Shown here: positions 1 to 64,000 of the stretch, piece by piece
How positions within the stretch are numbered: the stretch's first letter is position 1
How the letters are laid out: every line of letters starts with the position of its first letter
DNA from: Catenulispora sp. EB89
GTDB taxonomy: Bacteria > Actinomycetota > Actinomycetes > Streptomycetales > Catenulisporaceae
Direction: 5' to 3'
Length of the DNA stretch: 64,000 nucleotides
Assembly: GCF_041261445.1 (NCBI RefSeq)
Contig: NZ_JBGCCU010000013.1
Coordinates: 62,001-126,000, forward strand
Notes under the pieces: model-generated
What the model saw: only the letters and a program-made list of their open reading frames with translations
Told to the model about the DNA's origin: nothing
The model's database searches: none
Made by a program: the position numbers and the translations under genes

Positions 1-574
1 GGCCGGGGTAGTTCTGGCCCTCGTCGAGCATGTCGTGCAGGTACGTCGGGCCGCCGGGCAGGACGTCCTGCGCGAAGTTGCGCTCGATGCCGTACTTGAT
101 GTCCTTGGACGTGATCGTGGTCCCGTCCTGGAACTTGATGCCGTCCTTGAGGGTGTAGGTGATGGTCTTGCCACCATTGGTCACCACGCCCTTGCCGGTG
201 GCCAGGTCCGGAACGGCCTTGGTGCCGTCCTCGCCGGGCTTGGCGTCGAAGCCCATCAGGCTGCGGGTGAAGAACCGCTGGAAGTCCCAGGAGTACGCGT
301 AGTACGTACGCGTCGGGTCCATCGAGTCGAAGTCCGCCGTGGCCAGCAGGTTCAGCGTGCCGCCCTTGGCGGTCGAGGCGTTCACGACGCCCTTGGTCGC
401 GGCGTTGAACGCGGCCGCGACGTTGCCCTGGTCGCCACCGGCGGTGGTGGGAGCCACCCCGCCGCTGGTCTTCGCGGCTGACGGGCTGCTGCTGGACGAA
501 CCGCAAGCGGCGACGGCTATCGTCAGCACAACGCTGGTGGCTGCGAAGGCCACCTTGGATCGCCGATTAGACAT
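1..574 (-). CDS. Peptide ABC transporter substrate-binding lipoprotein (partial, 3' end outside window)
   Basis: This is the N-terminal 191 residues of an extracellular solute-binding protein of the DppA/OppA (SBP_bac_5) family; the gene runs off the left edge. The start is the ATG at 572-574, with AGGGG a few bases upstream. The first 24 residues form a lipoprotein signal: Arg/Lys-rich start, hydrophobic core and a lipobox ending AVAAC with Cys24 as the lipid anchor, followed by a Ser/Thr/Gly linker. The mature part (GGTLNLL, DLATG, GGKTITYTL, ITSKDIKYGIER) aligns by eye with the complete paralogue at 3202-4968, so the operon carries two related binding proteins. It follows an OppC-type permease gene on the same strand by 62 bp. 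Which peptide or sugar it binds cannot be told from sequence. Confidence 0.9.
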   Translation of the reverse strand, partial: MSNRRSKVAFAATSVVLTIAVAACGSSSSSPSAAKTSGGVAPTTAGGDQGNVAAAFNAATKGVVNASTAKGGTLNLLATADFDSMDPTRTYYAYSWDFQRFFTRSLMGFDAKPGEDGTKAVPDLATGKGVVTNGGKTITYTLKDGIKFQDGTTITSKDIKYGIERNFAQDVLPGGPTYLHDMLDEGQNYPG

Positions 575-636
575 CGGTTGCTGATCCCCTTTCGTGGATG
601 AATTGCTTTGCGTTGCTGGGTCGTGCTTGATGTCGC

Positions 637-1647
637 TCAGCGGCCGGCCTTGGGGTCGAACGCGTCGCGGACGCCGTCGCCGAACAGGTTGAAGGCCAGG
701 ACGGTGACGAAGATCGCGATACCTGGGATGAACAGGTATGCCGGGTCGTATTCGTAGTAGTTCAGCGCGTCGTTGAGCATGCCGCCCCACGAGGCGTGCG
801 GCAGCGGGATACCGACGCCGAGGAAGGAGAACGCCGCCTCGGCCAGGATGTTGGCCGGGATCTGCAGCGAGGTGAAGACCAGGATCGGGGCGATCAGGTT
901 CGGCATGATCTCTTTGAAGACGATCCGCAGCTCACCGGCGCCCAGGCTCCGGGAGGCGTCCACGAACTCCTTCTCGCGCAGCGTGAGCACCTGGCCGCGG
1001 ACGATGCGGCCGAAGTAGGCCCAGCCGAATCCGCCGATGATCAGGATCAGCAGCACGACGTGCAGCCACAGGTTGTTCAGGCCGAAGGCCGTGGTGGGCA
1101 TGCCGGAGACCAGCGCGATGCCGAACAGCACGACCGGGAAGGCCAGGAACACGGCCATCAGCCAGTTCACCACGCTGTCCACCCAGCCGCCGAAGTAGCC
1201 GGCCAGCAGGCCCGCGACCAGGCCCAGGATCACCGTCAGGATGGTGGAGGCGAAGGAGATCAGCAGCGACCACTTGGCGCCCTCGACGATGCGGGCGGCG
1301 AGGTCCCGGCCGAAGGTCGGGTCCACGCCGAGCCAGTGCTGGGCGCTGATGCCGCCGGCGGTGCCGGTGGGGAGCGTGGTGTCGCCGTCGATGAGGGCGG
1401 AGTGGGGCAGTTGGGGCCCGCCGCCCAGATGCGGGTAGATGAGAGCCGAGAACAGGCCCAGCAGGCACATCAGCACGACGACGCACCCGGCCGACATGGC
1501 GACCTTGTCCCGCTTCAACCGAGTCCAGGCGATCTTGGTGAGCGAACGGCCCTCGATCGCCTTCGCCGCCGGAGTTCCGGGTTCCGGCGTGCTCGGTTCG
1601 CCGAAGTCGTCGTGCAGGGTGGAGGCGTCCCCTGGCAGCGTTGTCAT
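637..1647 (-). CDS. Oligopeptide/dipeptide ABC transporter permease, OppC/DppC type
   Basis: Inner-membrane permease subunit (336 aa) of a peptide-type ABC importer. An OppC N-terminal segment is followed by a first membrane helix at about residues 51-73, a periplasmic loop with HWLGVDPTFGRD, and a binding-protein-dependent transport domain with five further helices. The cytoplasmic EAA loop that docks the ATPase is visible as ASRSLGAGELRIVFKEIMP. The C-terminus NLFGDGVRDAFDP is typical of the family. I chose the ATG at 1645-1647 because GAGG sits about 7 bp upstream and the family start is preserved; the frame stays open to 1866 but that upstream part does not look like protein. It is paralogous to the C-terminal half of the gene at 5019-7076. 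Confidence 0.93.
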   Translation of the reverse strand: MTTLPGDASTLHDDFGEPSTPEPGTPAAKAIEGRSLTKIAWTRLKRDKVAMSAGCVVVLMCLLGLFSALIYPHLGGGPQLPHSALIDGDTTLPTGTAGGISAQHWLGVDPTFGRDLAARIVEGAKWSLLISFASTILTVILGLVAGLLAGYFGGWVDSVVNWLMAVFLAFPVVLFGIALVSGMPTTAFGLNNLWLHVVLLILIIGGFGWAYFGRIVRGQVLTLREKEFVDASRSLGAGELRIVFKEIMPNLIAPILVFTSLQIPANILAEAAFSFLGVGIPLPHASWGGMLNDALNYYEYDPAYLFIPGIAIFVTVLAFNLFGDGVRDAFDPKAGR

Positions 1648-2064
1648 GTGAATCCTCGGTGGTCGTCTGACTCGGAAGGCCTTGTGAGCGCACCGGAGAG
1701 TCAGGCAGGGCGGAGTCGTGATCGCGTCACGCCCGGCGGCCGCGCTAACGTCACGCCGGTGGTATTGCACATTGCACTGTCGGGCCGGGGCCCTCCACAG
1801 GAGAGTGGCGCCTCGGCCCCCGGCTTGGCTAGGGGGTTGAGGCAGCCTTGTCCGAACTGTGATCAATCCTGGATCGGCCGGTCACCGAGCCATTTCGGGG
1901 TATCAGAGGGCGCCATCGCCACCTTAGGAGTGGGTGGTAACCGCTCCTTGGGTTAACGGGGTGTTACCCGCGACAGACCGCATCCTTAGGCGTTTGCCCC
2001 TTGACAGACGGGGCCTTAGAGGGGAAGTGATCGCCCGTCTAAGGTAGCCGCGGGCCCGGCGGCG
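1648..2064. other. 417-bp intergenic region between permease genes
   Basis: No convincing gene. The stretch separates the OppB-type gene (3' end at 2065) from the OppC-type gene (start at 1647), so it may hold a terminator and a new promoter for the left-hand pair. Visible features are short palindromes CCTTAGG at 1922-1928 and 1984-1990, related CCTTAG at 2014-2019 and TCTAAGG at 2038-2044, and an imperfect hairpin at 1950-1969 (GGGTTAAC / GTTACCC, loop GGGGT). No recognisable -35/-10 pair stands out on the minus strand. Confidence 0.5.
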
Positions 2065-3063
2065 TCAGTCCAGCCGGACGCGCGGATCCAGGACAGCATA
2101 GGCGGCGTCGACGGCGAAGTTGGCGACAACGATGAAGACCCCTGAGAACAGCGTGACGCCCAGCACCACCGGCAGGTCCTGGCCGTCCACGCCGTTCTGC
2201 GCCAGGTCCCCGATGCCGTGCAGGCCGTAGATCTTCTCGGCCAGGACCGCGCCGCCCAGCAGCAGGCCCAGGTCCATGGCGAAGACCGTGGCCACGGTCG
2301 GGAGCGTGGTCCGCAGCGCCTGCCACACCACCCGCCGGCGGCTCAGGCCCTTGGCATGCGCGGTCCGGATGAACTGGCCGGACAAGGCCTCGATCATGCC
2401 CGAGCGGGTGAGCCGCGTGTAGAGCGCGAAATAGCCCATCGCCAGCGTCACCCAGGGCAGCGCCAGGTGGTCGGCCCAGACGAAAGGGTTGTGCAGGAAC
2501 GAGTAATAGGTCACCGAGGGGAACAGCCAGGTGAGTTTGGCCCGCGCCAGCGGACCGATGAAGACCACCGGCATGCAGACCCCGAGCAGTGCGGCCACCC
2601 GGATCGCGCGGTCGGCGAAACCGCCCCGGGCGACGGCCGCGAGGGCGCCGGAGGCCACGCCGAGCACCAGCCACAGCACCGCCGCGCCGACCGCGATGGA
2701 GACCGTCACCGGCAGCCGGTCCAGGATCAGCGCCAGCACCGACTCGTGCAGCCGCCAGGAGTAGCCCAGGCAGGGCGCCGAGCAGTGCGCGGCGCCCGAG
2801 CCCGGCGGCAGGTCCTCCCCGGCCACCAGGGCTCTGAGATAGTCCCAGAATTGGACGTACAGCGGCTGGTCCAGGCCCAGCCGGTGCTCGATGAGCGCCA
2901 GCTGCTCCGGGGAGGGGTCGCGGCTGGCGAACTGCGCGGCCAGCTGGTCGGTGCTGCGGCCGCCGATCCCGGGCACGACGTAGAAGACCAGGAAGGTCAC
3001 CAGGACCACGCCGAGCATGAGCATCACGGCGGTGACGGCCCGGCGGATCAGGAAGGTCGTCAT
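2065..3063 (-). CDS. Oligopeptide/dipeptide ABC transporter permease, OppB/DppB type
   Basis: Integral-membrane permease (332 aa) of the OppB/DppB family. The N-terminus (FLIRRAVTAVMLMLGVVLVTFLVFYVVPG) is the classical first helix of the family; five more helices follow, and the EAA loop reads TAHAKGLSRRRVVWQALRTTLP. A loop at about residues 95-105 carries two Cys residues (AHCSAPCLGYSW), which could form a disulfide outside the membrane. It starts at the ATG at 3061-3063 and ends NFAVDAAYAVLDPRVRLD, complete. It would pair with one of the two OppC-type permeases in the cluster. No ATPase genes are visible; they may lie beyond the left edge. Confidence 0.94.
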   Translation of the reverse strand: MTTFLIRRAVTAVMLMLGVVLVTFLVFYVVPGIGGRSTDQLAAQFASRDPSPEQLALIEHRLGLDQPLYVQFWDYLRALVAGEDLPPGSGAAHCSAPCLGYSWRLHESVLALILDRLPVTVSIAVGAAVLWLVLGVASGALAAVARGGFADRAIRVAALLGVCMPVVFIGPLARAKLTWLFPSVTYYSFLHNPFVWADHLALPWVTLAMGYFALYTRLTRSGMIEALSGQFIRTAHAKGLSRRRVVWQALRTTLPTVATVFAMDLGLLLGGAVLAEKIYGLHGIGDLAQNGVDGQDLPVVLGVTLFSGVFIVVANFAVDAAYAVLDPRVRLD

Positions 3064-3116
3064 GCCGCCGCGTGCTCCCCTCGTTTCACTGTGGTTTCGC
3101 CGTGCGCCCGAACCGG

Positions 3117-3200
3117 CTCGGGCCAGGGCTTACCCGGCCGGCCGGGCCGGCGGCCGGGCGTACCGGGCGTACCGAGCCGGCGGCCGGGCGCACGGCGCAG
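3117..3200. repeat. GC-rich direct/inverted repeats in a 138-bp intergenic gap
   Basis: Between the OppB-type gene and the upstream lipoprotein gene the sequence is built of GCCGGCGGCCGGGCG units. Exact 15-bp copies lie at 3146-3160 and 3176-3190, a 30-bp period, separated by two copies of TACCGGGCG-like sequence. The units can fold into strong GC hairpins. They could act as an mRNA processing or attenuation structure that keeps the binding-protein transcript more abundant than that of the permeases, or may simply be slippage-prone spacer. Confidence 0.6.
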
Positions 3201-3201
3201 G

Positions 3202-4968
3202 TCACTTCACGCCCAGGACGGACAGGTCGTAGCCGCCGGAGCCGGCCTGGTTGATCATCACGTTGGTCAGCCGCGCCGAGCGGAACCGCATGACGTGCCG
3301 GTCCATCAGCGGCACGACCGCGGCCAGGTCCATCACGCGGTGGTCGATCTTGACCCAGTCCTGCTGCTGGGTGCTGGGCTCGACGCTGGACAGCGCCTCC
3401 TTCTCCAGGGCGTTGACCGTCGGGTCGTCCAGGAACGCGTAGTTCTGGCTGCCGGTGGCCGAGATGCCGTTGCGGGTGACCAGCTGGTCGAGCATGCCGT
3501 AGCCGGTCAGCCAGTCCGGGCCCCAGTTGGCCAGGCACATGCCCAGCCGGTGTGCCTTGGAGTAGGCCTCGTTGCCGCAGTACTGGCTGTACTGGCCGAA
3601 CGGGAACAGCGTGACCTGGGTGTTGATGCCGACGCCGGCCAGCGAGGACTGGATCGCGGTGGCGGCGTTCTGCAGGTCGGGGGCGTTGGTCTGGGCGGCG
3701 ATCTTGAAGGACAGCGCGCCGCTGCTGTCGAACAGGGCCGGCGAGCTCGCCTTGCACTGCGCCAGCAGGCTCTTCGCCTTGCCCGGGTCGTAGGTGTACG
3801 ACGGGAACGCCACCGCGCCGGGGATGCCGTCGGTGAGCAGGTTGGTGGCGATCGTGCCGCCCCACTGGCCGCCGAGCTGGTTCAGCACGGTGTTCTTGTC
3901 CACCGCGTACTCGATCGCCTGCCGGCAGGAGACGTCGGTGATCAGCTGCGTGTTGATCGAGGAGTAGGCGATCGAGGAGTCCGCGGCGTCGTCGGTCTGG
4001 GACTTCAGGACGTTGTCCTGCAGCACCTTGGCGTGGTTGGCCACGGTCAGTGCCGAGCCGAGGTCGGCGTCGGCCTGGCCGTCCAGCAGCCGCTGGTCGC
4101 GCTCGGCGGAGTCCACGCCGAGCTGGACGTCGACCACGCTCGCGAGGGCCTGGTGCATCTTGTTCGGGTCGGAGACCTGGTTGTAGGCCGGGTTCGGGAC
4201 GAGCTTGAGCTCCTTGCCCGGGTCGTAGCTGAGGATCTTGTAGGCGCCGGTGGAGATCGGCTTCTTGCCGTAGGTCGCGCCGGAGTCCTTGGCGTCCACG
4301 GCGTGTTCGACCGGGGCGGTCTGCAGCAGGGTCATCACGTAGTCGAACTCGCCGAAGGCCTGCGGGAGGTTGAAGGTGATGGTCTGCGCGTTGGGCGTCT
4401 CGATGATGTTGTCGAACATCTTGTCCCCGGACTTGTACACGTCCAGGTTCGTGAACCGCGGGTCGTTCGGCGGGGTGAGGATGTTGTGGAAGTAGGTCGG
4501 GCCGTTGCCGACCAGCGAGGACCAGTTGGAGCGCTCGATCGCCCAGCGCACGTCGGTGGAGGTGATCGGCGTGCCGTCCTCGAAGGTGGCGTTCTGGCGC
4601 AGGGTGTACGTCCAGGTCTTGCCGCCGTTGCTCTGCTGGCCCGGGCCGGTGGCCAGGTCGCCGACGATCTGGTTGCCGCCGGGGGTGTGCTCGTAGGCCA
4701 TCATCGGCCGGGCGAAGAGCCGGAACAGGTTCCAGGTCTGCGCGGAGTAGGTGATCCCGGGGTCGATCGAGTCGAACGACTGCGAGGAGATCAGGTTGAT
4801 GGTGCCGCCGGTCTTGGTCGACGGGTTCAGCACCTGCTTGCTCGCCAGGTCGAAGCCCGGTCCCATGGCCGAGGTCCCGGCCCCGCCGCCGCTGGAACCG
4901 CAGGCGGACAGGACCAGGGCGAGCGCCGCGGCAAGGGCCCCCGCGCGGATCGCGAACTTAGGTATCAC
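3202..4968 (-). CDS. Peptide ABC transporter substrate-binding lipoprotein
   Basis: Complete extracellular substrate-binding protein (588 aa) of the SBP_bac_5 (DppA/OppA) family. The lipoprotein signal ends LALVLSAC with Cys23 as the lipid attachment residue, followed by a Gly/Ser linker. The body contains family landmarks GGTINLI, TYTLRQNATFEDGTPITSTDVRWAIER, KKPISTGAYKI and CRQAIEYAVDK. I favour the GTG at 4966-4968 because AAGGA lies 7 bp upstream; the in-frame ATG at 4984-4986, six codons earlier, has no ribosome site and is the alternative. It lies downstream of the OppC-type gene at 5019-7076 and upstream of the OppB-type permease, in the usual importer arrangement. The ligand is unknown. 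Confidence 0.92.
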   Translation of the reverse strand: MIPKFAIRAGALAAALALVLSACGSSGGGAGTSAMGPGFDLASKQVLNPSTKTGGTINLISSQSFDSIDPGITYSAQTWNLFRLFARPMMAYEHTPGGNQIVGDLATGPGQQSNGGKTWTYTLRQNATFEDGTPITSTDVRWAIERSNWSSLVGNGPTYFHNILTPPNDPRFTNLDVYKSGDKMFDNIIETPNAQTITFNLPQAFGEFDYVMTLLQTAPVEHAVDAKDSGATYGKKPISTGAYKILSYDPGKELKLVPNPAYNQVSDPNKMHQALASVVDVQLGVDSAERDQRLLDGQADADLGSALTVANHAKVLQDNVLKSQTDDAADSSIAYSSINTQLITDVSCRQAIEYAVDKNTVLNQLGGQWGGTIATNLLTDGIPGAVAFPSYTYDPGKAKSLLAQCKASSPALFDSSGALSFKIAAQTNAPDLQNAATAIQSSLAGVGINTQVTLFPFGQYSQYCGNEAYSKAHRLGMCLANWGPDWLTGYGMLDQLVTRNGISATGSQNYAFLDDPTVNALEKEALSSVEPSTQQQDWVKIDHRVMDLAAVVPLMDRHVMRFRSARLTNVMINQAGSGGYDLSVLGVK

Positions 4969-5018
4969 AGCGGTTTCCTTCTTCATGGCCGGCGAGGGCC
5001 GGCGTCGTGCCGCGAGCG

Positions 5019-7076
5019 TCACTGCGCAGTGGGATCGGTGGCGTTCCGCAACCCGTCGCCGAACAGGTTGAACGCCAGCACGGTGATGAATACTGCCATG
5101 CCTGGCACGATCAGATACTCCGGGTCGGTGTACACGGTGGCGACCGCGTCGGTCAGCATCTGGCCCCACGAGGCGGCGGGCGGGTCCAGACCTATACCCA
5201 ACGCGGACAATCCGGCTTCGAAGATGATGTTCGCCGGAATGAGCAGGGTGGTGTAGACGAGGATCGGCGCGAGCAGGTTGGGCATCAGCTCCCGCCACAC
5301 GATCCAACGCGTCGTGGCCCCCAGCGCCCGAGCGGCGTCGACGAACTCGCGCTCGCGCAGCGAGAGCACCTCCGCACGCACGATGCGGGCGATGTAGGGC
5401 CAGTTGAAGAAGCCCATCACGAAGATCATGATGGCGATGCGCAGGGAGTTCCCGGACAGCCCGAAGGCCTGATCGGACAGGGCCCCGGTGAGCCCGAGGG
5501 CGAAGAGCATCAGCGGAAAAGCCAGGAAGACGTCGGCGACCCGCATGATGACCAGGTCGACCAGCCCGCCGAGGTACCCGGAGACCACCCCGAGCCCCAC
5601 GCCGAGAGCGACGCTGAGAAGCGTCGCACCCCCGGCGATGAGCAGACTCACCCGAGCGCCGAACAACAGCCGCGCCATGATGTCGCGCCCCATGCGCTGA
5701 TCAACACCGAGCGGATGCGCCCAACTGATGCCGCCGAACGAGCCGTGCGGCCCGAAGGTGGCATCGGTGAGCTCGGGATGCAGCGTATTCGGCCCCACCC
5801 CGAACGCCCCGGTGACCACCGGCGCGAACACCGCCAACAGCACCAGCAGCACGATGGTCCAGCCCCCGATGACGGCCGCCCGATCAGCCCGCAGCTTCCG
5901 CCACACGGTCGCGGTGGTGGAGCGAGAACGGATGTGGCCGGAGTTCGAGGCCGCGGCGGGGCGGCTGAAGGCCTGGAACGGCCAGAGCGAGGCCAGGAGG
6001 CTGCGCTTGGCACGACGGCGGCCCGGGGTGCGGGGGCGGGGTGGTCTGGGGGGTGGTGGGGGCTGGGCCGAGTGCGGGGCGGATGCCCGCGGCTCGTAGG
6101 GGGCTGGCGGTGGAAGTGTGGGCTGCGCGGGCGCGGGGGTTTGCGCGTATGACGCCTGGGCCGGTGCCGATGTGCGCGAGAACGCCGACGAAAACGTTGG
6201 CGCCGATGGGGATTGCGCGTATGGCGGCGGAGGTGCGGCCGATGCCTGCGGCTCGTAGGGAGTCGGCGGCGGAAAAGCGGGCGCCGATTGAGATTGCGCA
6301 TACAACGGCGGAGTTGGGGCAGATGCCTGCGGCTCGTAGGGAGCCGGCGTGGGCCGCGCTAGCGCAGGAGTTTGCGCGTACGGCGGCGGAGTTGGGGCCG
6401 ATGCCTGCGGCTCGTAGGGAGCCGGCGGCGGAAGCGTGGGCTGCGCGGGCGCGGGGGTTTGCGCATGCGGCGCCGGAAGAGCGGGCGCCGATTGAGATTG
6501 CGCGTACAGCGCCGAAGGTGCGGCCGATGCCTGCGTCTCGTAAGGAGCCGACGTGGGCCGCGCTAGCGCAGGAGTTTGCGCATGCGGCGGCGGAGTTGGG
6601 GCCGATGCCTGCGGCTCGTAGGGAGTCGGCGGCGGAAGCGTGGGCTGCGTCGGCGCGGGGGTTTGCGCGTACGGCGGCTGGCCCGGTGCCGATGAGCGCG
6701 AGGCCGGCGGCTGCTGACTTTGTGTGTATGGCGGCGGAAGTGTCGGCGCCGACTGCGTTTGCGCGTGCGGCGGCTGCGCATCCGGCACCCGCATCGGCGG
6801 AATCTGAGCCTGCGCGTGCGGAGGCGGTGGCGAGTGGCCGGAGGGCTTGTCCTTTATATAAGTCTCCGGATACATGGCCCCGCCCCCGGCCCGGATCCCT
6901 TCGCCCGCCCCGGTTTTCGCGGTTCCCGCCGTTCCAGGCCTCTGATACCGCGGTATCACCGCGGTCTCGTGTACGTCGGGATCGATCGGGTAGGCGAAGA
7001 ACTCCGGGTAGCTCTCCAGGCCGCGCGGCTCGCCGGGACGGTCGGGGTCGTTCCCCGCGTCGGGCGGCGTTGTCAT
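5019..7076 (-). CDS. OppC-type ABC permease with giant proline-rich N-terminal extension
   Basis: The C-terminal ~300 of 685 residues are an ordinary OppC/DppC permease: first helix at GGWTIVLLVLLAVFAPVV, HPLGVDQRMGRD, EAA loop ARALGATTRWIVWRELMP, and end NLFGDGLRNATDP. The N-terminal ~385 residues are unusual: after an acidic start comes a low-complexity Pro/Ala/Gln/Ser tract made of PPPYAQTPAPAQP and PYEPQASAP units, then a basic RRRAKRSLLASLWPF segment just before the membrane domain. OppC proteins are normally about 300 residues. Because the first helix usually begins on the inside, the tract should be cytoplasmic. The ATG at 7074-7076 gives an uninterrupted frame; a shorter start near residue 350 cannot be excluded, but the repeats keep codon-phase periodicity and no stop occurs. 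Confidence 0.85.
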   Translation of the reverse strand: MTTPPDAGNDPDRPGEPRGLESYPEFFAYPIDPDVHETAVIPRYQRPGTAGTAKTGAGEGIRAGGGAMYPETYIKDKPSGHSPPPPHAQAQIPPMRVPDAQPPHAQTQSAPTLPPPYTQSQQPPASRSSAPGQPPYAQTPAPTQPTLPPPTPYEPQASAPTPPPHAQTPALARPTSAPYETQASAAPSALYAQSQSAPALPAPHAQTPAPAQPTLPPPAPYEPQASAPTPPPYAQTPALARPTPAPYEPQASAPTPPLYAQSQSAPAFPPPTPYEPQASAAPPPPYAQSPSAPTFSSAFSRTSAPAQASYAQTPAPAQPTLPPPAPYEPRASAPHSAQPPPPPRPPRPRTPGRRRAKRSLLASLWPFQAFSRPAAASNSGHIRSRSTTATVWRKLRADRAAVIGGWTIVLLVLLAVFAPVVTGAFGVGPNTLHPELTDATFGPHGSFGGISWAHPLGVDQRMGRDIMARLLFGARVSLLIAGGATLLSVALGVGLGVVSGYLGGLVDLVIMRVADVFLAFPLMLFALGLTGALSDQAFGLSGNSLRIAIMIFVMGFFNWPYIARIVRAEVLSLREREFVDAARALGATTRWIVWRELMPNLLAPILVYTTLLIPANIIFEAGLSALGIGLDPPAASWGQMLTDAVATVYTDPEYLIVPGMAVFITVLAFNLFGDGLRNATDPTAQ
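6040..6840 (-). repeat. Coding tandem repeats of the Pro-rich permease extension
   Basis: Imperfect in-frame repeats of about 70-90 bp. The recurring element GCCTGCGGCTCGTAGGGAG (plus-strand reading) encodes PYEPQA on the minus strand and occurs about six times (near 6080, 6247, 6328, 6406, 6532 and 6610), alternating with GCGCGGGGGTTTGCGCGTA-like segments encoding YAQTPAPA. The copies differ in order and length, as expected from repeated slippage or unequal exchange. Confidence 0.75.
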
Positions 7077-7250
7077 GGGCGGTCCGTGCTTCCGTGTGGC
7101 GGGCGGGGTTCACGGCGCCGGTGGGCACACGTGGTTCGCCACTTTGCCGAATCAGCGGGTTGGCGCGCCAGTTCGAAGGGCGCGCCGTTGCCGACTCGTG
7201 ATCTCGCTCAGAGGTTCCGAGCGGGCTCGGAAGCTTCGCCGGTTCGGGTT

Positions 7251-7688
7251 CTAGTCGCCCAGGACGAAGCGTTGCAGCACTTCGCGGGCTCGGGCGTTCG
7301 AGCGCGCGGTCTCGGCGATGGCCGTGGACAGGGTTTCGATCCACACGTCCATGGCCACCTGTTGCCGGGACAGGACGATGCCGCGGACCTCCTTGCACAC
7401 CTCGCCGACCGGGCCGTGCTTGCCCAGGCGCAGGGTCATGCGCTGCTCGCCGAGCGTCACGTCGACCGACTCCACGCGCCCCTCGCGGCCGGCGGCGCGG
7501 TCGGAGAGGCTGCGCTTGCGCTCCAGCTTCACCGCGCCGGGCGGGAGGGTGTCGATCAGGTTCGTGGACAGCACGCGCGCGTAGATCTCCAGGTCCGCGG
7601 TGTCGGCGCGCAGGGAGGCCGCGATCAGCTCGGCGGAGACGTCGTTGTCGTCTCCGGCCGCCGGCTCCGGGAGGTTGTCAGTGGTCAT
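7251..7688 (-). CDS. Conserved hypothetical protein in YbjQ-domain operon
   Basis: A 145-residue cytoplasmic protein without signal or membrane segment. Residues 1-20 are acidic and probably disordered. The rest is predicted to be mixed alpha/beta: LIAASLRADTADLEIYARVLSTNLIDTLPPGAVKLERKRS, a beta-rich middle (VESVDVTLGEQRMTLRL) and a helical C-terminus ending REVLQRFVLGD. I do not recognise a named family. It starts at the ATG at 7686-7688, 42 bp after the upstream YbjQ-domain gene, and is the last gene of a three-gene minus-strand operon (9497 to 7251), so it probably works with the two YbjQ-like proteins. Confidence 0.8.
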   Translation of the reverse strand: MTTDNLPEPAAGDDNDVSAELIAASLRADTADLEIYARVLSTNLIDTLPPGAVKLERKRSLSDRAAGREGRVESVDVTLGEQRMTLRLGKHGPVGEVCKEVRGIVLSRQQVAMDVWIETLSTAIAETARSNARAREVLQRFVLGD

Positions 7689-7730
7689 ACCGCCTACTCA
7701 ACCACTCTTTCGATGCGGGTGTGCGGGTCT

Positions 7731-8564
7731 CTAGTCCAGGCTCAGCACCATCGTCGGGCGCTCGATCTGGTGGTCCGGGCGCAGCGGGCGGACCGCGGTG
7801 CCCAGGGCGAAGAACTCCGTGGTGTGCGAGCCCCAGGTGTGGCTGTGGTTGCGGAGCTGGACGCCGACGATGCCCTCCGCGTGCAGTGCCTCGGCCTCGG
7901 ACTGCATGCGGGCCATGGCCAGCTCGCGGGCGTCGTACAGGGCCTGGGTGAACTGCTCCAGCTCGACGTTCTTGCCGATGTTGCCCAGCGCCGCGCCGAA
8001 GCGCTGGTGCGCGATGTGGTACACGCACGAGCCCATCACCATGCCCAGCGGCGCGTAGCCGGCGCGGATCAGGGTCCAGAAGTCCTGGCCGGACAGGTCC
8101 GAGGTGAAGGGCTGGTTCTTGTTGTTGCGCCAGGTGACGTTCCCGTGCTGGCCGGTGCCGTCGTCCTTGACCGCGGTGCCGATCGCGATGAACTCCGCGA
8201 CGTCGGCGCCGAACTCCTTGAACTCCACCTCCAGGCGCACGCCCACGATCCCGTCCGCGCCGAGCGCGTCCGCCTCGGCCTCCATCCGGGTCATCGCCAG
8301 CTCGCGGGCGTGGTACATGGCCTGGCTCAGGACGTCGAGCTCCTGGCTCTTGCCCCAGCGCGCGACCTGCAGGCCCACGTGGTAGATCGAGGAGCCCAGG
8401 ACCAGTCCCAGCGGCCGGAAGCCGGCCTCCTTGACCAGCAGGAACTCGTTCACCGACAGGTCCGAGGTGAAGATCGAGCCGGGGGCCCCGGGCTTGAGCT
8501 CGGCCAGGCGCCGCATGGCGTCCTCGGGCACGCCGGCGGCGGTGTGGGCGATCTTGTCAGCCAT
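7731..8564 (-). CDS. Tandem YbjQ/heavy-metal-binding-domain (DUF74-like) protein
   Basis: A 277-residue soluble protein made of two copies of the YbjQ (PF01906-like) fold, at about residues 25-133 and 150-265. Each copy shows FTSDLS, then a G(S)xxYH motif (GSSIYHVG, GSCVYHIA), then ALYDARELAMARM, then (G)A(D/E)GIVGVxL and a final EFxAxGTAV strand. YbjQ-type domains form ring-shaped homopentamers; a metal role was proposed from the fold and is unproven. A good ribosome site (GGAGAGG) precedes the ATG at 8562-8564. It is flanked on the same strand by a paralogue (8598-9497, 33 bp upstream) and by the hypothetical gene 7251-7688. Confidence 0.88.
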   Translation of the reverse strand: MADKIAHTAAGVPEDAMRRLAELKPGAPGSIFTSDLSVNEFLLVKEAGFRPLGLVLGSSIYHVGLQVARWGKSQELDVLSQAMYHARELAMTRMEAEADALGADGIVGVRLEVEFKEFGADVAEFIAIGTAVKDDGTGQHGNVTWRNNKNQPFTSDLSGQDFWTLIRAGYAPLGMVMGSCVYHIAHQRFGAALGNIGKNVELEQFTQALYDARELAMARMQSEAEALHAEGIVGVQLRNHSHTWGSHTTEFFALGTAVRPLRPDHQIERPTMVLSLD

Positions 8565-8597
8565 TTTCTCTGCCTCTCCAGCCCTCGTTGAAGGGAG

Positions 8598-9497
8598 TCA
8601 CAGGTACCGCACGGAAGTCTCGCGCCGGGCGGCCGCGCGCCGCTCCGGGTCCAGCGACATGATCGCCAGCGAGCCGGTCCGGGCCGGCTGTCCGCTGGTC
8701 TTGAACGCCGCTATGGCGGTGCCGATCGCGGTCGCCTCGCAGATGTGGTCCCGCTGGCCGTCGGTGACCGGGCACTCGCGCTCCCGGATCTCCAGCTCGA
8801 TGGAGGACACCACTACGCCGTCGGCGTGCACGCCGCGCACGTGCCGGGCCAGCTCCTCCCGGGAGGCGTGGCGGGTCTGGTTCACCAGGTCCGTGTAGCC
8901 CTCCACCTCCTGGTTGCCGGCCCAGCGGCGGGAGGACATCCGGGTCCACCAGTCGTCGTGCCGGGTGCCGATGGCGATGCCGAGCACCAGCGACACCGGG
9001 ACCCAGCCGTTCATCACCAGCTTGGCGAACTCCTGGCCGGTGACGTGGGAGGTGAACGGGTGTCGCAGCTTCACGGCGCTGCCCGAGGCGCGCACCGCGG
9101 TGCCGATCGCCGTGAACTCCAGCCCGCCGGCCGGGAAGCGCCGGATCGCCAGCCGCACGCCGACCACGCCGTCGCCGCCGAGCATCGAGCACTCGGTGCT
9201 CATCCGGTCCAGGGCCAGCCGGCGCGCCTCGTACAGGGACTGCGTCAGCGGCCCGTAGGCCGAATAGCGGCCCGTGGAGGTCGAGGTGTACCCCGCACCG
9301 CCCATCCACGCCCCAGGGCAGTTGTAGGCCCCGGTGTAGCCCAGGTGGTACACGCACGAACCGAGCACCTGGCCCACCGGTTCGAAGCCGGCGGCGCGCA
9401 CGGCGGCGAACTCGTTGGTGGTCAGGGCCGAGCCCCAGGTGCCGGAGCTCCGGATCTCGTCCATCCGGGCCTGGGCCGCCTGTGGAAGCTGTTCCAT
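8598..9497 (-). CDS. Tandem YbjQ/heavy-metal-binding-domain (DUF74-like) protein, paralogue
   Basis: First gene of the three-gene operon, 299 aa. It repeats the two-domain layout of its neighbour: domain 1 with GSCVYHLG, SLYEARRLALDRM and GGDGVVGVRLA; domain 2 with HPFTSHVTGQEF, HADGVVVSSIELEI and EATAIGTAIAAF. The second domain is the more divergent, having lost the GSxxYH motif (it reads GIAIGTRH). An insertion rich in Gly, Tyr and Cys (YNCPGAWMGGAGYTSTSTGRYSAYG) interrupts domain 1. AGGAGG lies 10 bp before the ATG at 9495-9497. The pair probably arose by gene duplication after an internal domain duplication. Confidence 0.87.
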   Translation of the reverse strand: MEQLPQAAQARMDEIRSSGTWGSALTTNEFAAVRAAGFEPVGQVLGSCVYHLGYTGAYNCPGAWMGGAGYTSTSTGRYSAYGPLTQSLYEARRLALDRMSTECSMLGGDGVVGVRLAIRRFPAGGLEFTAIGTAVRASGSAVKLRHPFTSHVTGQEFAKLVMNGWVPVSLVLGIAIGTRHDDWWTRMSSRRWAGNQEVEGYTDLVNQTRHASREELARHVRGVHADGVVVSSIELEIRERECPVTDGQRDHICEATAIGTAIAAFKTSGQPARTGSLAIMSLDPERRAAARRETSVRYL

Positions 9498-9550
9498 GGC
9501 CGTGACGCCTCCTTGGCTTTACCGGGACCCCCGCGGGGCCCCTACCTCAT

Positions 9551-10324
9551 TCAACGTCCGGTGAAGCCCGGCTTCTCCTTGGCGACGAAAGCCCGCATGC
9601 CCTCGGTCCGGTCGTCGGTGGCGAAGGTGCCGGTGAACTGCAGCCGCTCGATCTCCAGACCGGTGTCCAAGTCCACCTCCAGCCCGTGGTCCACGGCCTC
9701 CTTGGCCGCCTTCAGGGCCAACGCCGGACCCCCGGCGAAAGTGCCCGCCCACTCCACAGCAGTCTTGTACACCTCGGCCGCCGGCACCACGCGGTCCACC
9801 AGGCCGATGGCCAGCGCCTCGGCGGCGTCGATCTGGCGGCCGGAGAAGATGAGATCCTTGGCCTTGGCCGGGCCGACCAGGCGCGGGAGCCGCTGCGTGC
9901 CGCCGGCGCCGGGGATCAGGCCGAGCAGGATCTCCGGCTGGCCGAGCTTGGCGTCCTCGGCCGCGACCCGGAAGTCGGCGGTCAGGGCCAGCTCGCAGCC
10001 GCCGCCCAGGGCGTAGCCGGTGATGGCGGCGATGACCGGCTTGGGGATGCCCGCCAGCGCCTTGAAGGCGTTCTGGAGCCGGACGGAGTGCTGCGCCATG
10101 TCCGCGTAGGACATGTCCTGCATCTCCTTGATGTCCGCGCCGGCCGCGAACACCCGCTCGCCGCCCCAGATCACCACGGCCCGGACGGCGTCGTCGGCGC
10201 TCAGCTGGTCGGCGGCCTCGTGCAACTCGCGCTGCACCTGTACGTTCAGCGCGTTCATCTTCGGGCGGTCCAGGCGGATCACGCCCACCGCTCCCTCGGA
10301 TTCCACGCGTACGAACTCGCCCAT
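9551..10324 (-). CDS. Enoyl-CoA hydratase (crotonase family)
   Basis: Crotonase-fold enzyme of 257 aa, the normal family length, predicted to hydrate trans-2-enoyl-CoA to 3-hydroxyacyl-CoA in fatty-acid or butyrate metabolism. The oxyanion-hole segment AAGADIKEM (residues 60-68) and both catalytic glutamates are present: Glu111 in GGGCELAL and Glu131 in QPEILLGLIPGAGGTQRLPRLVG. The basic C-terminal end FVAKEKPGFTGR is also typical. I start at the ATG at 10322-10324 (MGEFVRVES), which has AAAGGG upstream and matches the family; the frame is open to 10432 but adds unlikely sequence. It stands alone between the YbjQ operon and the DUF6230 operon, on the same strand as both. Confidence 0.93.
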   Translation of the reverse strand: MGEFVRVESEGAVGVIRLDRPKMNALNVQVQRELHEAADQLSADDAVRAVVIWGGERVFAAGADIKEMQDMSYADMAQHSVRLQNAFKALAGIPKPVIAAITGYALGGGCELALTADFRVAAEDAKLGQPEILLGLIPGAGGTQRLPRLVGPAKAKDLIFSGRQIDAAEALAIGLVDRVVPAAEVYKTAVEWAGTFAGGPALALKAAKEAVDHGLEVDLDTGLEIERLQFTGTFATDDRTEGMRAFVAKEKPGFTGR

Positions 10325-10405
10325 CTCGGCGCCGACCCTTTCTCGCGAGCCCGGGTTGCGGACTGGTGATCCGACGGCGGTGTCGGAGTTCTCATCAAAG
10401 CAGAA

Positions 10406-10436
10406 GCCCGTGCCCGCCGGGAGGGCGGGCACGGGC
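10406..10436 (-). terminator. Rho-independent terminator of the DUF6230 operon
   Basis: Perfect 13-bp stem (GCCCGTGCCCGCC at 10406-10418 and its complement at 10424-10436) with a 5-nt loop. Read on the minus strand it is followed by TTCTGCTTT, a U-rich tail. It lies 49 bp after the stop codon of the gene ending at 10486. Confidence 0.85.
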
Positions 10437-10485
10437 CTGGTGATCGTTTTCTCGCGACCGGGCTCGGACGGCTGGCTCGGACGGC

Positions 10486-12384
10486 TCAGTGTGCCGCGTG
10501 CGCCGCCTTCGCGTTCGTGCCGGCCGGGGCCGCCAGGACGTTGAAGCCGGGGATGTCGAGCGTGTCGGAGGTCAGCAGGTACTGGTCCACGGACACGTCC
10601 GTGAAGGTCTCCGGGAACGGCAGGTCCAGCGGGAGCAACGCCATCACGAGCTGGCTGGCCAGGTCGGTCCCCGCCTCACCGGGAGGACCCAGCGTGACCG
10701 GCCCGAGCGGCAGCGGCGAGACCAGCGTCCCCTTCTGCTGCAGGACGTGCAGGGTGACGTTGGTCAGGTGGACGTCCGCACCCTTACCGCCGTTGGACAG
10801 CACCGGCAGATTGCCGTCCTCGTTGTACGTGACCATGTCGACCAGGTCGATCGAGTCCGCGTGGATGGCCATGACCGTCACGGTCTGGCCGTCACCGGTC
10901 TGGATGTTCTGGAACCCGAGGAACTTCTGCCCGTAGAGGGTCAGCGACGAGGCGTTCAGGTGCCACTCCGCCTCGCGCAGGGCGCCCGAGTCCGCGGAGT
11001 TCACGCACACGGTGCTCGGCGGGGGCGGCACCGCGATCGACTTCCCGCCGATCGTGATCGTCGAGGGCACCCCCGAGGGGCTGGTCGACGCCGACGAGGA
11101 CGGTGCGGAGCTCGACGGCGTGCTCGACGTCGGCGGCTTCGCCGAGTCAGAGGACGTCGGCTGCGGCGTGCTCGGCACCGTGGTCGGGTCCGAACTCGGC
11201 TTCGAGCTCGGCGCCGTGGCCGGGCTGGACGGACTCGACGAGCTCGACGACGAGCCCAGGCCGATCGACAGCAGCGGCGTCGGGGAGGACGTCGGATTCG
11301 TGCTCGGGGCCGCGGCCGGCGCGGCGGCCAGCTTGTTCACCGTGGAGTTGGTCGTCGAGGACGAGGCCGGTGGGTTGAACACGTCGTTGACCTGGGTGGT
11401 CAGCCAGCTCAGCGGGTTCCACCAGGTGACCGACGAGCTCGGGGTCGGCGTGGTGCTCGGCGCCGAGGACGGGGCCGTGGTGGGCGCCTTGCTCGGCGGC
11501 GCGGTGGTGCCCGTCGGGGCGCTGGTCGGCGTCGGCTTGACCGGCGGGGCCGTCGTGCCCGAGGGCGCGCTCGAGGGCCGGCTCGACGGCGCCGACTGCT
11601 GCGGCGAGGTCGGGACGGAGGTCGGCTGCGGGGCGCCGGGGGTCGCGACGGAGCCGGGCTTGCTCGCCGAGGAGCTGGGGGTGCTCGCTCCGGAGCTCGG
11701 TGCCGTGGACGGCGCGTCGGTCTTCGGGGCAGCCGGGTTCTTCACCGCGGCCGAGCCCGGCGCGCAGGCCGTGGACGACGAAGGCGAGGACGACGCGCTG
11801 GCCGCGTTCGCGACCGTCGGCATCACCGCGACGCCGGTGGCGGCCAGGAAGACGGCCGGCAGCCCGATCGCGGTGACCATGCGGGCCCGCTTGGTGTGCG
11901 CGGCGTCCACCAGGCGCGCGGCCTCGGCGGCCAGCAGCGGGGTCGGCACGGCCGCGCGGGGCTTGTTCACGCCGCCGCCGCGCGAGCGCAGCGGGGTCTC
12001 GGTGTCGGGCTCCGGCTCCGGGCCGGCGTCGAGCCCGAACACGCCGGAGGACGCGGTGGCGGCCTGGGGTGCGCGCCGGGCCCGCATCAGGGCCGCCAGC
12101 GCCGCGTCGCGCCCGGCCGGCGCCCCCGCGGCACCGGCGAGCCTGGCGCGCTCGGCCCGCAGGATCGCGGCCCGCAGCTCGGCGATGTCGGCGAAGCCGG
12201 CGGCACCGGTGCCGGTGCCAGTGGTGCCAGTGCCAGTGCCAGTGCCAGTACCGGTGGTGCCGGCCCCGGCCGGCGCGTGGCCCGCGCCCGCCGCCGTACC
12301 GGCCTCCCGGTGAGCCCGCGGCTCCTCCGGGTCCGGTCCGGCGGTGTTCTCGTTGTCGTTGTCGTTGCCGCCAGTGACACTCAA
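10486..12384 (-). CDS. Ser/Thr/Pro-rich membrane-anchored surface protein of DUF6230 operon
   Basis: A 632-residue protein in three parts. Residues 1-165 are cytoplasmic, with a TGTGTG repeat (about 43-60) and a helical basic stretch. A single membrane helix lies at about 170-193 (VTAIGLPAVFLAATGVAVMPTVANA). It is followed by about 250 residues of Ser/Pro/Thr stalk with repeated SSAPSG/PTSAPT units, and a C-terminal globular domain from about 447 to 632 with two Cys and a beta-rich pattern. The layout suggests a domain held at the cell surface on a stalk. The start ATG overlaps the stop of the DUF6114 gene (ATGA at 12381-12384), so the two are translationally coupled. I do not recognise the C-terminal domain. 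Confidence 0.85.
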   Translation of the reverse strand: MSVTGGNDNDNENTAGPDPEEPRAHREAGTAAGAGHAPAGAGTTGTGTGTGTGTTGTGTGAAGFADIAELRAAILRAERARLAGAAGAPAGRDAALAALMRARRAPQAATASSGVFGLDAGPEPEPDTETPLRSRGGGVNKPRAAVPTPLLAAEAARLVDAAHTKRARMVTAIGLPAVFLAATGVAVMPTVANAASASSSPSSSTACAPGSAAVKNPAAPKTDAPSTAPSSGASTPSSSASKPGSVATPGAPQPTSVPTSPQQSAPSSRPSSAPSGTTAPPVKPTPTSAPTGTTAPPSKAPTTAPSSAPSTTPTPSSSVTWWNPLSWLTTQVNDVFNPPASSSTTNSTVNKLAAAPAAAPSTNPTSSPTPLLSIGLGSSSSSSSPSSPATAPSSKPSSDPTTVPSTPQPTSSDSAKPPTSSTPSSSAPSSSASTSPSGVPSTITIGGKSIAVPPPPSTVCVNSADSGALREAEWHLNASSLTLYGQKFLGFQNIQTGDGQTVTVMAIHADSIDLVDMVTYNEDGNLPVLSNGGKGADVHLTNVTLHVLQQKGTLVSPLPLGPVTLGPPGEAGTDLASQLVMALLPLDLPFPETFTDVSVDQYLLTSDTLDIPGFNVLAAPAGTNAKAAHAAH

Positions 12385-13175
12385 GACGTCATGCCCCCTG
12401 CAGGTGTGTCCTCGGCCCGCGGCAGCGGCGGGACGACATCCCGCGGCGGCGTGGCCGGAACAGTATCGGCGGGTTCCGGGTCGCCAGCCTGCGGCAGGGC
12501 CGAGGTCATCTCGCCCCTGGTGCCCTGGTAACCCGCGACGCCCGGAATGGGTCCGGCGGCCGAGTACTCCTCCTCGGCCCCCTGGAACTGGTAGGGGGTG
12601 ACCTGGCCCGGGATCGTCGGACGGCCGTCAGCGCCGTCAGCGCCGTCGGCACCGTCGGCGGCCGAAGCGGCCAGCGGCGCGCGCGCCGAGGGCGGCATGT
12701 CGCCGGCCAGCGCGTCCCGGTAGGCCTGTTCGGCTCTGGCCTGCGCGGCGATCTGCTCCTCGGTCAGCCGCGGCGTCCAGGAGAACGCCAGCCCGCCGCC
12801 GAACACCCCGAGCAGCATCCCCAGCAGGAAGCCGCCGAAGTTCGACACCACCAGGGACAGCAGCGCGCACACCAGGGTGAAGACGCCGGCGAAGACCCGG
12901 TAGCCGGGCGCGAACCACATGGCGATGGCCATCATGATCAGCGCCGGGGTGATGGCCATCGTCGACACGCCCGCGATGCCGGCGATCTTGACGTTCAGCT
13001 TGCCCTGCGTCATCAGCGGCTGGAGGAACGGGATGGACCACAGCTCCAGGGCCGCGATGAGCGTCCACAGCCCGGCCCAGAACGGCCGCGACCGACGCCA
13101 CACCCGGAACGCGCGCCATCCCCGGACCACAGGATGCTCCTGGCTTCCGGCCATCTCGACGTCGATGGTGCTCAC
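12381..13175 (-). CDS. DUF6114 family integral membrane protein
   Basis: A 264-residue membrane protein. After a short basic start (RAFRVWRRSRPFW) come about four close-packed hydrophobic segments between residues 33 and 125, including LWTLIAALELWSIPF, IAGVSTMAITPALIMMAIAMWF, YRVFAGVFTLVCALLSLVV and GGFLLGMLLGVFGGGLAF. A cytoplasmic-looking tail of about 130 residues, rich in Ala, Gly, Pro and acidic residues, follows. The domain and its position directly downstream of a DUF6230 gene match the DUF6230-DUF6114 pair seen across Streptomyces-like actinomycetes. Function is unknown in the family. It overlaps the downstream gene by 4 bp. Confidence 0.85.
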   Translation of the reverse strand: MSTIDVEMAGSQEHPVVRGWRAFRVWRRSRPFWAGLWTLIAALELWSIPFLQPLMTQGKLNVKIAGIAGVSTMAITPALIMMAIAMWFAPGYRVFAGVFTLVCALLSLVVSNFGGFLLGMLLGVFGGGLAFSWTPRLTEEQIAAQARAEQAYRDALAGDMPPSARAPLAASAADGADGADGADGRPTIPGQVTPYQFQGAEEEYSAAGPIPGVAGYQGTRGEMTSALPQAGDPEPADTVPATPPRDVVPPLPRAEDTPAGGMTS

Positions 13176-13270
13176 AGCTACTCCCGATGTGGTGCTGATG
13201 GATGGGACGGGCGCGCCCTACTCGCGCCCGCCCTCCAGGGTTTCTCAGAACGCTTCAGAGCCTCAAGAGG

Positions 13271-13945
13271 CTAGTAGCACTCGGTCCCGTTGAAGTTCGC
13301 CGAGATCGACAGGCCCGGCAGGGTCATGGTCCCGGCGGTGGTCGAGTACGCGGTCTGCTTCACGTCCTTCAGGACGGCGTTGTCGACGACCTGGGCGAAG
13401 TCGCCGGCCGCGAAGTTCGTGGGCTTGCCGTCGGGGCCGTGCTTCTGCCAGCCGGAAATCTTGTACTTGGAGTCGACGTCGGCAGCGGAGGCACCGATGT
13501 TGACACCGGTGAAGTCGGCCTCCGAGGTGTTCACCTGGTTGGTGTCGAGCACCAGGCTGGTGGCGGTCACCGGGTTGCCCTTGTCCTGGCCGGCCTTGAG
13601 CACGATGGTCAGGTGGGTGGTGCCGAGCCCCGGGAACGAGAGCGGCACGTCGACGGACTGGCACATCTGGCTGATCGTCGCCTTCGAGATACCGGCCACG
13701 GCCACCGCGTGCGCGCTGCCATCGGCGGTCGGGACGACATCGCCGGACTGGATGAAGTTCGTACCGTCCAGCTCGCTGGCCGTGACCTTGAACGCCTGGC
13801 CCGACACGGCGAAGGAACTCGCCAGCACACCCTGGGCCATCGAGACGGTCAGCGCGCCGGCGATGCCGACGGTCGGCACCATCACCAGAGCGAAGCGCTT
13901 CCACTTGGTACCGCCCAGCACCTGGGCGCCCACTGCGTCCTTCAT
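13271..13945 (-). CDS. DUF6230 family exported/membrane-anchored protein
   Basis: First gene of the operon, 224 aa. A basic N-terminus (GTKWKRFALVMVP) leads to one hydrophobic segment at about residues 17-40, which is either an uncleaved anchor or a signal peptide. A beta-rich extracellular domain with two Cys follows (QMCQS and the C-terminal GTECY). The sequence ALTVSMAQGVLASSFAVSGQ and the small beta-domain recall DUF6230 proteins of Streptomyces. A strong ribosome site GGAGGAG precedes the ATG at 13943-13945. The operon continues with DUF6114 and the stalked surface protein. Its biochemical role is not known. Confidence 0.86.
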   Translation of the reverse strand: MKDAVGAQVLGGTKWKRFALVMVPTVGIAGALTVSMAQGVLASSFAVSGQAFKVTASELDGTNFIQSGDVVPTADGSAHAVAVAGISKATISQMCQSVDVPLSFPGLGTTHLTIVLKAGQDKGNPVTATSLVLDTNQVNTSEADFTGVNIGASAADVDSKYKISGWQKHGPDGKPTNFAAGDFAQVVDNAVLKDVKQTAYSTTAGTMTLPGLSISANFNGTECY

Positions 13946-14160
13946 GCGTTACTCCTCCACGAGCGGATGGGACGAGTCCGGCACGCGCCGGACCGCGGCA
14001 TGCGGGCCGAGGCGAGTCCGTCGCGGACTCCTCGGCTACGGCAGCGACGAGAAGCTCTGCCGACCCGGTGGGGACCTGCTGCCGCGCGATCGTTTCGGGG
14101 ATCGTCGGATTAACAGACCGAGCGGATGTGATCGTGGTCTACTCGCGCCCGCCGCACAAG

Positions 14161-14190
14161 GGGTTCGTTACCGACCGGTAACACGAACCC
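14161..14190. promoter_or_regulatory. Candidate operator: nested palindrome upstream of DUF6230 operon
   Basis: The core GTTACCGACCGGTAAC (14166-14181) has 6-bp arms. It is embedded in outer arms GGGTTCGT and ACGAACCC, so the whole 30 bp is an imperfect inverted repeat. It lies about 220 bp before the first gene of the DUF6230 operon. It could be a TetR/GntR-type operator or an RNA hairpin. The core also resembles the TTACY-N4-RGTA element described elsewhere in this window. Confidence 0.45.
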
Positions 14191-14433
14191 GGGACGGTCT
14201 TTGCTCCCCGGAAGGGCTTCGAGCACTCATAAACGAGAACTGACGCCCAATTGGATACTCTGTGTAGTTGCGAAATCCGGACGAAAGCCGCCAATCACCA
14301 GGCTGTGACGGCGCTCTCATCCGAGGTCTGACGAGCCGTCAAGCCGGTGTGACACTTGGCAAAGAAAAGGTAAAATCCAGGCCTCACGCCGGTCTTGATC
14401 AGGCGCGGGAGCGTTTTCCCACCTCAGGCAACC

Positions 14434-14461
14434 GGGTCGTTCCGCCGAGGCGGAACGACCC
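14434..14461 (-). terminator. Hairpin terminator after thioredoxin-TPR gene
   Basis: Perfect inverted repeat with 13-bp arms (GGGTCGTTCCGCC and its complement) and a minimal loop, starting 23 bp after the stop of the gene at 14485-15498. There is no U-tract on the minus strand, so termination may be of the U-less type common in actinomycetes. Confidence 0.6.
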
Positions 14462-14484
14462 GCTGAGCCGGGTTTGAGCAACGC

Positions 14485-15498
14485 TCAGAACAGCACGCTG
14501 GTCAGCTTGCGGCGGCCCACCGCGGTGCGCGGATCCTCCGGGCCCAGCAGCTCGAAGAAGTCGAGCAACTTCACCCGTGCGGCGTCCCGGTCGGCGCCCG
14601 CGCTGCGGGCCACGAAGGCCACCAGCCGGTCGATCGCGGCCTCCACCCGGCCGGTGGACAGGTCCAGCTCCGCGGCGGCGATCTGGGCCGCGGCGTCGTC
14701 CGGCTTGGCCTCGGCGTCCGCCTGCACCTGGCCGGCGTCCAGGTCGCGGGTGTTGAGCATCAGCTCGACCTGCGCCAGCGCCAACTTGGCCTCGGAGTCG
14801 CCGGGGTTGGCGGCCAGCACGTCGCGGAAGGCCTGCGCGGCGCCGTCGAGGTCGTTGTCCTCCAGCGCGGTGTAGGCGGCGGCCAGCGCCGGGTCCATCG
14901 GCGGCTCGGGCAGCTCGGCCGGGGCCTGGCCGTCGGCGGTGCCGGTGACGCCGTTCTCGGCGGCCAGCCGCAGCAGCTCGTCCAGGTAGCGGCGGACCTG
15001 CGCCTCCGGGACCGCGCCCGGGAACAGCGGGACCAGCCGGCCGCCGACCACGGCCATCACCATCGGGATGGACTGGATGCCGAACTCCTGCGCCAGCAGC
15101 GGGTTCGCGTCCACGTCCAGCTTGGCCAGCACGAAGCGGCCGCCGTACTCGCCGGCCAGCCGCTCCAGCACCGGGGAGAGCTGCTTGCACGGGCCGCACC
15201 ACTCGGCCCAGAAGTCGATGACCACCGGAACCGTCATCGAGCGTTCGATGACGTCGGCGTCGAAAGTGGCGTCGGAAGTGTCGAAGACCAGGGGCGAGGC
15301 GATGGAGCCGGTACCGTCGCCGGCCGGGCCGGAGCCCGGCGCGCCGCCGTCGGCCGGGGCCGCCTGAGCCGACGCCGGCGCTGCGGCCTGCGGCTTCGCG
15401 GCGAGGGCCCCGAGGTCCACCACGCCTCGCAAAGCTGAGGCGGGCAGGCCGGCGCCTCCGCCGGCAGCCATCCCGGGGATCTGAGGTCGCTGTCTCAT
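14485..15498 (-). CDS. Thioredoxin-domain/TPR protein (CnoX/YbbN-like)
   Basis: A 337-residue cytoplasmic protein. After an Ala/Pro/Gly-rich N-terminus (1-70) comes a thioredoxin fold (about 75-180) with the active-site motif WCGPCK (Cys101, Cys104) and the cis-proline segment IQSIPMVMAV. Residues 200-325 are helical TPR-like repeats (AAYTALEDNDLDGAAQAFRDVLAANPGDSEAKLALAQ...). This is the domain order of YbbN/CnoX holdase-chaperones, which protect proteins from oxidative aggregation; the E. coli protein has a degenerate active site, whereas here both cysteines are kept. I start at the ATG at 15496-15498, which has GGGGAGG upstream. The gene is monocistronic, ending in the hairpin at 14434-14461. 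Confidence 0.9.
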   Translation of the reverse strand: MRQRPQIPGMAAGGGAGLPASALRGVVDLGALAAKPQAAAPASAQAAPADGGAPGSGPAGDGTGSIASPLVFDTSDATFDADVIERSMTVPVVIDFWAEWCGPCKQLSPVLERLAGEYGGRFVLAKLDVDANPLLAQEFGIQSIPMVMAVVGGRLVPLFPGAVPEAQVRRYLDELLRLAAENGVTGTADGQAPAELPEPPMDPALAAAYTALEDNDLDGAAQAFRDVLAANPGDSEAKLALAQVELMLNTRDLDAGQVQADAEAKPDDAAAQIAAAELDLSTGRVEAAIDRLVAFVARSAGADRDAARVKLLDFFELLGPEDPRTAVGRRKLTSVLF

Positions 15499-15610
15499 GG
15501 CGCCATCCTCCCCTTTCCGGCTAACCTCACGCCAACTCCCCTCCGGGTCCCCACCTGGAGGGGGTGGCGCACTTGCGTGTCCCGCTCGTGGAAGCAAGAC
15601 TCGTCATTAA

Positions 15611-15630
15611 GATACGCGTCGAAGCGTATC
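15611..15630. promoter_or_regulatory. Candidate operator, 20-bp palindrome between trx and tetR
   Basis: GATACGC at 15611-15617 and GCGTATC at 15624-15630 are perfect arms; the central TCGA is also symmetrical, giving 18 of 20 bases in symmetry. It lies 116 bp before the TetR start and 112 bp before the thioredoxin start. Size and symmetry are typical of a TetR dimer site. Confidence 0.6.
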
Positions 15631-15694
15631 GCAAAAGACCGGACCGCGTGAAGATCGGGTGAACAAGCTGTCACCAGGAGCTCGCGAGTACGCA

Positions 15695-15706
15695 CCGGTA
15701 TACCGG
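15695..15706. promoter_or_regulatory. Perfect 12-bp palindrome upstream of tetR
   Basis: CCGGTATACCGG is fully self-complementary and lies 40 bp before the TetR start codon, probably inside its leader or promoter. It is a second possible autoregulatory site. Confidence 0.5.
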
Positions 15707-15746
15707 GCATCCGACGACGAGCGACTTGAAGAAGGAGGCGGCGGCC

Positions 15747-16406
15747 ATGGCGTCGGGGTCCGAGGACACATGCGATCCTTCAGAGCGAGCAGATCGAGCA
15801 CTGCCGAGCGGCGCCCGCACCCGAGGCCGCCCGCGCAACGCCGACGCCGACATCGCCATCCTCACCGCCACCCGCGCCCTGCTCGCCGAACGCGGCTGGC
15901 CGGACCTGACCATCGCCGAGGTGGCCTCGCGCGCCGGCGTCGCCAAGACCACCCTGTACCGCCGCTGGCCGGGCAAGGCCGACCTGGTCGTGGACGCGAT
16001 GGCGGAGCTGTTCTCGCACCTGGAGGTCCTGGACCGCGGCTCGATGCTGCAGGACGCGCTGGCCACCGTCGGCCAGTACGTGGACCTGCTCCAGCTGCCG
16101 GAGACCCAGGCGGCGCTGCTGGCGCTGTCGGCGGAGGCCGACCGCGACCCGTCGCTGCGCGCGAAGGTGATCGGCAAGGTGATCGATCCGCAGCGGCACC
16201 TGGTGTACGAGGCCTGGGAGCGCGCGTGCGCCCGCGGCGAGGTCGAGGGCGAGACCGACATCGACCTGATCTTCGACATGATCTGCGGGACGCTGGTGCA
16301 CCGGATCCTGATCAAGGGGCAGCCGGTGGATCAGGACTACCTGACGCGGTTCGTGTCGGTGGTGCTGGCCGGGCTGGCGCAGCTGCGGTTGAGCGGCGGG
16401 ATCTAG
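15747..16406 (+). CDS. TetR/AcrR family transcriptional regulator
   Basis: A 219-residue dimeric repressor of the TetR family. A disordered start with RGRPRNADADIAI is followed by the DNA-binding domain: ATRALLAERGWPDLTIAEVASRAGVAKTTLYRRWPGKADLVVDAM, with the helix-turn-helix at about residues 50-77. A helical ligand-binding domain (TetR_C type) follows and ends LAGLAQLRLSGGI. I start at the ATG at 15747, which has GGAGG 8 bp upstream; an in-frame TTG at 15726 is less likely. Two palindromes lie in its promoter (15611-15630, 15695-15706). The 3' end overlaps the convergent PadR gene by 95 bp. The target and ligand are unknown. Confidence 0.9.
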   Translation: MASGSEDTCDPSERADRALPSGARTRGRPRNADADIAILTATRALLAERGWPDLTIAEVASRAGVAKTTLYRRWPGKADLVVDAMAELFSHLEVLDRGSMLQDALATVGQYVDLLQLPETQAALLALSAEADRDPSLRAKVIGKVIDPQRHLVYEAWERACARGEVEGETDIDLIFDMICGTLVHRILIKGQPVDQDYLTRFVSVVLAGLAQLRLSGGI

Positions 16407-16974
16407 CGTCGGGGCTTTGCTGCGGCTGTGGCTGCTGCCGCTGACCCGGCGCACCGCCGGAAGCATTGATCTGCTCGACAGCCCAGTCCGACCACTCCCG
16501 GCTCATGGCCGCCAGCCGCTTGGCGAACTCCAGCACCAGGCGTCCATAGACATGTAAGTCCTCGTCCTCCCACTCGATGGACGCGTCCAGTGCCTCCAGC
16601 GCCGCGACGTCGTGGTCGGCCGTCTCCCCCAGCCACGCCAGGAACCCGGTGGCCTGCTCCCGGGAGACGGCGCCGAGCAGGAACACCTTCAGCAGCCCCT
16701 CGCTGCGCGGGTGCACGTCGGTCTCGACTTCCACCAGCCAGTGCTGGAGCTCGGCGCGGCCGGCGTCGGTCAGCGTGTACTCCTTGCGCCCGCGCGGGCC
16801 TTCGGCGGACACCGTCAGAAGGCCGGACGCGGCGAGCTTGGTCAGCTCGGAGTAGACCTGGCTCTGGGTGGCCGGCCAGATGTTCTGCAGCGAGGCGTTG
16901 AAGACCTGCATGAGGTCGTAGCCGCTGGCCGGCTGCTCGTGCAGCAGGCCGAGCAGTGCGTGTCGCAGGCTCAC
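16312..16974 (-). CDS. PadR family transcriptional regulator
   Basis: A 220-residue PadR/Vir-type regulator. The N-terminal winged helix reads LRHALLGLLHEQPASGYDLMQVF...VYSELTKLAASGLL...GPRGRKEYTLTDAGRAELQHWL (residues 3-80). The C-terminal dimerisation helices run to about residue 175. A further ~45 residues (Gln/Pro, then Arg/Ala/Pro/Thr-rich) extend antisense to the end of the tetR gene and look non-conserved. It is transcribed divergently from the membrane-protein gene at 17146, whose promoter carries a palindrome, so that gene is its likely target. PadR proteins often respond to small aromatic or drug-like ligands. Confidence 0.88.
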   Translation of the reverse strand: MSLRHALLGLLHEQPASGYDLMQVFNASLQNIWPATQSQVYSELTKLAASGLLTVSAEGPRGRKEYTLTDAGRAELQHWLVEVETDVHPRSEGLLKVFLLGAVSREQATGFLAWLGETADHDVAALEALDASIEWEDEDLHVYGRLVLEFAKRLAAMSREWSDWAVEQINASGGAPGQRQQPQPQQSPDARSRRSTAAAPARPAPPTRTASGSPDPPAAP

Positions 16975-17054
16975 GCCGATCCGCCTCGCTTCCGGTGCGA
17001 CGGTCCGTCCGTCGATCGATCATCCTCCGCCAGGTCTATCACGACCTTCCACGA

Positions 17055-17082
17055 TTGACACGTCAGGACAGGACCTTCTAAC
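17055..17082 (+). promoter_or_regulatory. Promoter of membrane-protein gene 17146
   Basis: TTGACA (17055-17060) and TCTAAC (17077-17082) are spaced by 16 bp, close to the sigma-A-type consensus. The predicted transcript starts at about 17089, immediately upstream of the palindrome at 17096-17112 and about 57 bp before the GTG start codon. Confidence 0.6.
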
Positions 17083-17095
17083 TTCGACCTGTCAC

Positions 17096-17112
17096 AAGTG
17101 GACCGTCCACTT
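17096..17112. promoter_or_regulatory. Candidate PadR operator
   Basis: Inverted repeat AAGTGGA-CCG-TCCACTT with perfect 7-bp arms. It covers the expected early transcribed region of the divergently transcribed membrane-protein gene, a position where a bound repressor would block transcription. Confidence 0.6.
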
Positions 17113-17145
17113 TTGGAACGTCGGTAGCTCTCGGAAGGAGCCCCC

Positions 17146-17721
17146 GTGGCGTACCTCCTCGCCTTCGCACCCTGGATCGCCTTCGCGGTCGTCCCGGGCA
17201 GTGCGTGGACCTGGGCGGCGCTGGCCGCACTCGCCATCTCGGTGTTCGGCGTGGTCCGCCAGACCCGCGCCGGCCTGCCCCTGGACGCCCAGATCATCGC
17301 CATCGGCTCGGCGGCCTACTTCGCCGCGCTGACCGTGCTGGCGTTCGCCGACCCGCACACCGCCCTGCACGCCTACACCCCCGCGCTGGCCTCCGGCGCG
17401 CTCGGACTGATCGGCCTCGGGTCCCTGGCCGTACGCGAACCGTTCACCCTGGGCATCGCCAAGCAGGAGATGCCGCGCGAAGCCTGGGACCACCCGGCCT
17501 TCCTGCGGGTGAACGTGGTCATCACGGCGGTGTGGACCGCGAGCTTCGTGATCGGCGCCGTCGCGCTGGCGTTCCTGGCGCACTCCTCGGTGGCGCTGCG
17601 CTCCACGGTTCAGGTCGCGGCGTTCGTCGTGCCGATGGTCTTCACGGGGCGCTATGTCGCCGCGGCCCGGGCCCGGGCGCAGGAGGCTGATGACGCCACG
17701 CCTGCCGCCGCGGCCGCATGA
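17146..17721 (+). CDS. Integral membrane protein, probable PadR-controlled
   Basis: A 191-residue polytopic membrane protein with about six hydrophobic segments: FAPWIAFAVVPGSAWTWAALAALAISVFGVV, LDAQIIAIGSAAYFAALTVLAF, ALASGALGLIGLGSLA, RVNVVITAVWTASFVIGAVALAFL and STVQVAAFVVPMVFTGRYVAA. A cytoplasmic loop reads TLGIAKQEMPREAWDHPAFL. The C-terminus is Ala-rich. It starts with the GTG at 17146, with AGGAG upstream. I do not recognise a characterised family. Being divergent from a PadR gene, it may be a substrate-inducible export or envelope protein. Confidence 0.82.
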   Translation: MAYLLAFAPWIAFAVVPGSAWTWAALAALAISVFGVVRQTRAGLPLDAQIIAIGSAAYFAALTVLAFADPHTALHAYTPALASGALGLIGLGSLAVREPFTLGIAKQEMPREAWDHPAFLRVNVVITAVWTASFVIGAVALAFLAHSSVALRSTVQVAAFVVPMVFTGRYVAAARARAQEADDATPAAAAA

Positions 17722-17726
17722 CAAAA

Positions 17727-17755
17727 CCGGCCGGGCCCTTTTCGGGCCCGGCCGG
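17727..17755. terminator. Bidirectional terminator between membrane gene and icmA
   Basis: Perfect 12-bp stem (CCGGCCGGGCCC and complement) with loop TTTTC, between two convergent genes (stops at 17721 and 17777). On the minus strand it is followed by TTTTGT, so it terminates icmA well; it may also serve the plus-strand gene. Confidence 0.85.
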
Positions 17756-17776
17756 CAGTTGCAGCTGTCAGAGAAC

Positions 17777-19468
17777 TCAGATCCTGGCGGGCTCCCGGTA
17801 GACGCCCCACTCCGCGCGCAGCGCGTCGCAGATCTCGCCGAGCGTCGCCTCGGCGCGTACCGCGTCCAGCATCGAGGGCACCATGTTCGCCCCGCTGCGC
17901 GCCGCCTCCAGCATCGTCGCCAGCGCCGCCTCGACCGCGGCGCTGTCGCGCTGCTCCTTGCGCGCGCCGAGGACACGTACCTGCTCGCGCTCGACCTCGT
18001 GCGAGACGCGCAGGATCTCCAGCGGCTCGTCGATCGCGTCGGTGTAGGCGTTCACGCCGACGATGCGCTTGTCGCCCTTCTCGACCGAGCGCTGGTAGGC
18101 GAACGAGGCCTCGGCGATCTCGGAGGTGAACCAGCCGTCCTCGATGCCGCGCAGCAGGCCGGCGGTCATCGGGCCGACGGGGTGCTGAGCGCCGTTCGGT
18201 GCCAGGTCCTTGATGCGCTGGAAGATCGCCTCGGCCTCGGCCTCGATGCGGTCGGTCAGGGCCTCGACGTACCAGCTGCCGCCCAGCGGGTCGGCGACGT
18301 TCGCGACGCCGGTCTCCTCCATGATCACCTGCTGCGTGCGCAGCGCGATCTCCGCCGCCTTCGCCGAGGGCAGGGCCAGCACCTCGTCCAGGGCGTTGGT
18401 GTGCAGCGAGTTGGTGCCGCCCAGGACGCCGGCCAGGGCCTCGATCGCGGTGCGGACCACGTTGTTGTCCGGCTGCTGCGCGGTCAGCGACACGCCGGCG
18501 GTCTGGGTGTGGAAGCGCAGCCACTGCGCCTTCTCGGTCTTGGCGCCGTAGACGTCGCGCATCCAGCGGGCCCAGATGCGGCGGGCCGCACGGAACTTGG
18601 CGATCTCCTCGAAGAACTCCACGTGCGCGTCGAAGAAGAACGACAGGCCGGGGGCGAACACGTCGACGTCCATGCCGCGCGACAGCCCGAGTTCGACGTA
18701 GCCGAAGCCGTCGGCCAGTGTGAACGCCAGCTCCTGCGCGGCCGTCGACCCGGCCTCGCGGATGTGGTAGCCGGACACCGACAGCGGCTTGTACGCCGGC
18801 ACCTTCTCGGCGGTGAACTCCATCAGGTCGCCGATCAGGCGCAGGTGCGGCTCGGGGTCGAACAGCCACTCCTTCTGCGCGATGTACTCCTTGAAGATGT
18901 CGGTCTGAAGCGTGCCGTTGAGCCGGCCGATGTCCACACCCTGACGCTCGGCGGCGACCAGGTACATGCAGAACACCGGGACCGCCGGGCCGCTGATCGT
19001 CATCGAGGTGGTGACGTCGCCCAGCGGGATGTCCCTGAACAGCACCTCCATGTCGGCCGCGGAGTCGATGGCGACGCCGCAGTGCCCGACCTCGCCGAGG
19101 GCGCGGCCGGAGTCGGAGTCGTACCCCATCAGCGTCGGCATGTCGAAGGCCACGGACAGGCCGCCGCCGCCGTTGGCCAGGATCATCCGGTAGCGCTCGT
19201 TGGTCTGCTCGGCGTTGCCGAAGCCGGCGAACTGCCGGATGGTCCACGGCTTGCCGCGGTACCCGGTCGGGTGGATCCCGCGCGTGTAGGGGAATTCCCC
19301 CGGCCACCCGATGCGCTCGAAGTCGGGGATCTCGGAGCCCTCCGGCGGGCCGTAGACCGGCTCGACGTCGGAGCCGGAAATCGTGGTGAAATCGGCGTCC
19401 CGCTTGCGCGCGGCGTCGTAGCGCGCCTGCCAGCGGTCGCGGCCTGCGGAAATCTGCTCGGAGTCCAT
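17777..19468 (-). CDS. icmA: Isobutyryl-CoA mutase large subunit
   Basis: A 563-residue adenosylcobalamin-dependent acyl-CoA mutase catalytic subunit without its own B12-binding domain, the length of Streptomyces IcmA (about 566). It should interconvert isobutyryl-CoA and n-butyryl-CoA together with a separate small IcmB subunit, which is not in this window. Two residues separate IcmA from methylmalonyl-CoA mutase: Phe80 (RQFAGFGNAEQTN; Tyr in MCM) and Gln198 (KEYIAQKEW; Arg in MCM). Both are the IcmA type, at the IcmA numbering. The TIM-barrel start, YRMILANGGGGLSVAFDMPTLMG, and the QQPDNNVVRTAIEA segment are conserved. A 22-bp palindrome sits just before the ATG (19466-19468), and marR lies immediately upstream. 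Confidence 0.93.
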   Translation of the reverse strand: MDSEQISAGRDRWQARYDAARKRDADFTTISGSDVEPVYGPPEGSEIPDFERIGWPGEFPYTRGIHPTGYRGKPWTIRQFAGFGNAEQTNERYRMILANGGGGLSVAFDMPTLMGYDSDSGRALGEVGHCGVAIDSAADMEVLFRDIPLGDVTTSMTISGPAVPVFCMYLVAAERQGVDIGRLNGTLQTDIFKEYIAQKEWLFDPEPHLRLIGDLMEFTAEKVPAYKPLSVSGYHIREAGSTAAQELAFTLADGFGYVELGLSRGMDVDVFAPGLSFFFDAHVEFFEEIAKFRAARRIWARWMRDVYGAKTEKAQWLRFHTQTAGVSLTAQQPDNNVVRTAIEALAGVLGGTNSLHTNALDEVLALPSAKAAEIALRTQQVIMEETGVANVADPLGGSWYVEALTDRIEAEAEAIFQRIKDLAPNGAQHPVGPMTAGLLRGIEDGWFTSEIAEASFAYQRSVEKGDKRIVGVNAYTDAIDEPLEILRVSHEVEREQVRVLGARKEQRDSAAVEAALATMLEAARSGANMVPSMLDAVRAEATLGEICDALRAEWGVYREPARI

Positions 19469-19478
19469 ACCCCGAGAT

Positions 19479-19500
19479 TTTACTAGGACGTCCTACTAAA
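19479..19500. promoter_or_regulatory. Candidate operator before icmA (22-bp palindrome)
   Basis: TTTACTAGGAC followed directly by GTCCTACTAAA forms a 22-bp palindrome with one mismatched base pair. It is 10 bp upstream of the icmA start codon and in the 72-bp gap between marR and icmA. A protein bound here would block icmA transcription or translation initiation. The flanking MarR regulator is the obvious candidate. Confidence 0.7.
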
Positions 19501-19540
19501 TGCGAGCAGAGGCGCTCTGAGCTGTGGTTCCGTCAGATCG

Positions 19541-20047
19541 CTAGACCTCGAAGTCGCCGGCGGCGACCCGCAGGTCGCGCAGCACGGCGAACAGCTCGCG
19601 GTGCTGCTCCGGGCTCAGCGCGCCCATCCCGAACTCGGCCGCCATCAGGTCGCGCGTGGCGTCCTCCACGACCTCGCGCCCCTTGGCGGTGATCTCGGCC
19701 AGCGTGCCGCGGCCGTCGTCGGGGTTGGGGCGCCGGGCCACCAGGCCCGACTTCTCCAGCCGGTCGATGATGTTCGTCACCGACGTCGGATGCACCTGCA
19801 GGCGCTGCCCGATCTTCGACAGCGGCAGCGATCCGGCCCGGCTGAACGTCAGCAGCACCAGCGCCTCGTAGCGGGCGAAGGTGAGCTCGTAGGGTTTGAC
19901 GATCGCGTCGACCCGGGCCAGCAGCAGCTGCTGCGCGCGCATGACCGAGGTGATGGCGAGCATCGATGTGGACTCGCCCCAGCGGTCCGTCCACGACTGG
20001 AAGGCGCGCTCGATCGGGTCGAACGCGAGATTGCGGTCCTTGGGCAC
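19541..20047 (-). CDS. MarR family transcriptional regulator
   Basis: A 168-residue MarR protein. Helices 1-2 (SMLAITSVMRAQQLLLARVDAIVKPYELTFARYEALVLL) are followed by the winged helix: LPLSKIGQRLQVHPTSVTNIIDRLEKSGLVARRPNPDDGRGTLAEITAKGREVV (about residues 74-127), with the DDGR wing. It starts with the GTG at 20045-20047 and has no obvious ribosome site, so the message may be leaderless. It is 72 bp upstream of icmA on the same strand and separated from it by a strong palindrome, so it probably controls icmA and itself in response to an acyl-CoA or related ligand. Confidence 0.9.
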   Translation of the reverse strand: MPKDRNLAFDPIERAFQSWTDRWGESTSMLAITSVMRAQQLLLARVDAIVKPYELTFARYEALVLLTFSRAGSLPLSKIGQRLQVHPTSVTNIIDRLEKSGLVARRPNPDDGRGTLAEITAKGREVVEDATRDLMAAEFGMGALSPEQHRELFAVLRDLRVAAGDFEV

Positions 20048-20098
20048 GCGGTTACGTTAGTCGGTCCGCGCGGCCAACGGCCGGGGCGACCGGGTGGC

Positions 20099-20112
20099 GG
20101 ACTGGTGAGTAG
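20099..20112. promoter_or_regulatory. Candidate TTACT-N4-AGTA-like element upstream of marR
   Basis: GGACTGGTGAGTAG matches the ACT-N4-AGTAG part of the element found before ccr and the thiolase/epimerase pair. It lies 52 bp upstream of marR and 130 bp upstream of the M16 operon. The left half is incomplete (GGACT instead of TTACT), so support is moderate. Confidence 0.35.
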
Positions 20113-20140
20113 CAAACGCCGCGCGAGGGCGCGCCAGCAC

Positions 20141-20170
20141 CGGCCCGTACCGGCCCGTACCGACCCGAGC
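20141..20170. repeat. Short 10-bp tandem repeat in marR-M16 intergenic region
   Basis: CGGCCCGTAC occurs twice in tandem (20141-20150, 20151-20160) and is followed by the related CGACCCGAGC. It is the only repeat in the 194-bp divergent region and has no assigned role. Confidence 0.5.
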
Positions 20171-20241
20171 CTCCCGGCGCCGCCGGGACGGTCTGCGCGT
20201 TGAGTGGACGAACCGGCGACCGATCGCGTTGACTGGCAAAC

Positions 20242-21639
20242 GTGACAGAGGTCAAGAGCGAACCGGGTACGCCAGAGGCCGAGAAGGCCGCCGCATCATT
20301 CCCCTGGCCGATCCACGAAGCAGTGCTCGACAACGGACTGCGCGTCGTGGTCAGCGCCGATCCCACCACGCCGATCGCCGCCGTGAACCTCTGGTACGAC
20401 GTGGGCTCGCGCCACGAGCGGGCCGGGAAGCACGGCTTCGCGCACCTGTTCGAGCACTTGATGTTCGAGGGGTCGTCGCACGTGGCCAAGGGTGAGCACT
20501 TCGAGTGGGTGACGGCGGCGGGCGGCGCCGCGATCAACGCCACCACCAGCCCCGACCGTACCAACTACTTCCAGGTCATGCCCTCCTCGCAGCTGGAGCT
20601 GGCGCTGTGGCTGGAGGCCGACCGCATGGGCTCGCTGGCCCTGACCCAGGACACCCTGGACAACCAGCGCGAGGTCGTGAAGAACGAGCGGCGCCAGCGG
20701 TACGACAACCCGCCCTACGGCCGCTGGGTGGAGTACGCGCTCCAGCTCACCTTCCCCGAGGGCCACCCGTACCACCACACCACCATCGGCTCGATGGACG
20801 AGCTGCAGGAAGCGGCCCTGGAGGACTTCCAGGACTTCAACGCGGTCTACTACTCGCCGAACAACGCGGTGCTCACGGTCGCCGGCGACGTCGACGCCGA
20901 GGAAGTCGTGCGCCTGGCGGAGAAGTACTTCGGCGGGATCCAGCGGCACGGGGACATCCCGGCCGCGCCGGACGGCACGCTGCCGCAGATCAAGATCGGC
21001 GAGACCAGGCGCCGGGTGGAGCCGGACGACTCGGTCCCGCGCCCGATGACGTTCATGATGTTCCGCGCCCCGGACGCCCGGCACCCGGACTTCACCGCCG
21101 TCGAGGTGCTGGCCACCGTCCTGGGCCGGGGCCGCGGCTCGCGGCTGTACCGCAAGCTGGTCACCGAGAAGAACCTCGCGCAGCGCGAGGAGTCCTACAC
21201 CTCGGTATGGAATCTGGCTTACGGCGCCTCGGTTTTCTTCGCGCTGTTCAGCCCGCGCGACGGCGTCGAGGCGCCCGAGGTGGAGCGGGAGTTCACCGCC
21301 GTGCTCGACGGCCTGGCCGACGGCACCGAGCCGGTGTCGGAGGCCGAACTCGGCCGGGCCAAGGCGCTGCTCACCAGCGACTGGCTGCGGGCCGTCAGCG
21401 AGCTCGGGGGGCGGGCCGACCTGCTCGGCCAGTACGCGACCCTGGAGCGCGACCCGAAGATCGTGCGCGAGTACCTGGCGCGTCTGGAGGCGGTCACCGC
21501 CGAGGACATGCAGCGCACCGCCGCCCTGATCCTTCCCGACGACAACCGCGTCGTCATCGAGTACGTGACGAACGCGACGCCGGAGGCCGAGACCGACGGG
21601 GACGCCGGCGCCGACGACGCCCAGGAGGCCGACGCATGA
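20242..21639 (+). CDS. M16 family zinc metallopeptidase, catalytic subunit
   Basis: A 465-residue M16 (insulinase/pitrilysin, M16B type) peptidase. The inverted zinc motif HxxEH is intact: His68, catalytic Glu71, His72 in FAHLFEHLMFEGS, with the third zinc ligand Glu149 in VVKNERRQRYDN. Peptidase_M16 N- and C-terminal halves follow in order (AVYYSPNNAVLTVAGDV... then LGRGRGSRLYRKLV). There is no signal peptide, so it is probably cytoplasmic. It starts with the GTG at 20242. Its stop overlaps the start of a second M16 gene by the ATGA arrangement. The two probably form a heterodimer or two-fold chamber that degrades peptides. Confidence 0.93.
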   Translation: MTEVKSEPGTPEAEKAAASFPWPIHEAVLDNGLRVVVSADPTTPIAAVNLWYDVGSRHERAGKHGFAHLFEHLMFEGSSHVAKGEHFEWVTAAGGAAINATTSPDRTNYFQVMPSSQLELALWLEADRMGSLALTQDTLDNQREVVKNERRQRYDNPPYGRWVEYALQLTFPEGHPYHHTTIGSMDELQEAALEDFQDFNAVYYSPNNAVLTVAGDVDAEEVVRLAEKYFGGIQRHGDIPAAPDGTLPQIKIGETRRRVEPDDSVPRPMTFMMFRAPDARHPDFTAVEVLATVLGRGRGSRLYRKLVTEKNLAQREESYTSVWNLAYGASVFFALFSPRDGVEAPEVEREFTAVLDGLADGTEPVSEAELGRAKALLTSDWLRAVSELGGRADLLGQYATLERDPKIVREYLARLEAVTAEDMQRTAALILPDDNRVVIEYVTNATPEAETDGDAGADDAQEADA

Positions 21640-22997
21640 GCACCAACACCCTGGTCACCGAGCGTCCGGCCGGCGGTCCTCCGCGCCCGTACGAGTTCCC
21701 GGCCGTCACCCGCACCACGCTGCCCGGCGGCCAGATCGTCGCCGCGCACCTGCCGGGCCAGCGCATGGCCTACGCCGGGGTGCTGCTGGAGGCCGGATTC
21801 GTCCGGGAGCCGGCGGGCAAGGAGGGCGTCGGCAAGATCACGGCGGACCTGCTGCGCGAGGGCACGGAGCTCAAGAGCGGCGACGACTTCGCCCTGGCCC
21901 TGGAATCCCTGGGCGCCTCCTGGTCCGGCTCGGTCGACGCCGACGTGCTCCGGGTCGGCGTCCAGGCGCCGGTGGACCGGCTCGGCGCCGCGCTGGCGCT
22001 GCTCGCCGAGGCGCTGCGCCGGCCCCGGCTGGCCGAGAACGACTTCGACCGGGTCCGCGGCGACCGCGTGGCCAAGCTGACCACCGCCTGGGCGATGCCC
22101 GGCACCCGCGCCAACGAGGCCCTGAACCGCGGGCTGTACCTGCCGGAGAGCCGCTACAGCAAGCAGGACACCGGGACCGTCGCCTCCGTCAGTGCCCTGA
22201 CACTGGACGACGTCCGCGCGTTCCACGGCGCGCACCTGGCCCTCGGCGGCACCCTGCTGCTGGCCGGCGACCTGTCGGGGGTGGACGTCGCCGCGCTCGG
22301 CGAGGTCCTGCTCGGCCAGGCCGCCCCGGAGGTCGCGCCGCCGGCCCCGACCGGCGCCCGCGACCTGGTGGACCGCGAGATCCTGGTGGTGGACCGGCCC
22401 GGCGCGGTGCAGTCCGTGCTGGCGATCGCGCACCACGCGCCGCGCCGCGACACCCCGGACTACACGGCGATCGAGGCCATGGCCACGATCCTCGGCGGCA
22501 CCTTCAACTCGCGGCTGAACCACCAGCTGCGCGAGGTGAAGGGCTACACCTACGGCGCGCGCGGCGGCTTCGACCTGAGCCGCGACAGCGGCGTGTTCTC
22601 TGCGACCGCGTCGGTGCACACCGAGGTGACCGCCGACGCCGCGGTGGACGCCCTGGCCGAGATCGAGCGCATCAAGACCGGCGGCGTGACCGACGACGAG
22701 CTGGCCTCGACCAAGGCCTACCGGACCGGCTCGCTGCCGATCGCGCTGCAGACCCCCGGCTCGGTCGGCGGCGCGCTGGCGCAGATCGTGGAGTTCGGGC
22801 TGCCGGACGACTACTACACCCGCAAGTACACCGAGTACACGCAGCTGTCCAAGGACGAGGTGGACGCCGCCGCGGCCAAGCGGCTGTTCCCCGAGCACGC
22901 GGTGGTGGTGATCGAGGGCGACGCCGAGAAGATCCTTCCCGGGCTCACCGAGGCCGGGATCGGCACGGTCCGGGTGGACGACGAAGGACAGGCTTGA
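21636..22997 (+). CDS. M16 family peptidase-like protein, non-catalytic partner
   Basis: A 453-residue M16 homologue. At the position of the zinc motif it has GKEGVGKITADLLREG, with no HxxEH, so it cannot be a zinc enzyme. It keeps the C-terminal substrate-binding landmark: FNSRLNHQLREVKGYTYGARGGF, which in M16B partners supplies the Arg/Tyr pair that binds the substrate C-terminus. The ATG at 21636-21638 overlaps the upstream stop (ATGA), giving coupled synthesis of the pair. This catalytic/non-catalytic arrangement is the known layout of bacterial M16B heterodimers. The operon ends in the 19-bp-arm hairpin at 23091-23129. Confidence 0.92.
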   Translation: MSTNTLVTERPAGGPPRPYEFPAVTRTTLPGGQIVAAHLPGQRMAYAGVLLEAGFVREPAGKEGVGKITADLLREGTELKSGDDFALALESLGASWSGSVDADVLRVGVQAPVDRLGAALALLAEALRRPRLAENDFDRVRGDRVAKLTTAWAMPGTRANEALNRGLYLPESRYSKQDTGTVASVSALTLDDVRAFHGAHLALGGTLLLAGDLSGVDVAALGEVLLGQAAPEVAPPAPTGARDLVDREILVVDRPGAVQSVLAIAHHAPRRDTPDYTAIEAMATILGGTFNSRLNHQLREVKGYTYGARGGFDLSRDSGVFSATASVHTEVTADAAVDALAEIERIKTGGVTDDELASTKAYRTGSLPIALQTPGSVGGALAQIVEFGLPDDYYTRKYTEYTQLSKDEVDAAAAKRLFPEHAVVVIEGDAEKILPGLTEAGIGTVRVDDEGQA

Positions 22998-23090
22998 TCT
23001 GCTTGATCTTTTCCCGCTCGATCTCTTCGCGAGGCTCGCGGGACAAGACCTTTAGACACCTTCTCCCGAACCTCTGAATTTGCTCTGAAT

Positions 23091-23129
23091 ATCAAGGCCC
23101 GCTGATCCCCGGGATCAGCGGGCCTTGAT
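23091..23129 (+). terminator. Terminator of M16 operon
   Basis: ATCAAGGCCCGCTGATCCC and its exact complement surround a single C: a 39-bp perfect palindrome with 19-bp arms, 93 bp after the operon's stop codon. No U-run follows. Its length is unusual for a terminator, so it could also be a binding or recombination site. Confidence 0.75.
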
Positions 23130-23271
23130 GCTGTCTCCAGGTGTTGACCTCGGCATTAACCGTCACAGAAGCCTCTTGCGACGCCCTTACCCACCCCTTG
23201 CGGCAGACCCTCCGCACGCTAATTCTGACGGCGCTTCCCCGGGTTTACAGAATATTTACCGGCGATGTGCG
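23130..23271. other. Intergenic region before the secreted Ig-repeat gene
   Basis: The gene-free stretch from 22998 to 23372 holds the palindromic terminator (23091-23129) and a good promoter (23272-23300). The part given here shows no gene and no further repeat; it is moderately A/T-rich (TTTACAGAATATTTACC near 23245). Confidence 0.5.
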
Positions 23272-23300
23272 TTGACGGCGAACCGAAAGCCCCCTAATTT
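23272..23300 (+). promoter_or_regulatory. Promoter of secreted Ig-repeat protein
   Basis: TTGACG (23272-23277), a 17-bp spacer and TAATTT (23295-23300) form a near-consensus housekeeping promoter. The predicted start at about 23307 leaves a 5' leader of about 66 nt before the GTG at 23373. Confidence 0.65.
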
Positions 23301-23372
23301 CCCGGTCGGTACGTGTCCTTACACCCCACCCTCCAAGACTGGACCGTGAACCGGTTCGGAGAGGAACACCAC

Positions 23373-25580
23373 GTGCACCGGGTCCCACTGAGAGCGGCGG
23401 CAGGCCTTGCCGCAGCGGCGATCACGCTGTTCGCCTCCGCCGCGAACGGAGCGGCGATGACAGCGCCCTCCGGCGCCGACGCCGGCAGCTCCGGCACCAC
23501 CACGCAGAACCCGTATGACCCCACGTACGGCCACCCCTACCGGCACGGGGCCGTCCCCACGATCCAGCAGAACCAGAAGGAGAAGGCCTGGAACGCCGCG
23601 CACCCCAGCACCAACGCCACCAACGCGGCCACCGGTCCGGAGACGCTGTCCTACGGCGGCGGCATCGACGGCATAGGCGTCAACGACGGCGGCAAGAGCA
23701 AGGTCTACCTGGTTTTCTACGGCAGCCAGTGGGGCACTGAGAGCACCGACTCCAACGGCAACGCCAAGTTCACCGGCGACCCGGACGGCGGCGCCTCGGT
23801 CGCGCAGCAGATGTTCAAGGGCATCGGCACCAACAACGAGCTGTGGTCGGCGGACCTGACGCAGTGGTGTGACGGTGCGGGCGTCGCGACCGGTGCGGTC
23901 TCCTGCCCGACCAACCTGCCGGCTTCGCAGTACATCAACTACCAGTCCGGCGGCGTGCTCGCCGGTGTCTGGTACGACAACTCCGGCGCCTCCCCGAGCG
24001 CCGCGTCCGGCCACCAGCTGGGCCAGGAGGCGGTGAACGCCGCCGCACACTTCAGCAACACCACCGCGGCCGCGAACCGTAACGCGTACTACGTGATCCT
24101 GTCCCCGACCGGCACCAACCCGGACAACTACCAGGGCCAGTACTGCGCCTGGCACGACTACAACGGTGACTCCACCCTCACCGGCGGCGCCGTGACCTCG
24201 CCCTACGGCGACATCGCCTTCTCCAACCAGCCGTACAACATGGACTCCGGCGCCGGCTGCGGCGTGGGCTTCGTCAACTCCCCCGGCACCCTGGACGGCT
24301 ACACCATCACCCTCGGCCACGAGTGGCACGAGATGATGTCCGACCAGAACCCGGCCGGCGGCTGGACCAACAACACCGGGTCGTCCTACAACGGCCAGGA
24401 GAACTCCGACGAGTGCGCGTGGCTGGCCCCCGGCACCACCGGTGGCGGCGGCAACGTCTCCTTCGGTTCCTTCGGCACGTACCCCGAGCAGGCGTCGTGG
24501 TCGAACGACACCAACGCCTGTGCCCTGTCGCACCCGATCATCAACCACGGGACGACCGAGACGGTCTCCGTGACCAACCCGGGCAACCAGACCTCGACGC
24601 AGGGCACCGCCATCGGCACCCTGCAGATCTCCGGCTCTGACTCCGCGGGCAAGTCGCTGACCTACTCGGCCACCGGGCTGCCGGCCGGCCTGTCGATCAG
24701 CTCCTCGGGCGCCATCACCGGCACCCCGACCGGCACCGGCACCTCGTCCGTGACCGTCACCGCCTCCTCGGGCACCGCGACCGGCACGACCTCCTTCTCG
24801 TGGACGGTCAACGCCCAGGGCGGCACCGAGACGGTCTCCGTGACCAACCCCGGTAACCAGAGCTCGACGCAGGGCACTGCCATCAGCACCCTGCAGATCT
24901 CGGCGACCGACTCCGCCGGCAAGTCGCTGACCTACTCGGCCACCGGTCTCCCGGCCGGCCTGTCGATCAGCTCCTCGGGCGCCATCACCGGCACCCCGAG
25001 CGCGGCCGGCACCTCGAACGTGACCGTGACGGCGTCCTCGGGCACCGCCTCGGGCTCGACCTCCTTCACCTGGACCGTCGCCTCCTCCGGTGGCGGCGGC
25101 TGCACCGCGGCCCAGCTGCTCGGCAACCCCGGCTTCGAGACCGGCAGCGCCACCCCCTGGTCCGCCACCTCCGGCGTCATCAACAGCGACACCACCTCCG
25201 AGCCCGCCCACTCCGGCAGCTACGACGCCTGGCTCGACGGCTACGGCACCACCCACACCGACACCCTGTCGCAGAAGGTCAGCATCGCCTCCACCTGCAA
25301 GACGGCGAACTTCTCCTTCTGGCTGCACATCGACACCGCGGAGACCACGACCACCACCGCCTACGACAAGCTGTCGGTGCAGGTCCTCAACGCCTCCGGC
25401 ACCGTGCTCGGCACCCTGGCCACCTACAGCAACCTCAACCACAACAGCGGCTACACCCAGCACTCCTTCAGCCTGGCCAGCTACATCGGCCAGACCATCA
25501 CCCTGAAGTTCACCGGCACCGAGGACGCCTCGCTGCAGACCTCCTTCGTCATCGACGACACCGGTCTGAACGTGAACTGA
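23373..25580 (+). CDS. Secreted multidomain protein with two Ig-like repeats and C-terminal beta-sandwich
   Basis: A 735-residue exported protein. The GTG at 23373 (GAGAGGA 7 bp upstream) begins a signal peptide [20 protein letters not shown] ending near ASAANGA. The N-terminal domain (about 35-390) contains [12 protein letters not shown], several Cys, and [16 protein letters not shown] (His316-Glu320) followed by ENSDECAW. This spacing recalls the HExxE ... D-C-W pattern of secreted EXORDIUM/phosphate-induced-like proteins; it is not a canonical HExxH. Two nearly identical 90-residue putative Ig (He_PIG) domains follow (395-484, 485-574), then a carbohydrate-binding-like beta-sandwich (577-735) beginning [16 protein letters not shown] role in binding or degrading extracellular polymers is an inference. 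Confidence 0.87.
24555..25085 (+). repeat. Two near-identical 270-bp Ig-domain repeats
   Basis: Units begin at 24555 and 24825 (ACCGAGACGGTCTCCGTGACC in both) with a period of exactly 270 bp (90 codons). Third-codon positions are largely shared, so the copies are recently duplicated or kept alike by gene conversion. Confidence 0.85.
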
Positions 25581-25634
25581 CGACCCGGTCCTTGAACAGG
25601 GGCTAGGTTTTAGATCAGATACAGATCAGAACAA

Positions 25635-26516
25635 CTAGATCAGAGCACGTAGTGCGGGCAGCCGCTCGGCGACCTTCTCCAGGTCGGCGAGCGGCTGTTC
25701 CGGTGCGAAGAACAGCACGATCTCGGTGAAACCGGCGTCCAGCCACGGCGCGACGTCGTCCACCACCCGGCGCGGGTCCGGCCGCAGCTGCACCGAGCGC
25801 CGGATCTCCCCCGGGTCCCGGCCGACCTCGGCGCACCAGCGGTCCAGGACGCCGGAGAGCCGCGCGGCCTCCTCGACCCCGTCGTGGTTGACGGTGTTCC
25901 AGACGTCCGCCTGCTCGGCCACCAGCTTCAGCATCCGCTTCTCGCCGGTGCCGCCGAGCCAGATCGGCGGATGCGGGGTCTGCACCGGCTTGGGCGCGTG
26001 GACCGCCTTGTCGAGGGTGTAGTGCTCGCCGGCGAAGTCGGTGAAGGGCTCCGGAGACCACAGGGCCTTGATGATCCGCAGCGCCTCGTCCAGCTTCTCA
26101 ATACGCTGACGCGCGCCACCGAGCTCGAGGCCGAACATCCGGTGCTCGTACTCGGACCAGCCGGCGCCGATGCCGAACTCCAGGCGGCCGTCGGACAGGT
26201 GGTCGACGGTGGTGGCGATCTTGGCCAGCACTCCGGGGTGGCGGAAGGTGTTCGCCGTGACCATGGCGCCGATGCGCGCCCGGCGGGTCTCGGAGGCCAT
26301 GGCGGCCAGCAGCGACCAGCCGTCGTACAGCTCGATCGCCGGGTCCGGCTCGGTCACGGTGGCCAGGTTGCCGGCACCGGCCAGGTGGTCGTAGACCCAC
26401 AGGTGGTCGAACCCTGATTCGTCGGCGAGGCGCCAGAAGGCGCGCAGCGCCGCGATGGTGGTGCCCTGCGGGACCAGCTTCGCGCCGATCCGCAGGGGGT
26501 GCTGGGCCGCTGCCAC
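25635..26516 (-). CDS. LLM-class F420-dependent oxidoreductase
   Basis: A 293-residue TIM-barrel flavin/F420 enzyme of the bacterial luciferase-like family. Landmarks are FDHLWVYDHLAGAGN, AAMASETRRARIGAMVTANTFRHPGVLAKIATTVDHLSDGRLEFGIGAGWSEYEHRMFG and PKPVQTPHPPIWLGGTGEKRMLKLVAEQADVWN, the last typical of F420-binding actinobacterial members. The substrate cannot be predicted. It starts with the GTG at 26514-26516, only 3 bp after the ilvD stop, so it is the second gene of an ilvD operon and probably translationally coupled. The 3' end faces the secreted-protein gene with a 54-bp gap. Confidence 0.92.
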   Translation of the reverse strand: MAAAQHPLRIGAKLVPQGTTIAALRAFWRLADESGFDHLWVYDHLAGAGNLATVTEPDPAIELYDGWSLLAAMASETRRARIGAMVTANTFRHPGVLAKIATTVDHLSDGRLEFGIGAGWSEYEHRMFGLELGGARQRIEKLDEALRIIKALWSPEPFTDFAGEHYTLDKAVHAPKPVQTPHPPIWLGGTGEKRMLKLVAEQADVWNTVNHDGVEEAARLSGVLDRWCAEVGRDPGEIRRSVQLRPDPRRVVDDVAPWLDAGFTEIVLFFAPEQPLADLEKVAERLPALRALI

Positions 26517-26519
26517 GCC

Positions 26520-28373
26520 TCAGGCGCCGATTTGGCCGAGGTCGCGCACACCGCCGGTGGAGGCGCTGGAGGCCAGGGCGGCGTAGGCGCGCAGCGCCAC
26601 CGAGACCTGGCGGTCGCGGTCGCGCGGCCGGTAGCCGCCGAGATCGGCGAGCAGCTTCGCGCGGCGCTCCTCCACGATCTCCGGGTCCACGTCCAGGTGC
26701 AGGGTGCGGGTGGCGATGTCGATCTTCACGGTGTCGCCCTCCTCCACCAGCGCGATGACGCCGCCGGACGCCGCCTCCGGGGAGATGTGGCCGATAGACA
26801 GCCCCGAGGAGCCGCCGGAGAAGCGGCCGTCGGTGACCAAAGCGCACTTGGCGCCCAGGCCCGTACCCTTGAGGAAGGACGTCGGGTAAAGCATCTCCTG
26901 CATGCCGGGGCCGCCCTTGGGGCCCTCGTAGCGGATCACGATGACGTCGCCGGGCACGATCTTCTTGGCCAGGATCGCCTCGACCGCGTCGTCCTGGGAC
27001 TCGAAGACCCGCGCGGGCCCGGAGAACTCCCAGATCTTCTCGTCCACGCCGGCGGTCTTCACGATCGCGCCGTCGGTCGCCAGGTTGCCCCACAGGACGG
27101 CCAGGCCGCCGTCCTTGGTGTAGGCGTGCGCCAGGTCGCGGATGCAGCCGTTCTCGGCGTCCGTGTCCAGGCTGGCCCAGCGGTTCGCGGTGGAGAACGG
27201 CTCGACGGTGCGCACGCCGCCGGGCGCCGCGTGGTACAGCTCGGTCGCGGCCTCGGAGGCCTTGCCGCCGCGCACGTCCCACTCGTCCAGCCAGGTCTGC
27301 AGGGTCGGCGCGTGCACCGAGTGCACCTCCGGGTCCAGCAGCCCGCCGCGGTGCAGCTCGCCGAGGATCGCCGGGATGCCGCCGGCGCGGTGCACGTCCT
27401 CCATGTGGAACTGGCTGCTCGGCGCGACCTTCGCGATGCACGGCACCCGCCGCGAGACGTGGTCGATGTCCTTGAGCCCGAAGCCGACGCCGGCCTCCTG
27501 CGCCGCGGCCAGCAGGTGCAGCACGGTGTTGGTGGAGCCGCCCATGGCCACGTCCAGGGCCATCGCGTTGCCGAACGCGGCCGGGGTGGCGATCGCGCGC
27601 GGCAGGACCGCCTCGTCGTCGCCGTCGTAGTAGCGGCGCGCCAGCTCCACGACGGTGCTGCCGGCGCGCTCGAACAGCTGCCGCCGGGCCTCGTGGGTGG
27701 CCAGCACCGAGCCGTTGCCGGGCAGGCCCAGGCCGAGGGCCTCGACCAGGCAGTTCATCGAGTTCGCGGTGAACATGCCGGAACAGGAGCCGCAGGTCGG
27801 ACAGGCGGAGCGCTCGATGTCGCCGAGCTGCTCGTCGGTGACCGTGTCGTTGGCCGAGGCGATCATCGCGTCGATCAGGTCGATCCTGGAGTGCACCACG
27901 CCCTCGATGGCCGTGGTCTTGCCGGCCTCCATCGGCCCGCCGGAGACGAACACGGTCGGGACGTTCAGGCGCAGCGCGGCCATCAGCATGCCGGGCGTGA
28001 TCTTGTCGCAGTTGGAGATGCACACCAGCGCGTCGGCGCAGTGCGCGTTCACCATGTACTCCACGGCGTCGGCGATCAGCTCGCGGCTGGGCAGCGAGTA
28101 GAGCATGCCGGCGTGGCCCATCGCGATGCCGTCGTCGACGGCGATGGTGTTGAACTCCTTGGCGACGCCGCCGGCTTCCTTCACCGAGTCGGCGACGATC
28201 TCGCCGACGTTGCGCAGGTGCACGTGGCCCGGGACGAACTGGGTGAAGGAGTTCGCGATGGCGACGATCGGTTTGCCGAAGTCGTCGTCCCCCATGCCGG
28301 TGGCCCGCCAAAGCGCGCGCGCCCCCGCCATGTTGCGTCCGTGGGTGCTGGTACGCGACCGCAGGGCTGGCAT
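26520..28373 (-). CDS. ilvD: Dihydroxy-acid dehydratase
   Basis: Third common enzyme of valine, leucine and isoleucine synthesis (2,3-dihydroxy-acid to 2-keto-acid); 617 aa against 616 in E. coli. Conserved segments are [23 protein letters not shown], the iron-sulfur cysteines in NCDKITPGM and [17 protein letters not shown], and [22 protein letters not shown] near the C-terminus. The three-Cys pattern with CGSCSGM is the oxygen-sensitive [4Fe-4S]-type arrangement. I start at the ATG at 28371-28373, which has GGAG 6 bp upstream and matches the family start; the in-frame ATG at 28398-28400 is an alternative. It is co-transcribed with the LLM oxidoreductase gene. Confidence 0.97.
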
Positions 28374-28551
28374 GCGCGGCTCCGATCTGTATCTGTCCAT
28401 CGAGCCTTTCGCGGTCCATCGACTCGCGGGGCTCAGCTTGAGACGTTCATTCTCGCACTGTGGACTCTACCCTTCCAGCCGCGTCCGGGAAGTGGACGCC
28501 GCGCGAGAACCCCAGGTCCGGTCCCCGTGACCTGCGCGTAAGATTCCCGCC

Positions 28552-29409
28552 GTGGCGAAAACGGGGCGGACTCGGGACATGATGGACCCGGCGGGGCGGA
28601 TGGTGAAGGTCCAGCGCAGAACCCGGATAGTGCGGTGGATCGGCACGGTGCTGGCCGGGATCGTCGCGGTGCTCGCCACGGTGTTCACCGTGGACGCGGC
28701 GCTGACGCTGGCGGCGCACCAGGGCGACCAGAACGCCTACGACCACGCGCCGTACTGCCAGGGCGTGACGAACGCGACCGAGAGCTGCGTGCTGCGCACC
28801 AATGCCAGCGTGGCCTTGGTCGACGTCACGAAGAACACCGGCAAGAACGCCCACGGCTACACCACCTCGGCGCTCCTGGCCCCGCAGATCGGCGGCCAGG
28901 ACGACTGGGTCGACCTGAGCTCCTCGAGTGACCTGTCCGGCTCGGTGAACCAGGGCGACACCATGCCCGTGCTGGTCTGGCGCGACCAGATCACCCGGTT
29001 CACGTTCGCCGGCCGCACCCACGACTCCGACGCGAACCCGCACCACATCGTGGCCGGCGACCTGGTGGAACTCGCAGTGTGGCTGACCGTGGCGGCGGCG
29101 TTCGGCCGGCCGCGGATCCGCCGGCTGCTGCGGAACCGGATCGCGATCAACCTGCACCGCAACCGGATCCCGGACTGGACGCTAGTCGGGCTGGTGCTGG
29201 CGACGGCGGTCGCCGCGCTGCTGCGGGCGTCTTATGCGGCGGCCGGCTTCGGGGTGGCCGCGGTCGCGGTGCTGGCGCTGTCGGCGGCGTGGCCGTTCGT
29301 GCCGTGGGTGGCGACGCCGTTGGCGGCGCAGCCTTATGTGCCCGGACAGCGGGCTGCGGCGAGGAAGGCCAGAACGCAGGGGCGGACGCGGTCGAAGCGG
29401 CTGCCGTGA
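28552..29409 (+). CDS. Hypothetical membrane protein
   Basis: A 285-residue protein, probably with four membrane helices. A basic N-terminus (VQRRTRIVRW) leads to helix 1 (IGTVLAGIVAVLATVFTVDAALTLAA). An extracellular region of about 110 residues with two Cys (HAPYCQGVTNATESCVLR) and a D/S-rich stretch follows. Helix 2 (VAGDLVELAVWLTVAAAFG), an Arg-rich loop (RPRIRRLLRNRIAINLHRNR) and helices 3-4 (WTLVGLVLATAVAALLRASYAAAG, VAAVAVLALSAAWPFVPWVATPL) complete it, with a basic tail. It starts with the GTG at 28552. I do not recognise the family. Its stop codon directly abuts that of the convergent hydrolase gene. Confidence 0.8.
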   Translation: MAKTGRTRDMMDPAGRMVKVQRRTRIVRWIGTVLAGIVAVLATVFTVDAALTLAAHQGDQNAYDHAPYCQGVTNATESCVLRTNASVALVDVTKNTGKNAHGYTTSALLAPQIGGQDDWVDLSSSSDLSGSVNQGDTMPVLVWRDQITRFTFAGRTHDSDANPHHIVAGDLVELAVWLTVAAAFGRPRIRRLLRNRIAINLHRNRIPDWTLVGLVLATAVAALLRASYAAAGFGVAAVAVLALSAAWPFVPWVATPLAAQPYVPGQRAAARKARTQGRTRSKRLP

Positions 29410-30501
29410 TCAGCTCGGCCGGCTGACCGCGGCGCGAATCAGATCGCTGAGCTCGGTCTGCCAGGCGAGCGCCGGGCCGCGCGGGGTCATGTGGTTCGAC
29501 AGGTAGGCGACCACGAGGTCGTGCTCGGGGTCGGCCCAGGCGTTGCAGTAGTTGCTGCCGTTGTGGCCGAAGACCTCCTTGCCCGCGGTGCGGCCGAAGG
29601 GCTTGACGGTCTCGATCGGCATGGTGCCCCAGCCGAGTTGGAAGCCCGGGGACCAGCGGACGGCGTGGCCGATGACCGGGTCGACGCGCATGGCCTCGGC
29701 GTCGGTGAAGGCGGGTTTCAGCGCCTCCTGCACGGTTTCCGGCTTGAAGAGGGTGACGCCGTCGTGGCTGCCGCCGTTCAGGAGCAGGTGGTGGAACCGT
29801 GCGACGTCGCGGGCTGTGGAGTGGACGGTCGCGGCCGGGATCGGGGCGGTGCGGACGAACTTCTTGTCGAAGCGGGCCACTTTCAGGCGGTCCGGGAACG
29901 AGGTTCTCGGGGCCTTGGACAGTTCCAGGACGGTTCGCTCGTTCCATGCGGACGGCGGGAGTCCGAGGGTGGTGTCGTCCAGTCCGGCCGGAGCGAATAA
30001 CTCAGTCCTCAGATACTCGGCGAGCGGCGTTCCGGTGACGCGTTGGAGGAGTTCGCCGAGGATGAAGCCGTGGCTGAGGATGTGGTACGCGGAGGAGCGG
30101 CCCGGCTCCGTCTTCGGCTTCGCCGCGGCGGCCGCGCGGGTCGAGCGGTCCCAGTCGTGCATGATCAGGGCGTCGCCGACGACGTGCCACGTGGACAGGG
30201 GCGCGCCGGTGGAGTGGGTGAGCGCGTGGCGGGGCGTCACGGCGTGCTTGCCGGAGCGGCCGTATTCGGGCCAGTGGTCGGCGATCGGGGCGTCGAGGTC
30301 GAGGGCGCCGCGTTCGGCGAGGAGGTGGACGGCCATCGCGGTGAACGGTTTTCCGGTGGACCACAGGAGGAACTGAGTGTCGGGGTCGCATCTCACGCAG
30401 ACGTCGAGGATCGGTGCTCCGTGGTGCAGGACGTGCAGTTGGGCGCGTCCGGGGCGTTCGGAGACCAGCTCGGCGATGCGGGTGAGGGCGTCCTCGTTCA
30501 T
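29410..30501 (-). CDS. Serine hydrolase, beta-lactamase (class C-like) family
   Basis: A 363-residue penicillin-binding-protein/beta-lactamase-fold hydrolase, probably a cytoplasmic esterase since no signal peptide is present. The S-x-x-K motif is Ser48-Thr-Gly-Lys51 (LLWSTGKPFTAMAVHLL). The second motif is around Tyr139 (RSSAYHILSHGFILGELLQRVTGTPLAEYL), and the third is HNG near residue 316 (VFGHNGSNYCNAW). HALTHSTGAPLSTW matches the usual LLTHTSGL segment. The substrate is unknown; many relatives are esterases rather than beta-lactamases. The stop TGA pairs with the convergent gene's stop in a shared TGATCA (29407-29412), with no room for a terminator. Confidence 0.88.
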   Translation of the reverse strand: MNEDALTRIAELVSERPGRAQLHVLHHGAPILDVCVRCDPDTQFLLWSTGKPFTAMAVHLLAERGALDLDAPIADHWPEYGRSGKHAVTPRHALTHSTGAPLSTWHVVGDALIMHDWDRSTRAAAAAKPKTEPGRSSAYHILSHGFILGELLQRVTGTPLAEYLRTELFAPAGLDDTTLGLPPSAWNERTVLELSKAPRTSFPDRLKVARFDKKFVRTAPIPAATVHSTARDVARFHHLLLNGGSHDGVTLFKPETVQEALKPAFTDAEAMRVDPVIGHAVRWSPGFQLGWGTMPIETVKPFGRTAGKEVFGHNGSNYCNAWADPEHDLVVAYLSNHMTPRGPALAWQTELSDLIRAAVSRPS

Positions 30502-30513
30502 CGCTCCAGCTTG

Positions 30514-32139
30514 TCAGGCGGGGTCGTCGGCCGGCGTGCCGCTCGTTCCGCCGCCCCCGCTCGTGTCGGCGGTTCCGCTGGTCGTACCGCTCGTGCCGGC
30601 CCGGCGGCTGCGCCAGTCGGCGACCGCGACCACCAACGCGCCGACCTCGAAGCAGATCGCGACGACGGCGCCGGCTTGGAAGGCGTTGGCGAAGCCCTTG
30701 CCGTGGCCGACGCGGGAGAAGAAGACGGCGCCGACACAGGCGATGCCGAGCGCGGAACCCAGGCGCTGTGCGGTCTGCATGACGCCGCCGGCCGTGCCCG
30801 CGCGCGCCACCGGGACCTCGGACAGCGACAGCGCGAGGTTGGGGGCGATGACCAGGCCGGAGCCGACGCCGGCGACGAGCAGCGGGCCGGCGGTCGCGAC
30901 GCCCGCGCCGCGGCCGTGGACCCAGTGCACGACCAGGATCGCCGCTCCCGTGCCCACCGCCACCAGGACGATGCCGAGGATGACCAGCGGGCGGCCGTGC
31001 TTGCCGACCAGGCGTCCGCCGAGGGTGGCGCTCACCGCCGAGCCGAGCGCGAAGGGCGTGGTGGCCAGGCCCGCTTCCAGCGCGCTGTACTGCAGGCCGT
31101 TCTGCACGAAGAGCGTGAAGATGAAGAAGATCGTGGTGAACCCGGCGAAGTAGAGCAGGCCGAGCACGCTGCCGCGGGTGTAGGAGCGGATGCGGACCAG
31201 CGTCGGCGGGACCAGCGGCGTGTGCCCGGAGGCCGCGACCCGGCGCTCCCACTGCGCGAAGCCGATGGCCAGCAGCACGCCGAGCACCACCAGCCACCAC
31301 TTGCCACGGCCCTTCCACTGCTGCTCCTGCACCAGCGGCAGCATGATCGCGACCACGGAGGCGCCCAACAGCGCCACCCCGACCCAGTCGATGCGCCCCT
31401 TCGCCCCGATCCGCCCGCACCCGACGCACCCCGGAATCAGCCGCAGCGCGAGGACGAACGCGACGACCCCGATCGGCAGGTTGACGAAGAACACCCACCG
31501 CCAGCCGTGATCCTCACCCCCGGCCGCGATCAGCAGCCCGCCGACCAGCGGCCCCACCGCCGTCGCCAACCCCACCGTCGCCCCGAAGTACCCGAACGCC
31601 CGAGCCCGCGCCGCCCCGGAGAACATCTCCTGGATCAACCCGGAGATCTGCGGCCCGAGAATGCCCGAAGCGAACCCCTGCGCCAACCGCGCCACGACAA
31701 GAAAGGCGGCCCCGGGCGCGATCCCGCACAACCCGGACGCGACAGTGAACGCAGCGAGCCCAACCAGGAACGCCGTCCGCCGCCCGACCATGTCCCCGAA
31801 GACCCCGGACGGCACAAGGATGAGGCCGAAGGTCAGGGCGTACCCGGAGACCACCCACGACAGGTCCGCGGGCGTGGCGTGCAGACCCTTCTGCATAGAG
31901 GGCAGGGCCACGTTGACGATGGAGACGTCGAGCAACGTCATGAACCCGACAAGCAGGCAGACGGCCAGCGCCCGGTACTTGTGGCGCTCGGAAAGACCCG
32001 CGATCCCGGGAATGCTGGAATGCGCCTCGGGGAGCTCGTCGGGATCGACGGCGACCGCCGCCGCACCGGGGTCCGGTTCGGGGTCTTCCGTGGCGGAGGT
32101 CACAGTCGTCACGGTGACAGTGGTCGGGGTGGGCTGCAA
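30514..32139 (-). CDS. MFS multidrug efflux transporter (DHA2/EmrB-QacA type)
   Basis: A 541-residue drug/proton antiporter with about 14 membrane helices. Motif D1 (LDVSIVNVALPSMQKGL) in helix 1 and motif A (GDMVGRRTAFLVGLAAF) mark the DHA2 subfamily; motif C-like GPLVGGLLI is in helix 5 (AFGYFGATVGLATAVGPLVGG). A cytoplasmic loop PGCVGCGRIGAKGRIDWVG contains three closely spaced Cys/Gly. The Thr/Val-rich first 20 residues make the start uncertain: a TTG at 32137-32139 begins the open frame, and GTG codons a few residues later are possible. The gene lies downstream of a marR gene on the same strand, with an antitoxin gene in opposite orientation between them. Confidence 0.9.
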   Translation of the reverse strand: MQPTPTTVTVTTVTSATEDPEPDPGAAAVAVDPDELPEAHSSIPGIAGLSERHKYRALAVCLLVGFMTLLDVSIVNVALPSMQKGLHATPADLSWVVSGYALTFGLILVPSGVFGDMVGRRTAFLVGLAAFTVASGLCGIAPGAAFLVVARLAQGFASGILGPQISGLIQEMFSGAARARAFGYFGATVGLATAVGPLVGGLLIAAGGEDHGWRWVFFVNLPIGVVAFVLALRLIPGCVGCGRIGAKGRIDWVGVALLGASVVAIMLPLVQEQQWKGRGKWWLVVLGVLLAIGFAQWERRVAASGHTPLVPPTLVRIRSYTRGSVLGLLYFAGFTTIFFIFTLFVQNGLQYSALEAGLATTPFALGSAVSATLGGRLVGKHGRPLVILGIVLVAVGTGAAILVVHWVHGRGAGVATAGPLLVAGVGSGLVIAPNLALSLSEVPVARAGTAGGVMQTAQRLGSALGIACVGAVFFSRVGHGKGFANAFQAGAVVAICFEVGALVVAVADWRSRRAGTSGTTSGTADTSGGGGTSGTPADDPA

Positions 32140-32180
32140 GTCGAGGGGTTGTGAGGTGAGAGTCGCTCATCAGAGTGAAC

Positions 32181-32211
32181 AAGGTTGGTCTTCGGTGTAA
32201 GACAAAACCTT
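32181..32211. promoter_or_regulatory. Imperfect inverted repeat upstream of orphan antitoxin
   Basis: AAGGTT-G-GTCTT, loop CGGTGT, AAGAC-AA-AACCTT: 11 paired bases interrupted by small bulges. It ends 19 bp before the antitoxin ATG and 42 bp from the MFS start. Phd-type antitoxins bind palindromes in their own promoter, so this is a candidate autoregulatory site. Confidence 0.45.
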
Positions 32212-32230
32212 CAAAGTGGAGCATTTGCGT

Positions 32231-32503
32231 ATGACCGATACCTACACCGTAACCGAGGCCCGCGCGCACCTCGGCGAAGTCATGAACAAGGTTCGTCATG
32301 GCGGCAAAGTCGTCGAGATCACGCAGCACGGCAAGCCCGCCGCCTTCTTGATTAGTCCCAAGCTGCTCGCTTACTACCGTCAGCTTGAAAACGAATACGA
32401 CATCGCCGAGGCAAACCGGGCCAAGGCCGAAGGCAGGCCTTCCATCTCTCACGCCAAGGTTGCGGCACGATTCGGGCTCCAACCCGACGGGCGTCCCGCC
32501 TGA
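32231..32503 (+). CDS. Phd/YefM family type II antitoxin, apparently without toxin
   Basis: A 90-residue Phd/YefM antitoxin. The N-terminal DNA-binding fold reads YTVTEARAHLGEVMNKVRHGGKVVEITQHGKPAAFLISPKLLAYY (residues 4-48). A longer C-terminal part, normally the toxin-wrapping segment, includes ENEYDIAEANRAKAEGRPSIS. The ATG at 32231 has GGAG 9 bp upstream. Codon use (TTG ATT AGT, GAA AAC GAA TAC) and base composition are clearly less GC-rich than the neighbours, which suggests horizontal transfer. The next 160 bp encode no recognisable toxin: only a 16-codon frame at 32507-32557 and A/T-richer sequence. It is therefore an orphan or a remnant. Confidence 0.85.
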   Translation: MTDTYTVTEARAHLGEVMNKVRHGGKVVEITQHGKPAAFLISPKLLAYYRQLENEYDIAEANRAKAEGRPSISHAKVAARFGLQPDGRPA

Positions 32504-32664
32504 GCTATGAGGTCGGGTAGGAGCTGGCAGCAATCAGTCGGCCAAATGCGCCGTTAATGGATCATCCCTAAGCGCTGAGCCTCGACTACGAAGTCGCCGA
32601 CACCGATCAAGCCCCATTCAAATCTTGATAGTCGGCCGCTCCGACGACCCCCGCTGACCGAGCC

Positions 32665-33144
32665 CTAGCCCCGCCCCGGCTCCAGACCCTTGCCGATCAC
32701 GTCCAGGATCTCCCCCAGCGTGAGCAGCTGCTCCCGGCTCAGCGGCGTGATGAACGCCTCGCGGACGTCCGCGACGTGCGTGGGCACCGACGCCAGCAGC
32801 TTCTCCCAGCCCTGGTCGGTGAGGACGGCGAAGAAGCCGCGGCCGTCGGTCTCGCAGGGTTCGCGGCGGACCAGGCCTTCCTTCTCCATGCGGCTGATCT
32901 GGTGGGACAGGCGGCTCTTCGAGAGCAGGGCGCCTTCGGCGAGCTCGGTCATCCGGATGCGGCGGAGCGGGGCTTCGGAGAGGCGGGCCAGGACCTCGTA
33001 GTCGATCAGGGTCAGGCCGTGGCCTCGGGACAGGCTGGCGTTCAGGCGGTCCGGGAGCAGGCGCATCACCGAGATGTACTGACGCCAGACGGCCTGCTCG
33101 GTCGGGTCGAGCCAGGCTGGTTCGGCGGTGCCCTCGGCGGTCAT
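32665..33144 (-). CDS. MarR family transcriptional regulator
   Basis: A 159-residue MarR protein with the classical order of helices: EQAVWRQYISVMRLLPDRLNASL, LTLIDYEVLARLSEAPLRRIRMTELAEGALLSKSRLSHQISRMEKEGLVRREPCETDGRGFFAVLTDQG (winged helix, about residues 45-113, with wing motif ETDGRGF), then dimerisation helices. There is no obvious sensory cysteine pair of the OhrR type; the single Cys is in the wing. It lies upstream of the MFS pump on the same strand with only the antitoxin insertion between, so the pump is a plausible target. A partial palindrome precedes its ATG. Confidence 0.9.
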   Translation of the reverse strand: MTAEGTAEPAWLDPTEQAVWRQYISVMRLLPDRLNASLSRGHGLTLIDYEVLARLSEAPLRRIRMTELAEGALLSKSRLSHQISRMEKEGLVRREPCETDGRGFFAVLTDQGWEKLLASVPTHVADVREAFITPLSREQLLTLGEILDVIGKGLEPGRG

Positions 33145-33164
33145 GCTTCCAGCCTACGGCAGTT

Positions 33165-33178
33165 GTTGAACGTGAAAC
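33165..33178. promoter_or_regulatory. Candidate MarR operator
   Basis: GTTGAACGTGAAAC, 20 bp before the marR start. It has GTT/AAC ends and a central ACGT, 10 of 14 bases in symmetry, resembling TTGAACnTTCAA-type MarR sites. Confidence 0.4.
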
Positions 33179-33248
33179 GGGCTCAGCCCGCCGACCTGGT
33201 GAAGAGGGCGGCGGGCTGAGCGGGAATGCGGTATGGGGGCGTCGCCGG

Positions 33249-34370
33249 TTACTGCGCGCCGCCGTTGTTCGGATCGGACGGGGGCTGGGTGGGCAGGGTG
33301 GTCGGCAGCGTGGTCAGGACCACGGTCTCGGCCGTCTGCCGCACCGGAGGCGCGGGCTGCGGGGGCGGCATGGGCGGCATGGGCGGCGACGCCTGCGCGG
33401 GCATCCCGCTCAACGTCACCGTCTCGTCCAGCGCGTGCTGGCCCGGCAGCGCACCGGCCGCCGGCCCCGCCGTGCCGAACCCACCCGCTGTGCCGAACCC
33501 ACCCGCCGGCCCGACCGCGCCCGGCGCGCCGAACGCACCCGCGGCACCCGCCGCAGCCGCCGCCGGACCGCCCGGCGCACCGGCCGCCGCACCGCAAGCG
33601 GCCAACTCCACCGTCATCAGCGACTCGGCGTGCTTCTGCGCCTCGAAAGCCTTGCCGCCGCCCCGGATCCCGAACAGCCGCTTGGAGACCAGCAGGTACA
33701 CCACGGCCGCGACGTTGATCGTGAACGTGCAGATCGCGAAGATGTAGGACTTGTGCTCGTGCACCTTGTTGTAGCCGTCCCAGATCTCCAGCGGCAGGAA
33801 GATCGACGTGCCGACCGCGGTCAGGTACTCGCCCCACCGCTTGGCCAGCCACAGCCCGACGCCCTCGACCGTCTCCAGCAGCGCGTAGCCGCCGAGCAGC
33901 AGCGCCACCGTGTGGATCGACTTCGGGCTGTAGTTGAACGTCTTCCGGATCCGCTCGACGATGCTCGCGTGCTCCACGTCCCACCCGAAGTGGTTCGCGA
34001 ACGGCTTGAACGCCGACAGGTCCGACTCGAAGAGCCGCTGCACCGCGTTCTGGCTGCTGCCGAACTTCCACACCGCCCAGGCGATCAGCATGATCACCAC
34101 GCCGCGGACGATCCGCTCGACCGCCAGCAGCCGCAGGATGAACAAGTCCCGCAGCGCCTTGCCCCGCGGCACGATCGGCGCCCGATCCGCCGGCCCGCTG
34201 CCCTTGGGGTCCCCGATGACGAAGTCCCCACACCGCAGACACCGCCACGCCTGCCCGTGAACGGTCCCCACCTGAAGTCTCGCGGCCAGTTCCGCCTCTA
34301 CCCCGGATCCGACCGGTGCGTAGGTCTCATGCCCCCGACGCGCACAATGGCGCCTGTTCCAGTCACGCAT
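33249..34370 (-). CDS. DUF2127 membrane protein with Gly/Ala/Pro-rich tail
   Basis: A 373-residue protein. The N-terminus has Cys/His pairs (NRRHCARRGHE, WRCLRCGDF) that could form a small zinc ribbon. Next comes a DUF2127-type membrane domain of about four helices (FILRLLAVERIVRGVVIMLIAWAVWKFG, VALLLGGYALLETVEGVGLWLAKRWGEYLTAVGTSIFLPLEIW, YIFAICTFTINVAAVVYLLVSKRLFG). The last ~125 residues are low-complexity Ala/Gly/Pro, ending with TVVLTTLPTTLPTQPP. I start at the ATG at 34368-34370 (MRDWNRRH); the frame remains open further upstream but loses family resemblance. Function of DUF2127 is unknown. Confidence 0.85.
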   Translation of the reverse strand: MRDWNRRHCARRGHETYAPVGSGVEAELAARLQVGTVHGQAWRCLRCGDFVIGDPKGSGPADRAPIVPRGKALRDLFILRLLAVERIVRGVVIMLIAWAVWKFGSSQNAVQRLFESDLSAFKPFANHFGWDVEHASIVERIRKTFNYSPKSIHTVALLLGGYALLETVEGVGLWLAKRWGEYLTAVGTSIFLPLEIWDGYNKVHEHKSYIFAICTFTINVAAVVYLLVSKRLFGIRGGGKAFEAQKHAESLMTVELAACGAAAGAPGGPAAAAAGAAGAFGAPGAVGPAGGFGTAGGFGTAGPAAGALPGQHALDETVTLSGMPAQASPPMPPMPPPQPAPPVRQTAETVVLTTLPTTLPTQPPSDPNNGGAQ

Positions 34371-34476
34371 GGTGCCAGAGTAGGGGGAGCCGCAGAGCCG
34401 TGGTACCAGGTCGGGTATTCTCACCCGGGATATACCGACACGTTGTCGGTGATAACCCTGAACTGCGAGGAATCCC

Positions 34477-34785
34477 GTGACCACTGCCGATGTGACGACC
34501 GCCGAGGACACCAAGCTCGCGCGCTTCCGCGTGGTGTCGCTGGCGGAGGGTGTCTCGTTCCTCATCCTGCTGTGCGTCGCGATGCCGCTGAAGTACGCCG
34601 CGCACATGCCGGCCCCGACCATGGTCTTCGGCATGATCCACGGCCTGCTGTTCCTGGCGTACCTGGCGCTGGCCTACGACGTGAAGCAGGCGCACGACTG
34701 GGACGCCAGGCGCTTCCTCGTGGTGCTGATCGCCTCGGTCATCCCGACCGGGCCGTTCTGGCTGCACAAGTCGCTGAAGAAGTAA
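34477..34785 (+). CDS. DUF3817 family small membrane protein
   Basis: A 102-residue protein with three membrane helices: FRVVSLAEGVSFLILLCVAMPLKY, PTMVFGMIHGLLFLAYLALAYDV and RRFLVVLIASVIPTGPFWLHKSL. The residues AEG in helix 1, G-x-x-HG in helix 2 and PTGPF in helix 3 are the hallmarks of DUF3817, often found as a C-terminal domain or stand-alone protein in actinomycetes. It starts with the GTG at 34477, with GAGGAA upstream. Function is unknown. Its end is 13 bp from the convergent VOC gene. Confidence 0.86.
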   Translation: MTTADVTTAEDTKLARFRVVSLAEGVSFLILLCVAMPLKYAAHMPAPTMVFGMIHGLLFLAYLALAYDVKQAHDWDARRFLVVLIASVIPTGPFWLHKSLKK

Positions 34786-34798
34786 GGCCGCCGACTGC

Positions 34799-35182
34799 TC
34801 ACAGGGCGCACGGGAGGTAGTCCGCGCGCCCTTCGTCGTCGAGCTCGAACGGTCCCTCGGGGATGACGCAGAACTCGTTCCCCTCCGGATCGGCCATCAC
34901 CAGGAAGCCTCCGCCGGCGTACTCCGGCAGGTAGCGCGCACCCAGCGCCTCCAGGCGTTCCCGCTCGGCCGCCGGATCCGCCGCACCGACGTCGAAGTGC
35001 ACGCGGTTCTTTCCGGCCTTCGGCGCGTCGACCCGCTGGAACCCGAGCCCCGGCCCCTCACCGCGGACCAGCCAGATGAACGGCCCGATCCGGGCCGCGA
35101 CCGGCCGGTCGAGCACCTCGGCCCAGAACGCGGCCAGCACCTCCGGGTCCCGGCAGTCGATGATGATGTCCTTGATCTTCAT
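34799..35182 (-). CDS. VOC (glyoxalase/bleomycin-resistance) superfamily protein
   Basis: A 127-residue two-module beta-alpha-beta-beta-beta protein. It begins KIKDIIIDCRDPEVLAAFWAEVLDRPV and ends LVMADPEGNEFCVIP; NRVHFDVGAADPAAERERLEALGA marks the second module. His and Glu residues at the usual metal positions are partly kept (RVHFDV, EFCVI), while the first-module position is Asp (IIDCRDP), so a simple glyoxalase function is not certain; binding proteins of this subgroup also exist. The gene is single, with an ATG at 35180-35182, 51 bp upstream of the meaB end. Confidence 0.87.
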   Translation of the reverse strand: MKIKDIIIDCRDPEVLAAFWAEVLDRPVAARIGPFIWLVRGEGPGLGFQRVDAPKAGKNRVHFDVGAADPAAERERLEALGARYLPEYAGGGFLVMADPEGNEFCVIPEGPFELDDEGRADYLPCAL

Positions 35183-35233
35183 CAGACTCCGACCTTCATG
35201 AGACCTCGACTCCCCCTCAAGCTCCGACCGCGC

Positions 35234-36193
35234 TCAGGCCCCGACCCCGGCCACCAGCTCGTCAGCAGCCGAATACGGGTCCAGCTCCCGCCCCACGACC
35301 CGCTCGGCGAGCACCGACAGCCGCCGGTCGCCGCGCAGGTCGCCGATGCGCGCCCGCAGCGCGGCCAGCGCGATGCCCTCGATCTCGACCGAGGCGCGGT
35401 ACCGGCGCCGCTCGGCGAGCTTCCCGTTCTCCTCCAGCCAGCCGCGGTGCTTGTCCAGCGCCTCGACGAACTCCTCGATGCCCTGGCCGGCGGAGGCGAC
35501 CGTCTTCACGATCGGCGGCCGCCAGTCGCCGGGCGAGCGGGACTCCCCCAGCGCCAGCATGTGGCCGAGTTCCCGGGCGGTGGCGTCGGCGCCGTCGCGG
35601 TCGGCCTTGTTCACCACGAACAGGTCGCCGATCTCCAGGATCCCGGCCTTGGCCGCCTGGATGCCGTCGCCCATGCCCGGGGCCAGCAGCACCACCGAGG
35701 TGTCGGCGGTCGCCGCGATCTCCACCTCGGACTGCCCGACGCCGACCGTCTCGATCAGCACCACGTCGCAGCCCGCGGCGTCCAGCACCCGCACCGCCTG
35801 CGGCGTGGCCGCCGACAGGCCGCCGAGGTGCCCGCGCGAGGCCATGGAGCGGATGTAGACGTCCCGGTCGGTGGCATGCTCCTGCATCCGGACCCGGTCG
35901 CCGAGCAGCGCGCCGCCGGAGAACGGGGAGGAGGGGTCGACGGCCAGCACGCCGACCCGCTTGCCCTGCGCGCGAAAGGCCGTGACCAGCGCGGACGTGG
36001 AGGTGGACTTGCCGACGCCGGGTGAGCCGGTGAGGCCGACGACGTACGCGTTGCCGGCGTACGGCGTCAGCGCGGCCATCACCGCGCGCAGCAGCGGGGA
36101 GCCGTCCTCCACGTGGGAGATCAGCCGCGCCACCGCGCGCGGGTCGCCCTTGCGGGCGCGTTCGACGAGGTCCGTCACGTCATTGCCAGCCAC
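35234..36193 (-). CDS. meaB: Methylmalonyl-CoA mutase-associated GTPase MeaB
   Basis: A 319-residue G3E-family GTPase that acts as chaperone and reactivator of B12-dependent acyl-CoA mutases. Walker A is GSPGVGKST (about residues 56-64). VLAVDPSSPFSGGALLGDRVRM, MASRGHLGGLS, DVVLIETVGVGQSEVEIA, and NKADRDGA (guanine specificity) follow in order, then the C-terminal dimerisation helices. I start at the GTG at 36191-36193, with AGGA upstream, because homologues begin here. It is 26 bp downstream of the thiolase gene on the same strand. The likely clients are the mutase encoded by icmA and a methylmalonyl-CoA mutase elsewhere in the genome. Confidence 0.94.
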   Translation of the reverse strand: MAGNDVTDLVERARKGDPRAVARLISHVEDGSPLLRAVMAALTPYAGNAYVVGLTGSPGVGKSTSTSALVTAFRAQGKRVGVLAVDPSSPFSGGALLGDRVRMQEHATDRDVYIRSMASRGHLGGLSAATPQAVRVLDAAGCDVVLIETVGVGQSEVEIAATADTSVVLLAPGMGDGIQAAKAGILEIGDLFVVNKADRDGADATARELGHMLALGESRSPGDWRPPIVKTVASAGQGIEEFVEALDKHRGWLEENGKLAERRRYRASVEIEGIALAALRARIGDLRGDRRLSVLAERVVGRELDPYSAADELVAGVGA

Positions 36194-36219
36194 GGCCGGT
36201 GATCCTATCCGCGCCGGGG

Positions 36220-37416
36220 TCAGCCGCGCTTCGGCACGGTGATGATCAGCGCGTCGCCCTGCCCGCCGCCGCCGCACAGCGCCGCCGCGCCGGTGCCGCC
36301 GCCGCGCCGCTGGAGCTCCAGGGCCAGGCTGAGCACCAGGCGCGCGCCGGACATGCCGATCGGGTGGCCCAGCGCGATGGCGCCGCCGTTGACGTTGACG
36401 ATCTCCTCGTCGACGCCGAGGTCCTTCACGGACTGCACGCCGACCGCCGCGAAGGCCTCGTTGATCTCGATCAGGTCCAGGTCGGCCACGGTCAGGCCCT
36501 GCTTGCCCAGGGCGTGCTTGATGGCGTTCGAGGGCTGCGACTGCAGCGAGGTGTCGGGACCGGCGACGTTGCCGTGCGCGCCGATCTCGGCGATCCACTC
36601 CAGGCCCAGCTCCTCGGCCTTGGCCTTGGACATCACGACCACCGCGGCGGCGCCGTCGGAGATCTGGGAGGAGGTGCCGGCGGTGATGGTGCCGTCCTTG
36701 GTGAACGCCGGACGCAGGCCGGCCAGGCTCTCCACCGTGGTGTCGGGCCGGATGCCCTCGTCGGTGGCGAACAGGATCGGGTCGCCCTTGCGCTGCGGGA
36801 TCGACACCGGGGTGATCTCGGCCTCGAAGACGCCGTTCTTCTGCGCGGCGGCGGCGCGCTGGTGCGAGCGGGCCGCGAACTCGTCCTGCGGCGCGCGCTC
36901 GATGCCCAGCTTGGTGTTGTAGTTCTCGGTGGTCTGGCCCATCGGGATGTTCTCCCAGGGGTCGGTCAGGCCGTCGTAGGCCATGGCGTCGAGCATCTCG
37001 ACGGCGCCGTACTTGAAGCCCTCGCGCGACTTGGGGAGCAGGTGCGGGGCGTTGGTCATGGACTCCTGGCCGCCGGCCACCACGATGTCGAACTCGCCGG
37101 CCCGGATCAGCTGGTCGGCCAGCGCGATCGCGTCCAGCCCGGACAGGCAGACCTTGTTGATGGTGATCGCCGGCACGGTCAGCGGGATGCCGGCCGAAAC
37201 AGCCGCCTGGCGGGCCGGGATCTGCCCGGCGCCGGCCTGCAGCACCTGGCCCATGATCACGTACTCGACCTGCTCGGGGGCGACCCCGGCCCGCTCCAGG
37301 GCCGCCTTGATCGCGACCCCGCCGAGGTCGGCGCCGGAGAAGTTCTTCAGGGAGCCGAGCAGGCGACCCATGGGGGTCCGCGCGCCTGCGACGATCACCG
37401 ACTTGGTAGCGCTCAC
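36220..37416 (-). CDS. Acetyl-CoA C-acetyltransferase (thiolase)
   Basis: A 398-residue biosynthetic-type thiolase condensing two acetyl-CoA to acetoacetyl-CoA, or the reverse. The catalytic residues are in place: Cys90 in [11 protein letters not shown], His351 in [17 protein letters not shown] and Cys381 in [24 protein letters not shown] is also typical. It starts with the GTG at 37414-37416 and heads a two-gene operon with meaB, divergent from the methylmalonyl-CoA epimerase gene. The shared 155-bp promoter region contains a long inverted repeat. The same order (epimerase, thiolase, meaB) is found in Streptomyces next to scy and filP. Confidence 0.95.
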
Positions 37417-37479
37417 GACGATGCTCTCCAGTGTCTGCCGAAAGTGAGGGGAAAGTAGAGCTTGGTGCTGGCCACCAGC

Positions 37480-37508
37480 CTAGTCAGCAGTAAATTACTC
37501 GTCAGTAG
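37480..37508. promoter_or_regulatory. 29-bp inverted repeat in thiolase/epimerase divergent promoter
   Basis: The region is symmetrical around 37494: 20 of 28 flanking bases pair, including the perfect core AGTAAATTACT (37489-37499). Its right half contains TTACTCGTCAGTAG (37495-37508), a TTACT-N4-AGTA element. The site lies between the two divergent start codons and could control both directions. Confidence 0.6.
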
Positions 37509-37571
37509 CTTAGGGTGTCGTCTTCGACACAACCCCGCGCGCGCCCAAGACCATCCCGGGAGGATGTCCCC

Positions 37572-38015
37572 ATGTCTTCACCACTGACCCGCATCGACCA
37601 CATCGGCATCGCGTGCCGCGACCTCGACGAGACCGTCGAGTTCTACCGCGCGACCTACGGCTTCGAGGTCTTCCACTCCGAGGTCAACGAGGAGCAGGGC
37701 GTCCGCGAGGCGATGCTGAAGATCAACGACACCGGCGACGGCGGCGCCAGCTACCTGCAGCTGCTGGAGCCGATCCGCGAGGACTCGGCCATCGCGAAGT
37801 GGATGGCGAAGAACGGCGAGGGCGTGCACCACGTCGCCTTCGGCACCGCCGACGTCGCGGCCACGACCACCGACATCGTCGGCAAGGGCGTGCGCTCGCT
37901 GTACCCGGAGGCGCGGCGCGGGAGCATGGGCTCCTCGATCAACTTCCTGCACCCGAAGGACGCGCACGGGGTGCTGGTGGAGCTGGTGCAGGCCGCCGAG
38001 AGCGACGAGCACTGA
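37572..38015 (+). CDS. mce: Methylmalonyl-CoA epimerase
   Basis: A 147-residue VOC-fold enzyme that interconverts the 2R and 2S forms of methylmalonyl-CoA (and ethylmalonyl-CoA). Metal ligands are visible: His10 in RIDHIGIAC, His87 in GEGVHHVAFG and Glu137 in GVLVELVQ. YLQLLEPIREDSAIAKWMAKNGEGVHH is the family signature. I start at the ATG at 37572 (MSSPLTRIDH), with GGGAGG upstream. It is divergent from thiolase-meaB. It would supply (2R)-methylmalonyl-CoA to the mutase, or the 2S extender unit to polyketide synthases. Confidence 0.94.
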   Translation: MSSPLTRIDHIGIACRDLDETVEFYRATYGFEVFHSEVNEEQGVREAMLKINDTGDGGASYLQLLEPIREDSAIAKWMAKNGEGVHHVAFGTADVAATTTDIVGKGVRSLYPEARRGSMGSSINFLHPKDAHGVLVELVQAAESDEH

Positions 38016-38069
38016 CAAGGACGAGCACCGATAAGACCGACAAGCAGACCGGGCCCTCACTCGGATGGA

Positions 38070-38096
38070 GTCGCCCGGATGGCGTATCCGGGCGAC
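38070..38096. terminator. Hairpin between convergent mce and deacetylase genes
   Basis: GTCGCCCGGAT and its perfect complement with loop GGCGT (11-bp stem). It sits between the mce stop (38015) and the deacetylase stop (38099), so it can terminate both transcripts. No U-run is present on either strand. Confidence 0.65.
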
Positions 38097-38098
38097 CA

Positions 38099-38806
38099 TC
38101 ACACTCCCACGCGGCCGTGTTCACGAAGCGGGCCGACCGCCCACCCGCGCTCGTCGCAGTGGTCGAGGAGCAGCGGCACGGCGCCGAGCGTGGCGTGCCA
38201 GGAGCCGGGCTTGGCGGTGCAGTCGGTGTCGTGGAGCAGGATCGTGCCGCCGCCGGTGAGGTCCTTGGTGACCTGGCGGTGGACGCCGCTCGGGGTGGCA
38301 CGCGCCGTCCAGTCCTCGCCCCAGCTGGTCCAGAGCGTGGGCCGCAGCCCCAGATGCCGAGCGCTGCGGTGCGCCGAGGCGGTCATGACTCCATAAGGCG
38401 GCCGGAACAGTGTCGGCTGCTCGCCGGTGAGGTCGGCGAGGAAGTCGCGGGCCCGAGTCAGGTCCTGGTCAGTCGCCCGGGGGCTGCGGAACAACAGGCT
38501 CTGGTGGTGCCAGCCGTGCACGCCGATCTCGTGCCCGGCCGCCTGGATCTCGCGGACCAGGCCCGGTGCGCGCTCGGCCATCGCGCCGAGCAGGAAGAAG
38601 GTCGCGTGCACGCCCCGCGCCGCCAGCAGTTCCAGGAAGCGCGGTGTCGAGTTCGGGTCCGGACCATCGTCGAAGGTCAAGGCGACATGATCAACAGCAC
38701 CGCGCGCCGCCAACCCGGGCAGCACTCGGTTGCGGACCGGACCAAAGGTCGTAGTCGCCGGAAAGGGATGCAGGAGCACAGTCGCGGCAGCAGCCAAGGT
38801 GCGCAT
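38099..38806 (-). CDS. Polysaccharide deacetylase (NodB domain, CE4)
   Basis: A 235-residue CE4-type deacetylase. After a short hydrophobic N-terminus (RTLAAAATVLLHPFPATT), the NodB motifs appear in order: VALTFDDGPDPNSTPRFLELLAARGVHATFFLLG (motif 1, metal-binding DD), HGWHHQSLLF (motif 2, HxxxH-like), FRPPYGVMT (motif 3) and ILLHDTD (motif 5). It should remove acetyl groups from N-acetylglucosamine-type sugars. Its ATG shares one base with the stop of the upstream glycosyltransferase (TGATG at 38804-38808), so the two are translationally coupled and probably work on the same glycan or glycolipid. Confidence 0.92.
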   Translation of the reverse strand: MRTLAAAATVLLHPFPATTTFGPVRNRVLPGLAARGAVDHVALTFDDGPDPNSTPRFLELLAARGVHATFFLLGAMAERAPGLVREIQAAGHEIGVHGWHHQSLLFRSPRATDQDLTRARDFLADLTGEQPTLFRPPYGVMTASAHRSARHLGLRPTLWTSWGEDWTARATPSGVHRQVTKDLTGGGTILLHDTDCTAKPGSWHATLGAVPLLLDHCDERGWAVGPLREHGRVGV

Positions 38807-40155
38807 CAGACCGCCGCCGCCGCTGCCGAGCCGACCGCCGAGCCAGCCAGGCCCGCCGGACCAGCCGAGCCAACTGAGCCAGCCAGGCCCGCCGGACCAG
38901 CCGAGCCAACTGAGCCAGCCAGGCCCGCCGGACCAACCGAGCCAGCCAGGCCCGCCGGACCAGCCGAGCCAACTGAGCCAGCCAGGCCCGCCGGACCAAC
39001 CGAGCCAGCCAGGCCCGCCGGACCAACCGAGCCAACACCGGCACTGGCACCAGCACCAGCCACCCGACCCCCACCACCCAGCAGCTCCATGATCACCGCA
39101 TCCGCCTCCGCCCCGTCCCCGACCATCGCCAGCCCGGCATTGTGCTGCCGCCGCCCCCGCACCCCCGAGGCCAGCTCCCGCAGCGCCCCCGCCAGTTCCC
39201 CCTCCGACCGCACCCACACCGCGAGCCCGGCCTCGTCCAGCACCGCCGCGTTCGTCCGGCCGTGCCCGACCAGGCTCCGGTAGGTCGCGACCGGCAGGCC
39301 GGTGGCGAAGGCCTCCAGCGTGGAGGAGGCCCCCGCGTTCTGCACCATCACGTCGGCGGCCGCCATCAGCGTCGGCATGTCCCCGACCCAGCCGAACACG
39401 TGCGGGAACCCCGCCGCGCGGAGCCGCCCCCGCAGCACCTCGTTGCGTCCGCACACCACCACCGGCGTCACCACGCCCGAGGCCGCCAGGTCGCGTGCGG
39501 TGCGCTCGATGTCGCCGACGCCCCAGGAGCCGCCGAGCAGCAGGGCCAGCGGCTTGTCCGCCGTGTCCAGGCCGAAGCGCGCCCGCGCCGCCTGGCGCCG
39601 GGCCGCCGTGCGCGCGGTGAACCGGGCCGACACCAGCGGCCGGGCCACCGCGACCCGGGACGGCGCCACGCCGTGCGCCACCGCCTGGGCCGCGGTCACC
39701 GCGTGCGGCGCCAGGTACAGGTCCACGCCCGGCGCGATCCACAGCGGGTGCACCGAGAAGTCCGTGAACGTCACCACCACCGGCACCGCCAGGCGCCCCG
39801 AGGCCCGCAGCCGGCCCAGCACCTGCGCCGCCAGCGGGTACGTCGCCACCGCCGCGACCGCGTCCGGCGGTATCGCGTCCAGCACCGCCTGCTCCGCGCC
39901 GCGCAGCAGGTGCCGCTGCACCAGGCCGGGGCGCGCCGCGCGCTCGGTGCGCGAGTAAATGCACTGGTACAGCGCCGGGGCGTGCGTGATGATGCGCCGG
40001 TAGGAGCCGCACACCGCGCGGCCGGCGGGCATCAGGGCCAGGAAGTCGTGCCGGTCGACCGCGAAGCCGCGCGCGGTCAGCCGGTCGGCGAGGGCCTGGG
40101 CGGCGCTGTCGTGACCGGCGCCGACCGAGGCGGAGAAGATGACCACGCGGGACAT
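38806..40155 (-). CDS. MGDG-synthase/MurG-like glycosyltransferase with collagen-like tail
   Basis: A 449-residue GT28-type glycosyltransferase. The N-terminal half starts SRVVIFSASVGAGHDSAAQALADRL, the monogalactosyldiacylglycerol-synthase signature, and includes YTRxx-like SYRRIITHAPALYQ. The C-terminal donor-binding half contains LLLGGSWGVGDIERTA, FGWVGDMPTLMAAADVMVQNAGASSTLEAFATGLPVATYRSLVGHGRTNAAVL. The last ~80 residues are GSVGPAGLA repeats. The ATG at 40153-40155 has GGAAGGA upstream. It is coupled to a NodB deacetylase, resembling systems that add and then deacetylate a sugar on a lipid carrier. The exact acceptor is unknown. Confidence 0.9.
   Translation of the reverse strand: MSRVVIFSASVGAGHDSAAQALADRLTARGFAVDRHDFLALMPAGRAVCGSYRRIITHAPALYQCIYSRTERAARPGLVQRHLLRGAEQAVLDAIPPDAVAAVATYPLAAQVLGRLRASGRLAVPVVVTFTDFSVHPLWIAPGVDLYLAPHAVTAAQAVAHGVAPSRVAVARPLVSARFTARTAARRQAARARFGLDTADKPLALLLGGSWGVGDIERTARDLAASGVVTPVVVCGRNEVLRGRLRAAGFPHVFGWVGDMPTLMAAADVMVQNAGASSTLEAFATGLPVATYRSLVGHGRTNAAVLDEAGLAVWVRSEGELAGALRELASGVRGRRQHNAGLAMVGDGAEADAVIMELLGGGGRVAGAGASAGVGSVGPAGLAGSVGPAGLAGSVGSAGPAGLAGSVGPAGLAGSVGSAGPAGLAGSVGSAGPAGLAGSAVGSAAAAAV
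38841..39024 (-). repeat. Minisatellite (27/36-bp units) encoding collagen-like tail
   Basis: The 22-bp core AGCCAGCCAGGCCCGCCGGACC (in plus-strand reading, split by the spacer AGCCGAGCCAACTG or AACCG) occurs six times at 38841, 38877, 38913, 38940, 38976 and 39003. Spacings are 36, 36, 27, 36 and 27 bp, all multiples of nine. Cores are identical, so the array is young and probably variable in length between strains. It encodes GSVG(SAG)PAGLA units. Confidence 0.92.
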
Positions 40156-40329
40156 GTGAGTCCTTCCGGAGAACATTCGGAGAAGGTGTTTCGGACTCAT
40201 CCCATGCTGGTCACGGCGGGCCGCCGGATCAGTAGTGCGACCTGGCGGTTCGGGGGTGGGGCCAGCACCACCCCCGGGGTGAGGCAGACCTGATGGACCC
40301 GGCTCGACCTGCGCGAATACCGTGAACGC

Positions 40330-41605
40330 GTGCCGACGACGCGAGAGAACCTGCGAATCCGCTGGGGCCAGGCCGGGTGGGACGCCCTGTTCCTGGTGAG
40401 CGGGCTGCCGCTGTGGGCCGGGTCGATGGTGGTGCTGCTGGTCTGGAGCCAGCCGGTGTTCCTGCTCGTGAAGGCGGCCGACCCCGGCATCCTGCGCTTC
40501 GGGCTCTCCGTGGTGGTGGTCCTGGCCGGGGTGCTCACGGCGGCGCCCTTCCTGACGCGCTGGGAACGCAACCGTTTCCGCACGTTCCGGAACGTGGAGA
40601 TCCACCGGGTCGAGACGCCGCGGCTGTTCCGGGGCGAGTTCCGTCAGGCCCTGCGCTCGGAGGCGCTGTGGCGCCAGACGCTCTACCACCTGATAGCCGG
40701 CCCGCTGATCGGGCTGGCCGTGGTGGGCCTGGCCTTCATGGACCTGCTGGCGATCGTGGTGGCGGTCAAGCTCCCCGCGCACGCGCTGGTCCTGATCGAC
40801 CCCCGGCACGGCGTCAGCAGCAAGTTCTGGGGTCAGTGTGCTTACATCCTGCTGGCCGGCACCGCCACCTACTTCGGACCGCGCCTGATCCGCCTGCTCG
40901 CCAACGCCGACCTCGCCGCCGCCCGGCGCCTGCTCGGCCCGAGCGAGACCATCGTGCTGGCGAACCGGGTGCAGACGCTGTCCGACAGCCGCGCCGCCGC
41001 GGTCGAGGCGGCCGACGCCGAGCGCCGCCGCATCGAGCGCGATCTGCACGACGGCGCGCAGCAGCGTCTGATGTCGCTGGCCGTGCACCTGGGCATCGCC
41101 CGCAAGACGCTCAAAGAACGGGGCGACGTGCCCCCCCGACGCGATGAGTGTCATCATCGACGCGCACGGGCAGGTCAAGGACGCGATGGCGGAGATCCGG
41201 AACCTGGTGCGCGGCCTGCATCCGGCGGTCCTGGACGACCGCGGCCTGGACGCCGCGCTGTCCGGCGTCGCGGCGCGCTCGGCCGTCCCGGTGCGGCTGA
41301 CCGTCGGCGCCACCGGTCCGCTCAGCGCGTCGGTGGAGACGGTCGCCTACTTCGTGGTCTCCGAGGCGCTGGCGAACGTGGTCAAGCACTCCCGCGCGAA
41401 GCAGGCCGCGGTCGACGTCTCCCGGCAGCAGGACCACCTCCTGATCCGGGTCAGCGACGACGGTGTCGGCGGCGCGGACGCGCAGGGCGGCACCGGCCTG
41501 ACCGGGCTGGCGCAACGGGTCGCTTCGGTGGACGGCCGGCTGCGGCTAACATCACCGAGCGGCGGTCCGACCGTCCTGACCGCCGAGCTGCCCTGCGGGG
41601 TGTGA
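40330..41605 (+). pseudogene. NarL-system sensor histidine kinase, frameshifted
   Basis: A two-component kinase read in two frames. From the GTG at 40330 the first frame encodes a membrane sensor domain with several helices (GAGSMVVLLVW-type segments, residues 15-215) and the HisKA_3 dimerisation domain with phospho-acceptor His240 (ERRRIERDLHDGAQQRLMSLAVHLG). The frame then fails at GDVPP within seven consecutive C (41131-41137). The +1-shifted frame continues DAMSVIIDAHGQVKDAMAEIRNLVRGLHPAVLDDRGL and the ATPase domain (EALANVVKHSRAK, VSDDGVGG, GTGLTGLAQRV), ending at 41605. With six C the gene would be a normal 424-residue kinase. Either a real mutation, a phase-variable tract or a sequencing error is possible. 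Confidence 0.88.
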
Positions 41606-41620
41606 ATTCCAGGGGGAACC

Positions 41621-42262
41621 ATGCGCGTGGTGATCGCGGACGACTCCGTCCTCATCCGCGCCGGGGTGGTCCGGGTCCTGGAGCTCTCCGGCCACGAGGT
41701 GGTCGCCGAGACCGGCGACGGGATCACGCTGCTGGCCGCCGTGGAGGAGCACCGGCCGGACGCGGTGGTGGCCGACGTCCGCATGCCCCCGACGTTCAAG
41801 GACGAGGGCATCGTCGCGGCGGTGCAGATCCGCGAACGGTTCCCGGCCACGGCCGTCCTGGTCCTGTCCCAGTTCGTCGAGGAGCGCTACGCGACCGACC
41901 TGCTGGCCCGCGACACGACGCGGGTCGGCTATCTGCTCAAGGACCGGGTCGCCGACATCGACTCCTTCATCGAGGCCCTGGAGCGCGTCGCGGCCGGCGG
42001 CACTGCGCTGGACCCGGAAGTCGTGGCGCAGCTGCTGGTTCGCCGCCCCACAGACCCCCTGGACCGTCTCACTCCGCGCGAGCGAGACGTACTGGCGCTG
42101 ATGGCCGAGGGCCGCGCGAACGCCGCTATAGCGGAGGTGCTGGCGGTCAGCGAGAGCGCCGTGGGCAAGCACATCAACAACATCTTCATGAAGCTGGACC
42201 TCCAGCCCGACGACCTGGGGCACCGTCGCGTGCTGGCCGTATTGCGATACCTGGCTGCGTGA
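41621..42262 (+). CDS. NarL/FixJ family response regulator
   Basis: A 213-residue response regulator. The receiver domain (residues 1-120) has acidic Asp7/Asp8, phospho-acceptor Asp52 in AVVADVRMPP and Lys in YLLKDRV. The LuxR-type DNA-binding domain (about 145-210) reads LTPRERDVLALMAEGRANAAIAEVLAVSESAVGKHINNIFMKLDL. The ATG at 41621 has GGGGGA upstream and is 15 bp after the kinase frame, as expected for one operon. Since this gene is intact while its kinase is interrupted, signalling may depend on suppression of the frameshift or on another kinase. Confidence 0.94.
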   Translation: MRVVIADDSVLIRAGVVRVLELSGHEVVAETGDGITLLAAVEEHRPDAVVADVRMPPTFKDEGIVAAVQIRERFPATAVLVLSQFVEERYATDLLARDTTRVGYLLKDRVADIDSFIEALERVAAGGTALDPEVVAQLLVRRPTDPLDRLTPRERDVLALMAEGRANAAIAEVLAVSESAVGKHINNIFMKLDLQPDDLGHRRVLAVLRYLAA

Positions 42263-42290
42263 CGCAACACGTCCGCATTAGCCTCCGCGC

Positions 42291-43022
42291 ATGGATCTTC
42301 AAGCCATCGCCGCAACAGGATGGGGTTTCTCTGAGCGCGCCTCTATAGGCGACTGGGAAGTACGTGCCGCGGGCGGACACACCTCGCGCGCCAACACTGC
42401 GATCCCTCTAGGGGATTCCGGAATGCCGCTCCCCCGGACTCTGGACGCGGTCCGGGAATGGTTCGCAGAGCGCGCTCTGCCCGGCCTTGTCCAGACCATC
42501 GACGGCAGTCCGCTGGATGACGACATCGCGGCTCTCGGCTTCACCGAGACCCTTCGCCCCGCGCTTCGCCAGACCGCGCCATTGGCCCCTGCGTTGGAAA
42601 CGCTTAGCGGTTCCGCGGACTTCCAACGCACAGCGAAGGTCACCCCAGAACTCCCCGAGGACTACTTCACGGTCTACCGTCGCGGCCTCGGCATCCCCGA
42701 GTTCAAGGACATCCTGACCTCCGGTGCCGCGCTGACCGCCTTCGCCGTGGTCCGCGACGACAATGGAGAGCCCCTCTCTGTCGGCCGCGTCGCCATTGAC
42801 ACCGGAAGCGGCTATGCGGGGATCGCCGCGCTCGCGACGGCGGAAGCCGCACGGCGGCGCGGACTGGCGCGCATCGTATTGCGGGACCTTCTGGCCTTCG
42901 CTGCCGAGAACGGTGCGGAGAACACCTACTTGGAAGTCGAGGAGGGGAACGCTCCCGCGCTTGCGCTCTATGCGTCCCTCGGTTACACGACCGCGCACCG
43001 TTATCACTGCCGTCGCCTGTGA
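42291..43022 (+). CDS. GNAT family N-acetyltransferase
   Basis: A 243-residue protein with a divergent N-terminal half and a C-terminal GNAT domain (about 120-243). The acetyl-CoA loop is visible as ATAEAARRRGLARIVLRDLLAFA (pattern R/Q-x-x-G-x-G/A), followed by YLEVEEGNAPALALYASLGYTTAHRYHCRRL, the classic end of the fold. The N-terminal part (GWGFSERASIGDWEVRAAGGHTSRANTAIPLGDSGMPL) resembles GNAT proteins in which two GNAT-like halves are fused. Codon use is slightly less GC-biased. The substrate is unknown; it could be a small-molecule or protein acetyltransferase. It begins 28 bp after the response regulator. Confidence 0.88.
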   Translation: MDLQAIAATGWGFSERASIGDWEVRAAGGHTSRANTAIPLGDSGMPLPRTLDAVREWFAERALPGLVQTIDGSPLDDDIAALGFTETLRPALRQTAPLAPALETLSGSADFQRTAKVTPELPEDYFTVYRRGLGIPEFKDILTSGAALTAFAVVRDDNGEPLSVGRVAIDTGSGYAGIAALATAEAARRRGLARIVLRDLLAFAAENGAENTYLEVEEGNAPALALYASLGYTTAHRYHCRRL

Positions 43023-43105
43023 CGTCAAGATGTTGCAGGGTGATAGGTACCCGGCGGAATCTGTGACAAGGCCCACCTAGCCAGGGTGCGGGCGGAGCGC
43101 CATAG

Positions 43106-43119
43106 TTACCAGTGAGTAG
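43106..43119. promoter_or_regulatory. Candidate TTACY-N4-AGTA operator before ccr
   Basis: TTACCAGTGAGTAG, 91 bp upstream of the ccr start codon. It shares the TTAC and AGTAG ends and the spacing with the site at 37495-37508. Confidence 0.5.
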
Positions 43120-43210
43120 CTCCCGCCCTCACCCCCAGGGCCGACTGCCGTACTGCCCTCACAGACGGCAAGCACCGGCCCGCGACGCCGCCGACCCCTG
43201 GAGGCCGACG

Positions 43211-44560
43211 ATGCAGCATGAGATTGCAGAGATTCTCGCCGCGATCCAAACCGGGAACACCCCGGCCGAGGACTTCGCGCACCTGAAGCTTCCCGACACC
43301 TACCGCGCGGTCACCGTCCACGCCGACGAGGCCGAGATGTTCGCGGGGATGGAGAGCCGGGACAAGGACCCGCGGCGGTCGCTCCACGTGGAGGACGTGG
43401 CGACGCCGGAGCTGGGTCCGGGCGAGGCCATCGTCGCGGTGATGGCCAGCGCCATCAACTACAACTCGGTGTGGACCTCGATCTTCGAGCCGGTCTCCAC
43501 CTTCAGTTTCCTCAAGCGCTACGGCAAGGTGTCCGAACTCACCCGCCGGCACGACCTGCCCTACCACGTGATCGGCTCGGACCTGGCCGGCGTCGTGCTG
43601 CGCACCGGGCCCGGCGTCAACAAGTGGAAGCCGGGCGACGAGGTGGTCGCGCACTGCCTGAGCGTCGAGCTGGAGGACGCCGAGGGCCACGACGACACCA
43701 TGCTCGACCCGCAGCAGCGGATCTGGGGCTTCGAGACCAACTTCGGCGGCCTGGCGCACCTGGCGCTGGTCAAGGCCAACCAGCTGATGCCCAAGCCGGA
43801 CCACCTGACCTGGGAGGAGGCCGCCTCCCCGGGGCTGGTCAACTCCACCGCCTACCGCCAGCTGGTCTCCAAGAACGGCGCGGCGATGAAGCAGGGCGAC
43901 GTGGTGCTGATCTGGGGCGCCTCCGGCGGCCTGGGCAGCTACGCGACGCAGATGGCGCTGAACGGCGGCGCGATCCCGGTGTGCGTGGTCTCCTCGCCGG
44001 ACAAGGCGGAGATCTGCCGGGCGATGGGGGCCGACCTCATCATCGACCGCAAGGCCGAGGGCTACCGGTTCTGGAAGAGCGAGACCGACCAGGACCCCAA
44101 GGAGTGGCAGCGGTTCGGCGCGAAGATCAGGGAACTGACCGGCGGCGAGGACCCGGACATCGTCTTCGAGCACCCGGGCCGGGAGACCTTCGGCGCCAGC
44201 GTCTACGTCGCCAAGCGCGGCGGCAAGATCGTCACCTGCGCGTCCACCTCCGGCTTCAACCACAGCTACGACAACCGCTACCTGTGGATGAACCTCAAGA
44301 GCATCATCGGCTCGCACTTCGCCAACTACCGCGAGGCCTGGGAGGCGAACCGCCTCATCGACAAGGGGATGATCCACCCCACGCTGTCGAAGACCTACGC
44401 GCTGGAGGAGACCGGCCAGGCCGCGTACGACGTCCACCAGAACCTGCACCAGGGCAAGGTCGGCGTGCTCTGTCTGGCACCCGAGGAAGGGCTCGGCGTG
44501 CGTGACGCGGCCAAGCGCGAGCGGCTACTGCCCGCGATCAACCGGTTCCGCAACGTCTGA
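43211..44560 (+). CDS. ccr: Crotonyl-CoA carboxylase/reductase
   Basis: A 449-residue medium-chain dehydrogenase/reductase that carboxylates crotonyl-CoA with NADPH and CO2 to (2S)-ethylmalonyl-CoA, key step of the ethylmalonyl-CoA pathway and source of an extender unit. The four CO2-pocket residues described for the Kitasatospora enzyme are present with a constant offset of four: Asn85 (INYNSVW), Phe174-Glu175 (WGFETNFGG) and His369 (GSHFANY). The nucleotide fold motif is WGASGGLGSYATQMA. The ATG at 43211 has GGAGG upstream and fits the family; the frame is open further upstream without resemblance. A strong terminator follows. Confidence 0.96.
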   Translation: MQHEIAEILAAIQTGNTPAEDFAHLKLPDTYRAVTVHADEAEMFAGMESRDKDPRRSLHVEDVATPELGPGEAIVAVMASAINYNSVWTSIFEPVSTFSFLKRYGKVSELTRRHDLPYHVIGSDLAGVVLRTGPGVNKWKPGDEVVAHCLSVELEDAEGHDDTMLDPQQRIWGFETNFGGLAHLALVKANQLMPKPDHLTWEEAASPGLVNSTAYRQLVSKNGAAMKQGDVVLIWGASGGLGSYATQMALNGGAIPVCVVSSPDKAEICRAMGADLIIDRKAEGYRFWKSETDQDPKEWQRFGAKIRELTGGEDPDIVFEHPGRETFGASVYVAKRGGKIVTCASTSGFNHSYDNRYLWMNLKSIIGSHFANYREAWEANRLIDKGMIHPTLSKTYALEETGQAAYDVHQNLHQGKVGVLCLAPEEGLGVRDAAKRERLLPAINRFRNV

Positions 44561-44606
44561 TCCGCGCCCCGGCCCACCCCTGGCGCGAGACGGCGTGTCC
44601 CGACAT

Positions 44607-44645
44607 CCGAGCGGAGGCGGCATTGCCCGCCTTCGCTCGGTTTTT
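44607..44645 (+). terminator. Rho-independent terminator of ccr
   Basis: 14-bp stem with one G-U pair (CCGAGCGGAGGCGG / CCGCCTTCGCTCGG), loop CATTGC, followed by TTTTT at 44641-44645. It lies 46 bp after the ccr stop. Confidence 0.93.
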
Positions 44646-44854
44646 CGAATTTCGCCGCCACCGACCGTGAGGAACCCGCGACACAGGGCAACCCCACCGC
44701 TGCGGCCTGCGGGCCTTCCACAAGGCACTGATTCTCTGGGCGATGTCCGACTTGAGATGGCCTGCGAGTTCGGCCTGGTAACATCCGAAGCCTCTATTCA
44801 TTCCCCGGCCCGACTAGGTGTCATCCGGCCGGAAATCTGACACGATTCACTGTC

Positions 44855-47800
44855 ATGGGACCAGGGCGGCTCGACGAACGCAGCACCGATCGCTACGGCG
44901 ATCGTGCCGGCGATCGCGGATCCCACGCGCGCCGCGGCGCGAACTCCGCGCAATCCGGCGGTTACCCGCCGCGATCACGCGCGCCCTACGGCGAGTCGTA
45001 CGAGTCCTACGAGGACGAACCCGGCGGCTACGACAAGCACGACGTCGAGGCCACGTTCTCGGAGATGGAGAAGGAGCTCGACAAGCTCCGCACGGCCCGC
45101 GACGAGGCCGTCACCGACACCGAGGACCTGCGCTACCAGATCGAGGTCCTGCGCTCCAAGCTGCACGAGCAGCGCCGCCTGGCCGCCCAGCCGCGCTTCG
45201 ACAACATCTCCGGGCAGGTGGAGCAGATGCTCCGCAACGCCCAGATCCAGGCCGACCAGGTCCGCGCGGCCGCCGAGCGCGAGCTGCGCGAGTCCCGCGC
45301 GAAGACCGCACGCCTGCTGGAGGAGGCCGCGCACCGCTCCGCGGAGCTGGAAGCCGAGTGGCACACCGAGGTCGGCAACCGGCGGCAGTCGCTGGACCGC
45401 GAGCTGACCGAGAAGCGGCAGCAGGCCGAGGCTCAGGTCAACGAGATGGCCGCGTGGGCCGAGAAGGTCCGCTCGGACACCGAGGCGCACCGCGGCCGGA
45501 TCATCGAGGCGGCCCGCGGCGAGGTCGAGGCCGGCCGCGACCGGATAGCGATGGAGACCGCGCAGGCCATCGAGCACGTCCGCATGGAGACCGAGAACAT
45601 GCGGACCGCGGCGCGCGCCGAGGCCGAGAAGACCCGCGAGGGGGCCCAGGCCGAGGCCGAGCGGGTGCTGAACGCGGCCGGCAGCCAGGCCGCGCAGGCC
45701 CAGGAGCACGCCCAGCAGATCCGGGCCACCGCCAAGTCCGAGGCCGACGCGTCGGTGAACGCCGCGCGCGCCGAGGCCTCGCGGATGCTGATGGAGGCCG
45801 GCGGGCAGGCCGAGCGGATGCGCGCGGAGTCCAACGCCGAGGCGCTGCGGGTGCGCGGCGAGGCTGAGGCGGCGGCGCAGCACCTGCGGGCCGAGTCCGA
45901 GGCGGCCGCGCAGCAGGCCCGCCAGGAGGCGGCGAACGACGCCGCGCGGATGCGCGCCGAGGCCCGCTCGGAGGCCGACCAGGTCACCGGGAACGCCGGG
46001 CGGATCCTGGCCGAGGCCGAGGAGCAGGCGGCGACGCGGCTGGACCAGGTCGCCAGGACCGTCGAGGAACTGATCGCCAAGGGCCAGAGCGACGCCGACG
46101 CCACGCGCGTGGCCGCCGAGGAGGACGTGGCCCCGCTGCGCGGCCAGATCGAGGCGCTGCACGCGCAGGCCAGCGAGCTGCACTCGGCGGCGCAGCAGGC
46201 GCACGAGGACGCGCACACGGCCGCCGAGCAGCTGCGCGTGGACACCGAGGCCGGTGTCGAGGCCATGCAGAACGCGGCCCGCGAGGAGATGCAGCGGCTG
46301 CGCGAGAAGACCCAGGCGCGCATCGACGAGCTGCAGGCCCGGACCGAGGCCGAGACGGCCAAGGCGCGCGACGGCGCGGACCGGTACTCGCAGAACACCC
46401 GCGGCGAGGCGGACACCTACGCGACCACCACCCGGACCGAGGCGGACCGCTACGCCGACAACACCCGCAACGCGGTCAACGCCGAGACCGACAAGCTGCG
46501 CTCGGACAGCGAGGACTACTCGCGGACCACGCGGCAGGACGCTGATACCTACGCCGCGCAGATCCGGGCGACGACCGACGCCGAGGCGGGCAAGGTCCGC
46601 GCGGACGCCGACGGCTACGCGCAGCAGATGCAGCAGGCCGCCGACCAGTACTCGCTGCAGACCCGGAACGACGCCGACGCGTACTCCGAGGGCATGCGGG
46701 GCGAGGCCGACGCGTACGCGGCCAAGACGAAGGCGGACTCCGAGCTCGCCTCGGAGAAGCTCCAGGCCGACACCGACAACTACGCGACCGGGGTCCGGGC
46801 CGAGGCGGACGGCTACGCGGCCAAGACCAAGGCCGACGCCGAGCACGCGGCCGACCGGCTGCGGGTCGAGACCGAGAACTACTCGGTCGGCGTGCGGGCC
46901 GAGGCGGACGCCTACGCGTCGAAGACGAAGGCGGACTCCGAGCAGGTCGCCGAGAACCTGCGGATCGAGACCGAGAACTACTCCGTGGGCGTGCGGTCCG
47001 AGGCCGACGCCTACGCCGCGAAGACGAAGGCGGACTCCGAGCAGGCCGCGGAGAACCTGCGCGTCGAGACCGAGAACTACTCGGCCGGAGTGCGCGGCGA
47101 GGCCGACGCCTACGCCGCGAAGACGAAGGCCGACGCGGAGCAGGTCGCGGAGAACCTGCGGATCGAGACCGAGAACTACTCGGCCGGAGTGCGTGGCGAA
47201 GCCGACGCCTACGCGGCGCAGACCAAGGCCGACTCCGACCGGGCGGCCGACGAGGTGCGGTCCGAGGCCGAGAAGTACTCGCACACCACGCGTGCGACGG
47301 CCGACGTGTACTCGGCGAAGACGAAGGCCGACGCGGAGCGGGCCGGCGAGGTCGTCCGCGTCGCCGCCGACGACTACGCCAACGCGCTGCGGGCCGAGAC
47401 CGAGGCGTACGCGGCCAAGACCAAGGCCGACTCCGACCGGGCCGCGGAGGTCACGCGTGCCGAGGCCGACTCCTACGCCGCGCAGACCCGGCAGGCCGCC
47501 GAGGCCGCCGGGAACGAGGCCATGGAGGCCGCGCAGGCCGAGGCGCGCAAGATCGGCGAGGAGGGCACGCGCTACGCCGCGGCCGTGCGCGCCGAGGTCG
47601 CCGGGATAGTGGAAGAGGCGCAGGCCGCCGCGGACCGGCAGATCGCCGACGCCGAGCGGATCCACGGCGAGGCCGAGGCGGCCGCCGCGGTGCTCGGGGT
47701 GGAGGCCGCCGAGGAGGCGGTGCAGGTCCGGGCCGAGGCACGCCGGGACGCCGCCGCGATGCGCGCCGAGGCCGAGGCCGCGCTGACCGAGGCCCGCACC

Positions 47801-48460
47801 AAGTCGGACACCATGGTGAAGGCCGCGAAGTCGGAGTCCGAGCGCATCCACCACGAGTCGGCGGCGAGCGCCGAGGCGGCGCGGGCCGACGCCGACAAGA
47901 TCCGCAGCGACGCGCGCGAGGAGGCCGGCCGCAAGCTGGAGGCCTCCGGCCGGGACGCGGACAAGCTGGTCTCGATGGCGCGCTCGGAGGCCGTCAAGGT
48001 GCGCGCCGACAGCGAGAACGAGGTGGACCGGATGCTGGCGGCCGCCCGCGAAGAGGCCGCGCGCGTCACCACGACCGCCGAGAACGACGCCGAGCGCGTC
48101 ACCTCGGGGGCCAAGGCGGACGTCGAGCGCATAAGGCGGACCGCCGACGGCGTGCTGGAAGCCGCCGACAAGAAGGCGCTGGAGACCCGGGAACAGGCGA
48201 ACTCCGAGGCCGAGACCGCGCTCGCGACGGCCCGGAAGCAGGCCGCTGAGACCGTCGCCGAGGCGCGGGAGCTGGCCGAGCAGCTGGTGGCCAAGGCCAA
48301 GGACGAGACCGAGCAGTTGCGGGCGGACGCCAAGCGCGAGGTCGAGGAGATCGAAGTGCGCAAGCAGGAGATCAAGGCCGAGATGTCGCGGGTGCACGGC
48401 GTGCTGGACGCGCTGGCGACATCGGTCTCCGTTCCCGTCGGGCCGCCGTCGGAGGACTGA
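44855..48460 (+). CDS. scy: Scy-like polarisome coiled-coil protein
   Basis: A 1201-residue cytoskeletal coiled-coil protein, homologous by layout and context to Streptomyces Scy, which recruits DivIVA and FilP and sets tip-growth sites. Residues 1-60 are disordered and basic (Arg/Gly/Ser/Tyr). The head reads FSEMEKELDKLRTARDEAVTDTEDLRYQIEVLRSKLHEQRR, then SGQVEQMLRNAQIQADQVRAAAERELRESRA, which closely matches Scy. Almost all the rest is Ala/Glu/Arg-rich coiled coil with heptad and hendecad periodicity and no membrane segment. A central block (about 609-872) is eight 33-residue repeats (ENYSVGVRAEADAYAAKTKADSE type). The ATG at 44855 lacks a clear ribosome site. filP follows directly. Confidence 0.9.
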   Translation: MGPGRLDERSTDRYGDRAGDRGSHARRGANSAQSGGYPPRSRAPYGESYESYEDEPGGYDKHDVEATFSEMEKELDKLRTARDEAVTDTEDLRYQIEVLRSKLHEQRRLAAQPRFDNISGQVEQMLRNAQIQADQVRAAAERELRESRAKTARLLEEAAHRSAELEAEWHTEVGNRRQSLDRELTEKRQQAEAQVNEMAAWAEKVRSDTEAHRGRIIEAARGEVEAGRDRIAMETAQAIEHVRMETENMRTAARAEAEKTREGAQAEAERVLNAAGSQAAQAQEHAQQIRATAKSEADASVNAARAEASRMLMEAGGQAERMRAESNAEALRVRGEAEAAAQHLRAESEAAAQQARQEAANDAARMRAEARSEADQVTGNAGRILAEAEEQAATRLDQVARTVEELIAKGQSDADATRVAAEEDVAPLRGQIEALHAQASELHSAAQQAHEDAHTAAEQLRVDTEAGVEAMQNAAREEMQRLREKTQARIDELQARTEAETAKARDGADRYSQNTRGEADTYATTTRTEADRYADNTRNAVNAETDKLRSDSEDYSRTTRQDADTYAAQIRATTDAEAGKVRADADGYAQQMQQAADQYSLQTRNDADAYSEGMRGEADAYAAKTKADSELASEKLQADTDNYATGVRAEADGYAAKTKADAEHAADRLRVETENYSVGVRAEADAYASKTKADSEQVAENLRIETENYSVGVRSEADAYAAKTKADSEQAAENLRVETENYSAGVRGEADAYAAKTKADAEQVAENLRIETENYSAGVRGEADAYAAQTKADSDRAADEVRSEAEKYSHTTRATADVYSAKTKADAERAGEVVRVAADDYANALRAETEAYAAKTKADSDRAAEVTRAEADSYAAQTRQAAEAAGNEAMEAAQAEARKIGEEGTRYAAAVRAEVAGIVEEAQAAADRQIADAERIHGEAEAAAAVLGVEAAEEAVQVRAEARRDAAAMRAEAEAALTEARTKSDTMVKAAKSESERIHHESAASAEAARADADKIRSDAREEAGRKLEASGRDADKLVSMARSEAVKVRADSENEVDRMLAAAREEAARVTTTAENDAERVTSGAKADVERIRRTADGVLEAADKKALETREQANSEAETALATARKQAAETVAEARELAEQLVAKAKDETEQLRADAKREVEEIEVRKQEIKAEMSRVHGVLDALATSVSVPVGPPSED
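46679..47470 (+). repeat. Eight 99-bp repeats encoding hendecad coiled-coil units in Scy-like protein
   Basis: Eight consecutive in-frame units of exactly 99 bp, 33 residues or three hendecads each, with no spacer. Units 3-5 (from 46877) are the most alike: NYSVGVR, EADAYAAKTKADSEQ, AENLRIETE. The outer units are diverged, so duplication appears to have spread from the middle. Conserved aromatic Tyr residues occur at positions 2 and 13 of each unit. Confidence 0.95.
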
Positions 48461-48734
48461 GACACATCGTGTGCGTTCCGACGCCGCCGCTGCATCATGA
48501 CTCGCCGCAGGTTCTCGCCCACGGCCCGTGAACCATGATCAGTGAAGACACTCGATAGGGCGGGGTTCGGCGGGTCCGTTTGTTCGATTACGCGCCACTC
48601 GGTCGAAGCGAAGCGCGTTTCGTGCCAGGATTCCCCTACACCACCTCCTTCGGTACATACACCTTCACCGCCACTTGTAGATTGTTCACTCACCCCCGGC
48701 CCGACGCGGGCCAGTGAATCGCGACAGGGATCTC
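48461..48734. other. Intergenic region before filP
   Basis: 274 bp without a gene. It probably holds the filP promoter; TGTAGATTG near 48675 is the best -10-like sequence but no matching -35 is clear. No terminator hairpin is evident after scy, so read-through into filP is possible. Confidence 0.4.
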
Positions 48735-49688
48735 ATGAGCGACATGCATTCGCCGCACGGCTTCGAGCAAGTGCGCCGCGGGTACGACCCGGTCCAGGTC
48801 AACGACCGAATCACCAAGCTGATCGCCGAGCGGGACGCGGCGCATTCGCGTTCTTCCTCCATGGAGAAGCGCATCGAGGAACTCCACCTGGAGAACCAGA
48901 CGGTGCAGGCGCAGCTCGCCGACAGCGAGCCCAGCTACGCCGGTCTCGGCGCGCGCGTGGAGAAGATCCTGCGCCTGGCCGAGGAAGAGGCGAAGGACCT
49001 GCGCGAGGAGGCCCGCCGCGCCGCCGACGCGCACCGCGAGCTGGCCGACCAGGCCGCGATGAAGGTCCGCACCGACGCCGAGCAGTACGCCAAGGACCGC
49101 AAGGCCAAGGCGGACGAGGAGGCCGTGCGGATCGTCGAGAAGGCCAAGGACGACGCCAACCAGGTCCGCGCCACCGCCGCCAAGGACGCGGCGACCAAGC
49201 GCGAGGAGGCCGAGGCGCTCTTCGAGGAGACCCGTGCCAAGGCCGCGGCGGCCGCCACCGACTTCGAGACCAAGCTGGCCAAGCGCCGCGAGCAGTCCGA
49301 GCGCGACCTGGCGGCCCGCCAGGCCAAGGCCGAGAAGCGCCTCGCCGAGATCGAGAACCGCGCCGAGCAGCTCCGCCTGGAGGCGGAGAAGATGCGCACC
49401 GACGCCGAGCGCCGCGCGCGCTCCACGATCGAGACCGCGCAGCGCCAGGCCGACGACATCATCGCCGACGCCCGCAGCAAGACCGACCGCATCCGCAGCG
49501 AGGCCGAGCGCGAGCTGGCGGCGCTGACCCACCGCCGCGACAGCATCAACGCGCAGCTGCACAACGTGCGCGAGATGCTGGCCACCCTCACCGGTGGCGC
49601 GGTGAACGTCAACGCGCTGGCCGCCCTCGGCGAGGCCGAGGACGAGCTGGAGGCCGCCGACGAGGCGTCCATCCCGGCGCAGCGCTAG
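48735..49688 (+). CDS. filP: Filament-forming protein FilP
   Basis: A 317-residue intermediate-filament-like coiled-coil protein that gives hyphal tips stiffness and interacts with DivIVA and Scy. The N-terminus (HGFEQVRRGYDPVQVNDRITKL) resembles the DivIVA-like start. EPSYAGLGARVEKILRLAEEEAKDLREEARRAA and LAKRREQSERDLAARQAKAEKRLAEIENRAEQLRLEAEKMRTDAERRAR are near-identical to Streptomyces FilP, as is the C-terminal LTHRRDSINAQLHNVREMLATL. I start at the ATG at 48735 (AGGG upstream); a GTG seven codons earlier is in frame but less likely. It lies directly downstream of the Scy-like gene, the order known in Streptomyces, and ends in two hairpins. Confidence 0.95.
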   Translation: MSDMHSPHGFEQVRRGYDPVQVNDRITKLIAERDAAHSRSSSMEKRIEELHLENQTVQAQLADSEPSYAGLGARVEKILRLAEEEAKDLREEARRAADAHRELADQAAMKVRTDAEQYAKDRKAKADEEAVRIVEKAKDDANQVRATAAKDAATKREEAEALFEETRAKAAAAATDFETKLAKRREQSERDLAARQAKAEKRLAEIENRAEQLRLEAEKMRTDAERRARSTIETAQRQADDIIADARSKTDRIRSEAERELAALTHRRDSINAQLHNVREMLATLTGGAVNVNALAALGEAEDELEAADEASIPAQR

Positions 49689-49706
49689 CGCTGAGGCACG
49701 ACCGGC

Positions 49707-49732
49707 AGCCCCGCCGAGCGATCGGCGGGGCT
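49707..49732 (+). terminator. Proximal hairpin after filP
   Basis: AGCCCCGCCGA and its perfect complement with loop GCGA, 19 bp after the filP stop. It is followed only by GGTT, so it may pause or process rather than terminate. Confidence 0.6.
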
Positions 49733-49770
49733 GGTTCGCGGTCGGGGCCTGCCTGCCGGTCGTCGCGAGC

Positions 49771-49809
49771 GCGCCCCCGGACCCTCTGGGTGGGTCCGGG
49801 GGCGCTTTG
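49771..49809 (+). terminator. Distal rho-independent terminator after filP
   Basis: Perfect 14-bp stem (GCGCCCCCGGACCC and complement, 49771-49784 and 49792-49805) with loop TCTGGGT and a following TTTGT. It separates filP from the convergent minus-strand gene. Confidence 0.88.
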
Positions 49810-49858
49810 TCGTGCCGGTGTCAGGTCAGCACTTGGTCAGTGCCCAGTCAGTGCCCGG

Positions 49859-50749
49859 TCAGTGCTGCGTGGGGTTCGGCTCCGAGTTGTCGTAGGTGCC
49901 GACCTTCACGCCCTGCGCGTTGTACTCGTCGATGACGACGTGGAATCCCTGGCCGTCCTTCGGGATCGGGAGGAAGTAGAACGCCTGCGTGTCGAAGGCC
50001 GGGGCGGGGATCGTGTTCTCGGTGACCGGGGCCAGGCCGTCCACGTGCGCGACGACCTTCGTCACGTCCGAGGAGACCAGGCCCATCTGCAGGGTGCCCT
50101 TGCCGCCCTGGTAGTCGTACTGAAGGGCGTCCTGGTACGACCACAGGTACTGGTCGGGGTTCTTGACCGGCAGGCAGTAGACGACGGCCGGGTCGGTGTT
50201 GACCTGCCCGCCGTGGCCGTTCACCGTGATGCGCAGACCCAGGCACTGCTGCCCCGCGGTCAGGGCGTTGTTGCCGGCCGTGGTCACCGCCGTGACCTTC
50301 CACGGCACGCCCTCGACGGTGCCGGAGGCGAGGAGCGTCGGGTGGGTCGGCAGGGAGCTGGCCGGGTTCGTCTTGGCCGGAGGGGCGCTTTCGGCGGCCT
50401 TGTTCTGTGCCTCCGCCTTCGTCTGTGCGTCCGCCTTCGTCTGTGCCTCCGCCTTCGTTTGTGCGTCGGTGTGCGGCGCGGCGACGCCGGGGTGGGCCCC
50501 GTTGACGCCCGAGCCCGCGGCCGCGCTCGTCACGGCCGCCTTGTCGGGCCCCGCGGCGATCGCCGTGGCGGCCAGCGGCACCGCCGCGACGATCACCAGC
50601 GCCCCGCCGGCGACGGCGCCGCGGCGCCCCACGACGCGGCGGCGTCCGGCGCTGACGATGGCGTCGGTCGGCGCCGAGGTGCGGCCGCGGTCGGCGACCG
50701 CGGGGGTGAGCAGCTCGCGCAGGGCGGAGCCGTCGAATTCTTCGTGCAT
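49859..50749 (-). CDS. Membrane-anchored protein downstream of ECF sigma factor
   Basis: A 296-residue protein. Residues 1-45 are cytoplasmic with a basic patch (GRRRVVGRRG), then one membrane helix (AVAGGALVIVAAVPLAATAIAAG, about 44-66). An Ala/Lys/Gln-rich linker of AQTKAE/AQTKAD repeats (about 94-115) follows, then an extracellular beta-rich domain with two Cys (GQQCLGLRI, VVYCLPV). The layout is that of the membrane partner genes that accompany SigE-family ECF sigma factors. It is not a recognisable zinc anti-sigma factor (no HxxxCxxC), so a regulatory role is inferred from context only. The ATG is at 50747-50749, 48 bp after the sigma gene. Confidence 0.8.
   Translation of the reverse strand: MHEEFDGSALRELLTPAVADRGRTSAPTDAIVSAGRRRVVGRRGAVAGGALVIVAAVPLAATAIAAGPDKAAVTSAAAGSGVNGAHPGVAAPHTDAQTKAEAQTKADAQTKAEAQNKAAESAPPAKTNPASSLPTHPTLLASGTVEGVPWKVTAVTTAGNNALTAGQQCLGLRITVNGHGGQVNTDPAVVYCLPVKNPDQYLWSYQDALQYDYQGGKGTLQMGLVSSDVTKVVAHVDGLAPVTENTIPAPAFDTQAFYFLPIPKDGQGFHVVIDEYNAQGVKVGTYDNSEPNPTQH
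50405..50458 (-). repeat. 18-bp tandem repeats encoding AQTKAE/D linker
   Basis: Three consecutive 18-bp units (CTGTGCCTCCGCCTTCGT with one alternating base) at 50405, 50423 and 50441, plus a degenerate fourth. They encode a charged helical linker of six-residue units in the membrane-anchored protein. Confidence 0.9.
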
Positions 50750-50797
50750 GGTGTCCCGTCTTCCGTGTCGGTGTTCGGTGGGTGTGGTCGGTGTGAG

Positions 50798-51295
50798 TCA
50801 GCGCGACGCCAGCACCGAGGCGTGGTTCCGCAGCTTCGCCAGCGCCTTCGAGGCCTGGCTCTTCACGGTGCCGACCGAACAGCCGAGGATCTGCGCCGTC
50901 TGCGCTTCGCTGTAGTCCTCCCAGTACCGCAGCACCACGACTTCCCGCTGCCGCTTGGGGAGCGACGCCAGCGCGGCCAGCAACCCGGCCCGCTGGTCGA
51001 CCCGCGAGGTCGCGTCGCCGCCCCCGCGCTCGGGCGGCGCGGCCGTCAGATCCTCCACAACCCGCCGCCTCCGGAAGCGGTTCTTGTTCTGGTTGATCAG
51101 GATCCTCATGGTGTACGCGTCCATGTTCTCCGCGCCGCGCACCCGCGACCACGAAGCGAACACCCGCACCAAAGCCGTCTGCGCCAGGTCCTCGGCGTGC
51201 CCGGCGTCCCCCGTGAGCAGCACCGCGGCCTGCACCAGCCAGGTCCAGCGACCGGCCACGTACTCGCGGAACTCTGCTTCGTCCTCGACCCTCAT
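50798..51295 (-). CDS. SigE-family ECF RNA polymerase sigma factor
   Basis: A 165-residue group IV sigma factor. Region 2 (about 8-75) includes FREYVAGRWTWLVQAAVLLTGDAGHAEDLAQTALVRVFASWSRV, typical of the actinobacterial SigE (ECF41-unrelated, short) family. Region 4 (about 105-160) reads LLAALASLPKRQREVVVLRYWEDYSEAQTAQILGCSVGTVKSQASKALAKLR, with the helix-turn-helix. I start at the ATG at 51293-51295, with AGGAGG 6 bp upstream. It heads a two-gene operon with the membrane-anchored protein, as is usual for this family. The stimulus and promoters are unknown. Confidence 0.93.
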   Translation of the reverse strand: MRVEDEAEFREYVAGRWTWLVQAAVLLTGDAGHAEDLAQTALVRVFASWSRVRGAENMDAYTMRILINQNKNRFRRRRVVEDLTAAPPERGGGDATSRVDQRAGLLAALASLPKRQREVVVLRYWEDYSEAQTAQILGCSVGTVKSQASKALAKLRNHASVLASR

Positions 51296-51479
51296 CGGCA
51301 CCTCCTTCCGACCATGCAGACCCGGGACCCGTCCGGAAGAGTTGCCCGGCGCCGGAGAAAATCGCGCCGCGGCCGCGCAATCCCAACACCGCCCCAACCC
51401 CCGCCGAACATCAGCCCCCAGCACGCCGCCCCCGCTCCGCCGTCGGCCCCCCGGCGCGCGGCTCCTCTAAACTCGCTCC

Positions 51480-52721
51480 ATGACCGCCGCCGATGAGGGT
51501 CCCGCCGAGTCCGCCAGCAGTGCGCCAGGCACGCCGGGCGCACAGGGCGCACAGGGCTCGTCAGGGGCGCAGGGCGCGTCGGGGACACAGGGGACACAAG
51601 GCGCATCGTCGTTCAGGCCCGCGTTGACGCGGACCCCGCCCTTCGCGATCGGCCTGGTCGGCGGGTTCGGCGTGCTGGGTGCCTACTACCTGGGCAAGAC
51701 CCTGACCAACGTGATCGACATCATCGTCATGATCACCATGGCCCTGGTCCTGGCCGCCGGCCTCAACCCGTTCGTGGAGATGCTCACGTCCCGGGGCTTC
51801 CACCGGCGCTGGGCCGTGACGATGGTCGCCCTCGCCGCGCTGGCCCTGTTCGCCGGCTTCATCGTCGTCATCGCCAAGCCGCTGGCGGACCAGACCTCGT
51901 CGCTGGTGCACAACGGCGTCCCCGACGGGCTGAAGAAGCTCCAGGAGAACTCGACGATCCAGCGGCTGGACAAGAAGTACCACATCATCACGAAGCTACA
52001 GAACTGGTTCACCACCGCCGACACCACCAAGACCCTGGCCGGCGGCGCCTTCGGCTTCGGCAAAGCGGTGCTCACCAGCGTCTTCAAGGCTTTCACGATC
52101 CTGATGCTGACGCTGTACTTCCTCGGCTCACTGCCGGCCATGACCTCCGGCGGCCTCAAGCTCGTCCCGCGCTCCCGCCGGGAGCGCGCCGCGGACCTCA
52201 CCGACCGGGTGCTGAACCGGGTCGGCGGCTACGTCTCCGGCGCCCTGGTGGTCTCCACCTGCGCCACCCTGGCCAGCTGGCTCGCCATGTCCGTGATGGG
52301 CGTGCGCTTCGCGCTGCCGCTGGCCCTGCTGGTCGGCCTCACCGACCTGATCCCGATCATCGGGGCCACCTTCGGCGCGTTCCTGGCCTGCGCCGTCATC
52401 CTGCTGCTGGACTCCCCGTTCAAGGCGCTCGCGGCCCTGATCTTCTTCGTCCTCTACCAGCAGCTCGAGAACTACCTGATCTACCCGCGCGTGATGTCCC
52501 GCACCGTCGACCTGCCGCCGGCGGTCGCGGTGATAGCGGCCCTGGCCGGCTACACCATCCTGGGCGTCTCCGGCGCGCTGCTGTTCATCCCGCTGACCGC
52601 CGGGCTGTTGGTGATCGTGCGGCAGGTCGTGCTGCCGGCGCAGGACCGGGATCCGGACGGCGCGACGCCGGCTACGCAGGGACCGGAAGCCGATACTCCC
52701 GTCCAGCCTGATCCCGTATGA
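51480..52721 (+). CDS. AI-2E family transporter
   Basis: A 413-residue polytopic membrane protein of the AI-2E/PerM family. A disordered N-terminus (residues 1-48) contains Gly-x-x triplets (GAQGAQGSSGAQGASGTQGTQG). About eight helices follow: FAIGLVGGFGVLGAYYLGKTL, VIDIIVMITMALVLAAGLNPFVE, VTMVALAALALFAGFIVVIA, and after a soluble loop the conserved core VFKAFTILMLTLYFLGSLP, ALLVGLTDLIPIIGATFGAFLACAVIL and YQQLENYLIYPRVMSRTVDLPPAVAVIAALAGYTILG. The QLENYLIYPRVM motif is diagnostic. Family members export diverse small molecules or ions, so AI-2 transport is not implied. The 3' end overlaps the convergent DUF2087 gene by 50 bp. Confidence 0.92.
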   Translation: MTAADEGPAESASSAPGTPGAQGAQGSSGAQGASGTQGTQGASSFRPALTRTPPFAIGLVGGFGVLGAYYLGKTLTNVIDIIVMITMALVLAAGLNPFVEMLTSRGFHRRWAVTMVALAALALFAGFIVVIAKPLADQTSSLVHNGVPDGLKKLQENSTIQRLDKKYHIITKLQNWFTTADTTKTLAGGAFGFGKAVLTSVFKAFTILMLTLYFLGSLPAMTSGGLKLVPRSRRERAADLTDRVLNRVGGYVSGALVVSTCATLASWLAMSVMGVRFALPLALLVGLTDLIPIIGATFGAFLACAVILLLDSPFKALAALIFFVLYQQLENYLIYPRVMSRTVDLPPAVAVIAALAGYTILGVSGALLFIPLTAGLLVIVRQVVLPAQDRDPDGATPATQGPEADTPVQPDPV

Positions 52722-52992
52722 GGTGCCGGCTCTCGACCAGGTACCGGCGCAGCGCGACGTAGTCGTCGAAGACCGGCATCAGCGCCGCGTTGACCTCCTG
52801 CTCGTTGTAAGCACGCCCCGGCTCGAAGGCCCGGGAGGCGATGTGCTTGAGCAGCCGGTCGCGGAGGTCCTGGCTGCGGCCGCGCAACGACGGCATCTGC
52901 ACCACGCGACCGTGGCTGTAGCACTGGATGATCTGCAGGTCGGCGCTTCCCGACCCCCGATCGGCGGGCTGGCGTTGGCGTGATTCGTCCAT
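52672..52992 (-). CDS. DUF2087 domain protein
   Basis: A 106-residue small protein. The DUF2087 core is residues 38-104: SQDLRDRLLKHIASRAFEPGRAYNEQEVNAALMPVFDDYVALRRYLVESRHLIRDQAGREYRLP, a winged-helix-like fold usually found alone or fused to helix-turn-helix regulators. The N-terminal ~35 residues are polar and variable. The ATG is at 52990-52992. The gene overlaps the convergent AI-2E transporter gene by 50 bp at their 3' ends. Likely a small regulator, but no target can be named. Confidence 0.87.
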   Translation of the reverse strand: MDESRQRQPADRGSGSADLQIIQCYSHGRVVQMPSLRGRSQDLRDRLLKHIASRAFEPGRAYNEQEVNAALMPVFDDYVALRRYLVESRHLIRDQAGREYRLPVPA

Positions 52993-53060
52993 GCCTCGAT
53001 CTTCGCCACGAGGCCGCGGGACGCCAACCGAATATCCGCGTGTCCGCTACTCGGTGTCCG

Positions 53061-53801
53061 CTACTCGGCGAACGTCTCGAACTCCCCGTCCCACGTCGTC
53101 GCCAACGGATACGCCGCCGGATTGACCCGCTTCACGATCTCGTTGTGCACGCGCTGGACGTACTTCTCCCCCACCCACAGGTGCTTCGCGCCGTCCACAC
53201 CGATGACCTCGGCCTGCGGAATGCGTGCGAACCGCTCACGAGCCTCATCGGGCCGCAGGTAGTCGTCGAACTCCGGCACCAGCACCACGACCGGCTTCCC
53301 GGAAGCGGCCCACCGGTCCAGGTCCTCCGGCCGCGAATAGCGCAGCGGCGGCGAGAGCAGGATCAAGCCGTCGATCGTCGGGTCGTCGCCGTACATCAGG
53401 GCCAGATCGGTCCCGAACGACCAGCCGACCAGCCACCGGTTCGGCAGGTCCTCGAAGTCCGCGAACTCGATCGCGGCCTGGACGTCGAACCGCTCCCCCA
53501 CCGCCTCGTCGAACTCGCCCTGGCTCCGGCCGGCCGGCGAGACCGTGCCGCGGGTGTTGAACCGCAGCACCGCCAGGTCCGCCAGCGCCGGCAGCCGCCA
53601 GGCCGCCTTGCGGTAGACGTGGCTGTCCATGAAGCCGCCGTGCGTCGGCAGCGGGTGCAGCGTGACCAGGGTGCCGGCCGGCGTGCGGCCTCCCGGAGGC
53701 AGCGCCAGCTCGCCGATCAGCTCCAGGCCGTCGGCGGTGGTCAGGGTCACCGGACGGCGCTCGGCCGGCAGGATCGTGGTGGCGCGGATCTCGGTGCTCA
53801 T
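53061..53801 (-). CDS. Alpha/beta hydrolase
   Basis: A 246-residue alpha/beta-hydrolase. The N-terminal strands carry LTTADGLELIGELALPPGG and LVTLHPLPTHGGFMDSHVYRKAAWRL (oxyanion HP region). The nucleophile elbow is GWSFG with Ser128; the acid is Asp179 or Asp180 in VVLVPEFDDYLRP and the base His207 in GAKHLWVG. This pattern resembles the YfhR/CocE-like KANL3/Tex30 subgroup with RFNTRG. Cytoplasmic, no signal. The substrate is unknown. The ATG is at 53799-53801, divergent from the ABC exporter genes across a 104-bp gap. Confidence 0.9.
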   Translation of the reverse strand: MSTEIRATTILPAERRPVTLTTADGLELIGELALPPGGRTPAGTLVTLHPLPTHGGFMDSHVYRKAAWRLPALADLAVLRFNTRGTVSPAGRSQGEFDEAVGERFDVQAAIEFADFEDLPNRWLVGWSFGTDLALMYGDDPTIDGLILLSPPLRYSRPEDLDRWAASGKPVVVLVPEFDDYLRPDEARERFARIPQAEVIGVDGAKHLWVGEKYVQRVHNEIVKRVNPAAYPLATTWDGEFETFAE

Positions 53802-53905
53802 CGTGATCCACGGTACCTCCCCCTACTAAGGGCTAATACCGGACCCGGCAACGAAAGACCTAAGGCCGACGACGGGCCCGCCTCAACCCCGATACGGTCG
53901 GGGAC

Positions 53906-54916
53906 ATGATCGAAGCTACAGGGCTCACCAAGCAGTACGGCGACAAGAAAGCCGTAGACGGCTTGACGTTCACCGTGCGTCCGGGGGTGGTGACCGGCTT
54001 CCTCGGTCCGAACGGCGCCGGAAAGTCGACGACCATGCGGATGATCCTGGGCCTGGACGCGCCGTCGTCCGGCACGGTCACCGTCAACGGCCGCCCCTAC
54101 GTCAAGGCCGTGGCCCCGATGCGCGAGGTCGGCGCATTGCTGGACGCCAAGGCCATCCACGGCGGCCGCACCGCCTACAACCACCTGCTGTGCCTGGCGC
54201 AGTCCAACCACCTGCCGGCCCGCCGGGTCGACGAGGTGTTGGAGCTCACCGGCCTGCGCGAGGTCGCCAAGAAGCGCTCCGGCGGCTTCTCCCTGGGCAT
54301 GGGCCAGCGGCTGGGCATCGCCGCCGCCCTGCTCGGCGACCCCCGGGTGCTGATGTTCGACGAGCCGGTCAACGGCCTGGACCCGGACGGCATCCGCTGG
54401 ATCCGCGAGTTCATGCGCAAGCTGGCCTCCGAGGGCCGCACGGTCTTCGTCTCCTCGCACCTGATGTCCGAGATGGAGCACACCGCCGACCACCTGATCG
54501 TGATCGGCCGCGGCAAGCTGCAGGCGGACTGCTCGGTGAAGGAGTTCATCGAGCGCAACTCCGAGCAGACCGTCACGGTGCGCACCCCGGACCCGATGAA
54601 GCTGATGCAGCTGCTGGCGGGCAACGGCGCGCGGGTGACCAACGACGCCAGCGGCCTGATCACGGTGCGCGGCGCCAGCCCGCAGCAGATCGGCGACCTG
54701 GCCTACGACAACCAGATCCGGGTGCACGAGCTCGCGCCGCACCAGGCCTCGCTGGAAGAGGCCTTCATGGAGATGACCAAGGACGACGTGGAGTACCGCG
54801 CGGTCAGCGTCGGACAGCAGGGCCCCGGCGGTCCTGGTGCGCCCGGCGGACCCGGCGCGCCAGGCGGACCGCAGAACCCGTACGCCGCCCCCGGCCAGAT
54901 GATCGGAGCCCGTTGA
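53906..54916 (+). CDS. ABC-2 type exporter ATP-binding protein (first pair)
   Basis: A 336-residue ATPase of the CcmA/daunorubicin-resistance type. Walker A is GPNGAGKST (about residues 35-43), signature SGGFSLGMGQRLGIAAAL (GMGQR in place of SGGQR), Walker B LMFDEPVNGLDP and H-loop VSSHLMSEM. A C-terminal regulatory segment follows (about 220-300), then a Gly/Pro/Ala tail (GPGGPGAPGGPGAPGG) that is not part of the fold. The ATG at 53906 follows a short leader. The permease gene begins 1 bp after the stop. It powers export or membrane insertion of an unknown substrate. Confidence 0.93.
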   Translation: MIEATGLTKQYGDKKAVDGLTFTVRPGVVTGFLGPNGAGKSTTMRMILGLDAPSSGTVTVNGRPYVKAVAPMREVGALLDAKAIHGGRTAYNHLLCLAQSNHLPARRVDEVLELTGLREVAKKRSGGFSLGMGQRLGIAAALLGDPRVLMFDEPVNGLDPDGIRWIREFMRKLASEGRTVFVSSHLMSEMEHTADHLIVIGRGKLQADCSVKEFIERNSEQTVTVRTPDPMKLMQLLAGNGARVTNDASGLITVRGASPQQIGDLAYDNQIRVHELAPHQASLEEAFMEMTKDDVEYRAVSVGQQGPGGPGAPGGPGAPGGPQNPYAAPGQMIGAR

Positions 54917-54917
54917 G

Positions 54918-55934
54918 ATGAGCACCCCCTCGCAGATCGGGCAGCCGCAGCATCCCGGGTACGCCGCGCCGGGCCAGCAGGTACCGCAGGACCCGAACTT
55001 CGGCGGCCAGTACGGCGCCCCGGGCCAAGCGGGTCAGCCGGGCCAGCTCGGTCAGCCGGGTCAGCCCGGCCCGCCGAACCAGTACGCCCCGCAGGGCCAG
55101 CCCGGCTTCGCCCCGAACCAGCCGAACCAGCCGAACCAGCAGCCGGCCTTCGCCGGCCCCGACCCCTTCCCGCAGGCGAAGGCCACGTTCGGCGCCGCCC
55201 TGCGCTCGGAGTGGACGAAGATCCGCACCGTCCGCTCCACCTTCTGGACGCTGCTGATCACCGCGGTCATCACCATCGGCCTCGGGTCGCTGATCGCCAT
55301 GGGCTCCTCCAGCCACCCGTCCCCGGACGACGACTTCACCGCGAACTCGATGTCCGGCCTGTTCTTCGGGCAGCTGGTGATCGTGGTGTTCGGGGCGATG
55401 GCGATCACCGCCGAGTACAGCACCGGCATGATCCGCACCTCGCTGACCAGCCAGCCGCGGCGTGCCACGGTGTTCTGGTCCAAGGCCGCCATCGTCGCGT
55501 TCGTGGCCCTGGTGATCGGGCTGATCTGCTCGTTCGCGTCGTTCTTCATCGCCTCGGCGATCTACTCCGGGCACCACATCACCCTCAGCCTGTCCGACCA
55601 CGGCGTGCTGCGCGCGGTGATCGGCGGCGGCCTGTACATGACCGTCACGGCTCTGCTGGCCTTCGGCCTCGGCGCCCTGCTGCGGCACACGGCCGGCGCC
55701 ATCACCACCGGCGTCGGGCTGCTGTTCGTCCTGTTCATCCTGGTGCAGTTCCTGCCGGGAACCTGGCGGCACGACATCGGCAAGTGGATCCCGTTCAACG
55801 CCGGGCTGCAGATCATCACGACCAAGCCGCAGACCGACATGCTCTCGCCCTGGGCCGGATTCGGGGTGTTCGCCGTCTATGCGGCCGTCGCGCTGATCGG
55901 TGGCGCGATCGTGATGCGGAGCAAGGACGCTTAG
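54918..55934 (+). CDS. ABC-2 type exporter permease (first pair)
   Basis: A 338-residue membrane protein. The first ~85 residues are a Gln/Pro/Gly/Asn-rich cytoplasmic tail (QPQHPGYAAPGQQ, GQPGQLGQPGQPGPPNQ, NQPNQPNQQP). The ABC-2 core has six helices; ATFGAALRSEWTKIRTVRSTFWTLLITAVITIGLGSLIAMG begins it, and FGAMAITAEYSTGMIRTSLTSQPRR is the conserved amphipathic segment. The ATG at 54918 is 1 bp after the ATPase stop, so the pair is co-translated. The same tail style occurs in its ATPase partner, which suggests that the tails interact or share an origin. Confidence 0.92.
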   Translation: MSTPSQIGQPQHPGYAAPGQQVPQDPNFGGQYGAPGQAGQPGQLGQPGQPGPPNQYAPQGQPGFAPNQPNQPNQQPAFAGPDPFPQAKATFGAALRSEWTKIRTVRSTFWTLLITAVITIGLGSLIAMGSSSHPSPDDDFTANSMSGLFFGQLVIVVFGAMAITAEYSTGMIRTSLTSQPRRATVFWSKAAIVAFVALVIGLICSFASFFIASAIYSGHHITLSLSDHGVLRAVIGGGLYMTVTALLAFGLGALLRHTAGAITTGVGLLFVLFILVQFLPGTWRHDIGKWIPFNAGLQIITTKPQTDMLSPWAGFGVFAVYAAVALIGGAIVMRSKDA

Positions 55935-56020
55935 ACGCTGCTTTTCCACGCCTTTTCCGTAAGCTTCGACACGGAGCCAGGGCACACTGGCTCCGTCTCG
56001 TGCTGTCTGAGGGGGCCGCC

Positions 56021-57085
56021 GTGATCGAAGTGCACGACCTGTCCAAGCGGTACGGCGACAAGATCGCCGTGGACCACTTGACGTTCGCCGTGGAACCGGG
56101 CCACATCACGGGCTTCCTGGGCCCGAACGGGGCCGGCAAGTCCACCACGATGCGACTGATCCTGGGCTTGGACCGCCCGCAGTCGGGCACCGCCACCATC
56201 GACGGGGTCCCGTACACGGACCTGCGCGAACCGCTGCGCAAGGTGGGCGCACTGCTGGAGGCGCGCGCCGTCCACACCGGCCGCTCCGCCTACAACCACC
56301 TGTGGTGCCTGGCGCAGAGCCAGGGCCTGCCGCGCAAGCGCGTGGACGAGGCGCTGGCCCTGGTCGGGCTGACCGAGGTGGCGCGCAAGCGGGCCGGGGG
56401 CTTCTCGCTGGGCATGGGCCAGCGCCTCGGCATCGCGGCCGCGCTGCTCGGCGACCCGCAGGTGCTGATCCTGGACGAGCCGGTCAACGGGCTGGACCCG
56501 GAGGGCGTGCTCTGGATCAGGAACCTGATGAAGTCGCTGGCCGCCGCCGGCAAGACCATCTTCGTCTCCTCGCACCTGATGAGCGAGATGGCGCAGACCG
56601 CCGACCACCTGGTGGTGATCGGGCGCGGCAAGCTGATCGCGGACGAGTCGGTGGACGCGTTCATCGCGCGCTCCTCCGAGCGCTCGGTCCTGGTCCGCAC
56701 CCCGCAGCCGGCGCAGCTGGCCAAGGAACTGGAGCGGGCCGCCGTCCCGGCGCTCGGCGACGGCTCCGCAGAGGGCGAAGGCGAGGGTGCGGTCACGGTG
56801 ACCACCGCCGACGACGGCGCCCTGATCGTCCGCGGCATGGAGGCCGCCGAGATCGGCGAGAAGGCGGCCGCGGCGCGCGTCGTCCTGCACGAACTCACCC
56901 CGCAACGGGCCTCGCTGGAGGAGGCGTTCATGGAACTGACACGCGGCGCGGTCGAGTACCACGTGGGTCCGGATCAGGGCTCGGATCAGGGCCCTGGCGC
57001 GATCCCGGCACAGACCCAGGACACTCCCCCGGTCGCCTCGGTCGCCCAGACCGCGCCGGTCTCCGAGAGCGAGGTCGCCGAATGA
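56021..57085 (+). CDS. ABC-2 type exporter ATP-binding protein (second pair)
   Basis: A 354-residue ATPase clearly paralogous to the first pair's (VIEVHDLSKRYGDKIAVDHLTF; Walker A GPNGAGKST; signature GGFSLGMGQRLGIAAALLG; Walker B LILDEPVNGLDP; SSHLMSEM). It differs mainly in a longer C-terminal domain with an acidic insertion (GDGSAEGEGEGAV) and a Gln/Pro/Val tail. I start at the GTG at 56021, with GAGGGGG upstream; the frame is open further upstream because it overlaps the previous permease out of frame. Its stop overlaps the following permease start (ATGA at 57082-57085). Confidence 0.93.
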   Translation: MIEVHDLSKRYGDKIAVDHLTFAVEPGHITGFLGPNGAGKSTTMRLILGLDRPQSGTATIDGVPYTDLREPLRKVGALLEARAVHTGRSAYNHLWCLAQSQGLPRKRVDEALALVGLTEVARKRAGGFSLGMGQRLGIAAALLGDPQVLILDEPVNGLDPEGVLWIRNLMKSLAAAGKTIFVSSHLMSEMAQTADHLVVIGRGKLIADESVDAFIARSSERSVLVRTPQPAQLAKELERAAVPALGDGSAEGEGEGAVTVTTADDGALIVRGMEAAEIGEKAAAARVVLHELTPQRASLEEAFMELTRGAVEYHVGPDQGSDQGPGAIPAQTQDTPPVASVAQTAPVSESEVAE

Positions 57086-57972
57086 CCGCCCCGACCACCG
57101 ACGCCACCACCCCGAGCGGCCCGGGCCGCCCGGGCGGCCCGAGCCGCCCGACCGGATCGGTCTCCGCGAACGAGGGCCGCGGCGCGGGCGCCGCGTTCCC
57201 GCGCCTGTTGGCGATGGAATGGACGAAGTTCCGCAGCGTGCGCTCGACAGTCTGGTCGCTGCTCGCCTTCGTGATCCTGGCGCTCGGCCTGTCCGCGCTC
57301 ATCACGGCGTTGACAGTGAACAGCTGGGCCAAGGCGGACCCCGACCAGCAGGCCGCATGGATACGCGACCCGACCGGCAACATCCTCGGCGCCGGCTTCT
57401 TCCTGGGCCAGCTGGCGATCTGCGTCCTGGGCGTCATGGTGATCACGTCGGAGTACTCCACCGGCATGATCCGGGCCTCCCTGCTCGCGGTCCCGAGACG
57501 CACCCCGATGCTCGCGGCCAAGTCGGTGGTCTTCGCCGTGGTGGCCTTCGTGGTCACCGAGATCGTCTCCTTCGGGGCGTTCTTCATCGCGGCCCCGATC
57601 CTGCACAGCAAGGTCCCCGTGAGCCTGGGCGACAAGGGCGTCCTGCGCGCCCTGGTCGGAGCCGGTCTCTACCTGACCATGCTCGGCCTGTTCGCGATGG
57701 CGATCGGCGCCCTGATCCGGCACACCGCGGGCGCCATCACCGGCGTCATCGCCTTCGTCCTGGTGCTGGCGCCGCTGGCGCAGCTCCTGCCGGGCTCGGT
57801 GGGCAAGCACATCCACGCGTACCTGCCGACCGAGGCCGGGCACCTGGTCGCCCAGTCGGCACCGGGACCGAAGGATCTGCTGTCCGCCTGGCAGGGCTAC
57901 GGAGTCTTCGCGCTGTGGACGGCACTGTTGTTGGTCGCCGCCGAGTGGATGCTCAAACGGCGCGACGCTTAG
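57082..57972 (+). CDS. ABC-2 type exporter permease (second pair)
   Basis: A 296-residue permease, paralogue of the first pair's. The N-terminal ~38 residues are Gly/Pro/Ser-rich (GPGRPGGPSRPTG). The core begins FPRLLAMEWTKFRSVRSTVWSLLAFVILALGLSALITALTV and includes LAICVLGVMVITSEYSTGMIRASLLAVPRRTPMLAAKS and the six-helix pattern to the end WTALLLVAAEWMLKRRDA. ATGA overlap with the ATPase indicates translational coupling. The operon ends in the hairpin at 57984-58020. Both pairs probably form separate exporters derived from one duplicated ancestor. Confidence 0.92.
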   Translation: MTAPTTDATTPSGPGRPGGPSRPTGSVSANEGRGAGAAFPRLLAMEWTKFRSVRSTVWSLLAFVILALGLSALITALTVNSWAKADPDQQAAWIRDPTGNILGAGFFLGQLAICVLGVMVITSEYSTGMIRASLLAVPRRTPMLAAKSVVFAVVAFVVTEIVSFGAFFIAAPILHSKVPVSLGDKGVLRALVGAGLYLTMLGLFAMAIGALIRHTAGAITGVIAFVLVLAPLAQLLPGSVGKHIHAYLPTEAGHLVAQSAPGPKDLLSAWQGYGVFALWTALLLVAAEWMLKRRDA

Positions 57973-57983
57973 CGTTCCGGGGC

Positions 57984-58020
57984 TAGGTGCTCGCCTTGCG
58001 CGAAGTGAGGCGAGCACCTA
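57984..58020. terminator. Bidirectional hairpin between exporter operon and antiporter gene
   Basis: TAGGTGCTCGCCT and its perfect 13-bp complement enclose an 11-nt loop. One arm contains the stop codon of the convergent antiporter gene (58018-58020), so transcripts from both sides end within the same structure. Confidence 0.75.
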
Positions 58021-59115
58021 CCCCCACCAGAACGCCGTCGCGATCAGCACGTAGAGCCCGATCATCGCGGAGCCCTCCAGCCAGTCGGACTCCCCGTCCG
58101 AGATCAGGTAGAGCACCGCCACCGTCGCGATCCCGACCGTCGTGACCAGCATCGGGTTGAAGACCAGCGTGAACGCCGGGCCGCCGATCACCGGCGACAG
58201 CAGCACCAGCGCCGGCGCGAGCACCAGAGCGATCTGCAGCGGGCTGTTCAGCACCACCGACAACGCGTGGTCGGTGCGGTTCTGCCACGCCAGCTTCACC
58301 CCGACCGCGTTCTCCACGGCGTTGCCGGCCAGCGCCACGATCACCAGGCCGGAGAAGGCCTGCGAGATGTGCAGGGAGTGCATCGCGGGCGTCAGGGCAT
58401 TGACGAACTGGTCCGAGACGTAGGCGGCACCCATGGCCGCCACGACCAGAACCCCGATCGCCAGCCAGAGCGGCCACGGGTTGTCCGCGTCGATCTCCTG
58501 CTTCACCTCCGCGGCCTCCTCGGCGGCGGTCGGCTCCAGATCGCGCCGCAGGCTCACCGGGATCGACAGCGCGAAGACCGCCAGCAGCACCACCGCCGTG
58601 ACCCGGGCCAGCGCGACCTCGTGGCCGGCGGCCGGGGAGTGGATGTAGGCGGCGAGGCTGGGGATCAGCATCGAGGCCACCGACAGGATCATCAGACCCA
58701 TGATGAGCCGGGCCCGCTGGATCGAGAACCGCAGGACGCCGTGCCGCGCGCTGCCGACCACGAACGAGAGCCCCAGGACCAGCAGCAGGTTCGCCATGAT
58801 CGAGCCGATGATGGCCGAGCTCACCACCGTGGTCAGCCCGGCGCGCAGCGCGAACACGGACACGAACAGCTCCGGCAGGTTCCCCAGCGCCCCCTGCAAC
58901 ACCCCGACCGCCCCGGCCCCGAGCCGGTCGGCCAGGTGGTCCACGGCGCGCCCGACCATCGCCGCCACCAGCGTGACGGCGACCGCCGTGATCAGGAACG
59001 GGGCCAGCGAGCCGGACGTCACGAGTGCCGAGCCCAGAACCGCGAGCCCGGTCAGGCCGAACAGGATCAGATCCGACCGGGAGAAGACTCGTGAGGCCCC
59101 CGTGAGTGCGGTCAT
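58018..59115 (-). CDS. Calcium/cation:proton antiporter (CaCA, CAX family)
   Basis: A 365-residue membrane antiporter with about eleven helices arranged as two homologous halves. Each half carries the signature acidic motif: GALGNLPELFVSVFALRAG in the first and ALAGNAVENAVGVKLAWQN in the second, corresponding to GNxxE of CAX proteins, which exchange Ca2+ for H+. A cytoplasmic acidic loop LEPTAAEEAAEVKQEIDADN separates the halves. I start at the ATG at 59113-59115 (MTALTGASRV), where the first helix begins 13 residues later; the frame upstream is open only by GC bias. Likely role is calcium export and alkali tolerance. Confidence 0.92.
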   Translation of the reverse strand: MTALTGASRVFSRSDLILFGLTGLAVLGSALVTSGSLAPFLITAVAVTLVAAMVGRAVDHLADRLGAGAVGVLQGALGNLPELFVSVFALRAGLTTVVSSAIIGSIMANLLLVLGLSFVVGSARHGVLRFSIQRARLIMGLMILSVASMLIPSLAAYIHSPAAGHEVALARVTAVVLLAVFALSIPVSLRRDLEPTAAEEAAEVKQEIDADNPWPLWLAIGVLVVAAMGAAYVSDQFVNALTPAMHSLHISQAFSGLVIVALAGNAVENAVGVKLAWQNRTDHALSVVLNSPLQIALVLAPALVLLSPVIGGPAFTLVFNPMLVTTVGIATVAVLYLISDGESDWLEGSAMIGLYVLIATAFWWG

Positions 59116-59135
59116 GCCGGGGACTATAGGGGATC

Positions 59136-59900
59136 TCAGGCCTCGGGCTTGCGCGCCTCGATCAGGAACCGCCGCGAGTACCCCACGAACGACCCCTCGC
59201 GCTCGATGTGCTCGTGCAGGCGCGCCAGGTCGTCGCGGTACTTCTCGACCGTGAAGTCCGGCACGAACCAGATCACCTTGCGCAGGAAGTAGACCATCGC
59301 CCCGACGTCGAAGAACTCCATCTTCAACTCGGCCTCCTGCAGGCTCACGAGTTCGAGCCCGTTCTTGGCCACCTCCTGGCGCGCCGCCTCCGGCTCCCGG
59401 AAGCTCCTGCCGGTGGGCTTGGGACCCAGGAACCACTCGTAGACCTCGTGGCCGCTGTCCGGGCCGATGTGCTGCGAGAAGTAGGTGCCGCCGGGGGCCA
59501 GCACGCGGGCGATCTCCCGCCAGTGCGCCATCACCGGGTGCCGGCTGGTGACCAGGTCGAAGCTGCCGTCGGCGAACGGCAGCGGCGGCTCGTCCTCGTC
59601 GGCGACGATGACCACGCCCTTGGCCCGCAGGTTCGCCTGCGCGACCGCGATGTTCGGCGGCCAGCCCTCGGTGGCGACGGTGGCGCCGGACGCGCGCTGC
59701 GGCACCCCGGCCAGCACCTCGCCGCCGCCGGTCTGGATGTCCAGGTGCAGGTGCGCGCGGCCGATGCGCTCACCCATCTGCCGCTGGTAGCCCCAGGGCG
59801 GGCGCTCCTCGGTGGCGCGGCCGTCGAGCCAGGAGAAGTCCCAGCCGCTGACGTCGACCGCGTCGGCCTCCGCGATGAGTTCCTCGAATGTGCGGTCCAT
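59136..59900 (-). CDS. Class I SAM-dependent methyltransferase
   Basis: A 254-residue methyltransferase (Methyltransf_11-like). The glycine-rich motif I is LDIQTGGGEVLAGVP, followed by PPLPFADGSFDLVTSRHPVMAHWREIARVLAPGGTYFSQHIG (motifs II-III). Motif I is LDxQTGGGE rather than LDxGCGTG, a variant known in a subgroup of actinobacterial enzymes. I start at the ATG at 59898-59900 (MDRTFEELI); the upstream open frame is GC-rich repeat without resemblance. The substrate is unknown. Its stop is 20 bp from the start of the antiporter gene downstream on the same strand, so the two may be co-transcribed. Confidence 0.9.
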   Translation of the reverse strand: MDRTFEELIAEADAVDVSGWDFSWLDGRATEERPPWGYQRQMGERIGRAHLHLDIQTGGGEVLAGVPQRASGATVATEGWPPNIAVAQANLRAKGVVIVADEDEPPLPFADGSFDLVTSRHPVMAHWREIARVLAPGGTYFSQHIGPDSGHEVYEWFLGPKPTGRSFREPEAARQEVAKNGLELVSLQEAELKMEFFDVGAMVYFLRKVIWFVPDFTVEKYRDDLARLHEHIEREGSFVGYSRRFLIEARKPEA

Positions 59901-60217
59901 GGCGGAAATGATCGCGGGTCGGCGCGCCCGGCGCCAAGGGTACGGCGTGTCCGCGCCCTGACTTTGTCGAAGCGTTACCTCGGACGGTGGCGGCGCCACG
60001 CTTTCCGACCCGGCGCCGTCGAGCCCGGCGCCGTCGAGCCCGGCGCCGTCGAGCCCGGCGCTGTCCGGCCCGGCGCAGTCCGACCGAGCTGCGGCCGCGC
60101 GCCGTGCTTTCCGGCCCGGCGCCGTCGGGCCCGACGCAGTCCGACCGGCGCAGTCTGACCCGCCGGCGGCCGTGCGCCGCGCACCGCGCTTTCCGGCCCG
60201 GCGCTTTCCGGCCGGCG
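59901..60217. other. 317-bp gene-free region with short tandem repeats
   Basis: The region between the methyltransferase and the zinc-ribbon gene holds no supported gene. It consists largely of 15-bp repeats at 60009-60083 and looser GC-rich copies of CCGGCGC and TTTCCGGCCCGGCG up to 60217. Open frames across it exist on both strands only because stop codons are excluded by base composition. Confidence 0.6.
60009..60083. repeat. 15-bp tandem repeat, five copies
   Basis: CCCGGCGCCGTCGAG occurs three times exactly (60009, 60024, 60039), then two variants (CCCGGCGCTGTCCGG at 60054 and CCCGGCGCAGTCCGA at 60069). Degenerate copies continue to about 60165. Each unit can pair with itself (GGCGCC). 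Confidence 0.92.
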
Positions 60218-60535
60218 CTACCTGGCGCGCCGCCGCCCGCGCGCGTTCCAGCACGGCGTGTGCCAGTGCCGCCGGTCGTGGATGCCCTGGCCGAGGTCCT
60301 TCGGCCAGGCCACGACGTGCGGCACCCCGGCCCGGATCTCCTGGTCGCAGCCGGGGCACCGGTACACCTTCTGCGCCGCCTGCCCCGGGATCCCGCGCAC
60401 GGCCCAGTCGCGGCCGTCGGGACCGGGCTCGATCCGGTCGTAGCCCAGGACCCGCGAGGCCATCCGGGCGGACGCGCCGTCCTGCTCGTCGTCGGGGACG
60501 TCGGAGCGGCGGGGCGGGCGGCGGCGCGGGCTCAT
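60218..60535 (-). CDS. Small zinc-ribbon-like protein
   Basis: A 105-residue protein. A basic N-terminus (SPRRRPPRRSDVPDDEQDG) leads to a conserved core: YRCPGCDQEIRAGVPHVVAWPKDLGQGIHDRRHWHTPCWNAR. The CxxC, the His-rich HDRRHWH and the final Cys are spaced like a small zinc ribbon; similar proteins in Streptomyces carry the misleading label ATP/GTP-binding protein. I start at the ATG at 60533-60535, within the open frame that reaches 60643. Function is unknown; binding of nucleic acid or a partner protein is plausible. It is 79 bp downstream of the 3-hydroxyacyl-CoA dehydrogenase gene on the same strand. Confidence 0.85.
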   Translation of the reverse strand: MSPRRRPPRRSDVPDDEQDGASARMASRVLGYDRIEPGPDGRDWAVRGIPGQAAQKVYRCPGCDQEIRAGVPHVVAWPKDLGQGIHDRRHWHTPCWNARGRRRAR

Positions 60536-60614
60536 GCCTCCAAGGGTAGTCAGAGCGCGCGCCGCGTTCGGCCGTGCGGGTCCCCTGTCAACCGAATATT
60601 CGGCGCCGGCCGGG

Positions 60615-62405
60615 TCAGCGGGAGCTGTAGTCCCGGAACCCACGTCCTGCCTTGCGTCCCAGGTATCCCGCGGTCACCAGGTGTTCCAGCAGCGGCGCCG
60701 GGGCGAACCCGGGCTCGCGGAACTCCAGGTAGAGCACGCGCTGGATGGCCAGCGACACGTCCAGGCCGACGACGTCCAGCAGTTCGAACGGCCCCATCGG
60801 GTACCCGCATCCGCGCTTCATCGCGGTGTCGATGTCGTCGGCGGTGGCGTAGTGCGCCTCCAGCATCTTCACCGCGTCGTTCAGGTACGGGAACAGCAGC
60901 GCGTTCACGATGAAGCCCGCGCGGTCGCCGCAGTCCACCGCGACCTTGCCGAGCTTCCCGCACACCGCGTGGACGGTGGCGACCACGTCGTCCGCGGTCT
61001 TCACCGTGCGCACCACCTCGACCAGCTTCATCACCGGCGCCGGGTTGAAGAAGTGCACGCCGACCACGTCGGCCGGGCGCTGCGTGGCCATCGCGCACTC
61101 GATGACCGGCAGCGAGGAGGTCGTGGTGGCCAGGATCGCGCCGGGCTTGCAGAGCTCGTCGAAGTTCGCGAACAGCGCGCGCTTGACCTCGACGTCCTCC
61201 ACGACCGCCTCGACGACCAGGTCGCAGTCGGCGAGGTCGGCCAGGTCGACGGTGCCGTGCAGCCGGGCCAGCGCGGCGTCCCGGTCGGCCTCGGCGAGCT
61301 TGCCGCGCTGCACGGCCTTCTCCAGCGAGCGCGTGATCGCGGCCCGCGCGGCGTCCACCTTGGCCGAGGACCTGGCGACCAGCACGGTGTCGTAGCCGGC
61401 CTTGACGCAGACTTCCGCGATGCCGTTGGCCATCGTGCCGGAGCCGACGACGCCGATCCGCCGCACCTCGCGGACCTGGTCGCCGTGCCGGCCCAGCCCG
61501 CCGGCGCCGGGGGTCTGCTCGTCGTCGACCACGACGGGCGAGTCAGAGCTCTCATACGTGTAGAACCCGCGGCCGGTCTTGCGGCCGAGCAGCCCGGCGG
61601 TCGCCATCTGCTTCAGGATCGGCGCCGGGGCGTGCAGCCGGTCGCGCGACTGCCGGTACATCGTGTCCAGGATCTCGTAGGCGGTGTCGATCCCGATCAG
61701 GTCCAGCAGCGCCAGCGGGCCCATCGGCAGGCCGCAGCCGAGCTTCATCGCGGTGTCGATGTCCTCGCGGGTGGCGTACTTCTGCTCGTACATCGCCACC
61801 GCGTGGTTCAGGTAGCCGAACAGCAGCGCGTTGGCGATGAAGCCGGCCCGGTCGCCGCAGGTGACGTCGTCCTTGCCGAGCCGGCGCACCAGCGCCTCGA
61901 CGTCCTCGACCACCTCCGGGTCGGTGACCACGGTGCGCACCACCTCGGCCAGCTTCATGACCGTGGCCGGGTTGAAGAAGTGCACGCCGACCACGCGCGA
62001 GGGGCGCGCGGTCGCCACCGAGATCTCGGTCACGGACAGCGCCGAGGTGTTGGTGGCCAGCACGGTCTCCGGCGGACAGATGGCGTCCAGCCGCTGGAAG
62101 ACCGAGCGCTTGAGCTGCAGGTCCTCCGGCACCGCCTCGACGACCAGCTCGGCGGCGGCCAGGTCGTCCAGGCTGGTGCTGAACGTGACGCGGTCCTGGA
62201 GCTCCGCGGCCTCGGCGTCGGTCAGCTTGCCGCGCTTGACCGCGCGCGCCACGGAGGCCTGCAGGTGGCCCCGGCCCCGGGCCAGCCCGGCGTCGTCGAC
62301 CTCGACCCCGATGACCTTGATCCCGTTGCGGGCCATGACTTCGGCGATGCCGGCGCCCATCGTGCCCAGGCCGACGACGCCTATGGTGGTGAACTCGCGG
62401 GGCAT
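60615..62405 (-). CDS. 3-hydroxybutyryl-CoA dehydrogenase, tandem two-copy fusion
   Basis: A 596-residue protein consisting of two complete 3-hydroxyacyl-CoA dehydrogenases joined head to tail (1-295 and about 310-596). Each has an NAD-binding GxGxxG (GLGTMGAG, GSGTMANG), the catalytic segment GVHFFNP, and the C-terminal GDRAGFIxNALLFxYLN with MKxGCGxPMGPxxLLDxxGxD. Conserved residues are kept in both halves, so both may be active. It should convert acetoacetyl-CoA to 3-hydroxybutyryl-CoA with NAD(P)H, between thiolase and crotonase. The ATG at 62403-62405 has AGGAGA upstream. A TTACT-N4-AGTA element lies 60 bp upstream. Confidence 0.95.
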   Translation of the reverse strand: MPREFTTIGVVGLGTMGAGIAEVMARNGIKVIGVEVDDAGLARGRGHLQASVARAVKRGKLTDAEAAELQDRVTFSTSLDDLAAAELVVEAVPEDLQLKRSVFQRLDAICPPETVLATNTSALSVTEISVATARPSRVVGVHFFNPATVMKLAEVVRTVVTDPEVVEDVEALVRRLGKDDVTCGDRAGFIANALLFGYLNHAVAMYEQKYATREDIDTAMKLGCGLPMGPLALLDLIGIDTAYEILDTMYRQSRDRLHAPAPILKQMATAGLLGRKTGRGFYTYESSDSPVVVDDEQTPGAGGLGRHGDQVREVRRIGVVGSGTMANGIAEVCVKAGYDTVLVARSSAKVDAARAAITRSLEKAVQRGKLAEADRDAALARLHGTVDLADLADCDLVVEAVVEDVEVKRALFANFDELCKPGAILATTTSSLPVIECAMATQRPADVVGVHFFNPAPVMKLVEVVRTVKTADDVVATVHAVCGKLGKVAVDCGDRAGFIVNALLFPYLNDAVKMLEAHYATADDIDTAMKRGCGYPMGPFELLDVVGLDVSLAIQRVLYLEFREPGFAPAPLLEHLVTAGYLGRKAGRGFRDYSSR

Positions 62406-62464
62406 GGGTATCCGTCTCCTTGAGTTTCGGTGACTCGCAGCTACTAGAGGGATGGAGTCTGCGG

Positions 62465-62478
62465 TTACTGGCCAGTAT
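62465..62478. promoter_or_regulatory. Candidate TTACT-N4-AGTA operator before 3-hydroxyacyl-CoA dehydrogenase
   Basis: TTACTGGCCAGTAT contains the perfect 12-bp palindrome TACTGGCCAGTA, located 60 bp upstream of the dehydrogenase start and between it and the divergent LLM gene. It fits the same pattern as the elements before ccr and the thiolase/epimerase genes. Confidence 0.55.
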
Positions 62479-62530
62479 CTACGCGACACCCCTGTTCTGA
62501 CAGCACCTTCTTGCCTGTGAGAGTCCCCAC

Positions 62531-63523
62531 ATGGGTTACACACTGGTACCCATGCGCATCGGTGTTTTTCTGTTGGCAGCGGGCTTTCCGGGCATCTCGC
62601 CGGAGCAGACGCTGCGCACCGCACTGGACTACGGCGTCGCCGCCGAGGACGCCGGCTTCGACGACGTCTTCATGGCCGAGCACCACTTCATGCCGTACGG
62701 CACCTGCCCTTCAGCTCTCACTTTCGCCGCTCTGCTGGCCGGACGCACCCGGAGCATCGGCATCGGCACCGCCGTGACAGTGCTGAGCACGGCGCACCCG
62801 GTCGCGGTGGCCGAGCAGGCGGCGATGCTGGACGTGCTCACCGGCGGCCGCTTCACGCTGGGCGTGGGGCGCGGCGGGCCGTGGGTGGACCTGGAGGTGT
62901 TCGGGACGGGCCTGGAGGGGCTGTCCCGCCGGTCGTTCGCCGAGGCGCTGGACCTGCTGTGCGCATGGGGTTCGCAGGGCACTGTTTCGTACGACGGCGA
63001 GTTCCACCGGTTCCGGGAGGTCCCGGTGGTGCCGCGCGGTCGGCCGCCGATGCTGGTGGCGTGTACGTCCCCTGAGACCGTCGGCATGGCGGCCGACCAC
63101 CGATTACCCATGCTGCTCGGAATGCACGCCGATGACGCGGAGAAGGCGGCGATGGTCCAGGCGTATGGAGCTGCGGCGCCTCATGCTTCGGCGGTCGTCG
63201 CACAGGTCGCGGATTCACGGGAAACGGGAATCAGGTTTCTGCGACAGACGATGCCGCCGTGGCTGCGGCCGGGGCTGGCGGGCTATGTGCGGTTCGACGG
63301 AACGACGCCGCCGACGCGCGATGCGGACGACTACGCCGGGTTTCTGACGAGGATCCATCCGGTCGGACCGGCGTCGTACTGCGCCGAGCGCATTCTGGAG
63401 GCGCGGCAGGCCACGGGGATCGAGCACTTCCTGCTGTTCGTCGAGGGTGGCGGGCCTGAGCACACGCTGGGGAATATCAAGGCACTGGGTGAGTCGGTGC
63501 TGCCACTGTTGCGCGCGGCCTGA
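62531..63523 (+). CDS. LLM-class flavin-dependent oxidoreductase
   Basis: A 330-residue luciferase-like TIM-barrel monooxygenase. RIGVFLLAAGFPGISPEQTLRTALDYGVAAEDAGFDDVFMAEHHF, RTRSIGIGTAVTVLSTAHPVAVAEQAAMLDVLTGGRFTLGVGRGGPWVDLEVFG and HFLLFVEGGGPEHTLGNIKALGESVLPLL are family landmarks; the EHHF and GVGRG elements indicate the FMN-dependent luciferase-like branch rather than the F420 type at 25635-26516. I give the ATG at 62531 (GAGAG upstream); the ATG at 62552 is where many relatives begin and would imply a leaderless message. It is divergent from the dehydrogenase gene. The substrate is unknown. Confidence 0.9.
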   Translation: MGYTLVPMRIGVFLLAAGFPGISPEQTLRTALDYGVAAEDAGFDDVFMAEHHFMPYGTCPSALTFAALLAGRTRSIGIGTAVTVLSTAHPVAVAEQAAMLDVLTGGRFTLGVGRGGPWVDLEVFGTGLEGLSRRSFAEALDLLCAWGSQGTVSYDGEFHRFREVPVVPRGRPPMLVACTSPETVGMAADHRLPMLLGMHADDAEKAAMVQAYGAAAPHASAVVAQVADSRETGIRFLRQTMPPWLRPGLAGYVRFDGTTPPTRDADDYAGFLTRIHPVGPASYCAERILEARQATGIEHFLLFVEGGGPEHTLGNIKALGESVLPLLRAA

Positions 63524-63541
63524 GCGCGCCTACGCAGCAAA

Positions 63542-63578
63542 GCCGGTGGCGTCCCCTGCCCCCTGGGACGCCACCGGC
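63542..63578. terminator. Terminator between LLM gene and truncated minus-strand gene
   Basis: GCCGGTGGCGTCCC and its perfect 14-bp complement with a 9-nt loop. On the minus strand it is followed by TTTGCTG, so it best terminates the gene ending at 63683, and it may also serve the LLM gene ending at 63523. Confidence 0.8.
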
Positions 63579-63682
63579 CGTTCGCAAGTCCTCCGGCCTC
63601 GATTCGGGAGCCCGCACCAGCCCGTGATCAGTACGGCTCATCCGCACCCGAACCGTCCCCACCAGCTCCGGGGACCCGCGGC

Positions 63683-64000
63683 TCAGCAGTCGCGCAGCAA
63701 CGGCGACTGGTTCAGAAGCTGAGCACGAACCGACGTGAACCTGCTGTACACCTCGGTGTCCTTGGCCGTCCCGGCCGGGAACACCGCGACGCGGTGGCAG
63801 TTCTGGAACGCCAGCCGGACCCCGAAGTGCCGCTCCAGGCAGCCGCGGATGGCGTCGCTGGCCAGCGCGCGCAGCAGCTGCCCCCGGGCCTGCTCGTCCG
63901 GCGGCGGCGTGGTGTTGTCGACGAAGCCGACGTCGCCCGCGCCGTCCACGTGCAGCCGGGTCGACAAGTCACTGACCATCCGCCACGCGAACGGCAGCGA
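63683..64000 (-). CDS. Hypothetical protein, C-terminal part (5' end outside window)
   Basis: The last ~105 codons of a minus-strand gene that continues past the right edge. The frame is open to the window end (SLPFAWRMVSDL...), so the ATG at 63977-63979 is probably internal. The visible part is a mixed fold with STRLHVDGAGDVGFVDNTTPPPDE, QLLRALASDAIRGCLERHFGVRLAFQNCHRVAVFPAGTA and a C-terminal NQSPLLRDC containing the third Cys. I do not recognise the family, and it carries no membrane segment. The hairpin at 63542-63578 follows it. Confidence 0.7.
   Translation of the reverse strand, partial: SLPFAWRMVSDLSTRLHVDGAGDVGFVDNTTPPPDEQARGQLLRALASDAIRGCLERHFGVRLAFQNCHRVAVFPAGTAKDTEVYSRFTSVRAQLLNQSPLLRDC

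Follow-up and report, generated by a model that had tools for sequence, protein, structure and literature searches.

An element shared by the upstream regions of dispersed genes in this stretch of Catenulispora DNA (the window, 64,000 nt in full) is real, and comparison with known regulators suggests that it very probably serves a FasR/FdmR-type TetR as binding site. The predicted regulon is well supported by the placement of the sites; it covers beta-oxidation genes together with most of the ethylmalonyl-CoA (EMC) pathway and is wider than the initial annotation had proposed. We consider it likely that the sites are operators of FasR/FdmR-clade TetRs, whose regulon would be co-repressed until acyl-CoA builds up and would reach into the EMC pathway; by analogy with these homologues the regulator is probably acyl-CoA-responsive. 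Regulons of this kind are known, and the reach to ccr and the EMC genes is, as far as could be checked, new. Among the titles and abstract openings of the literature matches listed we recognised neither the element nor an actinobacterial ccr/EMC regulator, which is a statement about those matches and not a claim of absence from print.

The element and the genes beside it

The pattern TTACYNNNNAGTA matches the window exactly three times (37495, 43106 and 62465, as first annotated), whereas 100 dinucleotide shuffles gave 0.01 matches on average. With one mismatch allowed there are 12 matches against 1.03 in the shuffles, palindromic sites being able to count on both strands. A 'related core' noted at 14166 proves to be another such palindrome, and a perfect one, TTACCGACCGGTAA, at 14168..14181. 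The three exact sites and this palindrome all lie outside called genes.

The first exact site, TTACTCGTCAGTAG (37495..37508, plus strand), occupies the divergent gap between thl, encoding an acetyl-CoA C-acetyltransferase (36220..37416, minus strand; NCBIfam TIGR01930 above cut-off), and mce, encoding a methylmalonyl/ethylmalonyl-CoA epimerase (37572..38015, plus strand; NCBIfam TIGR03081 above cut-off). An imperfect second copy with one mismatch (37480..37493, minus strand) is found 15 bp from it, and directly 3' of thl on the same strand is the gene for the mutase-associated GTPase MeaB (35234..36193, minus strand; NCBIfam TIGR00750 above cut-off). The second site, TTACCAGTGAGTAG (43106..43119, plus strand), begins 105 bp before the start codon of ccr, the crotonyl-CoA carboxylase/reductase gene (43211..44560, plus strand; NCBIfam TIGR01751 above cut-off). 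The third, TTACTGGCCAGTAT (62465..62478, plus strand), is common to two divergent genes: hbd, whose 3-hydroxybutyryl/3-hydroxyacyl-CoA dehydrogenase product has two tandem domains (60615..62405, minus strand; NCBIfam NF005875 above cut-off in two stretches), and a luciferase-like monooxygenase gene (62552..63523, plus strand; Pfam PF00296). The 14168 palindrome lies 222-223 bp upstream of the gene for a DUF6230 protein (13271..13945, minus strand; Pfam PF19741), and its sequence and distance are identical in two relatives (G009 and G004) where the whole leader is conserved as well. The weaker site proposed before marR, the half-site GGACTGGTGAGTAG, is present at 20099 but absent upstream of marR in the same two relatives, the only ones compared. 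An Rfam scan of the window returned no matches, and promoter scans at three sites found no consensus promoter.

Distribution and conservation of the sites

The enrichment that a genome scan had been expected to reveal is clear: the exact pattern occurs 23 times in the 11.9-Mb genome and its reversed form 7 times, and the fuller consensus YTACYSRYSRGTAR has 22 sites there, its reversed control 5. The strict palindrome TTACTN4AGTAA does not occur in this genome, and the strict form was rejected. Across the order, 14 genomes of the family contain 269 sites against 39 for the control, and in the remaining 105 genomes sampled the corresponding figures are 1138 and 269; in a scan of the class, one family (f17) showed no excess over the control and another (f31) almost no sites. 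Among 36 distinct sites in the own genome, 34 are outside called genes, and the centre of every site is 16-229 bp away from a called start codon, as judged by a crude gene caller whose start codons are uncertain. Most control sites of the reversed pattern, 5 of 7, likewise avoid called genes (in one of the control loci none was called), so intergenic position alone is little proof.

Of the 36 sites, 16 have an acyl-CoA, fatty-acid or lipid enzyme gene no more than 250 bp away, as do 13 of 33 once the window sites at thl, ccr and hbd are set aside; these are raw counts, and some of the families counted as lipid-related are broad (AMP-binding, biotin carboxylase, FA_hydroxylase, 4HBT). The remaining 20 sites have no lipid-type gene by these families. 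The proximity was seen for 14 of 24 sites with the inner pattern S-R-Y-S and for 2 of 12 without it, a split made post hoc with a pattern drawn from the same sites. Single sites at four loci (L005, L019, L021 and L023) may be due to chance. The EMC genes with a site are thl, mce, ccr, hbd, a mesaconyl-CoA hydratase gene (PF19315) and a gene identified at the level of mutase family PF01642 and putatively ecm by its placement; an mcl-msd-like pair has a one-mismatch site. The degradative genes with a site encode FadAB, acyl-CoA dehydrogenases, an enoyl-CoA hydratase, acyl-CoA carboxylases and a lipase; sites also stand before two TetR genes.

Within the family the site before ccr is present in 14 of 14 genomes and those before thl and hbd in 13 of 14 each. 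The fourteenth genome (G006) has a one-mismatch form before thl, and its hbd promoter is unreadable because the match there lacks the first 105 residues. By eye, the second copy at 37480 is kept in Catenulispora-type genomes and absent in four more distant family members. The inner bases vary while the S-R-Y-S pattern is kept at thl (12 of 13) and hbd (13 of 13); at ccr only 1 of 14 sites fits it. Because a pattern was used to choose the sites, the core columns of their alignment are invariant partly by construction, and the independent evidence of conservation is how few promoters are without a site.

In a wider sample, a site precedes 16 of 80 named ccr loci, these 80 being the best of at least 598. 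The Streptomyces-type loci mostly lack it (6 of 68 have one, placed 312-357 bp upstream), and it is absent at one Nocardioides and one Frankia locus among the same best 80. Sites were seen in Kribbella, Geodermatophilus, Actinokineospora and a Mycobacteriaceae MAG, in each of which the ccr site is the only one seen. The conservation anticipated for orthologous promoters holds across the family and in a number of other genera and fails in most Streptomyces-type ccr loci.

Candidate regulators and related systems

Two TetR genes, each behind its own copy of the operator-like element, are the candidate regulators. The C4 TetR gene (C4:528510-529130) is transcribed divergently from an alpha/beta hydrolase gene and occurs in 10 of 10 sampled genomes of the genus; the C11 TetR gene (C11:171393-171998) adjoins an acyl-CoA dehydrogenase gene and occurs in 8 of 10. 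The TetR gene of the window (15747-16406) and its two MarR genes have neither a full site nor a family match above cut-off and are therefore poor candidates.

Both candidates match FasR structures in the PDB (E 9.5e-25 and 2.5e-21), FasR being the closest solved structure for the C11 TetR and the second closest for the C4 TetR. Their scores of 105 and 101 bits against the NCBIfam FasR model NF053731 are far below its cut-off of 330, which marks them as homologues of FasR and not FasR itself; by synteny, FasR of this genome is a third gene (C2:224780), between a ThiF/rhodanese gene and a DUF3107 gene. We take the S. coelicolor counterpart of FasR (Rv3208) to be SCO2386. The best structural match of the C4 TetR is 3f1b (E 7.8e-24), a TetR-like entry, presumably from Rhodococcus, whose name gives no function and whose sequence is by eye close to the FdmR-like set. 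A quick tree, with long branches flagged, places the C4 TetR on the FdmR side, in a 27-row superclade with the FdmR-like rows (SH-aLRT 98) and outside the 20-row branch that holds them. A TetR neighbouring locus L119 was rejected as a member of the group on its weak FasR match (34 bits).

The short form TAC-N6-GTA is found upstream of 29 of 30 C11 TetR orthologues (the best 30 loci of a 60-genome search; a second ortholog search likewise used 30 of 41), 10 of 10 C4 TetR orthologues in the genus, 7 of 10 FdmR-like genes of family f6 and 8 of 8 FasR genes of the order, with 0.15-0.71 expected per group. It precedes 5 of 14 genes of a third TetR type, 3 of 12 FasR genes of family f6 and none of nine other TetR genes, three of which (L166, L250 and L262) belong to the C4/FdmR superclade; L166 is 54% identical to the C4 TetR, yet has no site (0 of 1). 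Six TetRs of other types (L273-L278) have no site.

FasR is described as an activator, acting on fas-acpS, and the 25-mer with which it was crystallised contains two one-mismatch copies of TACYN4RGTA, a match reached by 0.02% of its shuffles (PMC7382501). FdmR is described as repressing fatty-acid degradation, with genes of that pathway as its targets (PMC12403877). Either repression or activation is accordingly possible in Catenulispora. Likeness to FasR extends to the sites before the FasR genes of the order, and the difference is that FasR activates fatty-acid synthesis whereas many targets here are degradative. The likeness to mycobacterial FdmR (Rv0238) comprises the shared superclade, the sites before the f6 FdmR-like genes and fatty-acid degradation targets on both sides; unlike the FdmR regulon, the one predicted here takes in ccr, ecm, mce and mesaconyl-CoA hydratase. 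By Pfam, each of the ten f6 FdmR-like genes has a GH3, MaoC or AftD neighbour, which presumably fits the Rv0236c-Rv0242c order. The C4 TetR, with its alpha/beta hydrolase neighbour, lacks the surroundings that we take to be those of Rv0238 (aftD / lpqI / htdX / fabG4), and we therefore regard it as a protein that would work like FdmR without filing it as FdmR. TetR-type control of ccr has a precedent in CcrR of Methylobacterium, an alphaproteobacterial regulator described as an activator of ccr. The operators of Rv0158, MadR and SCO3201, compared as possible matches for the element, are different motifs in published text.

Proposed mode of action and meaning

In our preferred reading the C4 and/or C11 TetR would recognise the 14-bp palindrome in or close to the promoters of its putative targets, namely thl, mce, ccr, hbd, ecm, the mesaconyl-CoA hydratase gene, fadAB and the genes for acyl-CoA dehydrogenases, acyl-CoA carboxylases and the lipase. 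By analogy with FdmR it would repress them until acyl-CoA accumulates, whereupon the cell would turn on fatty-acid breakdown at the same time as the onward use of its products (from acetyl-CoA through crotonyl-CoA to ethylmalonyl-CoA). The initial annotation had proposed one regulon under an acyl-CoA-sensing TetR/GntR-like regulator. The single regulon finds support in the genome-wide sites before acyl-CoA genes, the conserved family promoters and the copies before FasR/FdmR-like TetR genes; the same observations favour a lipid-related TetR, its acyl-CoA sensing follows from FasR/FdmR homology, and a GntR protein is not needed.

The sites could instead serve activation as for FasR, the TetR turning genes on and being released by long acyl-CoA. 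This is unlikely: FasR does activate from a related sequence (PMC7382501), and the products of thl, hbd and ccr work in the synthetic direction too, building C4 units, but many other targets (FadAB, acyl-CoA dehydrogenases, lipase) are degradative, FdmR is described as a repressor (PMC12403877), and the sites stand close to start codons. Somewhat less probable still is control of the regulon by the C11-type TetR alone, with the C4 TetR governing only its own hydrolase pair. The single site at nearly all of the best C11 loci, both Catenulispora- and Streptomyces-type, and the acyl-CoA dehydrogenase neighbour speak for it; against it, five genomes of the family keep sites without a close C11 orthologue. 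One of these, G009, is 99% complete, and its best match to C11 reaches 34% identity, yet it retains the thl, hbd and ccr sites among 20 in total; the other four (G010-G013) have no close relatives of either TetR, and TetRs at L280-L283, considered as their missing regulators, were rejected for want of a site.

Among those four, G011 keeps its sites without a detected FdmR-clade TetR, its matches at E 1e-20 being a FasR-like gene and a TetR of a different type that has no site. This would suit an unrelated regulator that reads a similar TAC-N6-GTA at the C4/EMC genes while FasR/FdmR-like TetRs read only their own promoters, as would the many further TetR candidates in genomes of the order (first-look counts) and the inner deviation of the ccr sites from S-R-Y-S. 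We hold that to be quite improbable, given that a single consensus covers the sites at thl, at hbd and at the TetR promoters and that the six other-type TetRs have no site. Least credible is chance or a compositional artefact of AT-rich promoter regions: the intergenic bias of the control sites is compatible with it, but counts at 3-7 times the control, conservation across 14 genomes while inner bases change, and the bias in gene function refute it for the set as a whole.

Returning to acyl-CoA-relieved control by FasR/FdmR-clade TetRs, we lean slightly towards such a sensor governing the EMC pathway and beta-oxidation throughout the Catenulispora family and, more patchily, in further actinobacteria with ccr. 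In S. coelicolor, a study from 2017 found two of three fadAB promoters to be induced by oleate, and it stated that the regulatory signals and genes by which these bacteria break down triacylglycerol and fatty acids were as yet undescribed (PMC5539140). The element supplies a defined putative operator, a set of targets and two TetRs as candidate regulators. It could also be used to influence the supply of ethylmalonyl- and methylmalonyl-CoA, which serve many polyketides as extender units. If the proposal is true, one fat-derived signal would set both the supply of acetyl-CoA and that of the ethylmalonyl- and methylmalonyl-CoA building blocks of polyketides, and the related site at the FasR gene would link fatty-acid synthesis to this circuit.

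A palindromic element at acyl-CoA gene promoters

The window holds three matches to TTACYN4AGTA, against 0.01 expected, at the three promoters where the initial annotation had placed them: at 37495 in the divergent gap between thl (acetyl-CoA acetyltransferase, followed by meaB) and mce (epimerase), at 43106 upstream of ccr (crotonyl-CoA carboxylase/reductase), and at 62465 between hbd (a two-domain 3-hydroxyacyl-CoA dehydrogenase) and a luciferase-like monooxygenase gene. The closest named ccr among the matches listed (at least 598) is that of Catenulispora rubra, with 95% identity. Immediately 3' of ccr (45065-49688) two proteins are encoded, one coiled-coil-like with 1131 aa and the other with 317 aa, which by eye we take to resemble cell-polarity proteins of filamentous actinobacteria.

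The related core reported earlier is a perfect palindrome, TTACCGACCGGTAA at 14168, upstream of a DUF6230 gene; the same sequence occurs in the compared genomes G009 and G004, although the entire leader is conserved there. This leader (13946-14260, with about 220 bases between palindrome and gene) appears by eye strongly conserved in both and may contain an additional control element; an Rfam scan of the window, leader included, returned no matches. The sequence surrounding the half-site upstream of marR (20099-20112) is unlike that of G009 and G004, a difference that looks like the gain or loss of a segment.

In the whole genome (11.9 Mb, 70 contigs, the window being C13:62001-126000) the pattern occurs at 23 sites compared with 7 for the reversed pattern used as control. 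Because many of these are near-palindromes with inner S-R-Y-S bases, the genome was rescanned with YTACYSRYSRGTAR, giving 22 sites versus 5. The merged scans yield 36 distinct sites, 34 of them outside called genes; for every one of the 36 a start codon was called at 16-229 bp from the site centre. An acyl-CoA, fatty-acid or lipid enzyme gene (Pfam/NCBIfam) lies within 250 bp of 16 sites, a count that omits an iron-sulfur protein (L003), a pyruvate-dehydrogenase-like gene (L006) and a DUF4442 protein (L009). The targets comprise three acyl-CoA dehydrogenases, a carboxyltransferase, an AMP-binding enzyme, FadA with FadB behind it, thl/mce, ccr, hbd, a methylmalonyl-CoA-mutase-type enzyme (ecm), an enoyl-CoA hydratase, a fatty-acid-hydroxylase-type protein, mesaconyl-CoA hydratase, a thioesterase, a biotin carboxylase and a lipase. 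Lipid-type neighbours accompany 14/24 sites with the inner SRYS and 2/12 without it, ccr being one of the two, in a split drawn post hoc once the sites had been inspected. Since thl, hbd, ccr, mce, ecm and mesaconyl-CoA hydratase all carry a site, most of the ethylmalonyl-CoA pathway is covered; a one-mismatch site is found at a gene pair whose first member is malyl-CoA-lyase-like and whose second encodes an acyl-CoA dehydrogenase.

Conservation and distribution of the sites

Conservation in orthologous promoters holds within the family, where the site is kept at thl in 13, at hbd in 13 and at ccr in all 14 of 14 genomes. The thl exception, G006, has CTACTGACGCGTAA with one mismatch, and the hbd exception is a match without the first 105 residues. 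In promoters aligned on the site (13 per gene, one ccr row being too short), the inner six columns are variable (1-3/6 invariant) and the flanks more so (7-15/90). The inner SRYS is present in 12/13 thl and 13/13 hbd sites and in only 1/14 ccr sites, which therefore have a flavour of their own. The ecm site was found in six of eight genomes inspected (G000, G007, G010, G011, G012 and G013), in G010 at the extreme end of the preceding gene; the inspected stretches of G009 and G004 do not reach ecm.

Conservation is patchier among the best 80 of at least 598 named ccr loci, where NTACYN4RGTAN occurs within 600 bp upstream in 16, against 0.72 expected by shuffling. Outside Streptomycetaceae, as read from locus titles, 10/12 carry it (both Catenulispora, Actinospica, three Kribbella, two Geodermatophilus, Actinokineospora and a Mycobacteriaceae MAG); among the remaining 68, which include L031 and L055 with their doubtful titles, only six do, 312-357 bp upstream. 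Measured against the refuting condition of the initial annotation, a lack of conservation in orthologous promoters, the outcome is mixed.

Each genome in the order sample, 119 in total, has sites. The 14 family genomes hold 269 sites versus 39 for the control, with an excess in every one, and the 105 genomes outside the family 1138 versus 269, with an excess in 103. In the class sample 180/197 genomes have a match, and the excess is not evenly spread: family f31 has a single site across its ten genomes, and the 19 genomes from family f17 have as many sites as control matches (78 versus 78). G144, of family f12, has 92 consensus matches. In G144, G127 and G156 of that family, CTACTCACCAGTAA-like words are frequently paired about 53 bp apart among the places listed; these probably represent a repeat that has nothing to do with the regulon.

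Candidate TetR regulators

Two TetR genes of the genome, both encoding homologs of M. tuberculosis FasR, lie behind sites of their own. One, at C11:171393-171998, has an acyl-CoA dehydrogenase gene as its divergent neighbour; the other, at C4:528510-529130, is divergent from an alpha/beta hydrolase gene, and the solved structure nearest to its product is 3f1b. Either type is a candidate for acting on the window sites. Each of the ten genus members sampled has the C4 type, and eight also have the C11 type; one of the other two (G006) is just 77% complete. Close relatives of both are absent from the other four family genomes, three of which have a third type, two with an upstream site.

The 280 bp preceding each of 93 TetR genes were searched for NTAC-N6-GTAN, with 0.15-0.71 per group expected by shuffling. 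The motif precedes 29/30 genes of the C11 type (best 30 loci), 10/10 of the C4 type, 5/14 of the third type, 7/10 FdmR-like genes, 8/8 FasR genes of the order, 3/12 FasR genes of family f6 and 0/9 other TetR genes. The FdmR-like genes were identified by their neighbours, at least one of GH3, MaoC and an AftD-type protein (Pfam) in 10/10, an arrangement that we take to match the Rv0236c-Rv0242c gene order. Of the 93 TetR rows, 53 were placed in a quick tree, with long branches flagged; it joins the C4, third and FdmR-like types in one superclade and places FasR in another and the C11 type in a third. Three of the nine other TetR genes, all without a site (L166, 54% identical to the C4 TetR, L250 and L262) belong to the C4/FdmR superclade; the operator is therefore not universal within it.

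The eight FasR genes of the order (L238, L239, L240, L171, L172, L175, L177 and L185) each have an upstream TAC-N6-GTA of the CTACTCGCGCGTAG or TTACCCAAAAGTAC type, which suggests cross-talk between fat synthesis and fat breakdown. The 25-mer crystallised with FasR contains TACCCGTACGTA and AACTCGCCAGTA, both differing from TACYN4RGTA at a single position, and FasR dimers are reported to bind it in consecutive fashion (PMC7382501); two such copies arise in 0.02% of shuffles of the 25-mer. Tandem sites also occur at thl (15 bp apart, the second copy imperfect) and, 16 bp apart, at a class 2 lipase gene (L123:1135-1164), whose spacing matches that of the third-type TetR promoters L167 and L170. 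Another third-type TetR gene, in G010 (L169:2359-2388), lacks an upstream site, and the gap separating it from the next gene holds a pair spaced 16 bp. A pair 32 bp apart (L286:8949-8994) belongs to the gene of an acyl-CoA dehydrogenase that by eye is FadE5-like.

Probable mode of action and reach of the regulon

The two characterised relatives offer different models. FdmR is described as a repressor that responds to long-chain acyl-CoA and acts on genes of fatty-acid degradation (PMC12403877), and FasR as an activator that is displaced by acyl-CoA of C16 or longer (PMC7382501). By analogy we favour, as fairly probable, repression, because many of the targets are degradative: the putative TetR would repress its target genes and an acyl-CoA would relieve that repression.

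The element marks a real regulon of a kind already known. Among the publications listed in literature searches, no earlier description of its extension to the ethylmalonyl-CoA pathway was found, and this extension, as judged from the sites, would be the new part of the regulon.

Follow-up and report, generated by a model that had tools for sequence, protein, structure and literature searches.

A Catenulispora sensor kinase gene put out of frame at a run of seven C, probably by a recent mutation

The two-component locus and the C run

The stretch of DNA analysed here (the window, 64,000 nucleotides, contig C13:62001–126000) belongs to an 11.9-Mb, 70-contig genome of the genus Catenulispora and carries a sensor kinase gene followed by a response regulator gene, both on the forward strand. 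Starting at GTG 40330, the kinase gene adjoins a divergent glycosyltransferase gene, and its intact frame ends at TGA 41605. The end of the glycosyltransferase gene (window 38700–39080) contains tandem repeats that make up a Gly/Pro/Ala-rich tail (GPAGLAGSV units). All the features of a NarL-type (HisKA_3) kinase are there, i.e., a DHp domain with its H-box, a HATPase_c domain and an adjacent REC–GerE regulator, with the kinase domains split over two frames. The first part (40330–41130) encodes a PF13796-type membrane sensor domain (about residues 28–192) and the first DHp helix, with Pfam matches in frame 0 to PF13796 Sensor (E 4.8e-8) and to positions 1–33 of the 68 positions of HisKA_3 (E 4.6e-8); the H-box His240 (41047–41049) lies in this helix. 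The second part (41138–41605) encodes the second DHp helix and HATPase_c (Pfam E 6e-9), found in the frame shifted by one base, just as the initial annotation had proposed when it placed an extra C within 41131–41137. Its further proposal that removing one C would repair the gene holds as well, giving a 424-codon open frame, equal in length to the ortholog of C. rubra. Likewise, the NarL/LuxR type response regulator (41621–42262) is intact, as had been claimed, with both Response_reg (REC; E 1.2e-14) and GerE (E 5.4e-13) matched by Pfam and Asp52 as the likely phospho-acceptor.

The frame change sits at the seven C (41131–41137, + strand), upstream of which the kinase reads in one frame and downstream of which it is one base out of step. 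The frame that opens at GTG 40330 crosses the run as GTG CCC CCC CGA and, by alignment to congeners, the run maps to the loop that joins the two helices of the DHp domain. Third-position G+C confirms the switch independently, falling in frame 0 from 0.95 before the run to 0.51 after it, where the +1 frame has 0.94. Frame 0 meets its first stop only at 42348, so that ribosomes that do not shift would read an open frame of 672 codons (40330–42348, + strand), about 269 kinase residues followed by out-of-frame sequence spanning the whole regulator gene. Finding seven within a gene is uncommon here: the C run is the only G/C run of seven in 215 kb of matched gene sequence (see below), and the 298-kb contig, minus one odd GC patch, has two runs of at least seven vs. 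about 17 expected under a second-order Markov model. Part of the run forms the right arm of a perfect inverted repeat, GGGGC-GACGT-GCCCC (41120–41134), which might promote slippage or a templated mutation, or make the site difficult to sequence. No unusual folding or stable structure was found around the shift site (z −0.56). The ATPase half might have been translated separately from ATG 41144, the earliest in the shifted frame, but we rejected this since inspection by eye revealed no Shine-Dalgarno-like sequence upstream and the split falls inside the DHp hairpin.

Conservation of the intact frame in relatives

The kinase was compared with ten copies from nine Catenulispora species (one genome per species, one of them, G004, complete in a single contig), the nearest being that of C. 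rubra DSM 44948 (G001), with 94% DNA identity. At the protein level the part before the run (40330–41130) is 85% identical to C. rubra and the part after it (41138–41605) 98%, while the regulator reaches 98.6% with a dN/dS of 0.05. All ten congener copies have the kinase in one frame of 421–430 codons. Their sequence at the site is CCGCCCGAG or similar, the tract being interrupted in most and never amounting to seven C; one copy (G003) has an in-frame run of six C and the other nine have no such run. We also scanned 80 actinobacterial homologs from a collection of species genomes, some of them the same congeners. By a motif test, 77 of these have H-box and ATPase part in one frame, with no G/C run of seven separating the two in any of them; the remaining three have variant H-boxes and proved to be in frame when checked by eye. 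A single open frame for the whole kinase, absent from the window gene, is thus present in every ortholog checked (10/10 congener copies and 80/80 homologs), which makes the split private to the window genome among those examined.

No second intact kinase–regulator pair was found in the window genome, the best other match being 69% identical and covering only part of the region. A different lesion was seen in another congener (G009), where the syntenic locus (L043, G009:C15, 8689–8716, facing window 41606–42235) has kept the kinase and deleted the regulator; a second complete kinase–regulator pair is found elsewhere in that genome (L044). The operon has apparently been damaged twice in the genus, which would suit dispensability under some conditions.

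Age of the frame change and reliability of the assembly

Coding constraint in the intact frame is evident on both sides of the run. The comparison with C. rubra gives a dN/dS of 0 for the first DHp helix and of 0.14 for the part after the run. Of the 20 post-run differences from C. rubra, counted from ATG 41144, 14 affect the third codon position in the intact (+1) frame (binomial p 0.0009), which indicates that this frame was maintained until very recently. The changes after the run that could be assigned to the window branch, polarised with three other congeners, are ten synonymous and two non-synonymous. Judging from these substitution patterns, selection held the intact frame over the greater part of the period after the divergence from C. 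rubra, so that the shift is either recent or an error. The only hint of relaxed constraint is a single residue, an otherwise invariant Glu changed to Gly just past the run.

The differences from C. rubra are clustered around the C run (window 41114–41166) and include a three-base change of a serine codon, TCC to AGT. Six of the 12 post-run changes on the window branch fall within 39 of 471 nt at the run (p 0.0002, in a test devised after the fact), a concentration which suggests one complex mutational event. A gene-conversion donor for this odd segment was sought in the genome and none was found within three mismatches. Read in the intact frame, most of the clustered differences are synonymous (K, R, G, P, and S codons), arguing that the local sequence is not sequencing noise.

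The foremost rival to a real mutation is an assembly or sequencing error, in which case the true gene would have an in-frame tract and encode a normal kinase. The data described so far fit this reading too: intact-frame constraint on both sides of the run is how an error would be expected to look, an arm of an inverted repeat is a hard template, and artefact-like GC blocks occur elsewhere in the assembly. One of these is a 240-bp patch of nearly pure G and C (C13:262380–262620; L151 2380–2620), with inverted ends GCCGAGTCGGG and CCCGACTCGGC, probably a misassembled hairpin region. Long poly-C blocks, likely sequencing or assembly artefacts, are found in several other contigs (C8:8–68, C20:27–97, C24:191222–191303, C30:130956–130998, and C53:53–78), in several cases at contig ends.

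Against an error, besides the sound look of the base calls near the run, stands a comparison with the complete congener genome, made over its parts syntenic to contig C13 (about 186 kb) and contig C17 (250 kb). Among 213 matched genes (about 215 kb), the kinase is the sole genuine frameshift, and none was found at the other G/C runs of these genes (17 runs of six and 242 of five), so that the assembly is not generally corrupted at homopolymers. A general homopolymer error was rejected on the same two contigs, the other candidate frameshifts being shadow frames or upstream start extensions; two candidates in C13 were checked residue by residue and the others, short stretches where the query frame begins, by coordinates. 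On its own, a single event in 215 kb is not enough to decide between a rare error and a rare mutation. Assembly error, one of the options left by the initial annotation, is thereby made less likely, and we consider it improbable, though with a chance that has to be taken seriously.

Origin of the frameshift and competing explanations

The change is lineage-private and the gene was under coding constraint until recently, as in a recent frameshift null allele. We therefore favour, with fair confidence, a loss of function by a recent frameshift, private to this lineage, in a Catenulispora sensor kinase gene of NarL type (HisKA_3) that is otherwise conserved. Among the explanations first listed for the locus, recent loss is the one best supported. 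An ordinary recent mutation is most likely, rather than a new kind of regulation, with an error less likely. One base would have been gained at the C run in the DHp interhelix loop. Where C. rubra reads CCGCCC (CCG CCC), the window carries seven C, so the difference comprises a lost G in addition to the gained C. Two routes are conceivable: a G to C change may have lengthened the run to six C, after which slippage added one more, or a single event templated in the GGGGC...GCC(G) quasi-palindrome may have replaced the G by CC. Slippage is plausible with the repair genes at hand, given that a MutS_V match is absent from the genome and NucS_C matches are present (one just past the window, at C13:127496–127849). 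Streptomyces that had lost NucS showed no considerable change in indel rate (PMC11109965), which implies that indels are not the main target of NucS; with NucS only and no MutS, indels are probably poorly policed here.

As to the consequences, ribosomes staying in frame 0 would make a 672-codon chimera with the sensor and the H-box helix, lacking the second DHp helix and the ATP-binding domain, and such a protein would not be expected to autophosphorylate. The regulator would then not be phosphorylated by its cognate kinase, and its translation may lose the normal coupling, as the kinase stop just upstream would no longer be used. In being a lineage-private single-base indel in a conserved gene, the case resembles ordinary frameshifted pseudogenes of two-component kinases, but it differs from these in having no early stop, since frame 0 runs on for 672 codons through the partner gene.

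Phase variation, in which tract length would switch within the population, leaving the kinase on in some cells and off in others, has a close precedent in the C6/C7 homopolymer of bvgS in Bordetella pertussis, both lengths of which have been observed in cultures (PMC1891110). The likeness lies in a one-base change in a short C run of a sensor kinase gene whose regulator gene is intact; here, in contrast, there is one assembly with one length and a run that is not conserved in relatives. In Mycobacterium tuberculosis, also an actinobacterium without MutS, glpK contains a seven-G tract in which a one-base expansion, giving a null allele, recurs among many isolates and is linked to a phenotype (PMC6667613), whereas ours is a single genome. 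Both precedents, the missing MutS and the in-frame run of six C in one congener speak for a switch. However, seven C is a short tract, and the tract is not kept in the related genomes: nine of the ten congener copies are without such a run and all ten are in frame, which gives no support to a conserved switch. We thus find phase variation improbable, and the fuller proposal, that a soil actinomycete reversibly switches a two-component system on and off through the C7 tract, enabled by the missing MutS-type repair, slightly more so. The closest known events are those of bvgS and glpK, which show that a change of this sort may in some cases occur often or be reversed.

Ribosomal +1 frameshifting at CCC-CGA, whether programmed or leaky, would yield some full-length kinase; it can be called very improbable. 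Although tRNA-Pro is prone to +1 frameshifting on CCC-C (PMC8643618) and slipping by +1 on the second CCC would restore the correct frame, the site has neither a stop codon nor unusual folding, and the run or a shift is found in none of the ten congener copies, nor a shift in the 80 wider homologs. The suggestion of programmed frameshifting accordingly finds no support, and conserved recoding was rejected on the evidence of the single-frame orthologs. It is possible that low-level leaky +1 shifting gives a little whole kinase, which would not be a designed feature.

If the recent loss is real, this strain would have a silenced sensor and an orphaned response regulator, and regulon studies carried out in it would mislead; otherwise the locus is a caution for annotation. 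The run of seven C also offers a clean site at which to ask if slippage at short G/C runs is frequent in MutS-less filamentous actinomycetes. A separate observation concerns the sensor domain (window 40411–40905, residues 28–192), which has a dN/dS of 1.33 with respect to C. rubra, compared to 0–0.14 elsewhere in the gene, with 26 non-synonymous vs. two synonymous changes on the C. rubra branch; from these ratios, the input domain looks like one under diversifying selection.
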